Of a DNA stretch of 64,000 bases, positions 1-64,000 are shown one piece after another. The stretch is from positions 1 to 64,000 of the forward strand of contig NW_024883018.1 of NCBI RefSeq assembly GCF_019059575.1. Reading direction: 5' to 3'. The notes under the pieces are model-generated. The model searched no databases. It had not been told where the DNA came from and saw nothing but the letters and a program-made list of their open reading frames with translations. Numbering within the stretch: position 1 is the stretch's first letter; every line of letters starts with the position of its first letter. The translations under genes were made by a program, and so were the position numbers. Origin of the DNA: Amphibalanus amphitrite. Lineage: Eukaryota > Arthropoda > Thecostraca > Balanomorpha > Balanidae.

Positions 1-1255
1 ATACCCTGGACAAAGTTAGGGCGCATACAGCATCTATGAAAACGATCTACACAATCACTTTTTAACGTGGTGAGCTCTTGAAAATGCTACCCTACTTTGG
101 AAGTAGCTGCCAGGAGGTGCTGTTATCGTTAAGAGCTGGCATCCTATCGCGGATGGTGATGGATTCAGCAATCCTCCTGTCAGCTTCATCCTTACATTTG
201 CGTACGATGCGTGCTATCAGAGTCGTGTCCGTTGGGGTCAGGTCTGGGTGCTCGTGCGCGAAATGTTCACCCATTGGTGTGCCTAGTTTCTTGTTGGTGC
301 CATCTCGTAAGTGTTCGTTATATCGCAGTCGTATTGGCCTACCGCTTTCTCCTACGTAAGTTTTGTTGCACAGACTACATTTCAATTCGTACACTACGTT
401 TTTCGTGTGACACTTTCCCCGCAGCCCAGCTTGACATGCGTGGCAGTGCTGTCTGCCTGAAGGACACGGTGGGTCTTTGAGAGCTGACCGCACTAGCTGT
501 CTTTTGAGTGTGTTTTGATTTGTCCATGCTGCAAGGATCGGAAACCCTGATGTTTTCAGCACTTTTTGGACCTTGGAGGCCACTTCATCATTTATGAATG
601 GTAGTTTGACGTAAACTGTTCCCCTGCGCTTCCTTTTGTCCCTCTGCACCCCAGCTACCCCCCTGTTTGCACGAGAGCATTCCCGTAGCATGACACTTTT
701 GATGAGCTTAGCTGGATAACCGTTCAGCTTAAATAGGGACGTGATCACCTCTAGGCTCTTGTCCCTACTTGGGATGTCGGAACTTATCCGAATGGCTCTT
801 TTTACATGTCCTGTTAAGACTGCCTTTTTGGTCGTGAAAGGATGGGCCGATTGAAAGTGAAGGACAAGTTTTGCGGCATTGGGCTTAATGTACAGTTGTG
901 TAGTGTACGTGCCGTTGTCCTTTACTGTAATCAGTACATCAAGGAAAGGGAGAGATCCGTTTGCATCAGATCGCTCCATCGTGAACTTGATCGTTTCATG
1001 TTTCGAGTTTAGAAAGTCTAGGTACTCGGATAAGCTTTCTGCCCCGTGTGTCCATACCGCAAACACATCATCTATGTAGCGCATGTAGGTATTCGGCTTC
1101 AAACCCCTAGGGTGATTCCAGAACTGTTTCTCGAGTGAGCCCATGAACACAACTGCTAGGGTTGGAGCGATACGGGATCCCATAGCCAGGCCCTGGGTCT
1201 GCTTGAAGTACGAGTCCCCAAACCTAAGATAGTTGTTCTGGAGACAGTGGGGATC
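1..1255 (-). mobile_element. Penelope-like retroelement, 5'-truncated (RT + GIY-YIG endonuclease)
   Basis: An open frame on the minus strand (stop near 92) carries the C-terminal half of a Penelope-like element polyprotein. The reverse-transcriptase part begins about 1249 (HCLQNNYLRFGDSYF, then LAMGSRIAP) and has the catalytic YIDD at about 1070-1080. It is followed by a linker with Cys/His residues and a GIY-YIG-type endonuclease near 400-250 (VYELKCSLCNKTYVGESGRP, then the R...EH pair). RT plus C-terminal GIY-YIG is diagnostic of Penelope-like elements. Upstream of about 1255 the frame stays open for 52 codons to 1405, but that stretch is GC-rich and does not look like RT, so the element is probably 5'-truncated there. 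RT motifs upstream of the TQG..AMG block are missing, so it should be inactive. Bases 1-91 are its 3' tail. Confidence 0.85.
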
Positions 1256-3300
1256 ACGCCGCCACCAATCATCACCTTCCCGTCCCGGGGATCCCGCAGT
1301 GGTCTTCTGCGAACGATCGATAGGCCGTGACCACTGGAGCCGGTACAGCTGACTCTCGAGCGGCCCACCGGCGCGGGGCCGTCTGCCCGGCTGCAGCGGC
1401 CGCAAACTGCCCGGCTAACGACACCGCCGCGGCTCACCCGGCGACCCCTGCACGGAACTGCCCGCACTAAACCGTGCCCGAAATGTAATCAAACGAGCCC
1501 GTAATCGAGCCGCTCTCAGTTCTGTCCATACACCCCGCCAGTCTCTCCAGACGCCGCCGTAATAAAATTGACCGTTCGTTCGCATCTTCCCACACCGCTA
1601 ATTGGCGACCGCGGAAAATGAGTGATAATTCGGCACTTGGTGGCCGGTTCGCTTTCAAAGTGCACCCTGAGATCGCCTCCTGCACACAGAGCAGGGTCAG
1701 GGGTCACGCTGGGGTCACGTGATGTCATGAACGTTCACCGACCCAGCGCGACCCGCGCGAGCGCCGGCCAGCCGCGCAAAGAGGCGAACTGTGTCGGCAC
1801 AGCTGGGCGGGCGGCGGCTCTGGAGTCCCGCTGGGAGCAGGGGTGGCTGAGAGCCACACTACTTCGGAGTTGAAACCATCCATCGCAGCGACCCAAGGGG
1901 AGGGGTGGGCACGCGATGGGACGTCTGCAGGTTATGCTTCCAGCTCGGTCTGGGCACACTTTAATATCGCTGTGTGGTGTGTAACGTGTTATGGTTGTTT
2001 CCGTCAAAACACGTGTGCATAAAGGTGCATTTTTCTTGCGTAGGTACATATTGCTGTGCTGGCTTCAGACCTCCATTCCGGCAGAAACAATGATAGATGC
2101 ATAATGTCAAAGCTAAAAAAGCATTGCAGTGCAAACGCTAACACGCTCTAAAACATCGCATGCCTGAAAACATGCTAAATTTTATCCTTGCATCATCTTT
2201 GTAATCCGACCAAAGCCATGCATTTACAACAGCTGGCCAGATATTCTTTACATCCGGAGAAACGGAACGGAACTGCATGTCTCCTTCCGGAGTGGGTCAT
2301 CAGACTAATGGAGACTCCGATTCATATGTGCATCTCTCACGTCAGTGCTAAATAAATATAAAATGGCGTCCACGTCTAGTAGATTTATCAGACACGATGA
2401 GTGACCGATTCTTTCTGGTCACGTTTCCAAGTCGACGGATACACGTAATCCAGTTTCCTGTTCGCGCCTTACCGAGATGAGATGTGAAATTCGAGACGTC
2501 GTTTGGCTAATTCAGTACAAATTTTTAAATCTCAACCGTCGCTGGGTCTCTGCCTTCACTGGATTCGTCCCTCACCGCCGAAAGGACACATTATTTGCAA
2601 TAAATTGTGTTGCATCCTACATGCATCAAATTAAACGTTGTTAAATATGAAGTCAACAAAAGAACGTGTTTTCCTATTGTCTCACTGAAATGCTAAGCAC
2701 ATGAACTTGTCGGTACAATGCAAGTTATACCGAGTACCGACGGCGACAACCCCATCTAACCTATTCTGTAATATGATCAAAGTAGCGATAGCCAGCTCCA
2801 CGTGGAAGCACGTCTGTTACACACACACACTAAAACGCCTGGAGGAAGTCAATCAAACTACAGAGAACTTTCGCAGCTGGCTCTCCGTCTGGCTTTCTCC
2901 GCGGAGTATCGCGTGGTTTAACGACCGGCCGCACTCTCAGCCCGGGACAAGTGCGAGTATCACGAGCTGTGGCCGATCGATGTGGCCGGTGTGAACCGGC
3001 TGGGTGTGTGACGTCACACGAATGTGGAGGCGGTGGACGCAACAGAGTAGAAGTAACGACAGTGCACGAGAGGAGACGTGTGGTATTTCTGACGTAACTC
3101 TAACGTGCGAAACGATCAACTCTGGCCAGGTAACTTGAATGAACACACTGTGGCGTTCATGTGAGATTTCTGTGGTACGATTCACAGAAAGCAAACAAAT
3201 GTGAAGCCCATAAGAATACCTAAGTGGCAACATGAGCGTTTATTGGCTGAAATGCGCCGCCACTCAAGCTCATTATCCGCGCCCACCAAAGAGGCCGTAT
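1256..3300. other. No recognisable gene
   Basis: GC-rich to about 1950, AT-richer after. Short open frames overlap in several frames without domain or splice support. I see no RNA gene or terminal repeats here. Confidence 0.5.
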
Positions 3301-3310
3301 GATAATAATA

Positions 3311-3842
3311 GGGGAAGTTGGGGGAACGCCGAATACTTTTTTCTGACGCCCGTAGCACGCAAGGTAGACAACATAAGCTATTCTTGTTGGCGTCATTCGA
3401 GAGGCCAGTCTTTTGCCTTTCAAACATACCAGGCGCATTTGATGAATTCGCATACCGTTAAGCGCACAAACTAAAAATATCAAAGAAGTAACTTTTCGGC
3501 GTTGCCCCGGACTGCGGGGAAAGCCGAAAATGGGAGAAATGATCTACGTGGAATACCGACATTGATGTTTTGCCACTTTATCTCAAACTTTATCCAGAAT
3601 TTATCAAAGCTGACACGCGTTTTAAGAGCTTGAGGACGCTTGGTGCACACTGGAAGTTATAATTGTGTGATATAATAAGAAAATGCCAGGTAAATAATTC
3701 CTCATTATAGGTAACAGGCCGTTGTGTCGGTTGAAAGTGTAATTTGTGTGACTAAAATTCGCGTTGCTATTCTACAGCAGTAAAGTCCACGTAGCGTGCA
3801 TTAACGTGCGTAATTGCACGTTTTCGGCATTACCCCAGCCAG
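3311..3842. repeat. Putative non-autonomous element with AGGGGAAGTTGGGG terminus (copy 1)
   Basis: The left edge (ATAATAATAGGGGAAGTTGG, 3303-3322) matches the edge of a second copy at 12263-12318 in the opposite orientation. Both are followed by a GCCGAA motif. A weaker inverted match (TTTTCGGCATTACCCCAGCC, 3823-3842) may be the right end. A candidate TA flank precedes the G-run. No coding capacity. The family is not identified. Confidence 0.35.
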
Positions 3843-4578
3843 CCATACTTTCATTTGCAGGCCCATAACTTCTCAACGTGCCGTATAAAGTTCAAATAGG
3901 CAGCACACTTATGCAAAGACATGCTGAAGATTACTTGACCGAATTGGCCAGACAAACGGTAGCATAATGAGTAAGAAATGCAGCTTCAAAGGCGCATGTA
4001 GTACAGTCGTGTACAGGTTGATGGTCCCCTACTCTTTATCCACCGGGTTCCTATGGCTCAGCATTGGCAGCAGCCGCCTGGTACCGGTAGGCTGTGCCGC
4101 ATGACCCGAGAGTGAAGCGGCACAGCCTACCCACACTGTATGACACCGGCTCGGGTCGCCTGGAAGAGCGATTTGACCGGACGCTGCGTTACACCGGCTG
4201 GGGGGGAGGGGGGGGAAGGGTCAGGCCTGTCTGTTTGGCTCGGCTCGGTGGATGAGGCGGGCTGGAGTGTGGTGTGGGGCGGGGGTGATGTGGGGAGGGA
4301 GTGAGCGGTCCTGGGGCTGGGTGTGTGTGGTCACTTGTCGCATAGAACCGATCGTAATCCACCCTCCAAAAATTCGCTTTAGAGATATTCACAAACCCCA
4401 GGGGGGTTCAAACACCCATCTCCCAAGTGGGGTGCGGAAGGACAGGTAAGGGTCCATACGGTCTCCTCATGAATTGCAACAAAGAAAGAAAACAGACCTG
4501 TCACCAAATAACTTTTCTGAAAAGTGGACTAATCGCATAGCCTCGGACACAGAAATAAACACCCAGCACGCGAAGCGT

Positions 4579-4650
4579 CTCGAACCGGGCCTTTCACTAC
4601 CGGTCAGTTTGACAGTCTAGCACTCCTACGCTGAGCTACACCGGATGGTG
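4579..4650 (-). other. tRNA-like sequence (SINE head or tRNA pseudogene)
   Basis: On the minus strand there is an A-box-like TAGCTCAGCGTAGG, then about 35 nt later a B-box-like GGTTCGAGACG. Stems do not pair well enough for a functional tRNA. A second tRNA-like block on the plus strand (about 4738-4828) has an acceptor-like GGTGCC/GGCACC pair and GGTTCGAGCC but a broken T stem. Both sit inside the TA-flanked element and are probably SINE remnants. Confidence 0.3.
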
Positions 4651-4942
4651 GCCACGGCCGGGGCAAAGTCTGGCCGGGCGGGCGGCGGGGCCGGGAGGTC
4701 GGCAGCAAAGTCAATGAATGTTTTTGTGGTTTTGGGTGCCGGTCGCTCTAGCTTGGTGGAATGATGATGGATCATTGGCAAAACTTTCAACGTGGAATCC
4801 CGGTTCGAGCCTCATCGGGGCACCGGCTACTTTTCCGAGTTAGGATCTGGTTTGATTTTAGTGGTTGCGAGCCATTTATACGGTTTTATATCTACATGTC
4901 GATTGTCGATTGATTGATTGATTCATTCATTCGTTCGTTTAA

Positions 4943-5413
4943 AGGGACCCTCCCACCTTCAAAAAAGTTAATGAATTGGCATGAAAGTGATGTCGCTCGG
5001 TTCAGAAAGAGCAAAAACGAATATCTACCAAATTTCATCGAAAAATAATTAATCACCGGTTTTCAAGATATTAGACTTTTACTTTTGTTTACTTTTTGGG
5101 ATCTCCGCTGTTCCTAGCGACTTTATTTGAAAGTGCGGCATTTGTTGCGCGCAAAGCAGCATATACCACCGCGTGCTACAAAACGTTTTAGTCAAACATT
5201 TAACGGACGTTCGAAAGCCTGATGACGTCATCAGATTCCCGTAATGGTTAAGAGATAGGGACCACGCTGGTCCCACCCTGCAAGTAAAGGGAAGAAATTT
5301 CTTGAACACCATAAAGCTGCGGGGGTTGCGACGAGGATAAATGGTGGTTTCTGAGCCTGGCCGCAAACTTGGCTATCTCAACTCAAAACTAATGTTAAGG
5401 TGGGAGGGTCCCT
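4943..5413 (+). mobile_element. TTAA MITE, 471 bp (copy 1)
   Basis: Perfect terminal inverted repeats AGGGACCCTCCCACCTT flanked on both sides by TTAA (4939-4942, 5414-5417). About 98% identical by eye to the copy at 55680-56146, which is inverted relative to this one. The interior has a palindromic TGATGACGTCATCA and no coding capacity. TTAA duplication suggests piggyBac-type mobilisation, although the terminus starts AGGG rather than CCC. Inserted within the TA-flanked element. Confidence 0.88.
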
Positions 5414-5960
5414 TTAATACATGTCGACATTTAGCATACGAATTGACATCCAGGATCAATCCGATCAATCTACCATTTTCATAAGCGTATTGCCTAAATA
5501 TCATGCATATATGTGGCACAAGACCTATGGTTGCCTAGATACCGTGCCAAATCACGTTTTGCACAATGCACAAGTAGATTATATTCGCTGGGTCTTCCGT
5601 GCATTGTGCTTAGCAAAAACAGGAATGCAATTGTTAAGCGACGCAAAATGTGCAATGCAGCAAGTGACCACACACACCCGCCCAGCCCCCATGGTCCACC
5701 AACACGCCCCACACCACTCGCCAGCCCACGCCAACCACTGAGACGAGCCCCTCCCCCCGCGCTGGTCTGACGCGACAGCTGGTCTACAAAGCGCTCCACC
5801 CGGCGACCCGAGCCGATGTCAAACGGCGTGGGTAGACTGTGCCGCTTCACTCTCGGGTCATGCGGCACAGCCTACCGGTACCAGGCGGCTGCTGCCAATG
5901 CTGAGCCATAGGAACCCGGTGGATAAAGAGTGGGGGACCATCAACCTGTACACGACTGTA

Positions 5961-6643
5961 CAAGGAACGCGTACGGTTCTCCAGGGTATTAGTCGTTGGT
6001 CGCTCGGCGAGCGGGAGGGCAACCAGTTCCGCCCCTGTATCGCGTGACCCCTTGCTCCGCCCAGTTACGCACGAGCGTACTCCACGCAGCGTAGTAGCGT
6101 GGGGAGGGGAGGGTTAGAATGGTGGCATGTGTAGAGGCTAGAACCGGTTTCCACCGCCATGCCACCGCCCAGCGACATGGAGCGGGGTCAGTGACCAGGG
6201 CGCAGGGAAAGGTCAGAGGTCAGCTTTAACGTAGAGCTTTGTGTCTCCCTCCCCTCCGTGTGTAACGACCGCACGACAGCGGCCGGCCGCCGATCAGGCT
6301 TGACATGTCAAGGTCACCCGCAGTCAACGGGCTCAGAGGGTTGGTCGAGTGCGAGTCCGTGGCTGACGACAGTCTCGACCATGTGCTATGGTGCCGATAC
6401 ACTAGCGTGGGTAATAAGTTTGTGTTCAGTGCATATGACTGCTGGGGCGTGTCCTCTTGATATGATGCTTTGTAACGTGTATGATACGCTTAAAACCTAG
6501 CTGGCAGTGGCCGAGAGGAGAGGGGGGGGGGAGGCGGTTGCCGCTTCCACATGTTTATTTTTGTTGATAGCTGCGAGAGCTGAAATTTGGCAAGCCTGAC
6601 CTTTGATTCAAGCTGAATTTTTATGACAGCAGCTGTATTTTCA
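5961..6643. other. No recognisable gene
   Basis: GC-rich to about 6300 and then mixed. A G-run at 6521-6531 may be a decayed terminus of the TTAA family that follows. No supported coding sequence. Confidence 0.4.
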
Positions 6644-6800
6644 CCCTCGCCCATATTGGTGTTTTGCCAGCGTCTATCGTAAAGAGGGGGAGGAGGGTCC
6701 GTTGGACCCCTTTGCCGTTCAGCCCCTAATCGAGCTAGAGCTTCGCGGAAAAAGAGCGTATTGCCCGTGACAAGAGGAGGCCGATGATACCCAATTTTAA

Positions 6801-7675
6801 CCCTCGCCGGCACAGGGGGGGTTGATGCACCCCCCCCTAAGGTTTTTCGCGAATAACTCGCGTAAAAAGCGGCCGATCGCAACGAAACTTTCAGTACCCT
6901 CGCATTGCTCAATTTTACACTTACCCTGAATTTTTTTTTACCCTGACCCAAATGACCTTTGACCTGTGACCTCTTTCCGAGACCATGTTTGGCCGGAATC
7001 GCGATTCGGCGTATGTCGGCTCGCAGTAGCCGCGCGTTTGCAAGCTTTTCGTGGTTTCAAACGTTCAAACATGTGATTTGATGTTGCTTTCATACATTAG
7101 GGTGGGTTTCAAGGTCAGCTGAAGGTCAGGTCAGGTTATTGACCTTTGGTGACCTCGGGTGACCTCGGTTCACTTTTTCGAGTTTTACATGCTTCTAGGC
7201 TAGTTTTTGGAGCTGAATTCGAATTAGCAACCATTTGAACATTTAAGAAGTAGTTTTGGTGCCTTCGTAACATGTTACGAAGCTGTCAGAGGCGGTTGAC
7301 ACGTATTACGAATACCCGTCACAACCCCTACCGGTTGACCTGACCCGACCTGGTCTAAATGCTTAAAGACATCATCTCTGATCAAAACTAATACGATATT
7401 CGTGATCAGCACCCCGGAAAACCTCATTGCAGCCACACTTTACGACTTTCTAACAGGTCCCGATTTTCCCGGTTTTTGGGTCATTGACCTGACCTGGAAG
7501 GTCACCCGATGACCTAGGACCTTAAAATTGGGTATCATCGGCTGCCTCTCGTGACGGGCAACACGCTCGTTTTTTCCGCGAAGCTCTAGCTCGATCAGGG
7601 GCCAAACGCGAGGGGGGGTCGTACCAACCCCCCTTGTGCCGTCGAAGGACGCAAAATGGCCTGTGCCGGCGAGGG
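6801..7675 (+). mobile_element. TTAA-family element P1 (piggyBac-like, 875 bp)
   Basis: Ends CCCTCGCCGGCACAGG / CCTGTGCCGGCGAGGG flanked by TTAA (6797-6800 and 7676-7679). Starting with CCC after TTAA is typical of piggyBac. The left end has a hairpin of G7 (6815-6821), loop, C8 (6830-6837). The right end has G7 (7612-7618), loop, C6 (7628-7633), then an inner copy of the tip (TTGTGCCGTCGAAGG) and the outer tip (CTGTGCCGGCGAGGG). The interior is rich in TGACCT/AGGTCA half-sites. No transposase. Confidence 0.85.
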
Positions 7676-7898
7676 TTAAGGTCCTACGTCATTGGTTGAC
7701 AGGTCAATATAACTCAAAAGTCGGGGAATCGGGACCTGTTAGAGCTTCGTAAAGTGAAGCTGTTATAGGGTTTTGCGGGGTGCTGATCACGAAATTCAAG
7801 TTAGTTTTAATCACAGATGATGTTTTCGTGCATTTAGGCCAGGTCGGGTCAGGTCAGGTCAGGTCACATGTTACGAGTGAACCAAAACTACTTCTTAA

Positions 7899-9802
7899 GG
7901 CCGGGGGGATCCAGGGCGTCGCAAGTCCATCTACGACACGTCGCAAGTTACGACACATGTCCCGTCGCAAGTTGTGTCGTAGCGAAAAAGGAGGGATGTT
8001 GAGGAAAGAGGGGTTTGTCGGAGGATACGACAGAACGTAGCTGCGACAAGGTTTAAATACCCGCTTTACTCGAGAATTTAAAAGGCTACACGATCAGCTG
8101 ATCCCGTAGTAAGCGTCAGTAAGGTCGAAAACTCTATCAAGCATAAAGGAACATTCGCCCTTCTGGTTTGCGAGCTTATGAGACAGCCAGTTCAAGCATG
8201 TTCTCTGATTCTGAAGCCTTGTCTCAACTGGGTGACGTGTGGTTGCTTACGCTCACGTGAGTTGCGATGAATTTTGGGATCGATCACAGGAGATTCGTGG
8301 CGCTATAGGGCATCTAGAAGCGATGCTTTAGAAGAAATGAGTTAAGAGAGTATGAGGTCACAGAGAGTTAGTAGAGTTGGAGATTGAGGTCACAATTGGA
8401 AGTTACAGAGGTCATCTGGGACACTTCAGGTCACGGAGGTCAACTTGGGGTCATCACAGAGCTCAATTGGAGACCACGGAAGTAATCTGAGACACGTCAG
8501 GTCACAGAAGGCAGCTTGGGGGCATGTCAGGTTACAGAGGTCAACTCGGGGTCATCACAGAGCTCAATTGGGGGTCATCTGGGACACGCCAGGTCACAGA
8601 GGTCAGCTTGAGGTCATCAAAGAGCTCAATTGGAGGTCACGGAGGTCATCTGGGACACGTCAAGTCACAGAGGTCAACTTGGGGTCATCACAGAGCTCAA
8701 TTGAAGGTCATGTCGGTTATCTGGGGCACATCAGGTCAGATAGTTCAGCTTGGAGTCATCAGAGGGGTCACTTAGAGGTTACAGAGGTCATATGGGACAC
8801 GTCAGGTCACAGAGGTCAACTTGAGATCATCACAGAGCTCAATTGGAGGTCACGGAGGTCATCTGGGACACGTCAGGTTACAGAGGTCAACTTGGGGTCA
8901 TCACAGAGCTCAATTGGAGGTCATCTGGGACACATCAAGTCACAGAGGTCAGATTGGAGTCATCAGAGAGCTCAATTGGAGGTCACGGAGGTCATCTTGG
9001 ACACTTCAGGTAACAGAGGTCAACTTGGGGTCATCACAGAGCTCTATTGGAGGTCATGGGGGACATCAAGGGACACGTCAGGTCACAGAGGTCAACTTGG
9101 GGTCATCACAGAGCTCTATTGGAGGTCACGGAGGTCATCTGGGACACGTCAGGTTACAGAGGTCAACTTGGGGTCATCACAAAGCTCAATTGGAGGTCAT
9201 CTGGGACACGTCAGGTCACAGAGGTCAACTTGGGGTCATCACAGAGATCAATTCGAGGTCATGGGGGTCATCTGGGACACATCGTTTTTAGAATTTGGAG
9301 AATCCTTTGGGGGATGCCCCTCGCAACGTCCAAGACCGCCTTTCTGGATTCGCCAGTAGTTGCTTCATATCCATGAATACCCCAATAAATGTGAATATAA
9401 CATATTATGCACCATGTTCAACACTCTCGCTGGCGCGGATTGAGGCCTCATAGACGAACCGTTGGTTCTTGCTTTATAACTCGCGTTAGCGGCAACGGAT
9501 TGCAACGAAATTTTCAGGGTCTCAAGTTTCAACAATTTTCCACGTACCATGCAAATTTCGTGACCATGACCCTAATGACCTGTGACCTGTGACCTCTCCC
9601 TCAAGGCCATATCAACTTGCGACACAACTTACGACTGCTATTTCAAATTCGTAAGTTGTGTCGTAAATCAGGCACTTTGCGATAGACTTTACTTCTTAAG
9701 TAACGCTACTCATCAATTGATCCCTCCAAAAACGACTTACTACACAACTTGCGACACGTCGCAGCTGCGACGAGGCTTACGACGATCTGGATCCCCCCAG
9801 CC
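7899..9802. mobile_element. Harbinger-like element (TAA duplication) filled with GGTCA minisatellite
   Basis: Terminal repeats GGCCGGGGGGATCCAG (left) and the inverse of GGCTGGGGGGATCCAG (right), flanked by TAA (7896-7898, 9803-9805). The intact site is visible in P1 as CTTCTTAAATGTTC read on the minus strand, which proves a 3-bp duplication. Three-bp TWA duplications and GG-starting ends fit PIF/Harbinger. Subterminal repeats resemble GTCGCAAGTT/AACTTGCGAC. The centre is a minisatellite (8345-9283), and 9420-9600 resembles a TTAA-family end. No transposase, so non-autonomous. Confidence 0.8.
8345..9283. repeat. GGTCA-rich minisatellite, about 59- and 71-bp units
   Basis: Imperfect tandem array whose unit contains GAGGTCAACTTGGGGTCATC, CACAGAGCTCAATTGGAGG and CATCTGGGACACGTCAGG. 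Shorter units lack the CACGGAGGT segment. About a dozen units. All three forward frames stay open across parts of it because of the repeat, so the long open frames here are not genes. Each unit carries several AGGTCA half-sites. Confidence 0.9.
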
Positions 9803-10235
9803 TAAATGTTCAAACGGTTTCTAAATGCGAAATCAACTCCAAAATCTACCCTAGAAACATGTAGAACTCGAAAGAGTGAACAAAGGTCATCAAAGGTCAG
9901 TGACCTGACTGATCTTCACGTGACCTTGATACCCACTAGAATCCATGCGATCAACATCCTTTCACATGTTTGATCGCTTAAAGCCACAAAAAGACAATAA
10001 AACGCGTTCTACTCGAAATACGCCAAAACGCGATTCCGGCCAAACATGGTCTCAGAAAACAGGTCACAAGTCAAAGGTCTTTTGAGTTAAGGTCATGCAA
10101 ATTATAGGGTAGGCGTAATATTGAATAACTCGAGGATACTGAAAGTTTCGCCGCAATCAGCCGCTTTTTGCGCGAGTTATTTGCGAAAAACTGAGGGTAG
10201 GAGGTCTGTTCGACACCCTCCTACAAGTGCGAAGG

Positions 10236-11108
10236 TTAAGGTCAGGCCGTTGACCAATGGCGTCAAAAGTGAACCCCTGTAAGACCCCAAAATGTCGCGA
10301 CGTCGCAGCACCCTTCGTGCCAGGGGACTTTTCAACGGGGAATGAAGCTTATATGATCTAGTACTATCTCCCAGAGGCCTCACAACTTGTATGTAGCTAT
10401 CTCGTATTTTTCTTAAGAGTCACCTGAAGTCAGGTCGGTCACGCAACCTCACGATTATTAATCAATTGGGAACTATGAAAACTGTTATTTTGGCGCCGGG
10501 AGCCATCTAAAGCTGTCTCAAGCGCATGAATTCGCGATTTTATACAATTTTTGCAAGCCCCAGCATTCACTTTTCCATTCTTAAAGTTAGGCGATTTCAT
10601 TTATGACGTCACTAAGGTCACAGGAGATTTCACCAAAAAGTCCCGATCAAATTGAGCTAGCGAGTCGGGAAGCCACCAGTGGACTTGTAAGGACCTACCG
10701 CATCGAAGAAGCGATATGACCTCCTTGAGTCAGCCTCGTGGCCTGAGTGGCTCTGCCCTGACATGACCTGAGGTAAACACCTTAAATTGACCTCAACAAA
10801 AACAAAGCGTAAACTATTCGACGCGTTTGAGCATGCAAAACTCTTGGCTCTGTAACCACTTAAGGTGAAACTGTTTACCAAAAACCGATCCGCGACTTGA
10901 AGCACTTATACTGACCTCAGAGTTTATCGGTGGACCTGAGACATTCAACTCGGGTACCAGTTACTGCATCTCATACGACGCACGCGCTCAGTTTTATCCG
11001 CAAGGCGCTAGCTCAATTAGGGGCAAAAAGACGGAGAGGGGTCGTAATCGCCCCCCCCCCCCTCGGCCGGGGTATATGCAGAAAACCCAAAATTCCTTTG
11101 AAGGTTAA
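10236..11108. mobile_element. Fragment of a further TTAA-family copy
   Basis: The stretch 10985-11104 matches the right end of P1 (GCGCTAGCTCAATTAGGGGC, a short G-run, loop, long C-run at 11051-11062, tip) and stops at TTAA (11105-11108). Upstream to 10236 is GGTCA-containing sequence likely interior to this older copy. The left end was not located. Confidence 0.55.
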
Positions 11109-11925
11109 GCACTGAAGTGATATATTATGATGCGTGAAGGTATAGGCAAAAACAAGTATGCACACGAGCGGATGTGAATTAAACTGTGTTTGAGGTATGC
11201 CTTTTTTATTACACATTCGATTTGCTTTAGTTATTGGTAAGAACAGATACAACCAAGAAGAGCGCCCCTGAAGAAAAGGTGGCGCACCGGACGGGTGCGA
11301 TTTTAAGGTCCAAGGTCAGTAGGGGACCTCTAAGTTCGGATCAAGCGCTGCATGTTAGGGTTAAAACTTAATAATAAAAAAAAAAATGGGAGCAAACAAG
11401 CATCCCGATTTTGGCAGCATCGTCATGCTTTGTCACGGCACTCATCCACTCCCTCGGCCGAAATATTAGTTCCTCTTTGTATGAGTTCTGGCATAATCCC
11501 GCGCTGCATGTTGTTTGCCATGAAAAAAGCATGTTCAGCTACGTTCTACGCAGTACGCACTAACCTAACCAACATCCCATCATCCACCACTAGCCACCAT
11601 CCCGTTCTGTGATCCGTTCCACCTCACACGAATCAGCCGAGATACTAGTCAGTCGGGCTAGCGCTATCCTCCCCTCCCTTCCTGACTGCACAGCGCTAAA
11701 ACCCAGCGCCGAGACTTCCCGAGCGCGACCTCTGACCCCACGCGGTCCGAAGGGTCGGCCGATGCCTAAGGGCGCGCCGCGCGCCGGCCACCCGGATAGC
11801 CTCTGCCGAGTCTCCCTTCCATACACCGTTTACTACGCGCTCGATTCATTCATGATTCTGTGTTTCCGCGTCCCTCTCGCTAGGTGGCACCATGGATGTC
11901 ATAGGCGATCCCAGGAAGATTGCGG
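11109..11925. other. No recognisable gene
   Basis: Mixed composition with a GC-rich stretch at about 11690-11810. No domain-bearing frame, terminal repeat or RNA gene seen. Confidence 0.4.
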
Positions 11926-11928
11926 CCA

Positions 11929-12318
11929 GAATACCCCAAACGGCAGAAAATGAGGTTTTTGGTGGATATCTCGGAAAGTATTTGGCATACAACGATGAAA
12001 TTTCACAGTCTCGTGGCAAATGTGCATACACATAATCCGGGTTGATACTTATGCATTTAAACATTATATAGGACCAGATATGTCCGAAAAAGCAAAACCA
12101 ACAAGACTTTTACTGGAGAGCCGTACCTTGAAAACGCTCTTGGCGCCCTCACAGCCGAAGTATTCCGAATGACGACTCGTAACAAACATGCGATAATTGT
12201 AGTCACTTAAGCTTCAGAGCATCACTGACAGGTGGCATCCATGTCTTACGTTTTTCGAAATATCTCGAATTTCGGCTTTGCCCCAACTCCGGCATTGCCC
12301 CAACTTCCCCTATGATTA
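11929..12318. repeat. Putative non-autonomous element with AGGGGAAGTTGGGG terminus (copy 2)
   Basis: The right edge reads, on the minus strand, ATAGGGGAAGTTGGGGCAAT followed by two GCCGA motifs and matches the 3311 copy. A possible left edge is ATACCCCAAACGGCAGAAAA at 11930. It contains the recurrent phrase GATATCTCGGAAAG...GATGAAATTTCAC at 11966-12013. Confidence 0.35.
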
Positions 12319-13625
12319 TGATGAAACATATTTCATTTCTTATCATCGCTCTCCTTACACGTATGCTGAAGCTGATGAAACAACACTTTCAAAGGCCCAA
12401 CAGTTTAGGTACAGTCATGAACGTTTAAACGTGATCTGTTTAAATTCAGAGCCAAGGTAAGATTTCTATTCACCGTATAAAACCGGGCGCATGCCTAAAT
12501 ATAACCGTCCGGATTTGCGTCATTGCTTAGAGGTAACGATCTGTGTCGCCATAGCGGGTGCCGTTCTCGTTACTTATTTTCCATTAGGTCCGGTAATGTG
12601 AGCGGGGAGAGTCGGCGACTCTTAGCGTATAGCCGAGAGCGGGATCCCCAGGAGTTAGGCAGCTCATGGGCAAACTGCAACAGCTCCTGGTCATCAATGG
12701 AAGCAATAGCACCGGTACTTCGGCAGCACATCAAAGGTAGTTTGGTGGGACTTTGGAAACATATTAACGACCTGTCGCTGCTTCTTCCTAAAGCACATTG
12801 ACGAATATAAACAGACCTATCCCATCGACCGTGTCATTCGATCAAAACATCTCACTCCCCTCCCCTCCTCGGAATCTCCCAGCCGTCAGTCTTCACTTAG
12901 TTTCCACATCCCGGCGGCCGAGCGGCGGCGCCGTGATTGCCACATTTTGCGGCGCCTCCGCGGCTCGCCTAGTCACTGCACCCCGAACGGGCGCCCTGTC
13001 TGCACTCTCCGTGGCCAGACTCCAAAAATACCCGAGTTTTTCGAGTGCGGCGATTAGAGCGGCCGTGCGGCGCTGGATGGCGCGCGGCGATTGGTGTCGT
13101 TTGTGCGCCGAAATAGCCACCTTGCGCCGCCGGCCGGGGAGCCGAGTGGATATTTCACATGTGACCGGATGGCCGATGGGGGCCGACCCGCGGAGATGGC
13201 GCGATCAGCCGAGATGGGGCGATTTGGAGCCGTCTGGCGGTGAAGGGATGGGTGCAGCCCGCGGAGGGACGAGCCACCGGTACCGGGGCGGGGTGTGGGT
13301 GAGTGATGATCGGTGCATATGCCGAGTGCGTTCGATGTCTGTCTGCTAATGCCAACACAGTATCTGAACGCGTGATACACTTGGCAATCACGGCATGAGA
13401 CATATCGGAGAAGAGTTTGTCATCGACCGAGGCACCAGTTGCACGCATTGCAGCACAACTCTGTCACGCTTTTCAAATGAAGAAAAGTAATCAGAGAAGG
13501 ATGGCAAAGTTACGGAACCAGCTTCGGAGCCAACTTTAAACTCTCGTAATTCAAACGTAGTCGCTTAGGCAGTAAATAGCACAATAGCATATTTGCATGA
13601 TAGTGAGAGGATAAGGGTGAGAGTG
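12319..13625. other. No recognisable gene; CpG-rich block 12840-13330
   Basis: The CpG-rich block could be a CpG island or 5' region of a gene outside my recognition. The 183-codon plus-strand frame here is antisense to equally long frames and has no domain, so I do not call it. Confidence 0.35.
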
Positions 13626-13627
13626 AG

Positions 13628-16542
<2,915 letters not shown>

Positions 16543-17317
16543 CGAGCTCGGGCTGCTGGGCGTGCTGGAACTGCAGCCGCTGACAGTGGTGCAGCAGCAG
16601 GCCGGTGGCCGCGTGCAGGCCGGCCAGCGCCAGGCGCGCCAGCAGCGCGCAGACGGCCACCACCCAGGCCCAGCCCGTCTCCGGGTAGTAGTGCAGGTAG
16701 ATGGTCGGGAAGCGCTTGGCGTTGTTGGAGGTGGCGCTGTGCTCACCGCTGGCCTCCTTGGTCTCCGGCAGCTCGGCCAGCTCGGGCCCGGACGCCTTCG
16801 AGTCGGCGCGGCAGGGCAGCGTGCAGTTGGACGAGAGCGTGCTGCTCTGGGCGGCCAGCGCGGCGCGGCTGCGCTCCACCGAGCCGGCCAGAGAGCCGGC
16901 CGACTCGCCGCCGTCCCCGCCCGACTCGCCGCTGCCAGAGTCCACCGTCTGGAAGCGCTTGAAGAACTTGAGGCCGGGCCGGCGCAGCGTGTCCGGGACG
17001 CGCGTGTAGGTGAATATCTGCTCGAGGTCGGGCAGCGGCGCCGGGTCGGGTGGCGGCGTCATCTGGAACATGGAGCGCGTTTTGCCCACCTTGTCCAGCA
17101 CCACCCTCATGCGGGCGCCGAGCGGGGGCGCCGGGGGCCGCTGGGGCGCCGCGGGCGCTGCCGGGGGCGCCGCGGGGGGCGGGGCGCGCGGCGCCGCGCA
17201 GCCGTTGGGCACGGCGGGCGCCGGGGGCTGGCAGGTGCACTGTTCGGGCGAAGACGGAGGCCCGGGGGAGGCCAGCGGCCAGGACTGGGTCCGAGTGAGG
17301 CGGGGTCGGCTCCACAT
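16543..17317 (-). CDS. Monocarboxylate-transporter-like protein (SLC16/MCT), first coding exon
   Basis: The open frame from ATG at 17317 gives 258 codons plus one base and ends at a consensus donor (CTCG|GTGAGTACC, GT at 16542-16541). Residues 1-205 are probably cytosolic and disordered, very rich in Ala/Pro/Gly/Ser, with an ordered-looking patch about 70-125 (DKVGKTRSMFQM, LKFFKRF). At residues 210-242 the motif YYPETGWAWVVAVCALL leads into a hydrophobic helix. SLC16 transporters have a D/E-G-G-W-G-W motif just before transmembrane helix 1; here it is E-T-G-W-A-W. By family this would be the start of a 12-helix H+-coupled or facilitative carrier. The N-terminal tail is unusually long, and the remaining helices are not in view. 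The antisense strand has equally long open frames caused by GC content. Confidence 0.5.
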
Positions 17318-18365
17318 GACCGCGTGATGGAGAGACGGGGGTCACACAGCCGCTGACACTGTCATGGCGTCACCTTTCACTGAGTGAAACGAAATACTTG
17401 AACTATGAAGAAAGGAAGCACACAACCTGTTGCTCTTCAAGGTTCTTTCAACGCTACGAGTTGTTCACTATAACTGCTGCAGTGTTATTCACTCTTCAAC
17501 GATTGTTTCATTTTGCACTCATTTCGCAGTTACAACGTTGCTCCCTTCCGTCACATCACGTTTCACTCAAATACCTATCGTCTGCACCAAGGTCGCACGC
17601 TGTATCGATTCAGAGCTCGCAGACGTACGGATTAGTGTCTGCGACATCCTCAGATCCGCGACGGTTCTTCAGCCCGAAGCTGGGCCGACGTTTCGCCCCC
17701 TGTTTCACATTTCCACCGGCACAAAGTGGCACTCGAGCACACCGTTTCTACGACGTTCCGTGTTCCTCTCGCCTCAGTGCGCGCAGCGCGCTGACCGGGC
17801 GAGCCTGTTCATCACTCTGCGTCGACAGCAGCTGACAGCTGCTGACGATCGCACCCGCTCCCGCCGCGTCTCGGCTCCGCTTTATCACTGGGAACCACAC
17901 CACCAGACAGGTCCGGCGGCCGGACCATCCACCGAGCCGAAAATGTCGCACCGGAAAAGTACAACCGCTACAAATTGCACCACTCGCTATTTTAGTTCAC
18001 ATACACCGAGGCTTACGCAGCATTTTGTTAAACGTCACTCAACGCACAGCCGGCCAATCACACACTCCAACCGGGCTCGGTCCGTCAGGCCGCCACGCCG
18101 GTGCCACCCATATCGAGTCTCGCCTTATCTACTCGACACCACCGCCACTCAAACGTTCCCACCGCTGCTCAGAGGAGCGCGACGCGACTCTGTCTGATGT
18201 CGGTACCGACGTCCGCCGTCGCTCTCGACGCGCAGACGTCTGCACGTGGACTGACGGCCGGACGGCGGGCGGCGCGCCGCCACGGCGCTGCTCTCGTCGG
18301 CGCCGGAGAGGCGCGGGTGCGCTCACCTGCACTGGTGGGGGCGCTGAACCGCCGCGCCGCGCCGC
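17318..18365. other. 5' flank of the transporter-like gene; no gene called
   Basis: CpG-rich sequence directly upstream of the minus-strand start at 17317, probably its 5' UTR and promoter. Several overlapping frames of 80-255 codons occur on both strands but show no domain and low-complexity composition. No TATA box was identified. Confidence 0.35.
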
Positions 18366-18560
18366 CGGCACCGACAGCCGACTGACGGACGGGGGTGGAT
18401 ATCCACCCCTCCCCCTCCCCCGGTCTGCCGGGCAGTGAGATCAGGTGGTGTGTACCCCGACCTCCCCCTCCCCAGTCCCCCTATCTACCGAGCAGCAAGA
18501 TCAGGTGGTTTGGTATACCCCTCCCCCTTCCTGGTCTACCGAGCAGCAAGATCAGTACCT
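18366..18560. repeat. Short tandem repeat, about 60-bp unit, three copies
   Basis: Units run through CCCCTCCCCC, GGTCTACCGAGCAGCAAGATCAGG and a spacer. Diverged between copies. Confidence 0.6.
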
Positions 18561-19685
18561 AAGAAAACCCCCGTCTGGTCACCGAGTGACGGGTGTCGGT
18601 AGTGAGTGTGATGGATGACGACCGACGACCAGGGAGTGCCATTGTTCGCGGGGCAATGCCGTTGCAGATGCGTGGTTATCGGCGACTCAGGAGTCTTTGC
18701 CAGGGAAGACGGTACAATGCACGTAAATGTGGTTATTTGTAGATAGCACGTAAGGTACATTGCAATAAAGGGAAACGATTTTATTGATAACCAAATAGAT
18801 GATAGGTTAGGTAATAGGTAGGTATACCTACAAATTACCTAATATCACGGCCCGTATTTTCTCGACGTCCACGTCAACTTGGCTATCTCGAGTCAAATGA
18901 AATGAAGGTAAAGGTGGCACAGTCACTTTATGAGGAGGAACAGTATTTTAGACATGCATGTCATCATATATGAAAGATCTAACGCTGTTCAGTAACAAAT
19001 TGTGTGAAGATTTCATCCGACGGAAGGCAGATCACCCGACCTCATCGAAGTCTTGCTGTTGCCTGTTTGGGAGTTTAGGGCTAAATGTTTTAATTTTTCA
19101 ACGAACATCATACACATCATTAGGTTTTGATACAAGCGCCAGCCAACTGCATTCTGCATGGATATACGCACGGTCATAGAATACCTACTAGATATACGTG
19201 CCACGCACGAAGATAGACGAGACGCCAGCCGCGACCGCTGCAACATCTCAACTTAAAATCAATAGCTTAAAAGTGCATTGTACACAAAGAACCGATTTTG
19301 CAATGAACCCATTGTTTATTAAACACAATAAAGCAGCACAATAGCAGGTAAGATTTCAATGCACTTATACAAATGCCGCCAGCATTAAGTATAGTCAATT
19401 TGTACGTGACAACGTGCAACAGAAACACCGACCGTAATGGGACGTGCAGATAAATTGACGTGTGTTCCGTGCAATAAGTCACCACGGGTAGGTACGCGGA
19501 TCGCGGGACACTAATGGATGTAACTATGTAGCTCTTGCCGGCCCCGGCCCTAAAGACGCAGCTTTTGACCCATGTTCAGCATTGTATATAGGCCATTGGA
19601 GTCCGGTTCGAGTTGTCATCCGGTCTCCTGCCTTGGTAATGGTTTGTGTAGCCGTCTGCCTAGCAGGCAAGTCGCCTTTGCTCGT
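18561..19685. other. No recognisable gene
   Basis: AT-rich intergenic sequence downstream (3' side) of the minus-strand lectin-like gene. Nothing else supported. Confidence 0.4.
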
Positions 19686-19691
19686 TTATTT
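19686..19691 (-). promoter_or_regulatory. Candidate poly(A) signal of the minus-strand lectin-like gene
   Basis: AATAAA on the minus strand, about 110 bp past the stop codon at 19804. Confidence 0.45.
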
Positions 19692-19803
19692 TTGTGTGCA
19701 CAAGTGCGTAAAAATAGGTAATAAAGTTTTATCAATCAAAGCAGCTTTATCGATTTTCAACGAAAGAAGAGTGTGCACGGACGAAGCCGAGCTGACCGGC
19801 CGG

Positions 19804-20493
19804 TCACTCGAACAGGCCGAGCTCGCAGGCGTTCATCAGTACGCCCCACGAGTGCCAGTCGGTGTAGAAGCCGTCTGTAAGCGTAGCATACGCCAGGTCG
19901 CGACCGTCGTCGGGCTGGCCCGCCTCCCAGACGTCAGCCGGCAGCTCCAGCGGGTTGTTCTCCAGGTCCGTGTAGGTGTACGATGGAGCGGGGCCGTGCA
20001 CCAGCACGCCGATGTAAATCGCGCTGGGGTGTTCCAGATTTGCTGGGTTGAAGCCGGGTATGGCGTTGGCCTCCGCGCCCAGCTGGGAGACGCAGTTGCG
20101 CTCCTCGGCCGTGATCGGTATAGCCATCCGTCCGCCCGGCTGCTGGGCGCAGGCCGCCTTGGCCAGGTCGCGTCCCATGGGCGGCAGGATGCGGTAGGCG
20201 GTGCGGCCGCAGGCCGAGTAGCCGGCCGGCACCGACCGCAGCTGGCGCACGAACGTGCCGTCCAGGCCGGCGTACAGAGCCGAGAACAGCCGGCACGTGG
20301 AGCCGGCGTGGTGGAATCCGACGCAGCCGCTGCCGGCGATATTGCAGTGCATGCCGCACAGGAGGGGGTTGCCGGTGGTGAGTTGGGCCAGCTCCGAGCC
20401 GGCCGCGTCTCCGTCGGGCAGCTGGCGCAGGTACAGCGTGCCGCTGACGGCTGCCGCACACCACAGCAGCCGCAGCGGCGCCAGGGGGGACAT
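19804..20493 (-). CDS. Secreted C-type-lectin-like protein with N-terminal PAN/apple-like region (copy A, QPD)
   Basis: A single-exon 229-residue protein. Residues 1-18 look like a short signal peptide (R8, then LLWCAAAVSG). Residues 45-70 hold four cysteines (C46, C50, C57, C67) in a pattern like a small PAN/apple fold. Residues 95-229 fit a C-type-lectin-like domain: AYRILPP...AKAACAQQPGGRMAIPI, YIGVLV, VWEAGQPDD and the terminal ACELGLF in place of the usual VCE. The QPD triplet (193-195) is at the position that in classical C-type lectins sets sugar choice (QPD galactose, EPN mannose). Conserved cysteines near 201 and 215 are missing, so Ca2+-dependent sugar binding is uncertain. It has an inverted paralogue at 22254-22943 with 19 replacements and lies divergently from it. 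The long antisense frame (19582-20580) is a GC artefact. Confidence 0.8.
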   Translation of the reverse strand: MSPLAPLRLLWCAAAVSGTLYLRQLPDGDAAGSELAQLTTGNPLLCGMHCNIAGSGCVGFHHAGSTCRLFSALYAGLDGTFVRQLRSVPAGYSACGRTAYRILPPMGRDLAKAACAQQPGGRMAIPITAEERNCVSQLGAEANAIPGFNPANLEHPSAIYIGVLVHGPAPSYTYTDLENNPLELPADVWEAGQPDDGRDLAYATLTDGFYTDWHSWGVLMNACELGLFE

Positions 20494-22253
20494 GATGGGA
20501 CGCTGACGCTGATCTGCCCGAGTCAGGAACTCAGCGGGGACTCACGACCTGGGACGGCGCTGATCGCTGACCAGGGCTGATTGCTGGCTGCTGACCTGGG
20601 GCTGATTGCTGACTGCTGAGCTGGGGCTGATTGTTGGCTGCTGACCTGGGGTTAATGGCTGACTGCTGACCTCGGGCGGTGCTGACTGCTGACCAGGGCT
20701 GATTGCTGACTGCTGACCTCGGGCGGTGCGGAATGCTGACCCGGGGCTGACCGCTGACCTGGGACGGCGCCGGACACTGCCTATGGCACCGACAGCTCGT
20801 CAGTGCGGGTTTGCTGACCTCTGACTGCCGACTGCTCGCCGTCAGTCGCAGGCCACAGGCCTTCCACAGAGTCCCGGTAGTCACTGCAGTGTCGACCAGG
20901 CGACTGAAGCCCCGGGGGGCGCCGGGGGCCGCCACGTTCCCTGTGGACTCGGGCTGACGTACAGTGTTCGTGGCACGACTGTTATGCACAAGGTAAGCGA
21001 AGCGACAAACATTCGTTATTGTTTCTGTACGCCGCGGCAAAATACCTAATGCTTGCTGGGTGATAGGGATCTGCCAAATTGAATCTAAATAGGAAAATCA
21101 ACTCATCAATGGAAACGTTACTTCCATCGACCACTGAAACACAATTTGAGCTAGGAAAACAATATCATTTATGTTTAATGTATGTCGTAAACAAAAACAA
21201 CAAACCTACGTACATGATAAACCACGGGAAATTTTTCGTTTTACTGGCTATTGTAGGTAATAAAAAAACTATGGCGTTTTGTTTCGAAGCTAAATCAGCT
21301 TGACCGCAGAAGTCGTAGGTATTATTTTTGGTCCCACAACTAAGCAATAGAAAATAGAAATATTAAGTATAATCGAGTATTTTTAAGAACATTTGAAAGT
21401 GTATTATGCAAGCTAGCCACTACGTAATCGATTACGTAAGTAAAAGGCGTTTTACGAGCTAAATACCGTCTAGCTTTATGCCCATGTAGTGGCTATATTT
21501 ATGGTCGTACCTACTCACAAAAGTCTTCCTATTTGCCTTTGCAAATGGTTGTGGGCTAATGCGGTGCGGCCATGAACTATCGCATTCGTATCTGACACTG
21601 CATTCAGCAACTAGACCGTCAAAGGCGTTCGTGACTCCTAAGAATTGGTACTTGGTGTCACAAAGCCCACCAATTGGTCCCCATTGGTCGCGTACTAACA
21701 CAGCTATCAATGCTCAATGGATGCTTTGTTACAGAAAGAACACCAAGAGGCTCTGAGTAGATTAATGAACCAATTCCTAGTAGTGCTTTCTTGGTGTTGC
21801 CATTATTGTTGAATGGTCGCACTGACTACCATGCTCAAATAATCGCGCAAGTCGCCCGGCCAACAAGTCGACGCACCACCGCGCTGGTTGGCTGACGCTG
21901 CAATCGCGCCCCCTGGGTGAAGGCTGCAACGAAATGCACCGACAATCAGTCGGACGGTTGGACGGTAGGTGAGGTTAGTTGTTTGTTGGTAGTTGACGGC
22001 CAACAGTCAGCCCTAGGTCAGCAGTCCGCACCGCCCGAGGTCAGCAGTCCGCACCGCCCGAGGTCAGCAGTCCGTACCGCCCGAGGTCAGCAGCCAGCAA
22101 TCAGCCCCAGGTCAGCGGTCAGACCCCGGTCAGCATTCCGCACCGCCCCAAGTCAGCGGTCAGCAATCAGCCCTGGTCAGCGATCAGCACCGTCCCAGGT
22201 CGTGAGTCCCCGCTGAGTTCCTGACTCGGGCCGAGCCGTGTCAGCGTCCCGCC
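20494..22253. promoter_or_regulatory. Divergent intergenic region between two lectin-like genes, with inverted minisatellites
   Basis: This 1.76 kb must hold both promoters. The inverted repeat that includes the genes continues about 90 bp upstream of each start and then into matching minisatellites at 20575-20770 and 22005-22195 (units of about 22-30 bp built from GACTGCTGACCTCGGGCGG in inverse orientations). The AT-rich centre (21000-21900) shows no gene. No TATA box was assigned. Confidence 0.6.
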
Positions 22254-22943
22254 ATGTCTCTCCTGGCGCCGCTGCGGCTGCTGTGGTGTGCGGCAGCCGT
22301 CAGCGGCACGCTGTACCTGCGCCAGCTGCCCGCCGGAGACACGGCCGGCTCGGAGCTGGCCCAGCTCACCACCAGTAACCCGCTCCTGTGCGGCATGCAC
22401 TGCAACATCGCCGGCAGCGGCTGCGTCGGCTTCCACCACGCCGGCTCCACGTGCCGGCTGTTCTCGGCTCTGTACGCCGGCCTGGACGGCACGTTCGTGC
22501 GCCAGCTGCGGTCGGTGCCGGCCGGCTACTCGGCCTGCGGCCGCACCGCCTACCGCATCCTGCCGCCCATGGGACGCGACCTGGCCAAGGCGGCCTGCGC
22601 CCAGCAGCCGGGCGGACGGATGGCTATACCGATCACGGCCGAGGAGCGCAACTGCGTCTCCCAGCTGGGCGCGGAGGCCAACGCCATACCCGGCTTCAAC
22701 CCGTCGAATCTTGATTACCCACACGTTCTGTACATCGGCGTCCTGGTGCACGGCCCCGCTCCATCGTACACCTACACGGACCTGGAGAACAACCCGCTGG
22801 AGCTGCCGGCTGACGTCTGGGAGGCGGGCCAGCCCAACGACAATCGCGACCTGGCGTATACTACGCTTGTGAACGGTCTTTACACCGACTGGCACTCGTG
22901 GGGCATACTGATGAACGTCTGCGAGCTGGCCCTGTTCGAGTAG
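22254..22943 (+). CDS. Secreted C-type-lectin-like protein with N-terminal PAN/apple-like region (copy B, QPN)
   Basis: A 229-residue paralogue of the 19804-20493 gene, in mirror orientation, starting at ATG after CCCGCC. Residues 42-150 and 160-194 are identical to copy A. Replacements cluster at 151-159 (SNLDYPHVL against ANLEHPSAI) and 195-226. The sugar-specificity position reads GQPN instead of GQPD. The domain order is the same: signal peptide, four-cysteine N-terminal module (46-67), C-type-lectin-like domain (95-229) ending NVCELALFE. The stop codon is directly followed by a minisatellite whose units repeat the final codons. By family it is likely a secreted recognition or matrix protein; the ligand is unknown. 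Confidence 0.8.
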   Translation: MSLLAPLRLLWCAAAVSGTLYLRQLPAGDTAGSELAQLTTSNPLLCGMHCNIAGSGCVGFHHAGSTCRLFSALYAGLDGTFVRQLRSVPAGYSACGRTAYRILPPMGRDLAKAACAQQPGGRMAIPITAEERNCVSQLGAEANAIPGFNPSNLDYPHVLYIGVLVHGPAPSYTYTDLENNPLELPADVWEAGQPNDNRDLAYTTLVNGLYTDWHSWGILMNVCELALFE

Positions 22944-23240
22944 TGGCCGGAACCGGCGGCCGCTTGGCCTGTTCGAGAAGTGGCCGGAACCGGCGGCCGC
23001 TCGGCCTGTTAGTAGTGGCCGGAACCGGCGGCCGCTCGGCCTGTCGAGTAGTGGCCGGAACCGGCGGCCGCTCGGCTTGTTCGAGTAGTGGCCGCAACCG
23101 GCGGCCGCTTGGCGTGTTCGAGAAGTGGCCGGAACCGGCGGCAGCTCGGCCTGTCGAGTAGTGGCCGGAACCGGCGGCAGCTCGGCCTGTCGAGTAGTGG
23201 CCGGAACCGGCGGCCGCTCGGCCTGTTCGAGTAGCCGACC
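22930..23240. repeat. 36-37-bp minisatellite starting at the lectin stop codon
   Basis: Eight units of GTGGCCGGAACCGGCGGC, CGCTCGGCC and TGTTCGAGTA follow the gene. Each unit ends with a copy of the last coding residues and stop (CTGTTCGAGTAG), so the array appears to have been seeded from the gene's own 3' end. Confidence 0.9.
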
Positions 23241-23669
23241 GGCACTGGTAGCAGCTCGGTCTGAGGCTGAGCTACTCGAGCCGAGACCCTTCTCTCGTCA
23301 TAAACCCTGTCTCGGTGTATTTCTTTTGAAGCTCGTCATTGACTTGCGGTGTTCATCCGAATCTTTTACGATTAGCTGCTCCTGGGCATCAGCGGATCCG
23401 TCCAGAAAAGGGTTTCATCAGACGCTGGAAGGTGGGGCCGGGGTATACGTAAAAAATAATTGGATATTTTCCACATATCTTTGGACCTTTCTTCTGTATC
23501 CCTTGCTGCACAGTTTAAAACAAGCCTGTTATAAAACAAAATATATTTTGTGTTCTTTCTATGCAACGAAAACGGATACATTTATTTAACTACGGGTGCT
23601 GAGTGAGGAGCAAATGTACCTCTTCAATTCGCCAGTGCTTCTGGCGACTGTCAGTTTTACTTGAGACCA
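23241..23669. other. No recognisable gene
   Basis: Continuation of the lectin 3' flank. No supported frame and no canonical poly(A) signal close to the stop. Confidence 0.4.
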
Positions 23670-24308
23670 GGGCCTCGTTTCATAAAAGGAATTACTTACG
23701 GCGTTCCGTCAATTATGCCAGATTTGGCGTATTTGATGCCAATTCGGTTTCATAAAGCCGGAGACCGGAGTAATTCACGCCATCGAAAGTACGGAGCTTC
23801 ATTTACGGCAAATGCTCGATTCCGGACCAATTGATGCCATTTGGGTTTCATAAAACGACGTAATTAACGCCAAATATTTTATCAAGCTCTTGATATCAGT
23901 GGTGTAAACTACGCACAAAAATGTTGCGTGATTTTGAATTAATGTAAAGATTCGAAGCTAGTTTTTAATATATTTTATAATGTTGAGCCCGGTGAGGAAG
24001 AAAGAACAGCCAAAATGAGAAAAAGACAGGGGCGGAGAATTAGGGGTTTTGGGGGTGCGCGAGCACCCCCTGAGCCAAAAAGTGTGCCAAAAGCACCCCC
24101 TGGAATCTGCAAGTCTACACAAAAATAAAATTTCACATTCTAAGCATGATAAAAAATATATAGGTAAAGGACATGTCATTTTCATTCACAAAGTCAAACA
24201 TAAACTTTGTGAAGCATTCAATGGAAGCATGCACCCAATACCTAGGTATCACGGTTACAATTTGCATGATGAAAACGATTGTTATTGCTCAAGACTCAAT
24301 GACTGTCC

Positions 24309-25850
24309 AATTAACATAACATAACATAACATGTATTCCATGTAACAGCAGGCCACTTGGGCCCAACGAGGTTACAGGTAGATGAACAAACACTGTATGT
24401 AAAACACGGTACAATTACACCATTTCATCGAACACTAGCCCACGCTGTTTATAATACAAGTCTAACTCATTTTTAAAATTACTTAAGGAGGAACTATTGA
24501 TAACTCTAGGAGGTAAACCGTTCCAAGCTTCTATGACCCTACTGGTAAAAAAGGACTGTCTTAACTTGGTTCTGGAAAATTTCTTTACTAGTTTGCACCC
24601 ATTTCCTCTCGTGGAATTTGTATTGAGTGTAAACATCTTCCCAAAATCTAACTTATCAATCCCTTTGTATATTTTAAAAAGTTCAATCAAATCCCCTCTT
24701 ATCCTGCGGTAATGAAGTGAAAACATATTTAAGGAAGCCAGGCGTTCTCTGTAGCTCATTTCACCCAGCCCACGAACCATCTTTGTTGCCCTCCTCTGCA
24801 CACGCTCCAAAAGTTTTATATCCTTTTTTAGAGACGAGTGGCATGCTTGTGCACAGTATTCGAGATGAGGCCGAACTAATGAACAATAGAGTCTTTTCAT
24901 CACTTCTTTACTTTTATATGATACATTTTTATTTATAACCCCCAACATTTTTAAAGCCTTTTTTCGAGCTTGCACATAATGGCCACTGAACTTCAGATCA
25001 TTTGTCACCAAAACACCCAAGTCCTTTTCTTCCCTCACAGTTGCCAACTTAGTTCCATTCAAATAATATGTATCGTTACTTTTTTCTCCCAGATGAAGAA
25101 CTTTGCATTTATCAGCATTAAATTCCATCTGCCATTCCTTGCTCCATTTTAAAAGAGCATCTAAGTCTGCCTGTAGTGCTCTTCTATCGTCATCTGAAGT
25201 AATATTTTTAGCTATCTTGATATCATCCGCGAATTTCCATATGTTACTTGTTAAGTCAGAGTCTATAAGATCTACAAAAATAATGAAAAGCAATGGTGCT
25301 AAAACAGTTCCCTGAGGCACACCACTCTTGACAGCTTTCCAGTCAGCTTGATGGCCATTTAGAATGACTCGCTGCCTGCGACCTACTAGCCAGGCCCCTA
25401 TCCATTTGAGAAGAGGACCATCTAAACCATGACGCTCTAATGTGATCAAGAGTCTTTTGTGTGGAACTTTATCGAATGCCTTACTGAAGTCCAAATAAAC
25501 TACTGATACACTGTTACTCCTGTCCAAAAGGTCTGTCGAATATTCAAGGAAATCTAATAAGTTTGTCAAACAGGAGCGTCCACTACAAAAACCATGTTGA
25601 GATGGAAGTAAAATCTCGTGTTCCTCAAAATGAGCAACTATTTGACGTTTTATGATTCTTTCTAGCACTTTACACACGACCGAACTTAAACTTACTGGTC
25701 TATAATTGCTCACTACAGTTTTGTTTCCACCTTTGAAGATTGGAATGACATTCGCACACTTCCAATCATCAGGAATTTCACCTGATTCTAATGACTCTTT
25801 AAAGATAATGTAAAGTGGAACAGATAATTCTCTTGCTCCCAATTGTCCAA
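24309..25850 (-). mobile_element. LINE (CR1/Jockey-like), 5'-truncated, intact RT C-terminal half
   Basis: An uninterrupted 475-codon frame (25842-24415) encodes non-LTR reverse transcriptase: IPDDWKCANVIPIFKGG, NYRPVSL, QHGFCSGRSC, LDFSKAFDKVPH, SGVPQGTVLAPLLF, the catalytic FADD (residues about 229-232), then the thumb (SLVRPHLEYC) and the C-terminal NGLPPRVINSSSL motif. The endonuclease and first ORF are missing, so it is a dead-on-arrival 5'-truncated copy, yet the frame is unbroken, meaning it is young. The 3' end has an ATGTT microsatellite tail (24313-24331). Confidence 0.9.
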
Positions 25851-26344
25851 TGTCCTGGGACTTATTTGTAAGAAAAAAAGATATGTCTCAAGATGCTGGT
25901 GTTTCACCTGTTGTGACAAAAGCCTGAAAACATTGCAGAAACTCACAGTCAGGACACAATCTTGTTGGACAATGCACGCATTTGTTCATTATATGCTTCG
26001 GCTCTACGATATAGGTATATCTTTAGCTCATGAACCCAAAATTCTAAAAAGAAATGATACGTTGGCGACTTGAAGGGAATAAGAGAATAACTGGCCTGCG
26101 CCATAATCGTTGCAATAGCGCAGCGATGGCAAATTCTTATCCCGCCATATTAAAGTTTTCCATTTATCAGAGGAAAGAAATACAATTTTCAAGAAAGCAT
26201 TTCATAATTAATGGTTTTGCAAAAGCTGATTTCATTTGGACGTTTTTGACATGTTTTTTTGTGATATATTTTATTTCAATAGTAAATAATTTTCATCTTG
26301 AAGAAATTTGTCTTTTTAACCTTGCAAAAAGTTGCACGTTCGTC

Positions 26345-26722
26345 AATCTAGCAGCAGATTGATATTCGCGAATCTGCTGCTGGTAGACAGGCATTCGCGG
26401 CTTCCGAATTTGCTGCTTTTGGCATGAAACAAAAGTTGGATTCTGAGCCCAGACTAACTTTAGCCCCTTTCGCATCAAATTCAATCCAAATCTCGACATA
26501 ATATGCCAGATACACTTCATTGTTCCTCTCATCCCAAGTGGGGACAAGCGACAAGAACACGACTCAAGTTCTTATTTTGCCTTTTTAGCAATGTCGGCTG
26601 AAGAGGGCTTACTTTTAAATCGTACCAGGCCCAGAAGCAGCATATTCGAGCCTCGAGGAACGGAGAATGCCTGTCTACCAGCAGCAGATTCGCGAATATC
26701 AATATCAATTGCTGCTAGATTA
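26345..26722. mobile_element. Fold-back MITE, 378 bp
   Basis: Arms of about 55 bp: ATTCGCGAATCTGCTGCTGG then TAGACAGGCATTC on the left, the inverse on the right. If the ends are taken as GCAGCA, both sides have TA as a target duplication. Non-coding. Confidence 0.6.
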
Positions 26723-27079
26723 ACCCAGTGCAACTGCTGTGACTGGTTGCGGCTGCGATAGCAACGCTCCATGTTAGATAGAACATATTACATAAAACGT
26801 TTTATCAACGTCAATGATAGCTCATATTGATGCTTCTTTGTTTTATTTTGCAAGGTTAGGCTCTTTCGATCTTGCGAGACCTTTGCAGACTGCAGAGTCG
26901 GGAGCATGATAATATAGGGAGAGACAGGGAGAGACTGGGGACACCGGGCACTGGGCAGTGGGCGGCCAACCTGCATGTAGGGCCCTGCATGGGGCTGAAT
27001 GGGGCTGCTAGGCGGCTGAGCCCGCCATGATAAACAGCTCACCCAGACCCACTGATGCTTTCTCACCGCACCTGAGCAT

Positions 27080-28130
27080 GCTTCTGGGGGAGCTACCTAC
27101 ACGCTTCGGATAGAGGTGACCGTCAAGGGTCTAGCCCGGACCAGGTTTTTAGAGTCCTTGAAGAATGAGGTGAAGGATTTGACTACCCTGGGGATGAAAA
27201 AGAGAGCATGTAATAGTTATTTTCGACGCTCATTGGCTCATTGGTCGGGGGAAGGGGCAAGTGGCCTAGCCAAGGGTGGCACAAGGAGCACCTGTCCTCT
27301 ACCATCCCCACTTAGGGGCCCCTGACGCCCGGCTCTTTGGCTCGTCGGAGTTTTAAGTGCCGAGTCTTCTCCCGGGGCCGGGGTCTCCAATTACCCACTC
27401 CGGCTCCTGAGAGATCCGTCAGGTTCTTGAAGCCGCACACAGGCACCCAACTCCTGAGGACACCGGATGCGCCCCAAGGGCCCCGCACAGGCTTTTTTGA
27501 AGCTCAAAAGCAGTCCCCGAGAGCCCTAGCTGATATCTGAGAAATAGCTCCCTGATAGCATTCAGAACCATTCAGAAGAACCCAAGTCAATCACCAGACG
27601 CATGTATCTAAAGACCCACATATCTCTAAGGGTCTCTTCAGCCGTCTTTGAGGGCCACACCCATGTCAAGGGGCCCTACGTCAGGCTCTAGGGGCCCCAG
27701 GTGAACCTTTGAGGGCAAATATTGCGCAGGTCTCCGAAGGTCCGCACTCCGCGCAGATCTTTTAGGGCCCGCGCAAATCTCTGAGCGGTTTCGCTGGCCT
27801 CTGACAGAAAAGACGAGTTTCTGAAGCCCTAAACGATCTCCTGCGGAGTGTCGGCAGTCGGCACCGTGTGGTCACGTGCAACTCTGTGGGTCACCCCTTG
27901 ACCTGACTTCCAATGGCCCCACATAGGGCCCAGAGAGGCTTAGGGCCCATAGAGGCTTCAGGTGCCGAAAGAAAAAGCCCCTGTCAGGTGGCCTACAACT
28001 TCTTTTTAAAAAAGTTAAAAAAGTTAAAAAAAGTTTTTTTTTAAGTTTAAAAGTTAAAAAACATCGTGCCAGGGCTGTTACGAAAAATAAGTGGCCTAAA
28101 TCCAATGAGAAAACAGGATTTGGGGGTACC
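27080..28130. other. Interior of hAT 1: decayed GC-rich repeats, no gene
   Basis: Rich in AGGGCCCC and CTCTGAGG motifs, similar in style to the repeat-filled interior of hAT 2 (37670-41442). No supported frame. Confidence 0.45.
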
Positions 28131-28653
28131 TTAGGTTTGGCCCCCTCCCTGGTGTGCCCCCCGCCCGCGCTCAAGCTCTGGATCCGCCAGTGAAAGCACC
28201 CCCTGGCATTTTGACAATTCTCCACCTATGGAAAAAGAAACTGCTAATCTTCTGTACCAGTCGCTTTTTGTGGCCACTATCGGAATTTTGTTTATTCGCC
28301 GCGCCGCGCCACTTTCGTAGTTAGGCACTTCTGCTTAGCTGGCTTTCTGCTGTTTTTAATATATTGTTTTAATAAAGGATGGTCATCAATATCAATTTTG
28401 TTTTTTCAGAAATAATTTTTAATTCAACATAATTGTTTTGTAATTTCTCGTAAAAAAAATAAGTGTTGACATGAAATTGTAATTTGTAGGACGCTTGATA
28501 AATTACGGTAACTACGCAAATGTGCTTAGTTACGGAGGTGTAAACAATTCCAGTTGTGGCTTTGTGAAACGGCTTTATTTGCGCTCCGTAGTTTGAAAGG
28601 GTGTGAATTACGGAAAGGTGTAAGTTACGGCAGAGCTTTATGAAACGAGGCCC

Positions 28654-29605
28654 ATGACCTATTTGAAGGATCTATCTTACCGTAAAAAACTTTTCGGCCG
28701 ATGCAGTTAATAATAAATATTGTTTTCCAGTTCCTGGCGTGTGACAAGCAAAAAGTGGAATGAAATTGAAAGGAAGATGAAAGAGCACCTACGCGCAGCG
28801 CCTTTACGACAGCGCAGGGTGGCCACTGAGCACGCATTGCGGAAGTCAATTTTCCGTCACCGCACAACATATGTATACCAAACTATTTTCTTTCACCATT
28901 CTCTTTTTGGGGATTGAAAGGGGAATACAAGCAGCTATGCACTTAAAACTTGAGTTATAAAAAGGTAACGGCGTTTCACAGATTTGAGCCAGCCTCTGTC
29001 CTCGGCAGCTTTACACAACCTTCCACACACGTACACAACCAAGTCCGCACATTTGGTCAGTATATTTTCTCTCTCCGTGCGGGGAGCCCCGGGTCGCCAC
29101 CCTGGGCCACCCGGAATGTCGTGACATAGTGAGTTCAGTCGTTCTCAGGCACAAGCGGCTAATTCAGAAGGCGACATCCCTTCGGCAGAGATCGAATAGG
29201 CGAGTGATCCCACCCTTCGCCGTCTCTTGGTCATTCGGACGCGCCGCCATTGCGAACAATTTCGCAGAGTAACCACAGAAGCACATAACGTACCCGCCCA
29301 CGGCGAAACGCGATCATCTGGCCTGTCAGTCTGCTCTGCAGAAGCACTGCGATACGTAGAGCAGCTACTAGCGTCCAGTCTGGACTGCTGTACGCCCGAC
29401 TACGTCAAGGCGGGCGCGTGTCCACATCCATACAGCGGACTGGGGGAACCCAATACACGTCTGACGACTGTGCAGCAGGCCGACGCGATGCCAGGCACAG
29501 GGCGCAGTTCTGATCAGCCCACACCAACATACACAGCCGCCGGCCGGACCGTCACGGGCGGGCGGGCGGGCGCTCAATTTAGCACCGCCTGCGGGCCGGA
29601 CCGCC
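28654..29605. other. 3' flank of CLIC; no gene called
   Basis: Downstream of the CLIC stop on the minus strand. No AATAAA close to the stop; one candidate (28570-28576, minus) is about 1.1 kb away. The 198-codon plus-strand frame overlapping CLIC exon 6 is not credible. Confidence 0.4.
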
Positions 29606-29750
29606 CGAGGTACCGGCGGCCGTCTGCCCGGGTCTGCGCGGGGTACCGGCGGCGGTCAGCTGGACCGACCGCGGGGTACCGGCAGCCGTGTGCTGGACCG
29701 GCCGCGGGGGACGGGCGGCCGTCAGTCGACCTGGACCGATGGCGGGATCG
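29606..29750. repeat. About 35-bp minisatellite at the CLIC stop codon
   Basis: About four units built from GGTACCGGC, GGCCGTC, CTGGACCG and CCGCGGG. The first unit overlaps the last CLIC codons and stop. Confidence 0.75.
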
Positions 29751-29802
29751 AGGTGGTAAACGAGGGCGTCTCCAGTTCCTCGTGCTTCTTCATCTTGGTG
29801 CG
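29722..29802 (-). CDS. Clic: CLIC exon 6 (last)
   Basis: Acceptor TTTCAG|CGC, 26 codons (RTKMKKHEELETP...PSVQVD) and TGA at 29724-29722. The stop region is the seed of the adjacent minisatellite. Confidence 0.9.
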   Translation of the reverse strand, partial: RTKMKKHEELETPSFTTSIPPSVQVD

Positions 29803-32800
29803 CTGAAACACGACAGAAGTTAGGTATAGAATGGTGCGGGAAAAGAGTCGGACACGGACTCTTGCAGTGAGAAAAATAATTGGTAAACGGCACGGCATGG
29901 CAAGGAATAAATGATATGGGTCGGAATGGAGGATTGCAAGCCTAGGTTTAAAAAGGATCCCAAAATAAACCCTAGATTGTTTAATGAACATCGCCCTACC
30001 AAAATCTGGCATACATTTATAAAAAATAAGGCTTCAGAAAAGGGGCTTATTATATCCTGCAAACCTCTTACCAAAATAATGGAACTCACCAACCGACGTG
30101 GTTCCAGTGCCGCCTTTGAGTCATCTCCTGGATGGCCGTAAAGGCGACAGCAATGTCACGAACTTTGGTCAGAGACAGACAGCCGGGCCGGCGGCGGCGT
30201 TTCTTTGCTCTGCCCGGGGAATGAAATCGACCCCGCGCGACTCTGACCGTCCCCCATCCGTTAGCGCTGCTGGCGCGCGGAAGGCAGCCGCGACAGCGGT
30301 CCCGCAGACAAGGCTGGACGGTCGTGCCGTATATAGGACAAACGGCGCACCAAAGTAACCCAGCCGGTGATCAGCGCCCTGATGGGAGCTGGCATCACGA
30401 GCGCGCGGCTCAATCGCCGACCGAGATTGGACGGTAAACTGTGCTCGGCCGACCTGCGGCTGGCAGCCGGGCCGATTCATAACACAACATTGGTCACCGA
30501 GCGCCTCCCGGCAGGCCGCGTCAACCTCTCTGTGAGGACGGCCAGAATTTAACAAGATCTATGGACTGAATATGATTTGTGTGCCGTCTGAGGCTGCGGC
30601 CGTGACGCCGGATGTGCGGCTCGAAAATAGCCCAGCACCGTCTGAATACGAACTGCGTCACCAAAATGTGGGAAAATGCGAAAGGTCATTGGTCGGAAAC
30701 GGCATGGGGACAGGCAATGTGAACGCGCCATAACGTCAGTAGGCGTGGATAGGAATAGCAATACGCCGCCAGTATCAAACGCTAGCGGCAATAACAATGT
30801 AGCTACCAAACATAAAAGAAAGCACGCATGACCTGGAAGTCGGAAACATAAGCATAATCAAAACGAATGTTCGCGTGAGCATTGCAATTAAATACTATTG
30901 CAAACTACTAGAGTAGCCATGGTGGGCAATTTATGAAACGGTTGCATTGCATGTCCAAATAGACTGCCTTTAATATGAAACCATGCACTTCACCATTCAC
31001 GCATTCAGAAAATAATCAACTTCGGTGCTCGCATAGCGTGTGGCCTGAGCCGGCGCGAACATGTAACCCCAGCACTGCAGGAGCTAGCCTGGAAATGTGT
31101 TGACGACCTGATTTGCGATCATGATCTCACCATTGTACGACATCTGCTGACCTCAGCTAACGCCCCTGAGATCTTGCGTAATAAGCTGGTCTTAAGATCT
31201 GACGAGTCTACCAGATGTACTCGTGCGACCGAGAATGGACTATTGAATCTGCCTCGTGTCAAAACCGAGCTCGCCCGCCGTGGCTTCCTTTTTCGTGCTA
31301 GTAAGGAATGGAATGGTGTTTAGTGGTTTTTAGTGTGCTTGTACTTTTGCTATGTGGTTTTAACTAGATATTCTATATTTTTATTTCGCATTGTATATGA
31401 CGTGGAAGTCACAAAACCCATTGTATGGAGACTCCGAATAAACGTCTGTCTGTCTGTCTGTCTGTCTGTCACCATAAACGGAGAAGTAACTTCGCTCGCT
31501 TCGGCATCAACAAGCAGCAGTGGCCCGCCGCATGTTTTGTGAGTCAGTATTATCCCGCGACCTGGTGGGGGGGGGGCTATTTTTTGCCCCCCCTCCAAAC
31601 TTTTCGATATATCTCCAGAACCGCTGCGCCGATTGTCACCAAACTTTCAGTACCCTCCCGGACATCAATTTTACACATTGTGACCAAAAATTTTTCCAAA
31701 GGCTATGATAGGTTGGCCGGAAATGACGTCAGAGTGACGTCATGTTCTGCCGTTTTCGACCCAAAAAAGGGTTTCGCGGGAAGAGCTGTCAGGCCTATAG
31801 CTTTGCAAATACAGAAAAATGATAAAGACATAAAAGCTGTAGATTGGACAGGGCTACAAAACTCCTATCTCGGATTTATGAATTTTTGGATTTTGATCCC
31901 CAAAAATCAAAAAATAGATTTTTTGGATAAAATAATCGAAAAATCCAAAAAGTTTTTTGAATTTCGCAAAAAACGGAATATGTGTGATAGTCCTTACCGC
32001 CTTCCATCTACATACCAAATTTGAGATTGATACCTCTTTTTTTGGCGAAGTTATAGCGAAAAAAACTGTTCAAAATTGATGACGTCAAATTTTCAAACTC
32101 AATTTTTAGCAATTCTAGACCCCGTAGCACAAAACAAAGACCACCATTAGACTCCCCGTGACGAGCTGCATCGAATCAATACCCATTTTATGCAAAAATA
32201 TCAACTTTGAAATTTGACCTTTTATGACCTGACCTTGACCTGACCTTCACCAGAAAGTGACCTAAACCGTACCTGATGGTCTTATAACCAACACCATTGA
32301 GTTGGAAATGAAAAAACTGGCCATAAAACATGCATCGCACAACCTTAGTAGAGTTGGGTTCATGTGGTGACCCTTGGTGACCTTTGGTGACCTGACCTGT
32401 GACCTGACCTGGTATGACCAGTGACCTCTAATAGCAACATATGTACTAGACAACTGACGCCCTACCGCTGATTCTCGACAAAATGCGTTTTCCTCGGTGT
32501 TATAGCGCATTCCCTAGAAGACCCGTGAACGGTGAAACATTTCATCTTTGACCTGACCTGTGACGTCATCGGTGACCCCGAGGTCAATGAAATTTGATTT
32601 CCTTCGACAAATTTGACAGGCCTTTCCAACGCCGTTTGAATTTTGCGGATCCGTCCAGTAGTTTCGGAGATACGAGGGGGGGCAAAAAATAGCCCCCCCC
32701 CCCCCACCAGGTCGCGTTATAAACAGACCCCACCAGGGCGCGGGTTATGCAGCTTATGCTGAATGTGTGGTGTTACGCTAACTCGCTGTAGGTTAGTCGA

Positions 32801-35800
32801 GTCGTGTGATTAGCCGAGCTCACATGGAAAGGAGTCCCTTGTTTGTCTCCCGAATGTCCTCATCTGACCTGCTGCAGCTTGTAGTGGTTGATCATGTCCT
32901 GGTGCTAAGTGAGTCAGTGCGTGTATCACCGACCTGCTGCAGCTTGTATATAGTGTGGTGTATCATTGACCTGCTGCAGCTTGTAGTTAGTGTGGTGTAT
33001 CATTGACCTGCTGCAGCTTGTAGTTAGTGTGGCGTATCATTGACCTGCTGCAGCTTGTAGTTAGTGTGGTGTATCATTGACCTGCTGCAGCTTGTAGTGT
33101 GGTGTATCGCTGACCTGCTGCAGCTTGCAGTACCGCGTATCACTGTCCTGCTGCAGCTTATACAGGGTGTTTCATAAAATGAGTGTTCATTTTAAATGTA
33201 CCATTGGAGGATCTTAAATAAAACAATGATCGATAATTTTATATGAGCATTGTTGCAAAAAAATTGGCTTTTTTATCTGTGCAAAAACTATCCTAAAGCA
33301 TTCAGTCTCATGGCCGCCATCTGCCGCGATGTCAGCAGCACAGATGCGATGCACTGCGCCGTTCACACAAGGAGAGGCAGTTTGGGCAGTCGCAGAATAT
33401 GGTAGGCTGAGAAACATGTAGTATGGTGTATTGTATCTGACTGACCTGCTGCAGCTTGTAGAGTGGTGTATCACTGACCTGCTGCAGCTTGTATTACCGT
33501 GTACCACTGCCCTGCTGCAGCTTATAGTATGGTGTATTGTATCTGACTGACCTGCTGCAGCTTGTAGTGGTTGATGATGTCCTGGTCGGCTGGACACGAC
33601 TGTGTGAACGCGTCCAGCAGGTACATGTGGTGCATGTAGCGCCACAGGTTCTCGAACTCGGCCGGAATCTCAAACTCCTGGAAAAACTTCCCTGCAAACG
33701 AGCACACAGAAACCACAACGGTCAAATACCACCTTCTCCGCACAAACGTATACACACATCTTAAAGAACGTCATCCCATTCCATCGTCTACAACCTACCA
33801 CGACAGAATCGGGTCACACCCTGAACCGACGGCGCTACTACGGCGCCGTGAGCACCTCCCCATCAGCGTATCGGCGCCGTCACCACATCGTGGCCAATAC
33901 CGCCCTCCCCCGCGAGCCATGGCACCGAGCGTCACCCCCCCCCCCCCCCGCCGACTAATGACTCGCCCTCCATCCTGGCAGGGCGGCGACAAATCTCGTC
34001 CCTGGGCCGTTCGGCGGCGGCGTCTGTCCGCCAACGGCCACTGCACTCACCGACCGAGCGGCGGCACTTGGGCACACGGCGTGAAAAAGCTGCACAAACT
34101 CGGACCGAAACACGGCAAAAACGGAGACCGTGACGCAGGAAATCAATGTAAAAAGTGGTTGTGACATAGAAAATCATAGGAATTGTGATCTTACACCGTT
34201 CCATTTCATATAACGCTTGAACATTTTCCATAAAACATGGTAAGCCGCGCAGTGATGTTGAGGTTTTCGCTGATTTTTCCCATCAAAGGACGACACCGGA
34301 ATCCAGGGTAATGGTCGCCGACGTGAGAGACGAGGGTGGCAGCGGATGGTGCGCGGGCGGCGCCGCGACCCGGCCGCAGTCTCGAGCGGGGCCATCAGCG
34401 AGTTACGAGCGGCGGCGGGCCGACCGCGACGCCGATCATGGTCATGGCGCCGGTGGCGGGGGTTACGGGGAAAGGTCACAGGTCAACGGGGAGGGGAACA
34501 GGTCACAGGCATGCCACAGGTCGTCGCCCAAGGGAAAGGTCAAATGTCGTTGGGAGAGGCATCAAGCTATAGTGAGTTACTGGTCTAGGAAAGTGTCATA
34601 GTTGATTGAGTAACTTCACATGCTTCGGAAAAAGTTCACAAAACACAAAAAGTCCGAGGGAGAGGGTACAGGTCGCCGATGGAAAGTTCAGCAGTCACTG
34701 GAAAGGTTCACGAAGGGGCGAGAGGTCGCTTGGGGATCTACAGACGGAAACAATGGCGCATAGGAGATAATATTTGGGAAGAAAGAAGAAAGTTTAGCTG
34801 CGTGAGGATTCCAGGTCCACTGTCCAGCATTGTCAATGAGTCGGTAATAGGCAAAAGCCTTATTGCTCTGCTATAACGGACCAGTAGTCACAGGTCAGTA
34901 GCCGACACATCCAATGGACCACTCTATCCTGACGGGGAAGACGCCAGAGCCGGCCGCTGCGCCCGTACCTGCCACCCGGATGTGCTGCAGCTTGGGCATC
35001 AGCTCGCAGTCGAAGCAGCACAACGTGTCGCCCGTCAGGAAGCGCGTCTTCTTCTGTCCCAGGTGCTCGTCGATCTTCCGCAGCACGGAGAGCAGCACCT
35101 GCTTCGAGTGGTCGTCCCCCTTCAGCAGCATCAGCTTGAATTTCTGTGGGTCAGAGCGGCAGGGTGCAGTGGTTAGATCGCGGTAAGAATGGTAGAGCAG
35201 CGAAAGGCCAGACGAATATAACAGCGATGGGCCCGGTGATATATTCCGGAATGACTGGAACATCGCCGGTGCCTGTCAGTGGCTTTTTCGACAGACACTT
35301 TTCGTCGGTGACAGACACTTTTGGTAGTCATACGAGGTATCAGAGGTATCAGTTAACCCGCGCCCCGTAGGGGGGGGGCCGAAACGGCCCCCCCCCTGTC
35401 CTTTTCGGTCGATATCTCCTAAACGGCTGGAGATATCGCCACCAAACTTTCAGGACCCCTCCGGGCATCAATTTTGCACATTGTGACCAAAGATTTCTCC
35501 AGAGGCTATGATAGGTTGGCCACAAATGACGTCAGAGTGACGTCATGTTCTGTCATTTTCGACCGAAAAAAGACCTTCGCGAGAAGACCTGTCAGGACTA
35601 CAGCTTTGAAGATACAGAAAAATGATCAAGACATAAAAGGTGTAGAATTGACAGGGCTACAAAACTGCTATCTCGAATTTTTGAAATTTTTGAGTTTTGA
35701 CCCCCAAAAATCAAAAAAGCATTTTTTTGGATATATTCGCCAAAAAATCCAAAAAGTTTTTTGAGTTTCGAAAAAACCGGAATATATGTGATAGTGCCTA

Positions 35801-38800
35801 CCGAATTCTATCTACATACCAAATTTCAGATCGATACCTCGTTTTTTGGCCAAGTTATAGCGAAAAAACTGTTCAAAAATGATGACGTCAAATTTTCAAA
35901 CTCAATTTTTGGCAATTCTAGAACTCGTAGAGCAAAACGAAGACCACCATTAGACTCCCCGTGACGAGCTGCATCGAATCGATACCCATTTTATGCAAAA
36001 ATATCAACTTTGAAATTTGACCTAATTTGACCTGACCTTGACCTGACCTTCACAAAAACGTGACCTAGGCTGGCCCCAAAGGCTGCCTAACCCACATAAT
36101 CGCATTTGTCATGTAAAATGGACCATAAAACATGTATCACACGACACATTCATATTGTGACCCCCGGTGACCTGACCTCGCTGTGACCTGACCTGGTATC
36201 AGTGACCTCAGATAGCAAAGTATGTGTTTGACGAACAATGTACCATCGATGGTTTTCAATAAATTACCAATTTACTCGCTTTCACAGCACATTTCTTGAA
36301 TTGCCTGTGAACGGTGAAAATCTGACCTTTGACCTGACCTGTGACGTCATCGGTTTGACCTAGGTCAATGAAATTTGGTCACAAGGTAGTTCCCGGGTGG
36401 GGCTATCGAACGCCGTTTGAATTTTGAAAATCCGCCGGTAACTTTCCGAGATCTTAGGGGGGGCCGATACGGCCCCCCCCCCCTACGGGTGGTAGGGTCC
36501 GCCGGTAGCCCTACGGGGCGCGGGTTAATGTCAACTGAAGAACCCTTTTCTAAAGACCGACACATCTCTGCGCTTATAACAAAATTATGAAAACAATGTA
36601 AAGTCGTGAATAAATATACATACTCTACTCGACCGACCGAAACGTTCGACAGAATGCATACATCTGCGACCATTTCATACAAGAGACGCATGCATCTTCA
36701 TAGGCCGCTCGCAGCCATGGCTACTACATATTTAACAGAGTTCTGAGCGTGCCATAAATCCACTCTACTCATACTGGAGAGGTCCCCCGGGCCGCGCACA
36801 GACGCGCCGTCGACCGACCGCTCGCAGTTCCCCCACCCACTAACGGCTGGATCTACAACCTACAGCCAGGGCGGGAAGGAACGGGATGGTCTCTTGAATA
36901 GACAGCCGCTTACAAAGCCTCGAAGTTCGAATTATAATCACGGACGATGCGGGACTATCATCTCACTTATGTTACGCCGCAAGTGACTAACAAATCACAG
37001 AGTCACAAAAGGAATGCTCCAAAAGCTCATCAACCAAGGAATGTGTTTCGGAGCGCCAGACTTGGGCAAGTCTGTCTGTCATGGGACCGCACATCCATTT
37101 ACAAATCACCTGATCAGCCGGTCCATTACCAGCGCGGCGGACGGCAGTGCCATCCCGTGCCAGCACACACGCACGGGACGGCACGGGTTCGGGACACGCA
37201 CACACAGTGATGCAAATGGGGTCCACGAGTGGCCATAAATACCGAAAAGGCCCAAATTTCAAGTTCACCTAATCGAATAAATCGTAATATGGCCAGTTAG
37301 GCAAATGTTTGGGGTGTCTGAAAAATATAATTTTCATATTTTTGTCAAAACCGGGCTCGTGTATGATTGTCAGAAGTCGTGACATTTTCTATGTCGTAAA
37401 ATGACTGTCAGATACTCGCAAGTTCAAAGGCCGCTAGCGTGCATTCATTTGGTACAAATGGCAAAAATTATACATGGCAATGATCCCCAAAGTCTGCTGC
37501 TTCTAATGCAGGTTCACAAAAAGCCGTATCTTTTTTTGGTTTGGCGTCGATTTAAGTATTTGTCATCATGTTGCAATCGCAGTTTTTTACTAAAAAATAT
37601 TTGCTTTCGTTTCACCTACAGCAGTTTACACATTGTGTGCCCGTTAGTGCGCCATACCACAGCATTCCCCATGGGCGTAGGAACGTCATGAAAAGTGGGT
37701 GGGCCACCCTGTCAAGGGGCCTCCTTTTCCAGGGGCCTCCTATTTTCAGGGGCCTCCAACTTTTGCCTCGTCCTGCTGGCTGCTTTCAAGTAGGTATGAC
37801 CTCCAAATCTAGCTTCTGACATCGGGCAGATGTACCCAGGGGCGTAACCGCTTAAGCGAACAGAGCGGGAAGTCCGCACCATTTTTAAAACTTATTCCCC
37901 CTCCGATTTTTTTTAGAATCTATTTGCCGCAAACGGCGAATGACCCCTGAAAACCCTTACACAAATGTCTTCCTCGTTTCCCAGGTGCCACCATTAGCTT
38001 CATAGGCGCCCTCTTTGGCATATAAGCGCCCTATGTATAGTCATCAGAGACATCCCTATATGTCCCACAGTCGCATACAATGTGCGCTTATCATAGGCGT
38101 CCCTCTTTTATGGACACTTGAAGCCTGAAGGCGCCTCTCTTTGCCATGCCGGCGCCCCTGTTTGTTATGAATGCACTACCATGGCATTGATCAATTGCAT
38201 TGCAGACCCCTATTGCATGTGGACGCCCATATATGTAGGCCTCACAGGCGCCCCTCTTTCGCATTGAGGCGCCCCTATGGGCATCATAGGCGCCCCTCTA
38301 TTGCACGTAGGTGCCCTACTGTCTCAGAACCGCTCCCTTTTGGCATGCAGACGCCCATCTTTCGTACGGAGGAGCCGCTGTGGTTCTTAGAGACGGCATG
38401 GTGCTCCCAGACGCAGATGGGGCTCTCGGAGTCGACAGTGTGGGACCTTCAGTCGCTGATGGGTGCCTGCCAGATGTGGACCCTCGGAGACGCCGGTATG
38501 GGGCCCTCAGAGATGCCGGTATGTGGCCCTTAGAGACACCGGTCTGGAACCCTCAGACACTTCAGTGTGAAGCCCTTACCATTGCTGGTGTGGAGCTATG
38601 ATATCCGCCCCCCCCCCGCGCACCGACGGGGGGGCGGATATCCGCCCCCCCCCTGAGGTTTTTCGCGGATAGCGGGAAAACCGCGGCGCGTAGCGCCGCG
38701 AAATTTGGTATGACTATTCTCTCATCAATTTTACACATGGTGTGCAAGTTTGAACCTCCTAACTTTTAAGGTCAGGTCACCAGGTCACTTTGAATGACCC

Positions 38801-41800
38801 AACCTCAAGTCACTTTTTTGCAACTTTGTCACCGTGCCAGAGCTACAGTAGATGTCGGAGGCCTTTGAAAGTCGCAGGATGTTATTAGGTCATTAGTAGC
38901 TACAATTTGTATATCTCGGAATTTTGATGTCGGTGACCTAAGGTCAGGTCAATTTCGCGACCTCCCCATTATAAGTCAATGGGGGAAAAATCAACTCCCT
39001 GTTTTTACCACTAAAACGGGTCGGAATGGCCTCATATACCATACATGACTTCACATACGATCAACCTTCACTACCTTGAGGTCTGTTTTGCTGTTGGGCA
39101 GCTGTAAAGTCATGTGACGTCATCAAAGGTCACCAAAGGTTTTTTGCCAATAACTCCTTACAGGAACAAGATACAGCCGCGCGGATGGTCTCATTGTGTT
39201 CAGCTCGTCAAGACGCATCGAATGATATACATGATGACCTCGAGGTCACGTGACCTGAGGTCAACCTTTGACCTTGACCTTTCGAGGTCAACATATATAT
39301 CATTCGATGCGGATTGACGAGAGGATCACGATGATGCCCTTAGTTTGTTCCTATCTTGACTAATTCGAAAGTTATTCGAGAAAAACCCTGTCCATATCTA
39401 GCGCCGCCATTTTGACTTTTTCGACCCCTGTGACGTCATCTTTGACCTGACCTGAAAATGACCTTAGTAAAAATTGTAGACCTTGTCCGTGCGTATCCGA
39501 TGCCGTTTACCGCTTGTCGCTATCTTGCTTCGTTCTCGAGATCTCAGGGGGGGCGGTCATCCGCCCCCCCCCGTCGGTACTAAGTTGGCGCCGACCCCCG
39601 TCGGTGCGCGGGTTAAATCCCTCAGAGGCCGGTACATGGACATTAGAGCTAAGTGAGAGCTTGTGTGGTGCCTTCAGTGGCCTTGTGGGGAGCCGCATCA
39701 ACATGGTGCTCTCAGGAGCCGGTGAGTCCTCAGAGTCACCGGTGTGGGGCCTTCAGAGCTCGGAGGTACTGGTGTGGGGCCCTCAGAGGTGTCGGTGAGG
39801 GTCCTCCGTCCTTCAGATGTACCTATAGAGCCTTGAGATGCACAGGTGTGGTGGGCGGTGGCCCACAGAGGCGCAGGTGTGGGGCCCCCAGAGCCACCGA
39901 TATATGGCCCTAAGAGACACTAGTATGACCCTCAAAGGCGCCGCTTTGTGGCACTCATAAACACTGATGTGGAGCCATCACACACAGGCGGGTGGAGCCG
40001 CTAGAGGCCGGAAAGGGCCCTTAGATGCCTACAAGGAGCCTTCAGAAGCCGGCGTGGCACCCTTATGGGGATAGGCGTGTCTACTTAGGAGCCCTTGAGG
40101 TGCTCTCATGAGCTCTGTGGGGTCCTACCGAGCCGAAATATGGCCACGGCCAGTTGCCGCCGCATGGCTCTTCGGACTATCATTCTCAGGGGCCTCATCT
40201 GCCTAGTTTGAATAGAAGGACCTCTCAGACCATCAGTCTCATGGGCCTCCTCTGGCTAGTATAAATAGAAGGGCCTGTTAGACCATCAATCCTAGGGGCC
40301 TCCTCTGTTTAGTATAAATAGAAGAGCCTCTCAGACCATTAATCTCAGGGGGCTCCTGTAGACAGTATAAATAAAAGGGCCTCTCAGACCATCAGTCTCG
40401 GGGGCATCCCTAGAAAAGTGTAAATGTGGATAGAGGGCCCCCTCAGATTCATTAGGAGTGGACCTCTCTGACTATCAGTCTCAGGGGCCTCTTGTGGCCA
40501 GTATGAATATAAGAGCCTCTCAGACCATCGGTCTCAGGGCCTCTTCTGACTAGTGTGGATAGAGGGCCCTCCCAGACCACCGGTTTCAGGGGCCTCCAGT
40601 GGCCAGTTATATGAACAGAAGGGCCTCACAGCCATCAGCCTCGGGGCCTCTTCTGACTGGTGTGAATATGAGGGCCTCTCATACCATCAGTCTCAGGGGC
40701 CTCCTCTGCCTAGTGTGAATATAAGGGCTTCCCAGGCCATCAGTCTCAGGGGACTCTTCTGGCTGGTGCCGGATTGAGGGACCTCCTAGACCGAAAGTTT
40801 TGGGGGTCTCCTGTGGCCAGTATGAATAGAAGGGCCTCTCAGTCCATCAGTCTCATGGGCCTCTTCTGCCTGGTGTGATTATAAGGGCCTCTCAGGTCAT
40901 CAGTCTCAGGGGCCTCCTCTGACTACAGTGTAGATGGATAGGCCTCCCAGACCATCAGTCTCAGGGGCCTCATCTGACTATTGAGGATAGAGGGGCCTCC
41001 TCTGACTAGTGAGGGTAGGGGGCCTCGGCTAGACCGCCAGTGTCAGGGGCCTATTCTGGCTAGTGTGGATGGAGGGGCCTCCCAGACCACCAGTCTCAGA
41101 CCTCTGACTAGTGTGGATACAGGGGCCTCCCAGACCGCCAGTGTCAGGGGCCTCCACAGATCCACTAGGGCCTCTCAGGCCATCAGTCTCAGGGGCTTCG
41201 ACTGACAAGTATGAACAGAGGGCCTCCTTGGATCCATCACGGCCCCTTGGAGTCCGTGCATGGAGATTCGTGGAACTTATTTTTACCGAGTTTGTTTATT
41301 CTGGAAGGTGACGACGTCCTCTCAAATCGAGACGAGGGGCCTCGAGTAAAAGGTGGGTGGGCCAAAACACATGGTTGGCCCCCCCACCTCGAAAAGTGGG
41401 TGGGCACTTGCCCACCTGGCCCCCCCTGTTCCTACGCCTATGGCATTCCCTAATCATTTCTGAGCCGCACTGTAAAAGAATTAAGGCGCTAGCACAGGGC
41501 TGACCGGCGCTACTCAAGTTTTCGTCCGTTGCGGTCGGGTGCCGCGGTGGGCGGGCGGCCGCGCCGCGGGCGGGCAGCCACAGCGGGGGTTCACCGGTGC
41601 ATCCCTCTCCTATTCCTAAACGAAGTGTCCTATCGCCTCGCAACAAAAACCAACGGATTGTCCTTGACAAGATCTCGCGAGTGAGCATATTACTTTTGAC
41701 TTAAGGTCAATATTTGACCTACTTATAGCAGGTCAAAGTCAAACGTCTGTCGAAATTGCAATCCGCGGTGAAAGTAATCCGCCCCGACCGCGACACCCGA

Positions 41801-44800
41801 CCGCGCCGGACTAAAACTTCAATAGCGCTGGTCTGCCCTGTTAGCGCCTTAATTCTTTCACGGTGTGGCTCAGAAATGATTAGGGAATGCTATGGTATGG
41901 TGCACTAACGGGCACACACTGTGTTAGCTGCTGTAGGTGAAACGAAAGCAAATATGTTTCACTAAAAAATTGTTATTGAAACATGATGACAGATGATTAG
42001 ATTACCGCCACACCAAAAGAGATACGGCTTTTTGTGACCCAGCATGAGAAGCAGCAGGCTTTAGGGATCATTGCCATGCATAATTTTTGTAGTTTCTATT
42101 AAATGAGCGCACGCTAGCGGCGTATGAAGTTGCAAGTATCCGACAGTCATTTTACGACATAGAAAATGTCACGACTTCTGACAATCATACACGAGGCCGG
42201 TTTTGAAAGCTAAACATGAAAGCTATGTGATTTCAGATGCACCAAACATTTCTTTGGTTAGCCATATCGCGATTTACTCAGTTTGGTAAACTTGACTTTT
42301 TGGTATTTATGGCCACTCGTGAACCCCATTTGCATCACTGTGGCACAGGTCGGTCAGACACAGGACGGTACGGGTGCAGGACGAGCGCCCGCCCCATCCA
42401 GACATGGGAAATGCTGGGAAAGAAGCAACCAAACAACGATCGATCTCTAAAAATAGTGTACTCGTGAGCCTCAACATAAATTGCACACGTATTGTGTACT
42501 TTGCCCGCTCTATGGGAAGCAGCTCAGCGTCACAGCACCCTCCACGATCTCCGTTAGTAGGCTGCTAGTAGCTGCCGTCCGGCTCTCCGTCCGGCGCTAT
42601 GTAAATTGGATGGCTGTTGACGTCCGTCACAAGGGGCCTCGGCCGTTCCCCGGCCCATCTCGGCCATCCACCGAGTAATAACTGCAGTATGAACGGCCCG
42701 CGCCATTCGGCCGGAGCAAACAACGCCCGGGGAGGGACCCCGCTGCACTGGCGTTCACGACCTCACGACGGCTACCGAGGGGCTTCCTATGACCAGCGAG
42801 GCGCGTCACCGTTCGCTGGGTCACCCTGCCAGCAGCACTGGCTGTGTCTGACGACCTCTCTGCCACTGGAGGCGACAGGGCCGACCCCCGGACCCGCCCC
42901 GTCCGGTGGAACCGTGCCAGAGGGTCGACCAGCGCTCTGTCAGGGCCGAGCCGTCAGAGACACGCGCCCGTACGCTGCCCCGGTCCACCGCCCGACCACC
43001 GTACCCCCGGCAACGAGCGGTCCGCTCACACAAGGTCCACGCGAGAGAGAACGCATCAGCCTTTCAGCCGTCAGTACCAGACTCGTTTTCTCTGTGGTTG
43101 TGTCGGCGCAGCTGTCATCAGCGTACGAGCGGGGTGAGGGAGGGAGGCGGGGTGGAGTGGCCATCCTGCGTCCGCCGTATGAATGCCCAGTAGTGGGGGA
43201 GATGTGTTGATATGCGGGGCGGGTTGGTCACGTGCCGATGGCTCAGGGAGCTTCAAGGGTGGGGAGGGACGGTGGGGAGGGACGGTGGGGAGGGACGGTG
43301 GGGAAGGACGGTGGGAGAAGGGATATCGACCAGTGCTCGGAATCCGGTCGGCCGAGTGGGACCGAAGGGCTGAGATGTTCTGGAGAGACGGGACTCTGTC
43401 CGAAGTCTGAGAGGGGTGGTCCGGGAGAGACGACATACTGGGCCCGGCCATCAAAGACCAACCACATGCGAAGCAATAACAGGTAGTTAGGTTATTTTTA
43501 TTATGAATGATAGATATGCTGAAAGGTTAGGCACCGTTGTGGTAGTTTTATAATGAAAAAGGTTCATAATTATATCAAGTGCCTTTTTCTTAATTTTTAA
43601 ACCGTGAAGGAGTCAGAAGAAGTATACACTGTAGCGAACAAGGAACATAATGAATTTGATTTCTTCTAGAACTCTTCTAAAATCTTTCGCCCCTTTAATT
43701 AAGCTCCTCGATTTTCTCCTAACCAACCAGTAAAACGCCTTTTGGGCGAAGAACGAGCGAGCGAGATAGTGAGCCCTGCACGTGCGGAAAGGCGAGAGGG
43801 TACTTCCAAGGGGCTTGTGCAAAGCACCCTTCTAACCGGTCGCTAGCGGTGTGCCAAATTTGAACGCAATCGGCCCAGCCGTTCCTGAGATCTGAAAGCG
43901 GCATTCTGCACGTGCACACGTGCAAACGGGGTCCAAAATGACTTTTGCACGGCACCCTACTAACTGGTCCCCAACCGTGTACCAAATTTGAGCGCAATCG
44001 GCCCAGCCGTTTTCGAGATCTGGAAACGCCACCTGCACGTGCGCACGTGCAGTAGCACCCTAACCGCAACACATGGGAATGCATTACCTGGTGGGTGCCT
44101 ACCTGTATGCCAAGTTTCAGCGAAATCGCCCCAGTAATTACCGAGTTATTAAAATGGGAACAAATTTGACACCTCTTATTGTTGTATTTTGCACGTGCAC
44201 TGGGGGTGACCCACATGCATAGAGAGTATCCTATTTTTGGTAGAAGGGATGCAGCTACCCTACAAAAATTACCGCAAGACAATCGCCCAAGCGGCTGCTG
44301 AGATATGAGCCTCTCAAAATCACTACTTTTGCAAAACAGCTTGAACACCCTTGACTTTTCACGTGGCACGTGCCACGACGGTCCCTGAGATGTATCAAAA
44401 GTAGTCAATTACGGGGTAGAAGGGATGGGGCTACCCAACAAAAAAGACCGCAGGCCAATCGGTCCCGGTCCAGCGGTTGCTGAGATATAAGCCTCTCAAA
44501 AGCGTTACAGGCCGGGCCGGGCCGGGCCGGGCCGGGCCGCTCATACTGAGATTTTTCCGTTATATTGAAAAGACTTCGCTTCGCTCGCTACGCTCGCTCG
44601 CTCGTAATAACATTCCGCGGAGCTGAAACCATCAAACAAGCCAGGCACATTACAGGATCTTGCAGCCGCCTTTCATCAGACAGCACCAGATAATGGAAAG
44701 GAATGGCGCGGACGATCTCCGCAATCAGGAACACATAACAGCAATAAAACACATTTTAGCTCTGGGTTCACCGTGGTCATTTTGACGCGTGTCCACACCG

Positions 44801-47800
44801 AGTGTCGCACATGGAGTTGAGCTAATCCCATCGTTTGGGTCTGGGCTAACACTTTGGGTCCAAGCTAACCCTACCGTTTGGGTCTGAGTTATCCCTACCG
44901 TTTGGGGCTGAGCGAACCTTGCAGTCTGAGTCTGAGCAAACCCGTCCGTTCGGACATGCTCTGAGTGCCACCCCGGCGGTCCCAGTCCGCCACGTCAAGA
45001 GTCCATACGTGCACTGACTGACAGACACGGGCTGGAGTTCAATCAGAGTTCAGACACGTGCTGACTGTCGAAGATGTCATCCAGTTCAACACATCAGATT
45101 TAGAACCCTACACCACGAGACGACAAGTCGTCGGCACGCCGGAGCTCTGCGCGCCGAGCACCGATAAGCCGGAACGTTCCCCATCCCAGAACCCGACACG
45201 ACCGAGGAATATCCGCCACCGTCCAGAAATATCCCAGAACGAGTCCTCGTATTCAGTCCTCGGGTGTCGCAGTGGAACGGCGCGCCTAATTAGCAGTCTA
45301 ATTTGCGTAGTTTGCCAGACCGCTCAGATGCGACCAAAGCCCACCACACACCAGCATAAACCAACAATAACCCGGGCCAAATTGTGTCCCAGCCCAGAAT
45401 TGTGACCCAATCCTCGGGCTCGTTCGGCAGAGCTCACTCACGCTGTAGACGTTCTCGATCTTGGTAGCCACCTCCTTGTCCTGTACGAACAGGTTGTGGC
45501 CGCCGGGCACGTTCTTCATGATGTGCCGCTCGATCTTCTCGTTTTCCAGCACGGCCAGCCCGTTATCCACCAGGATGGGCGGCAGCGTGGCGTCAAAGTT
45601 GGACCTGTGGACACGGGGGGGGAGGGGGCGTCAAATTAAGCTGTCTGACCTGTGGACACAGGAAGCAGGAGTCCAGGTTGGACCTGCGGACCTGTAGCGC
45701 GGTGTCGGCTGGCGGGCACTGGTGGATTGATGGTCGAGCGTGGGAAAGTGTGTCGATGACGGCGGTATACGAGTGGAGATGACTGGTAACGGCTAAAGTA
45801 AGAATTTTTGAGGAGCACCTTTGATGAATTTATAAACCTGACTTCGTTAAACGCTCATATTGTTCAGGACTCATTGATATTTTTTAGCTGTTTTACTGTA
45901 CAGTAAACCTAAATAAATCATTGGTGGACCAATTAAACATTTTTAGAACTTCTAATAACACTATTTTCCATTCCCAGCACGCACCATCGCTTCTCGGCCA
46001 TTAAGCCTCGCTCCCCCCGAGAGCCGTCGCCCGTCAGCCCACTAACAGTGCAATAAGGCGATCGTGCGTATGCATTTCAGTGTTGAGCTCAGCCAACTTT
46101 GAACGGCCTTTTGTGCCAAATCATAGTATCCCCGCTCCACTTCCGGACTTCCTCAGACACCGCTCACCCCAGGCCAGTGACCCTTCTGACCCGTCGCGGG
46201 GGGGGGGGGGGGCAGCGGGCGTGCCATCCCTCCACAAGAGGCCGTTTTGCGCGCGGAACGGCTGACACATAATCAGCGACCCCATTCTCGGCCGAGCGAG
46301 CTCTGGAGACGCTCCACTCAGTGCGTGGGGGGGGGGGGGGAGGGATGAGCTCCGAGCTCTGAGCGGGAGAGCCGCTCCCGGCGAGAGCAGAGGCTCTGCT
46401 CAGGGGAGAGCCGCTCCCGGCGAGAGGAACCTCTGCCTCAGCAGAGCTCGGGTCGGGTGTCGCAGCTGGAGCCGTGACATCGCGGAAACCAGGGCATAAA
46501 AATCCGACAGATGGATCGCTGGAACCCAGCAGCCGCGACTTTGTGCTGCAAAACAGTAAATACCTCGCAGAGGCCTCCAGCCGGGTCAGGTCCAGAGTCC
46601 AGACGTCCCGGGAAAGAGTTATTCGCGCTAACACGAAGCAGCTCAACGTGACTATCGCAATAAACTACATCGAAGCTGGTAATAAAAACTGCTCAATGAA
46701 GAGTTGCATGACAACGGCCTACCGAAACCATACGTCTCCCCATTCCTCTCCCCCCCCCCCCGCCTCTCCCCGCCGTTTGAACCGAACACAACTGTGCGCA
46801 GCGGGCGGCGTTCGGTGTCCGATTTATTGGGCGCAATAGCGGCGGTCATATATATCGAGCAGCTGGCCGGCTGATCGCAGAGTATCGCCGCCAGCGCCGG
46901 CCCGGCTGCTCCATAGATAGCGCGCCCGTCTCCGGGGCCTGGTGTCGCCCCTCATCAGCCAGTTCCGGTGAGGCGCCCCGGTACGTCTCACCAATGAATG
47001 CAGAGAGGATTGACACGGGATAAATGTGGAATACCGCGAACGTACCGATTGGCATATGGCGACCCGGGTAGGACGATGTGGGTAGGATTCAAAGATGGGA
47101 CTCGTGTCGCGTGGGGTTAAGATGGCGACGGAAGTGGTTGCGTTAGGAGTGTCACTGGCTGTGCATGGCAACTGGGTGTGAAGGGTGTGAAAATCGAACA
47201 TTAATGAGCAAATGTGGGTAGGCACCTCAAAATTCACCCGCGCTGATATTGAAGATCGAGTGCTGCAGCCCACAAAGGATCAGGAGACACCTAGGATGAA
47301 ATGAGGCAGTGAGACGGCAATGCTCTTCCGAATATCGATTCTGACTATAGAGTGCTAGGGCAGACAAAGGAATTGGAAATGCCTCGGAAGTAATAAGCCA
47401 GTGAAATGGTATAGCTGTCGGGAATTATTGTTGCATCGGCATGCCCCTACTGTTTCGAGCAAATCAGTTTTGAAACTGTTCCGAACCAAATAATAGATGA
47501 GATGGCGTGAAAATGGCAGGTGTGTGAAATAAAATTGATAGGAAAAAATGTGGAGACGAACCGAAACCATAAAACATAAACAGTGTTGTAGGAAGGAGTC
47601 GTAATCAAATTATGTCTTGCGTAGGTATATCAAATTTGACACATCCGCAAGCCACACGCGAGCGCGAAACGAGCGCCTCCCACTTCCATTGACCATCTCG
47701 CGGCATCATGGCATTCGCGACGATTCCATATGTGATTTGTACGCCATTTATTTGTCAGCCATTGCGCTGCTCGCGCAATAAATCAATGTCGTCTGCCTGC

Positions 47801-50800
47801 ACTCATGTCGAGGAGCAGGACCAGCCCAACTCACAACTGCTAAAATTCGACACTACATAGGCGATAAACCACGCCACTCAATGCGACCTTTTCGTGGTCC
47901 GGTCCACTCCCCTGGGCCCGGTCCGACTCCATTCAGCACGCGGCTCTGCCGTATAAATGCAAAACCCATTATGTTCGGGTGACCTCTGACCTGAGGTAAT
48001 GGCCTCTGACCCGACATAATGTTTTTTGCCTTTGCACGGCAGGGCTGCCGAGCGCTGTTTCTGCCGTCACCGGCGTAGAGGCTGGTGAATGCCCAGCACG
48101 TCTCAGCACGTCTCATAGCACGTGAGTGTTCAATGCGACTTGTGAAAGCTTTCACTGGCAATAGCGGCAGGCGACAGGGCCTAAACAGATGCTGATTGCA
48201 TTTGTCGGAGCGCATTGTTCGGCACTTTTCAATGCGTAATATCTAAAATGATTGTAATTTCAGCAATAGGTGTACGTCCTCAAATGTCAAGTGTGAAGTC
48301 ATAGACCACTAAATATCTGGTATATAGTCATGACTGGTCTATGGTGGAGTCTGGCCTGCTCTTTATGGGCTAGGCCCACTCGTTGAACCGTAAATGTCTG
48401 GATAACCGATATAACCGGTGTCTGTTCATAACAGTTCACTGGTGGCAGGGTATGCATGGCTTCAACTGAAACCAAAACAAAACACGAAGTGTGTGCCCAA
48501 TGTCCATTGTGCGCAGATTACACAGGCCCCGAATAACAACCATTTAATCAAATCCTGACAGCCAAACGATGTCCATTGGGCAGATACCTAGTTTTAGTTG
48601 CATGCAATAATTGCATGAGATTGGCCGAGGCCGAATGGCAAAACAGACTTTTGAGTCAATCTGCACGCCGAGGACTGGCTAATGGTGTTGCATGGAATTC
48701 ATGGTAAATATAGCATCTGACAACTTCGGACAAAATAACGGAATTCAGCAAGACGCATGATTCATTTCTTAACCCGGCAGGCGGTGGGCCTACCAGCCAC
48801 CTTCCGCGCGGTGGGGGGGGGGGGGCACTTTTTGCCCCCCCCCCCGTATCTCCGAAACTACTGGACGGATCCGGAAAATTCAAACGGCGTTCGATAGCCC
48901 TGTCAAATTTGTCGAAGGAAACCAAATTTCATTGACCTCGGGGTCACCGATGACGTCACAGGTCAGGTCAAAGATAAAATGTTTCACCGCACACGGGGCC
49001 CTAGGGAAAGCGCTATAACACCGATTAAAACGCATTTTGTCGAAAATCAGCGATAAGGCGTCAGTTGTCTAGTACATATGTTGCTATTAGAGGTCACTGG
49101 TCATACCAGGTCAGGTCACAGGTCAGGTCACCAAAGGTCACCAAGGGTCACAACATGAGTCCAACTTTACTAAGGTTATGCGATGCATGTTTTATGGCCA
49201 GTTTTTCATTTCCAACTCAATGGTGTTGGTTATAAGACCATCAGGTACGGTTTAGGTCACTTTCTGGTGGAGGTCAGGTCAAGGTCAGGTCAAAAAAAGG
49301 TCAAATTTCAAAGTTGATATTTTTGCATAAAATGGGTATCGATTCGATGCAGCTCGTCACGGGGAGTCTAATGGTGGTCTTTGTTTTGCGCTACGAGGTC
49401 TAGAATTGCTAAAAATTGAGTTTGAAAATTTGACGTCATCAATTTTGAACAGTTTTTTCGCTATAACTTGGCCAAAAAAAGAGGTATCGATCTCAAATTT
49501 GGTATGTAGATAGAAGGCGGTAGGGGCTATCACATATATTCCGGTTTTTTCGAAATTCATAAAACTTTTTGGATTTTTGGCTATTATATTCAAAAAATCT
49601 ATTTTTTGATTTTTTGGGGTCAAAATCCAAAAAATTCGAAAAACCGAAATAGCAGTTTTGTAGCCCTTTTCATTCCACACCTTTTATGTCTGAAACATTT
49701 TTCTGTATCTCTAAAGCTGTAGGCCTGACAGCTCTTCCCGCGAAACTTTTTTTGGGTCGAAAATGGCAAAAATGACGTCACTCTGACGTCATTAGCGGCC
49801 AACCTATCATAGCCTTTGGAAAAATTTTGGTCACCATGTGCGCTAGCTGCTCCCGGGAGGGTACTGAAAGTTTGGTGACGATCGGCGCAGTGGTTCTCGA
49901 GATATATCGAAAAAACTAAAGGGGGGGGGGCAAAAAAATGCCCCCCCCCCCCCCCCACCGCCTGGAAGGTTAAAGCAAAATATGACTTTCTTGTAAAATC
50001 TTCAGTGCATTATCTTTTGATGATTCCAGTCGAGCCGGAACAACGTTTTGGTACAGGGTCGTTCGTTTGCGTTGGCAGGCGTGATGGTTAGAGACTGACA
50101 TTATTTGACTTCCCCTCATGGCATTGCTGCAAATACGAAATGCGAATAAATATCAACAACCCAACAACCGTCTACTAATTTACAATAAAGGAATAAAATG
50201 GGTACGCCAACGCAGTATTGCCATGACTGATGATCTGAGAAGTGGCAACTCCCTCACCCAGTAGGGAAATGTAATAATCTCGTACTCAGTGCTCTACAAT
50301 CAAAGGCACGTTACTAAAGGTCAGTCATCTGAGAAATCCAGCATTGATGGCACGGGCTTTTGCAGGAAATGGAAACCACAGCGGTCTCCATAAAAGACCT
50401 CATAAAAAGACCATAGCACGCTGAGAACGGTTCGTCGATAACCGCTACTACCAGTGCCATCTAGCGACCTACAACGAAACTTCAGCTTGGCTGACCTGAA
50501 GTCAGGTGGCGGTTTGAGCATGTCGACGGTGGTGACTTTCAGCGAGATGGTCTTCAGTTCGGCGAGCAGGTAGAGGTCCATGAAGTACTCCTGGCAGAAC
50601 AGACAGGCGCCCTTCCTTCGGCCGTCGATGGTAGACGCCTGTAGGACACGATTGTCACCGTTAGTAACGAGTGCCTGGTAACGACTGAGTTAGGTACAGA
50701 TAAGTGAGAAAATAGGTACCGAAATGTGTCGTAGAAAATGAAATGTATTTTGTAGATACACGGAAAGCAGCAGCTGTCGATTATATGGCCTTCAGGAAAG

Positions 50801-53800
50801 CCAAAGTGTTATTCACACTAAGTGCATGATAGCACACAAGTGAATAATTCCAACAAGGATATTCATCCAAAATGGCAAAAATATTCAGTCAGCTAGAATA
50901 TACACGATGGAAGGAATCCAGCAGCATCATAAGCGATTGATGTCGCACAAGACCACAGCACGGCACGCAAAAAGAGCCAGATGATCAATGAAAGACGTTC
51001 AACACGTGTACAATACGCACACATGATGCAAATATCAAGCATGCAGTGCCGTTCATATACATGCTAGAAACAACGAAAAATAACCGAGTCCATTTAATAA
51101 AAAAGTCCACAAATATGCAACTGTTTGGCATTTTAAAGCCAAATAAAATAAAACTTGGCTTTACAGTCGCAAACTTTAGACATATTGTATAGATAGTTCG
51201 AAGAACTCCGGTGTTGGAGCTAAATCGGCGTTAAAATAGCCGGTAGCTTGGCGCCGGAGGCTCGATGAAGTTTACGAGACGGCCTTGGTTCACGGCAAGA
51301 CACCCTTTTGTCGGCCGGCGACTTCGATCCCCGTTCTGCCTTTGAAAGTGACAAAGCGAGCGAATAAGGGAGTGAGCAGGAGAGGAAGGGACAAGAGCAA
51401 CGAGGACGAAGTGAGTGTACAGATGGGGGGGAGGGAGAGGTCGTAAGCCAGGTGATGTCTGCCGTAACACATAACAGTTATTGACTAAACGGATAAAAAA
51501 TGCGGTATATCACTGGTTGGCGGGTGGCCTCTAACAAACAACGGTGGCAGTGGGCGATTTAGTATCTTCAGAGGCCAGAGAAAGCCTGACCATGCCTACA
51601 AAAAAGTGTATAGTTTACCAGTAACCTAAACAAACTGGCATCCCAATGGATTGAAGTCCACAGTACCAATTGGAATTCCGATTGCCATTATATAAATAGG
51701 TAAGTAAAAGCATATAGCCGCATTGGCTATGTTGATTTTTTTCATAAACCCTTCGATTTCCATTAGCTAAGCGAGCAATCAGCAGTGTGAATATAAATCA
51801 CCAAATTTGTGACGCGGCGGGCCGTGGGGTGGATACAGCGTCCCACTGAGCCTCCAGACGGCATACCGACGACTAAAGAATAACGACTGTCCATTGCCGG
51901 CGGCTGATGACCCCCTCCCCCGGCCCGCGGCGTGGCGGCGGCCGGACGCAGCCCGTGTTGACTGATGACTGGCGGCCAGATAACCGCGCCGTACGTCGCT
52001 GGCAGCGTGGGGCCGGTAGTCGGGACTCCGACGTGTACTCAGTGTGGGCTGTGTTCGCGGCGTCTACCGGCGGCCGTTCGATAGATCACACGTGCGGCTA
52101 GCGAGACACGTGTGGTCACTGTGTGATGCGTGAGCTCCCGTGCGGTTCGTGATATACGTGTGGTCCGTGAAACAAGTGTGGTTCGTAAGTACGCTCGGTC
52201 CCTGTCAGACACGTAAGCTCTCCTTGAGCTCCGGAGCGGTCTGTGATATACGTGTGGGCCTCAAGACACGTGAAGATTCATTTGGTCTCCTTGAGGCCCG
52301 TGAGCTCCGGTGCGGCTTGTGAGACACGTGTAGCCTCCGTGAGACGCTCGGAGCGTGACAGGTGCGTTCCGCAGGGTCTCCGACAGGCAGACTCATCGAG
52401 ACTCACCCACTGGGTGGGTATCAGTAGCATCGCATCGGCAGAGTTTAACAACTTTCAGTGGCCTCTTGAGCAGGGGTGAGAGGGGGTTAGAATAGGAGGT
52501 ACTGACAACTCCAACTCGAGCCACACTCACACAACCCCAAGCTATATTTGCTACTCAGTCTATAGAAGCGCCATTATGACTGACAAGCTGCTGTGATATG
52601 GGAGATTCATGTGATGTCTGTAGCCAGAACCCAGCACCATACAACAGACTTTGAGCATTTGACCCTGGCAATTATACCTATACCTAACAATGGACACCTG
52701 CAGAAAATGCCTTATAATCATATCATGCCCATGCATTGTGCAATGAGTTAAACATTAACATGCATGTGTCTTGAGAAAAAGCAGAATAAGGAAACATAAA
52801 AATGTTGGTAGTTGGTACTTGATAAATACTTATTAAAATGATAGCTATGCCATGCAATACCTACAATGCAAGATTGCTGAAGCATTTATCAATCCTTAAA
52901 GATATCATGGGAAAAATATGTGACAGAATAATTGAAAATCAACAATATTTTCAAATAAAATGAAATAGGTACCATAGTCACCACTTACTGATTGTCCTCA
53001 ATAATAGTTTTAACTGAAATTAAGATAATCGTAATTGTGAGCCCAAGCCATTGAGGCTTTGGTTATCTGCAGAAATGAAGTGGAATGGTCCTGAGAGGCT
53101 TTCTATAGTCTGGGTTCATAGAAACTATGCAGAGCAGTTTATTTAGCTGCCTTGAAAGATAGCCATTAACTGGTACATGCTTTGGATTGCCAAAAATATT
53201 TTTCAATTTATTAGTCCTGTCTTCCATGCCTGCATCAGATAGATATATAACTAATAACAACTAGGATCTTTTCTGCATCTATTTGGTGTTAGCAAGTTAA
53301 GGCAATAATAGTTTTCCAAGGTCCACTAATTCATTGTAGTGTGAATCATGGTAGATTCAGCCAGACCTGGGCCCTGTTTAAGCATGTCCACAGCCACCAC
53401 AGCTTCCAGTAAAAAAGCAGGTCTTAGCTATCATCCAATCGGCCATCAGGATGGCAAGAACTGTCATTTCTGAGTCGCCTGAATGGCCAGCCAGCTAAGC
53501 CCCGCATTTTGTACTGTGGGAGCCATGGCGGCTGCAGAAACTTGAACAGGTCCCTGGCTGTAGCGTGCTGTGGCAGGGAGCCAGACTTGAGCAGGACTTG
53601 GCAGTCCAAAACCATACCAACTATAGAGGGCTGCGATAAAGACTCTGGGCCAAAACGAACTTGAGCCAAACCAAATTGCTGACTGGGTTCATCCAATCTA
53701 TTGATTAGGTACTTTGCTGAAATCAGTATAAGCTCAGAAAATGTCAGTGATGTGATACCATTACATAAAATGGCCTTTAAACAAACAAGTTACCTTTATG

Positions 53801-53868
53801 ATAAGTTCCACTTCTGGAACATTTCCAGCCTCATTTTCATTTTGACTCTGACCACCCACATCCGCCAT
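29722..53868 (-). CDS. Clic: Chloride intracellular channel (CLIC) protein, complete six-exon gene
   Basis: Joining 53868-53794, 50638-50496, 45604-45442, 35143-34969, 33691-33552 and 29802-29722 gives 258 codons plus stop, with GT/AG at every intron and consistent phases. CLICs are GST-fold proteins that exist as soluble oxidoreductases and can insert into membranes. The thioredoxin-like half spans residues about 19-105 with the glutaredoxin-type C37-L-F-C40 and the putative membrane helix 42-65. The all-helical half spans about 110-230 (FLTGDTLCCFDCELMP, DAFTQSCPADQDIINHYKLQ). The C-terminal extension KMKKHEELETPSFTT is typical of arthropod CLICs. Introns are 3.2, 4.9, 10.3, 1.3 and 3.7 kb and are loaded with transposons. 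Confidence 0.93.
30978..31470 (+). pseudogene. LINE 3' fragment with CTGT tail
   Basis: An open frame 30978-31323 encodes the C-terminal end of a non-LTR retrotransposon RT (RIQKIINFGARIACG, REHVTPALQELAW, RGFLFRASKEWNGV, stop). It is followed by a 3' UTR, AATAAA at 31437 and a CTGT repeat (31445-31470). Different from the LINE at 24.3 kb. Inserted in CLIC intron 5. Confidence 0.75.
31554..32744 (+). mobile_element. TTAA-family element Q1 (1191 bp, TTAT duplication)
   Basis: Ends CCCGCGACCTGGTGGGG (left) and the inverse of CCCGCGCCCTGGTGGGG (right), flanked by TTAT on both sides (31550-31553, 32745-32748). Left hairpin G10-CTATTTTTTG-C7 (31567-31593); right hairpin G7-CAAAAAATAG-C13 (32676-32705), followed by an inner tip copy CACCAGGTCGCG before the outer tip CACCAGGGCGCGGG. 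The interior has TGACGTCA repeats (about 31723-31741) and TGACCT arrays. Non-coding. In CLIC intron 5. Confidence 0.85.
32866..33535. repeat. Minisatellite seeded from the CLIC exon-5 splice donor
   Basis: Eleven copies of the exon-5 3' edge (minus strand AAGCTGCAGCAG|G) start at about 32868, 32933, 32969, 33006, 33044, 33080, 33112, 33147, 33445, 33477 and 33511, mostly with GTCA following, at 32-65 bp spacing. The 32868 copy also repeats the preceding coding bases (ATGATCAACCACTAC). A mariner-like fragment interrupts the array. Confidence 0.9.
33167..33415 (+). pseudogene. Mariner/Tc1-like element fragment
   Basis: TA followed by CAGGGTGTTTCATAAAATG at 33168, typical of IS630/Tc1/mariner ends. 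At 33339-33409 a short frame reads MRCTAPFTQGEAVWAVAEYG, resembling the N-terminal helix-turn-helix of such transposases. Truncated on the right. Confidence 0.45.
33552..33691 (-). CDS. Clic: CLIC exon 5
   Basis: 140 bp, acceptor TTTGCAG|GG, donor CAGCAG|GTCAGT. Finishes G186 and encodes 187-232 (FEIPAEFENLWRYMHHMYLL and the conserved CPADQDI). Its 3' edge has been copied many times into the following intron. Confidence 0.95.
33692..34968. other. CLIC intron 4
   Basis: GC-rich with a C-run at 33936-33948. No nested element with clear ends was seen. Confidence 0.6.
34969..35143 (-). CDS. Clic: CLIC exon 4
   Basis: 175 bp, acceptor CCCACAG|AAA, donor GGCAG|GTACGG. Residues 128-185 plus one base of G186, the central helices of the C-terminal domain (LLSVLRKIDEHL, FLTGDTLCCFDCELMPKL). 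Confidence 0.95.
35357..36524 (+). mobile_element. TTAA-family element Q2 (1168 bp)
   Basis: Flanked by TTAA (35353-35356, 36525-36528). Left tip CCCGCGCCCCGTAGGG, right tip inverse. Hairpins G9-CCGAAACGG-C9 (35370-35396) and G7-CCGATACGG-C11 (36457-36483). The right end has an inner tip copy (CCCTACGGGTGG) before the outer one (CCCTACGGGGCGCGGG). The interior is closely similar to Q1 and Q3, including two TGACGTCA sites about 12 bp apart near 35527-35545. In CLIC intron 3, same orientation as Q1. Confidence 0.9.
36529..37202. other. CLIC intron 3, unassigned
   Basis: No element ends or coding signal recognised. Confidence 0.4.
38615..39612 (+). mobile_element. TTAA-family element Q4 (about 1 kb, left flank disrupted)
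   Basis: Right end GTCGGTGCGCGGG followed by TTAA (39613-39616), with an inner tip copy GTCGGTAC at 39573. Left tip CCCGCGCACCGACGGGG begins at 38615, but TTAA is replaced by GATATCCGCCCC-type sequence copied from the adjacent hairpin. Hairpins G7-CGGATATCCG-C9 and G7-CGGTCATCCG-C9. The interior is rich in AGGTCA. Confidence 0.75.
40180..41270. repeat. About 54-bp minisatellite inside hAT 2
   Basis: About 20 imperfect units built from CAGACCATCAGTCTCAGGGG, CCTCCTCTGACTAGTGTG and AATAGAAGGG. Related shorter-period repeats occupy 38000-38600 and 39620-40170. Confidence 0.85.
42348..43829. other. CLIC intron 3, unassigned; G-rich 13-bp array at 43255-43315
   Basis: A CpG-rich block (42560-43240) with overlapping spurious frames, then a 13-bp tandem array GGTGGGGAGGGAC that could form G-quadruplex. 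No gene. Confidence 0.45.
43830..44495. repeat. Block with five copies of the CAAATTTGA-CAATCGGCCCAG phrase
   Basis: At about 43853, 43980, 44109, 44268 and 44443 a phrase of about 42 bp recurs: CCAAATTTGAGCGCAATCGG, CCCAGCCGTT, then CGAGATCT. Copies alternate with GTGCACGTGC palindromes. A matching phrase is near the ends of the TTAA-family elements. Confidence 0.65.
44511..44540. repeat. (GGGCC)n microsatellite
   Basis: Five to six tandem GGGCC units. Confidence 0.9.
44820..44990. repeat. About 28-bp imperfect tandem repeat
   Basis: Units contain CTACCGTTTGGGTCTGAG with the second half variable. Confidence 0.55.
45442..45604 (-). CDS. Clic: CLIC exon 3
   Basis: 163 bp, acceptor TGTCCACAG|GTCC, donor TACAGC|GTGAGT. 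Finishes R73 and encodes 74-127, with the cis-proline region TLPPILVDNG and NVPGGHNLFVQDKEV. Near-copies of the acceptor lie 40-75 bp upstream. Confidence 0.95.
45605..45700. repeat. Duplicated CLIC exon-3 acceptor region
   Basis: On the minus strand TGTCCACAG|GTC recurs about 40 bp upstream of the true acceptor, and GTCCGCAG|GTCCAACCTGGAC about 75 bp upstream mimics the exon start GTCCAACTTTGAC. Confidence 0.7.
45701..48772. other. CLIC intron 2, unassigned; fold-back at 47937-48055
   Basis: G-runs at 46199-46213 and 46327-46340. A short fold-back with about 40-bp arms (CATTATGTTCGGGT / CCCGACATAATG) is at 47937-48055. No coding signal. Confidence 0.45.
48773..49969 (-). mobile_element. TTAA-family element Q3 (1197 bp)
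   Basis: Flanked by TTAA (48769-48772, 49970-49973) and reversed relative to Q1/Q2. Hairpins G13-CACTTTTTG-C11 (48813-48845) and G10-CAAAAAAATG-C16 (49921-49956). The end at 48773 has outer tip CCCGGCAGGCGGTGG and inner tip CCTTCCGCGCGGTGG; the other end has CCTTCCAGGCGGTGG (inverse). The interior matches Q1/Q2. In CLIC intron 2. Confidence 0.9.
50496..50638 (-). CDS. Clic: CLIC exon 2
   Basis: 143 bp, acceptor CTACAG|GCG, donor TTCAG|GTCAGC. Encodes residues 26-72 plus two bases of R73. Contains the active-site-like GACLFCQEYFM and the helix that inserts into membranes in this family. Confidence 0.95.
50639..53793. other. CLIC intron 1, unassigned; CACGTG-rich imperfect repeat 52080-52380
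   Basis: The 52.1-52.4 kb stretch repeats ACACGTG and GTGCGGTTCGTG in irregular spacing. The rest is AT-rich with no supported frame. Confidence 0.45.
53794..53868 (-). CDS. Clic: CLIC exon 1 (coding part)
   Basis: 25 codons from ATG at 53868 (context GCCATGG on the minus strand) to donor AAG|GTAACTT; phase 0. Acidic, disordered start MADVGGQSQNENEAG followed by VPEVELIIK, the first strand of the thioredoxin-like domain. Confidence 0.9.
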
Positions 53869-55299
53869 GGCTGCAACTAAAAACTTATGGCAGCACAAGT
53901 GTTAACAGTCCTTGCAAAATGTTCACTTAGATCTTCGTGTAAAAATCAAAATACCGAAATTTCAACCAGCGCCTCTGAAATCCACTCTCGCAACACCCGC
54001 CGCCGCGCCCAAAAACTGCTTCGCGCCACTGCCAATAGATCGCCACTTTTGTCGATAAAGTAGTGACCTTGAACATGTGATAGCAAAAACTGTTCTAAAT
54101 GTTTTGTGAGTCGTGCTGATGATGACGTTTAACCAATTAAGTCTTTCGCTAGCAGGAAGCTCTGGTATTTATTGGTTGTTGTGAAAGGATGTTCTTGATT
54201 GTAAGGTTAGTGAGCAGATATATCTTTCTACTCGAGAAAAGGAATATTTTTTTTTACAAAAATATGTGGGCTGAATCGCGAAAGGTAGGCCAACTGTGAT
54301 GATATAATCGATTTTTTTGTTTAAATTGCAGGATGCATTGTGCATTTAAGGCAACTTGATATAGCTTTGTTGTGACTTCTTAGATGTGGTTTCTGGCATT
54401 TCACCACAATTCACAATCTGAATCCAAAAGCACTTCCCTTGTCCACAGACCTGACGGTGAGTTGTGAGGTGGCAGCAACTCTGATGAACCTTCTGAGTGG
54501 CTTCAAATGTGCATGCAAGCTACCACCATAAATTTAGGCATGCGCACACAATACACCTTGGTACCTTCTACTGGTTCCGTCCTGCTGTTTCAGTGCTATA
54601 AGTCTCGTAGTCCCTACCATATTTGTGACGTAAAGTCTTAATCGTTTTCCATTGATGTTGACATGTGTGATATTTTTTAGAATATGACCTGAGTTATATT
54701 TATTAATTTCAGAAGAACGTCTATTTGGGCTGATTGTGTTTTCTGCTTTGTTTGAAGTGTTGTTCTAAATATTTTAGGATTTTGAGTTTTATTCAAACCT
54801 TCAGGGACATATTCATGTAATCCACTACCTATTCAATGTTTTCTTTTTGGTCAGGCAGATAAACCTAATTGGAACCATAATCTCTCTTTATCATACCAGG
54901 TTAAAACTCAGACTATGTCATAGCTAAATATGTCAATCATTTGGTGCATATGACCTCATAAAGAACTTGTTCATGTGTGCTCTTGATTTTTCTCTATCAT
55001 TGTTCTTGATTTGTGCAATGTTTTTTATTAGCAACATTGTATATTGTATATTGTATATATAGTATATTGTATTAGCAACAGTGACAGTACAAGAAGTCAT
55101 CACTTTTAATTATTTCAGTGAATAGGAGATACCTACCTAGGTACCTACCTACTACATACACTCATTGTGTATGTAGTATATACACATACACATAACACAT
55201 ACATATATACACATAATATGCATGCACATACCTGCTACATACTCATTGTGGCAGTGGGTCAGTTCACAGTTTGTGTGTGAATGTTTTCATAAATTTTGA
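53869..55299. other. CLIC 5' UTR/promoter side and AT-rich flank
   Basis: Directly upstream of the CLIC start. A GC patch at 53980-54040 is the best place for the transcription start. AT-rich simple repeats (TATTGTA, about 55030-55070; ACATAC, 55150-55230) follow. No gene. Confidence 0.4.
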
Positions 55300-55304
55300 A
55301 CAAT

Positions 55305-56326
55305 TGATGTGGCCTCCGCCACCACTAGCAATGTCTCGTCACTACTGACACATTGGGAATAAACAACTGGGTCGTTTCTTTCTACATCTATTGTCAGCAG
55401 TGCGTGTGTGGCAGCAGAGAAGTTGGTAACGACCAACTGACCGTAAAAAACCTGTCAATCACACCAGACAGAAAACAATGTAAAATGTTGCCTGAGCGAG
55501 ATTGCGCCACTCTGACTGCATAAATGCACACATACTTGTTCACACCAAGTGCAAGCAATATGAATAAATCTTAGTCAACTCAACATGATGTCTGAAACAA
55601 ATACAAATACGTACGCATAATGCCAGGATTAAATCAGTTTTCCATTAACCAAGGGCGATTAGATTATACACAAACTTAAAGGGACCCTCCCACCTTAACA
55701 TTAGTTTTGAGTTGAGATAGCCAAGTTTGCGGCCAGGCTCAGAAACCACCATTTATCCTGGTCGCAACCCCCGCAGCTTTATGGTGTTCAAGAAATTTCT
55801 TCCCTTTACTTGCAGGGTGGGACCAGCGTGGTCCCTATCTCTTAACCATTGTGGGAATCTGATGACGTCATCAGGCTTTCGAACGTCCGTTTAATGTTTG
55901 ACTAAAACGTTTTGTAGCACGTGGTGGTATATGCTGCTTTGCGCGCAACAAATGCCGCACTTTCAAATAAAGTCGCTAGGAACAGCGGAGATCCCAAAAA
56001 GTAAACAAAAGTAAAAGTATAATATCTTGAAAACCGGTGAATATTTTTCGATGAAATTTGGTAGATATTCGTTTTTGCTCTTTCTGAACCGAGCGACATC
56101 ACTTTCAAGCCAATTCATTAACTTTTTTGAAGGTGGGAGGGTCCCTTTAATCAGCGCACATGACTAGAAAAATAGGAACGTACTCTTTCCAGGTAGGTAC
56201 GCCGAGCAACACAATGTCCAACTTTCTCCAGACGCGTTAGCAGTTCGGGTCACATGCAGCATTCACATGCGGGGGACCCTGCCAGGGGAAAAGGCATGGG
56301 TTAACGACACGTAGAACGCCGCAACA
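55305..56326 (-). repeat. 3' LTR of the BEL/Pao element, interrupted by a TTAA MITE
   Basis: 1022 bp = 551 bp LTR + 467 bp MITE + 4 bp TTAA duplication. Confidence 0.97.
55680..56146 (-). mobile_element. TTAA MITE, 467 bp (copy 2, nested in the LTR)
   Basis: TIRs AGGGACCCTCCCACCTT, TTAA at 55676-55679 and 56147-56150. The empty site is in the sister LTR. About 98% identical to the 4943-5413 copy. Confidence 0.97.
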
Positions 56327-56662
56327 TGGCTCCCCAAATTTGTGTAACACAAATTTCGTGCTATCTCACTCTTACAATCTAGAAACCAAAATTAATCAAT
56401 AGGGGACTTCCCGAGATGCCAAGCTTATTTGGCCTTATGATCTAATGTAACAGCAAATATCGTCCGACGTCCGCACTCTGCGGCACACTGGCGTTTCACA
56501 CGCTCGTCTCGTCTCCGTCACACCGCTAGATGTCGGAGCATCGACCGCACTAGTTCTATTACGGTCGCCGTACGCTGCTACGAGTACCACTAAGGTCACC
56601 GCTCGATCGGTGCCGTCGCCTTTCTCACACATGGCCGAACTTACACATTCGGCACTTGTCAG

Positions 56663-59600
56663 TTACTGGGAGTTCTTGCTCCCCGACTGGGAATCATCCC
56701 GGTCGCCAATCAGTAGAATCACACGATTCACTGGTCGATCGTAGTTCGTAGAACCGATCCGCACGCACACCTTGCGGACCAGGCCGTCTCCGCTCGGATA
56801 CACACTGGTGATGCGGCCGAGCGGCCACCGCGAGCGCGGCTCGTCGTCGTCGATGACGGCGACGATGTCTCCAGGCTGCAGATTTGGGTACCGATGAACC
56901 CATTTCTGCCGCTCCTGCAGGGTCGGCAGGAACTCCCGTCTCCAGCGCCGCCAGAATTGGTCCGCCAGAAATTGGACACGCCTCCAGCGCTGACGCACGT
57001 AGAGATCGGATTGGGAGAAACTACCGGGATAAGGTACTGCTACTCTACTTTTCAGTGTTAGTATTTGATTGGGGCTGAGGGGCAGGAGCGTATCGTCCGA
57101 CGCTCCGCTGAAGTACGAGATCGGACGACTGTTGACGATCGCCTCGCACTCCACCAGCAACGTCCGGAGTAGCTCGTCGTCCATCGTGTGGCCATGGGCC
57201 ACGATGAGGGGAGTTAGAACTGACCTCACGCTCCTGATCATGCGCTCCCAAACTCCTCCCATGGCGCTTGCCTGTGGCACGTTGAATTTGAACTCGAACC
57301 AGTCACAATCTTTCTTGAGCAGCTCTCCTCTGATTCGGATGTGGTCGTCCTCCTTCAGCGCCTCCTCCAACATGTTCTTGCCTCCGACGAAGTTCGTCCC
57401 GTTGTCGCAGAACAGCTTCCGAACGGGACCCCTTCGACAGACGAGGCGCCGAAACGCGTTCAGGAAGGAATCTGCTGAGAGGGAACAGACGGTCTCAAGG
57501 TGGATGGCACGGGATGCCAGGCAGCTGAAGAGGATACCCCAGCGCTTCACTTGGCTCCTCCGCTCCTTGACATAGAAAGGTCCGAAACAATCGACCGCGC
57601 AATGGCTGAAAGGCTCCACCGGCTCAGTCCTCTCAAGTGGCAGATCCGCCATCTTCTGCATCCGTGGACTTCCGCGAAGTTTCTTGCACGTGACGCAGCC
57701 TAGAATGTAGCTGCTTACCGCGCGGCGACCACCAATGACCCAATATCCGGCCGCACGGAGCTCGTTGAGTGTCGTACCACGCCCACCGTGGCACGTGTTT
57801 TCGTGGCACGCCTTCACGATCAGCTCGGTCACGTGACTCTTTCTTGGGAGGATCACCGGGTGGGCAACCTCCTTTGACAGCGTGCTGTTCTTCATGCGCC
57901 CTCCGACACAAATCAGTCCGTCCTCTCGGAGGAACGGATCCAGTCTGTAGATCGGGCTTTTGCGTTTTATAAACTTGTCTCTGCCCGTGATTCTGTTCTT
58001 GGCTGCCTTCTCTTTGGCATTTTCTTCGCGTCCACATTCTTCGTAGTTTCCTTCTTGTTGCTGTGACGTCAGCAGGCTCAGCTCTTCTGTGAACGCTTCT
58101 TTCTGAACAGATTTCAAAATCGCTTGTTCTGCTCGCATCAGGTCGTCTACGGTCATTCGTTCGACCGGCACGTACGATCTGACGTCCGTCGTGCCTCGAT
58201 TCTGACTTGGTTTGCTGGCCAAGATGGTCATATAACGCCGACACAAGGCTACCGACTTCTTTGCTCGGTGCCAACTGGAGAAGTAGCCGAGGCGCTTCGC
58301 GAGCGAGTGGTCTCCACTGGATATCGGGGGCACGTCGTCATCTTCACCGGATACAACTCTCTGTTCTTCGTCGAGCTCGCTATTTGGTTTGGTTGCATCC
58401 CCCTCACATTTTCCTTTGGCGTCACCTTCAGTGTCTCCTCGTTTCGCCTCCTGGGAGATCCTTCCCTCGTCGTCTTCACAGGACTTCAAGACCGTGGTCC
58501 GGTATGAAGAACGTTTCACTTCTGAATCGTCGTTTGGGACGATGAACTCCTGCTCTGTATCGGGGATGTTGACATCTGCTGTAAGCAGTTCTGGACCATG
58601 CCACCACAGGTTGCTGGTGAACAGTTCTCTCGCGCCGACTCCTCGGGAGGCTAAATCCGCTGGGTTGTTCTTTGACTCGATGTAATGCCACTGCCGAGGC
58701 TCTGTGTGCTGTCGGATGTATTGGATCCTGTTGGCTACAAACACGTGAAATCGCTTCGCGTCGTTGCGAATGTAGCCGAGAACTGCGCGGCTGTCAGACC
58801 AGAAGTATTCCTCATAGTCCCGGATTGACAGCTCGCTTCTGAGAAAGCAGCTTACTTGTACAGAAATAACGGCACCAACCAGCTCAAGTCTCGGGATGGT
58901 GACCGCTCTCACGGGTGTGACTCTGGACTTCGCCATTATCAGCGAGCTGGCGATCCTGTCGTCCTTGAAGACGGTCCTGAGGTACGAGCACTGGCCGCAT
59001 CCATCGTAGCTCGCGTCCGAGAAGTGATGCACTTCGTACTTCTTCACTTCACTGAGCTCCTCTGAGACGAAGCAGCGGGGAACCTTGAGCATGGACAGCA
59101 GCTCAACGTCTTCCTTCCAACAACGCCACTCTTCCTCCATGTCCTCGGGAATTGTGTCGTCCCAGCTGTACTTGTCCACGCACAGGCGTTTGAGAATGTT
59201 CTTCGCCACGAGAGTGCATGGGCTGATAAATCCAAGGGGATCATAAATCGCGCTCACTGATGACAGAATACCCCTTCTCGTCGCTGGCTTGCTGGGAAAA
59301 CTGACGTCGATACACAGCGAGTCTTCCTCGGTCTCCCACTTCAGGCCCAACACGCGTTCAAGAGGGAGAGGCGTCTCTCCGTCCAGTGCCAGCTGACAGC
59401 TCTTCGACAAACTGTACACCGGCAGTGCTTTCAAAACGTCTCTGTCGTTGGAGATGAACTTGTGGAGGTTGAATCCTCCCTTCGAACACAGACTCACCGC
59501 GTCCCGTATCAGTCGGACCGCGTCCTCCGATGTTTTGGTCGAAGCCACTCCATCGTCGATGTAGAAGTTCCTCTCCACAAAGGACGCAGCTTCGGGTGAG

Positions 59601-62600
59601 TACTCCTCTCCGTACATCTGAGCTGTCTTCTTAAGAGCAAAGAGTGCAACTGCTGGAGAGCTCGTAGCCCCGAAAAGGTGAGTGCACATTCGGTACTCTC
59701 GCGGCTGCTCGTCGAGATCTCCGTCGCTCCACCAGAGGAACCGGAGCAGGTCTCTGTGTTCAGGGTTGACGCGCACTTGGTTGAACATGCCTTCGATATC
59801 TCCACTGAACGCCACAGGGGCTTCCCTGAAACGCACGAGAATGCCAATGAGGCTGTTGTTTACATCTGGTCCCTGGAGAAGACGAGCGTTCAGGCAGTCA
59901 TCCTTGCAGAGTGCGCTGCAGTCGAACACGACCCTCAGTTTTCCTTTCTTCTCATGGTACACACCGTGGTGTGGTACGTAGTTGACCATGCCGTCACGGT
60001 CTCTCTCCTCGTCCGGAACCGGTTCAGCGTATCCTTTCAGGAAGAGATCACTCATGAAGGCCGCGTAGTCAGTTCTCAGCTTGTCGTCTCGAAGGAGTCT
60101 TCTTTTCAGTTGGGCTAGTCTGGCTTCTGCGAGATCTCTGTTGTTTGGCATTGACTGGCCTTCTTTCAGCGGAAGGGGAGCTTCGAAGTGGCCTCCTTCT
60201 TCTTTGTGCATGCCCTCTGTCATGACCTTGACAAACTGTATGTCTTCTTGGGACATCGCCTTTTCTTGTCTCTGATCAAAGAAGCCACTGTCGAAGACCT
60301 GTTGAACCTCTCGCAAGCTGACATCCTTGACTCTGGTCCGGTAGGCAAAGTGACACAACTTCTTGCGCTCATCACCCGAGCCGACGTAGAAGCATCCCTT
60401 CGGTTCGCTCTTGCTGATGAGTCCTACTATACCCCAGCCCAGAAGAGTACGCACAGCCCAAGGATCGTCTTCTTCTCCTGGGATGACTTCCCTGGGCTTG
60501 ATGATGCGCGGACAGTTGACGCCCAGAAGGAGTCCGATGTCCGCGTCAGATTGTGGCACGGGAATCTTGTCTGCCACTTGGTGAAGGTGCGTCCACTTGA
60601 GGCATGTTTCAGGTCTGGGTATCAGTGTGTGATCTGCTGGGATCTCCTGGCGTGAATACAGAGTGGGAAGGTCTACCTTCTCACCGTTCTCCAGGCTTTC
60701 GACGACGAGTCCTGACGTCGACATGCACTTCAGTATCTTGCGACCATTCATGGTGCTCAGCTCCAGCTCGACTTCGGTGGCTTCTGGATGAAGGGCGTCA
60801 CAGAGAGCGTCAGTCACAAAACTCGCATCCGACTGCGGGTCGAGCAGTGCATACGTGACGACCTTACGCTCGGGCTGATCCTGGCGGTACAGCTTTACTG
60901 GAACAATCATTGTGTGACAGTGAGAGGTACTGCAGTCTTCGACGTTCTGGACCGTGGATCGCAGTGAAGACGCCTTTGCTTGCATTTCGCCTCTTGTGGG
61001 CTTGCTGTTCTCAGTCTCACTGTGACCGCGAGCGTTAGCGGTTTTGGCGAGCGCTTCGTCATGGAGGAGCGTTGGGTGCGCCTTGGAGCACTTATCGCAC
61101 TTGTCTCTTCTCCGGCAATCGCGCCACATATGGCCTGGTTTCAAACATCCTCTGCAGAGTCTCTTCTTCAACACCTGCACCTTGCGGTCTTCGAGGCTCA
61201 TGGCCATGAACTTCTTGCAGGCATGTACAGTGTGATCTTCACCGCAGATGATGCAAGGACGTCTGCTTCTTGTCGTGGTTTCTTTAGAAACTGAACGCTC
61301 CTCGGTTTTATGGCCGCACGCTCCACAGGGGTTGTCGGTGCTTGACGTGAAAGTATGCACCTTTCCTCTCGCCTGCTTCGGGTCTCTTGTGTGCAGACTC
61401 TCTTCCATTTGCACACTCACAGGTCCGCAGGCGATGCGTGCTTCCGTGGCCACCAGCTCCACGAAGTCTGTAAAAGTCGGGTAGCTCGGGGTAGCGCCGT
61501 AGACACGGGTGTCCACAAGCCGCTTCCATCTGTCAGTGACGTAGGCAGGGAGCTTCTTGAGCACCAGGTGAATGGTGTGCGGGTCGTCCAGAGCTCGCAT
61601 GCCTGGGAGGGCAGCGGAGGCCATCAAACAGTGCTCCAATAAGTCTGCGAGTCGCTGGAGTCCTTTGCTGTCCCCCGATCTTACTATGGGCCATTCCCTC
61701 AGTCGATTCAAGTAGCTGCTAGCCACGAGGAAGTCGTTGCCGTACCGTGAGACGAGCTTCTCTTTGGCCTTGATATAGGCATCAGCTGTCCGTAGATGTA
61801 GGAACCCGGCGATAGCACTGTGGGCTTCACCATCGGTGTACCTGCTGAGGAAGTGTAAGCGTTCCACTGTACTTGAGGTCCGATGCTCCACGTACGTTTC
61901 GAACGCTCTCAGCCAGATCGGGAACTTGTCAACACTTCCGGTAAACACACCAGGTTCGATCATGGGCAGGCGGCCTTGCTTGCCCTGGTCTTTGAGGACG
62001 TTCACCAGACTCGCTAGCACTTCAGTGGCGGTTGATTCGCTGACCTCCTTTTGTACCTCTGGTTCTTCCTTGGTTCTTGCAGCATGAGACGCTTCTTCCT
62101 CACTAGGGGTCTCTCTTCTTGTCTCGCCCTTCGTAATAGGGTGCTCCGACTCGCTCATTCCTTCTTCCCTTTCGAACTTAAGCAGAGCTTCCTTCTTTGC
62201 TGTAAGTATGTCATGTTCGGTCTCCAATTCCAGCTCTCGCATTTTCCACTCCAGCTCCTGTCGCTGACGCTCGATCGCCAGTCGCTTCTTTGCTGCAGCA
62301 GTCCTGGCCTCCAGCTCTGCTCGCTTCTGGGCATCTTCAAGGTGCATTAGACTTATCTTCGCCCGAACGGAACTTCCTGAAGATTTGAGAGAGATCGATG
62401 GTTGTGCGTCTTGTGTCTTGTGGGTTGGCTCCAATCTCCCTTCCATCTCTTCCTTCATCGTGTTCATGTCATTCATGACATCTTGGTGCCTCATTGTACG
62501 CTCTTGTCGTTCGCCTTCTGAAAGGAGTACTAGCAGCTCACTGTTTGTTTGAACGAGACTGATGTAGGCTCTCTTCCATTGGATGTACGCTTCCTTGAGC

Positions 62601-62806
62601 GTCTCATCTTCTTCGCCTTCGTCAGAGCTCTTCAGACTCTTGATGATATCGACACCGGTTCTCTTCAACTCCTTCACACATCTCTGGTACTTCTTTTCCT
62701 TCGTGTCGATCTGGAACTGCCTCCCTTCTTCGGTGAGTGTGACGTGCCTCCCACTACGGGATGTGAGACGGTCAACTCCATCAGCAGGTTCGCCACCTTC
62801 TGCCAT
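56663..62806 (-). CDS. BEL/Pao Gag-Pol polyprotein (2047 aa)
   Basis: Uninterrupted frame. Residues about 130-240 form an acidic/basic coiled coil. Residues about 275-430 match the Pao-type Gag domain (DUF1759; FTGSVDKFPIWLRAFETYV). Zinc-knuckle-like cysteines lie about 510-580 (CIICGEDHTVHAC, CRGCLKPGHMWRDC). An aspartic-protease-like region (DUF1758) at about 640-700 carries LLDPQSDASFV. The reverse transcriptase at about 930-1150 has YIDD near 1081. RNase H begins near 1255 (HHFSDASYDGCG). Integrase comprises the HHCC zinc domain (1655-1705), catalytic D in AVDCFGPF (about 1737), D in FCDNGTNF (about 1800) and E in GGVWERM (about 1856), followed by a C-terminal DUF5641-like domain (about 1930-2025). 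All are made as one polyprotein that the protease would cut. The intact frame implies recent activity. Confidence 0.97.
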   Translation of the reverse strand: MAEGGEPADGVDRLTSRSGRHVTLTEEGRQFQIDTKEKKYQRCVKELKRTGVDIIKSLKSSDEGEEDETLKEAYIQWKRAYISLVQTNSELLVLLSEGERQERTMRHQDVMNDMNTMKEEMEGRLEPTHKTQDAQPSISLKSSGSSVRAKISLMHLEDAQKRAELEARTAAAKKRLAIERQRQELEWKMRELELETEHDILTAKKEALLKFEREEGMSESEHPITKGETRRETPSEEEASHAARTKEEPEVQKEVSESTATEVLASLVNVLKDQGKQGRLPMIEPGVFTGSVDKFPIWLRAFETYVEHRTSSTVERLHFLSRYTDGEAHSAIAGFLHLRTADAYIKAKEKLVSRYGNDFLVASSYLNRLREWPIVRSGDSKGLQRLADLLEHCLMASAALPGMRALDDPHTIHLVLKKLPAYVTDRWKRLVDTRVYGATPSYPTFTDFVELVATEARIACGPVSVQMEESLHTRDPKQARGKVHTFTSSTDNPCGACGHKTEERSVSKETTTRSRRPCIICGEDHTVHACKKFMAMSLEDRKVQVLKKRLCRGCLKPGHMWRDCRRRDKCDKCSKAHPTLLHDEALAKTANARGHSETENSKPTRGEMQAKASSLRSTVQNVEDCSTSHCHTMIVPVKLYRQDQPERKVVTYALLDPQSDASFVTDALCDALHPEATEVELELSTMNGRKILKCMSTSGLVVESLENGEKVDLPTLYSRQEIPADHTLIPRPETCLKWTHLHQVADKIPVPQSDADIGLLLGVNCPRIIKPREVIPGEEDDPWAVRTLLGWGIVGLISKSEPKGCFYVGSGDERKKLCHFAYRTRVKDVSLREVQQVFDSGFFDQRQEKAMSQEDIQFVKVMTEGMHKEEGGHFEAPLPLKEGQSMPNNRDLAEARLAQLKRRLLRDDKLRTDYAAFMSDLFLKGYAEPVPDEERDRDGMVNYVPHHGVYHEKKGKLRVVFDCSALCKDDCLNARLLQGPDVNNSLIGILVRFREAPVAFSGDIEGMFNQVRVNPEHRDLLRFLWWSDGDLDEQPREYRMCTHLFGATSSPAVALFALKKTAQMYGEEYSPEAASFVERNFYIDDGVASTKTSEDAVRLIRDAVSLCSKGGFNLHKFISNDRDVLKALPVYSLSKSCQLALDGETPLPLERVLGLKWETEEDSLCIDVSFPSKPATRRGILSSVSAIYDPLGFISPCTLVAKNILKRLCVDKYSWDDTIPEDMEEEWRCWKEDVELLSMLKVPRCFVSEELSEVKKYEVHHFSDASYDGCGQCSYLRTVFKDDRIASSLIMAKSRVTPVRAVTIPRLELVGAVISVQVSCFLRSELSIRDYEEYFWSDSRAVLGYIRNDAKRFHVFVANRIQYIRQHTEPRQWHYIESKNNPADLASRGVGARELFTSNLWWHGPELLTADVNIPDTEQEFIVPNDDSEVKRSSYRTTVLKSCEDDEGRISQEAKRGDTEGDAKGKCEGDATKPNSELDEEQRVVSGEDDDVPPISSGDHSLAKRLGYFSSWHRAKKSVALCRRYMTILASKPSQNRGTTDVRSYVPVERMTVDDLMRAEQAILKSVQKEAFTEELSLLTSQQQEGNYEECGREENAKEKAAKNRITGRDKFIKRKSPIYRLDPFLREDGLICVGGRMKNSTLSKEVAHPVILPRKSHVTELIVKACHENTCHGGRGTTLNELRAAGYWVIGGRRAVSSYILGCVTCKKLRGSPRMQKMADLPLERTEPVEPFSHCAVDCFGPFYVKERRSQVKRWGILFSCLASRAIHLETVCSLSADSFLNAFRRLVCRRGPVRKLFCDNGTNFVGGKNMLEEALKEDDHIRIRGELLKKDCDWFEFKFNVPQASAMGGVWERMIRSVRSVLTPLIVAHGHTMDDELLRTLLVECEAIVNSRPISYFSGASDDTLLPLSPNQILTLKSRVAVPYPGSFSQSDLYVRQRWRRVQFLADQFWRRWRREFLPTLQERQKWVHRYPNLQPGDIVAVIDDDEPRSRWPLGRITSVYPSGDGLVRKVCVRIGSTNYDRPVNRVILLIGDRDDSQSGSKNSQ

Positions 62807-62980
62807 TTTGGTGACCTTGCTTTCAATCAGTGGGAGTTAGTGGATGACAGAGACAGTTTCGAACTACTGATGTCAAGAAGGATGATATGACAACGCACAT
62901 GGGTCTGGAGACTGGAAGTCAACGTTTGTTAATGGGTTAGTTAATGGTCTAAGCTGCTGGCAAGAGGAAGAGTTTTTTAC

Positions 62981-63531
62981 TGATGTGGCCTCCGCCACCA
63001 CTAGCAATGTCTCGTCACTACTGACACATTGGGAATAAACAACTGGGTCGTTTCTTTCTACATCTATTGTCAGCAGTGCGTGTGTGGCAGCAGAGAAGTT
63101 GGTAACGACCAACTGACCGTAAAAAACCTGTCAATCACACCAGACAGAAAACAATGTAAAATGTTGCCTGAGCGAGATTGCGCCACTCTGACTGCATAAA
63201 TGCACACATACTTGTTCACACCAAGTGCAAGCAATATGAATAAATCTTAGTCAACTCAACATGATGTCTGAAACAAATACAAATACGTACGCATAATGCC
63301 AGGATTAAATCAGTTTTCCATTAACCAAGGGCGATTAGATTATACACAAACTTAATCAGCGCACATGACTAGAAAAATAGGAACGTACTCTTTCCAGGTA
63401 GGTACGCCGAGCAACACAATGTCCAACTTTCTCCAGACGCGTTAGCAGTTCGGGTCACATGCAGCATTCACATGCGGGGGACCCTGCCAGGGGAAAAGGC
63501 ATGGGTTAACGACACGTAGAACGCCGCAACA
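62981..63531 (-). repeat. 5' LTR of the BEL/Pao element (551 bp, uninterrupted)
   Basis: Shows the intact TTAA (63352-63355) used by the MITE in the other LTR. A TATA-like TATAATC on the minus strand (about 63337-63344) lies next to it. Confidence 0.95.
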
Positions 63532-63536
63532 ACAAT

Positions 63537-63889
63537 ATTTACTTTGGAATGAGTTTGCATGTCCTTAGTAGGGGAAGGGAATTATGGAGTCGTTTATTCA
63601 GATGGATATTTAATTTTACCTTGAGTTGAAAAGCCTGCATTTTGTAATAGGTACATCTTTAAAGAAAATCATGTAATACAGTGAATAAAATGCATTGTGA
63701 CATCTATGGATAAATCAGCCCACTGAGGCATATTAACATTTTGCAATGTTGTTTTGCAAGAATATTTTTTAGTCTCATTAACAATGTTCACAACTCATAT
63801 TACATAGGTACTTATGTTAATTCTGCTAATGTGAAAGCATTCATTGCTCCACAGTGCTGACATGGTATTTTGCCATTTGTCTGTTTCAG
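63537..63889. other. No recognisable gene; AT-rich
   Basis: Flank of the BEL insertion, possibly an intron ending at the acceptor at 63889. Confidence 0.4.
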
Positions 63890-64000
63890 CTCGCTTTCTC
63901 CTGAATCTCAACACCATGCCCTCTCATCAGTGACTAGTGAGGGACTGCAGAAGTTTTCGGCTGTGGCTCATCCAGTCTTCACCGGATCTAGCCACCAAGG
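63890..64000 (+). CDS. Possible internal exon of an unknown gene (runs off the window)
   Basis: A good acceptor (TTTGTCTGTTTCAG|C, AG at 63888-63889) precedes a frame that is open to the window end, starting SLSPESQHHALSSVTSEGLQ when one base completes the previous codon. No domain is recognised. It could be chance. Confidence 0.3.

What the first reader, a model, noticed from the sequence alone, without database searches (positions are those of the whole stretch)
6801..49969. TTAA-flanked elements with element-specific, triplicated end tags and G-run/C-run hairpins
Seen: P1 (6801-7675), Q1 (31554-32744), Q2 (35357-36524), Q4 (38615-39612) and Q3 (48773-49969) share one layout. From the left: TTAA, CCC-tip with a variable tag, G-run, short loop, C-run, conserved interior, G-run, loop, C-run, inner copy of the tag, about 12-16 nt spacer, outer copy of the tag, TTAA. 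Tags differ between elements (CCTGGTG in Q1, CCCGTAG in Q2, ACCGACG in Q4, CCGGCACA in P1) but agree among the three positions within an element, although the interiors of Q1-Q3 are closely similar. Known: piggyBac-type TIRs are normally constant across a family because one transposase reads them. Inference: the tips may be rewritten in concert, for example by templated repair or fold-back copying at the G/C hairpins, or different transposases are followed. I know of no described family with this architecture.
Basis: partly seen in the sequence, partly recalled or inferred. Interest (0 to 1): 0.9.

Follow-up and report, generated by a model that had tools for sequence, protein, structure and literature searches.

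The report
Barnacle piggyBac miniatures with swappable ends
These are short, gene-less relatives of the piggyBac jumping gene in what is very likely a barnacle genome; their ends follow the standard piggyBac plan but come in many distinct 'address tag' versions, and the same middle is found with different matched ends, so they could be used to learn how a transposase recognises its own DNA.

Summary
The five window elements belong to a very abundant set in an 807.6 Mb genome, very likely the barnacle Amphibalanus amphitrite. Left, inner-right and outer-right tags agree within elements, and nearly identical interiors occur with different tags.

The layout is not new in kind. It is that of Trichoplusia piggyBac: tip, a repeat at bp 7-16 contacted by the transposase, then a palindrome, with the repeat doubled on the right end. 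Here the palindrome is a G-run/C-run. Three full-length copies with these ends carry uninterrupted piggyBac-type transposase frames, each with a different tag.

Tags are stable subfamily marks, not continuously rewritten: two P1-group tags gave 1752 and 1870 matched right ends and no mixed ones. But ends and interiors have different histories: the CATGTGTA subfamily has a CCGGCACA-like interior with CCCGTATA-like ends, and Q4's interior recurs between CCTGGC ends.

Best reading: diverging transposases each read their own tag, interiors change ends by rare recombination, and only copies with matched ends multiply. Coral CMITEs are a published precedent. New here: scale, G/C palindromes, matching autonomous copies, end/interior conflict. 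Fold-back copying has no direct support.

The parts
6801..7675 (+). P1: piggyBac-type non-autonomous element, tag CCGGCACA, 875 bp; inserted at an internal TTAA of an inverted relative
   Evidence: flanks read by eye as the reverse complement of P1's own interior
6807..6814 (+). P1 left tag CCGGCACA (bp 7-14 of the left end)
6815..6837 (+). P1 left palindrome: G-run, loop TTGATGCA, C-run
7612..7633 (+). P1 right palindrome
7634..7641 (-). P1 right inner tag copy (TTGTGCCG on +)
7662..7669 (-). P1 right outer tag copy (TGTGCCGG on +)
31554..32744 (+). Q1: element with tag CCTGGTG, flanked by TTAT on both sides
31560..31566 (+). Q1 left tag ACCTGGT (matches the inner right copy rather than the outer one)
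31567..31593 (+). Q1 left palindrome, loop CTATTTTTTG
32676..32705 (+). Q1 right palindrome, loop CAAAAAATAG
32706..32712 (-). Q1 right inner tag
32732..32738 (-). Q1 right outer tag
35357..36524 (+). Q2: element with tag CCCCGTA; bases 300-1014 are 84.1% identical to the 5' noncoding part of the C702 transposase-bearing element
35363..35369 (+). Q2 left tag CCCCGTA
36512..36518 (-). Q2 right outer tag
38615..39612 (+). Q4: element with tag ACCGAC; interior shared (96%) with elements carrying CCTGGC ends; left flank lacks TTAA
38622..38627 (+). Q4 left tag ACCGAC
39599..39605 (-). Q4 right outer tag
48773..49969 (-). Q3: inverted element with tag AGGCGGT; interior 91.9% identical to Q1
48779..48785 (+). 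Q3 right outer tag AGGCGGT (reading inward from its right end)
48806..48812 (+). Q3 right inner tag GCGCGGT
49957..49963 (-). Q3 left tag AGGCGGT

Best explanation
The elements are non-autonomous members of the Trichoplusia-type branch of piggyBac in what is very likely a barnacle. The tag is the transposase's sequence-specific site next to the tip: one copy on the left end, two on the right about 27 bp apart, as in piggyBac. [quoted passage not shown] The genome holds many diverged transposase sequences of this branch, and each lineage probably reads its own tag. Miniature elements arise by internal deletion of such elements. Rarely, recombination joins an old interior to both ends of another family. 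Only products whose three tags match one working transposase multiply, so the visible subfamilies have matching tags.

Shown: the layout, tag agreement, three matching autonomous copies, shared interiors with exchanged ends. Inferred: tag reading by the DNA-binding domain, palindrome reading by the cysteine-rich domain, recombination as the source, selection for matched ends.
For: Three elements with both ends read and an open transposase frame inside: C33 (666 aa, CCCTGGT at both ends), C702 (683 aa, CCCCGTT at both ends), C527 (674 aa, AACGCCTA left, ACGACCA twice right) (open frames).

Their proteins match T. ni piggyBac (6x67/6x68) at 195, 228 and 267 bits against piggyBat at 78, 69 and 108. 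L031, the one plain-ended transposase tested, is the reverse: piggyBat 99.6, piggyBac 41.6. The catalytic Asp triad aligns in all nine sequences.

Offset of the two right copies is 26-28 in 33 of 38 rows. C1/C2 join: 28 of 38 eligible left ends could be paired; 26 same tag, 2 near variant, 0 clear mismatch. Exact inner/outer combinations genome-wide: AA 1752, BB 1870, inner B with outer A 0, inner A with outer B 0. Ends: dAB .462, dBC .256; interiors: dAB .057, dBC .087; A-B below B-C in 0/300 and 300/300 bootstraps. Q4's interior is 96% identical in two elements with CCTGGC ends. Q2 is 84.1% identical to C702 over bases 300-1014, and its right end matches too.
Against: No binding, excision or transposition data. 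Only three transposase lineages were linked to tags, and C527's left and right tags agree at only 5 of 7. No transposase was found for P1's own tags. The C group has only two full elements, and they are diverse. Some families deviate: offset 31 in the two CCGGCCGA rows, 20 and 29 in the CCTGGC rows, and weak inner copies in CCTGGC and GGGCCC. In the P1 group, tags behave as ordinary subfamilies, so frequent exchange is not shown. The C1/C2 tag letters were assigned by me, with small variants counted under the main tag.
Confidence: 0.75

Rival explanations
1. Ordinary subfamilies only. Tags drift by point changes together with a slowly changing transposase, interiors change more slowly, and no end exchange is needed.
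For: Copies group by tag on the P1 interior tree. All 12 near-fixed A-B interior differences lie in the right part (columns 519-784), where net divergence is higher. Several tags differ by one or two bases (CCCTGCT, CCCTGGT, CCCCGTA, CCCCGTT).
Against: Ends and interiors disagree on relationships. Q4's interior is 96% identical in two CCTGGC elements while the tags, spacers and the first 270-280 bp differ. A and B ends differ by about 46% where interiors differ by 5.7%.
Confidence: 0.18
2. One reading: tips are actively rewritten in concert by templated repair or fold-back copying at the G/C palindromes.
For: Q4's left flank repeats GATATCCGCCCCCCCC, the palindrome arm, outside the tag. Among the 11 printed Q1-type left ends, 7 carry the A of the inner right copy and 4 the C of the outer copy.
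Against: Thousands of copies hold fixed tags, and exact patterns found no A/B mixed right end. Whole spacers and loops change with the tag, not the tag alone.
Confidence: 0.05
3. The tag is a neutral barcode: one transposase reads only the CCC tip, the palindrome and TTAA, and each founder's tag is inherited passively.
For: PMC2872659 proposes that the CC[C/T]T tip with a conserved interior may suffice for CMITEs (section 15).
Against: Three copies of a neutral barcode should drift apart. Here they agree in diverged families and within C33 and C702, whose transposases are 38% identical. In piggyBac the bp 7-16 repeat is contacted by the protein, and randomising its second copy lowers activity by about half (PMC7351741 passages).
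Confidence: 0.06

Closest known systems
Trichoplusia ni piggyBac (structures 6x67/6x68)
   Same: TTAA target, CCC tip, repeat at bp 7-16, palindrome inside it, repeat doubled on the right end with an insertion between copies, transposase with DDD and C-terminal Cys/His domain; best match in the structure database for the three layout transposases.
   Different: The palindrome is a long G-run/C-run of variable length, not a fixed 19 bp; the transposases are 666-683 aa open frames with a stretched C-terminal Cys region; many tag types in one genome. The 27 bp spacing of piggyBac's own repeats is recalled, not from a call.
CMITE elements of Acropora corals (PMC2872659)
   Same: Non-autonomous TTAA/piggyBac elements with interiors more conserved than family-specific TIRs; one element (AP824033492) with an interior of another family.
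   Different: About 100 bp long, an estimated 1600 copies in A. millepora; no tripled tag or G/C palindrome mentioned in the sections I read (outline, part 1 of section 9, section 15), and no test of end against interior histories there.
piggyBat (Myotis lucifugus; 9c0f)
   Same: Same superfamily.
   Different: Its ends lack the easily recognised repeated motifs of piggyBac (PMC11707139 passages); protein match weaker than piggyBac for the three layout transposases but stronger for L031, whose ends lack the layout.

Membership tests
piggyBac superfamily | TTAA target duplication | tested here: met
   TTAA on both sides of P1, Q2 and Q3 (3 of 5); Q1 has TTAT on both sides; Q4 has TTAA on the right only. 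Larger samples were searched with TTAA in the pattern, so they do not test this.
piggyBac superfamily | DDE_Tnp_1_7 transposase in an element with the same ends | tested here: met
   PF13843 in the L034, L035 and L040 proteins; both layout ends found around each
piggyBac superfamily | three catalytic aspartates | tested here: met
   Aligned to piggyBac D268, D346, D447 (numbers counted by me on the printed alignment; their catalytic role recalled); invariant D316, D400, D499
piggyBac superfamily | precise, footprint-free excision | not testable with these tools
   needs empty sites or an assay
T. ni-type piggyBac ends | one tip-proximal repeat on the left, two on the right at a fixed spacing | tested here: met
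   offset 26-28 in 33 of 38 paired rows; the others are 31, 31, 20, 29 and one false pairing
T. ni-type piggyBac ends | palindrome inside the repeat on both ends | tested here: met
   right palindrome in 37 of 38 rows; the left one was required for entry
T. ni-type piggyBac ends | palindrome bound by a C-terminal cysteine-rich domain dimer | not testable with these tools
   C620, C623, C645, C648, C653 and H656 invariant in the C-terminal region of nine aligned proteins; binding untested
MITE | short, no coding capacity, high copy number, ends shared with an autonomous element | tested here: met
   795-1201 bp in 34 of 38 paired rows; thousands of copies; Q2 is an internal-deletion match to C702. 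Longer than typical MITEs.
CMITE | membership by sequence | not tested
   coral sequences were not compared

The most novel reading that the evidence does not exclude
End cassettes (tag + G/C palindrome + spacer) are exchangeable modules. The homopolymer palindromes act as recombination junctions that let one interior move between transposases, so non-autonomous elements switch 'hosts' within a genome by acquiring both ends of another family, while each transposase lineage evolves a private tag to escape them.
Probability: 0.25. Interest if true: 0.75.

Novelty: new variant of a known kind. Interest (0 to 1): 0.5.

Why it matters
One genome holds about 17 tag types among the paired elements sampled (my count) and at least three open transposase frames with both ends known, each a natural pairing of protein and candidate recognition site. 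That makes two questions testable: how piggyBac transposases read the bp 7-16 repeat, and how miniature elements move between transposases. It could also give mutually exclusive piggyBac systems for laboratory use.

Tried and rejected
Tried and dropped.
(1) I first took the CCTATTCCTGGC end in L040 as belonging to the 683-aa transposase; its orientation shows it is a miniature element inserted there.
(2) On re-reading, the AGTTGCT double-tag right end in L059 faces away from the C778 transposase frame and belongs to another element, so C778 is not linked to a tag and neither of its ends was found.
(3) I considered that Q1's tag shows direct capture of C33's ends; Q1's spacer and loop resemble the CCCCACT element L024 more than C33, so I do not claim it.
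(4) C412, C512, C639, C1010 and C1173 transposase flanks were not read; L039's (C757) ends were not resolved.
(5) The reverse count (122,649 against 25,558 forward; controls 616 and 196) is unexplained, probably repeated counting along C-runs; I use neither as a copy number.
(6) An AA right end lies inward of one B left end (C3:1899427); its coordinates fit a B element nested in an A element.
(7) Paper searches listed nothing on this system beyond CMITE; the library lacks most subscription journals.

Rows dropped. One search left out L001-L008, which overlap later loci; it requires TTAA followed by CCC or CCT and a palindrome on the left, and AGG or GGG before TTAA on the right, so damaged ends are missed. 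C702 as a whole was read later and is not among the 38 rows. In one search, 14 of 19 P1-type left ends had a right end in range; the other five are not.
Full report
What was checked. The five elements were read in the window and measured by script. The layout is as described. From the left: TTAA, a tip of about 6 nt starting CCC or CCT, a tag of about 7 nt ending just before a G-run, a loop of about 8-10 nt, a C-run. At the right end the palindrome comes first, then the inner tag, a spacer, the outer tag, the tip and TTAA. Q1 sits between two TTATs. Q4 lacks TTAA on its left, where GATATCCGCCCCCCCC repeats an arm of its own palindrome. Loops mirror between the two ends, so tag and palindrome travel as one cassette.

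Where it is. The window lies in a genome of 807,550,619 bases in 2644 contigs. The C33 transposase is 96% and 97% identical, over 52% of its length, to two proteins that databases name as Amphibalanus amphitrite, so the host is very likely that barnacle or a close relative. A recalled assembly size for that species agrees.

How common. A pattern for the left end with P1's interior anchor matches 4006 places, its reversed control none. A right-end pattern shared by P1-like families matches 9542. A left-end pattern for the Q1/Q3 interior matches 2438; of the 22 strings printed, 11 carry CCTGGTG and 11 AGGCGG, each with its own loop.

Do the tags agree? Among 38 paired rows from about 0.32 Mb (window and fetched loci), reduced to 25 distinct ones, the left tag matches the outer right copy at 6.24 of 7 and the inner copy at 5.60 of 7. 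Shuffled pairings gave 3.82 and 3.45 with maxima of 4.64 and 4.32 in 2000 shuffles. One row (L028:5553) is a false pairing and one (L017:2998) had its tag misread; both were kept. C527's two rows agree only at 5 of 7. By my count about 17 tag types are seen. For the P1 interior, joining left ends to right ends by coordinate on contigs C1 and C2 paired 28 of 38 eligible left ends: 26 with the same tag (A 9, B 12, C 5), two with a near variant, none with a clear mismatch. Here A is CCGGCACA, B is CATGTGTA, C is CCCGTATA, assigned by me with small variants under the main letter. Over the 100 left ends listed on C1-C5, AA right ends lie 500-1300 bp inward of 23 of 29 A, 1 of 39 B (apparently a B nested in an A) and 0 of 22 C; BB right ends lie inward of 26 of 39 B, 0 of 29 A and 0 of 22 C. 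Genome-wide, exact inner/outer pairs are AA 1752, BB 1870, inner B with outer A 0, inner A with outer B 0. Those four patterns cover the right tip only, without an interior anchor.

Do interiors follow the tags? Partly. In 14 full P1-type elements (A 6, B 6, C 2) the midpoint-rooted interior tree groups copies by tag, with supports of 0.997 (A against the rest), 0.997 (C) and 0.835 (B). The 12 near-fixed A-B differences all lie at columns 519-784 of 842. Net A-B divergence is 0.1-2.2% in the windows of the first 480 columns and 1.7-7.2% in those from 480 to 840, while the ends differ by about 46%. For ends, B is closer to C (0.256) than to A (0.462); for interiors, B is closer to A (0.057) than to C (0.087). 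Resampling columns 300 times gave A-B below B-C in 0 of 300 for ends and 300 of 300 for interiors. The simplest reading is that B was founded when an A-like interior acquired C-like cassettes at both ends. C rests on two elements, themselves diverse, so this needs a larger sample. A second case: Q4's bases 281-958 are 96% identical in two elements with CCTGGC ends. The match ends at the outer edge of the right palindrome, whose loop already differs, and on the left about 270-280 bp do not match. A third CCTGGC element (L001/L011) has the same right spacer and tip but matches Q4 only over 151 bp at 70%; its bases 156-361 match the left part of the inserted CCTGGC element at 90.8%. So interiors and ends do recombine; the cases seen are founder events followed by amplification.

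Who moves them? The genome has at least 116 piggyBac-domain matches (a lower bound). Transposases L031 (604 aa) and L033 (601 aa) have short plain ends without the G/C palindrome; for L032 (569 aa) one such end was seen. Three longer ones lie inside elements with the full layout and both ends read: C33, 666 aa, with two more copies that are 100% identical, tag CCCTGGT on both ends; C702, 683 aa, tag CCCCGTT on both ends, with a CCTGGC miniature inserted in it; C527, 674 aa, left AACGCCTA and right ACGACCA twice. For C778 no end was found: the double-tag end in L059 faces the other way. The three layout proteins match T. ni piggyBac far better than piggyBat, and L031, the only plain-ended one tested, the other way round, so the layout appears to go with the T. 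ni-like branch. The C527 and C702 proteins are 36% and 38% identical to C33's. Q2 matches C702 over bases 300-1014 at 84.1% and again at the right end: a classical internal-deletion derivative, with tag CCCCGTA against CCCCGTT. Q1 and Q3 match the same stretch at 75.7% and 76.6%.

Mechanism. In piggyBac, bp 7-16 of the end are contacted by the dimerisation and DNA-binding domain, the palindromic internal repeat at bp 17-33 by the dimer of cysteine-rich domains, and the right end has a 17 bp insertion and a duplicate of the repeat; randomising that duplicate lowers activity by about half (PMC7351741, passages). The tag and the G/C palindrome here occupy these positions. I infer that each lineage reads its own tag, that the palindrome is read as duplex DNA, and that selection for matched ends explains three-way agreement. 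None of this was assayed. The source of exchange is inferred to be recombination or template switching between related elements; Q4 shows one junction at the palindrome.

Known and new. Coral CMITEs (PMC2872659: outline, part 1 of section 9, section 15) are short TTAA elements whose interiors are more conserved than their TIRs, with one element carrying another family's interior. That is the same phenomenon on a small scale. I found no report of G/C palindromes, of tag diversity at this scale, or of barnacle piggyBac elements in searches, of which I saw listings only apart from three papers (PMC2872659, PMC7351741, PMC11707139); the library lacks most subscription journals. Hence 'new variant of a known kind'.

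Noticed in passing
window 6700-6800 and 7676-7780: P1 appears to be inserted at a TTAA inside an inverted relative of itself: by eye its flanks read as the reverse complement of its own interior (around GGACCTTAAAATTGGG).
   Followed up: partly
window 31550-31553 and 32745-32748: Q1 has a TTAT duplication instead of TTAA, a non-canonical piggyBac target.
   Followed up: no
window 38595-38614: Left of Q4's tag the TTAA is replaced by GATATCCGCCCCCCCC, a copy of the palindrome arm; a template switch or an assembly error.
   Followed up: no
L036 1760-1850: Two left ends of the AACGCCTA family sit head to head sharing one TTAA.
   Followed up: no
L059 1-109: A double-tag right end with tag AGTTGCT (inner GTTTGCT) of an element lying away from the C778 transposase; the same tag occurs on miniature left tips listed.
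   Followed up: no
window 56663-62806 (-): A 2047-codon open frame that looks like a BEL/Pao-type gag-pol retroelement (label from recall of motifs, not searched).
   Followed up: no
window 19804-20493 (-) and 22254-22943 (+): Two closely similar 229-codon frames in opposite orientation, probably a recent inverted gene duplication.
   Followed up: no
listings: G- and C-run lengths vary widely between copies that share an identical tag, so the run length is not under the same constraint as the tag.
   Followed up: no
listing: Of the 11 printed Q1-type left ends, 7 read CCCGCGACCTGGT and 4 CCCGCGCCCTGGT, matching the inner or the outer right copy.
   Followed up: no
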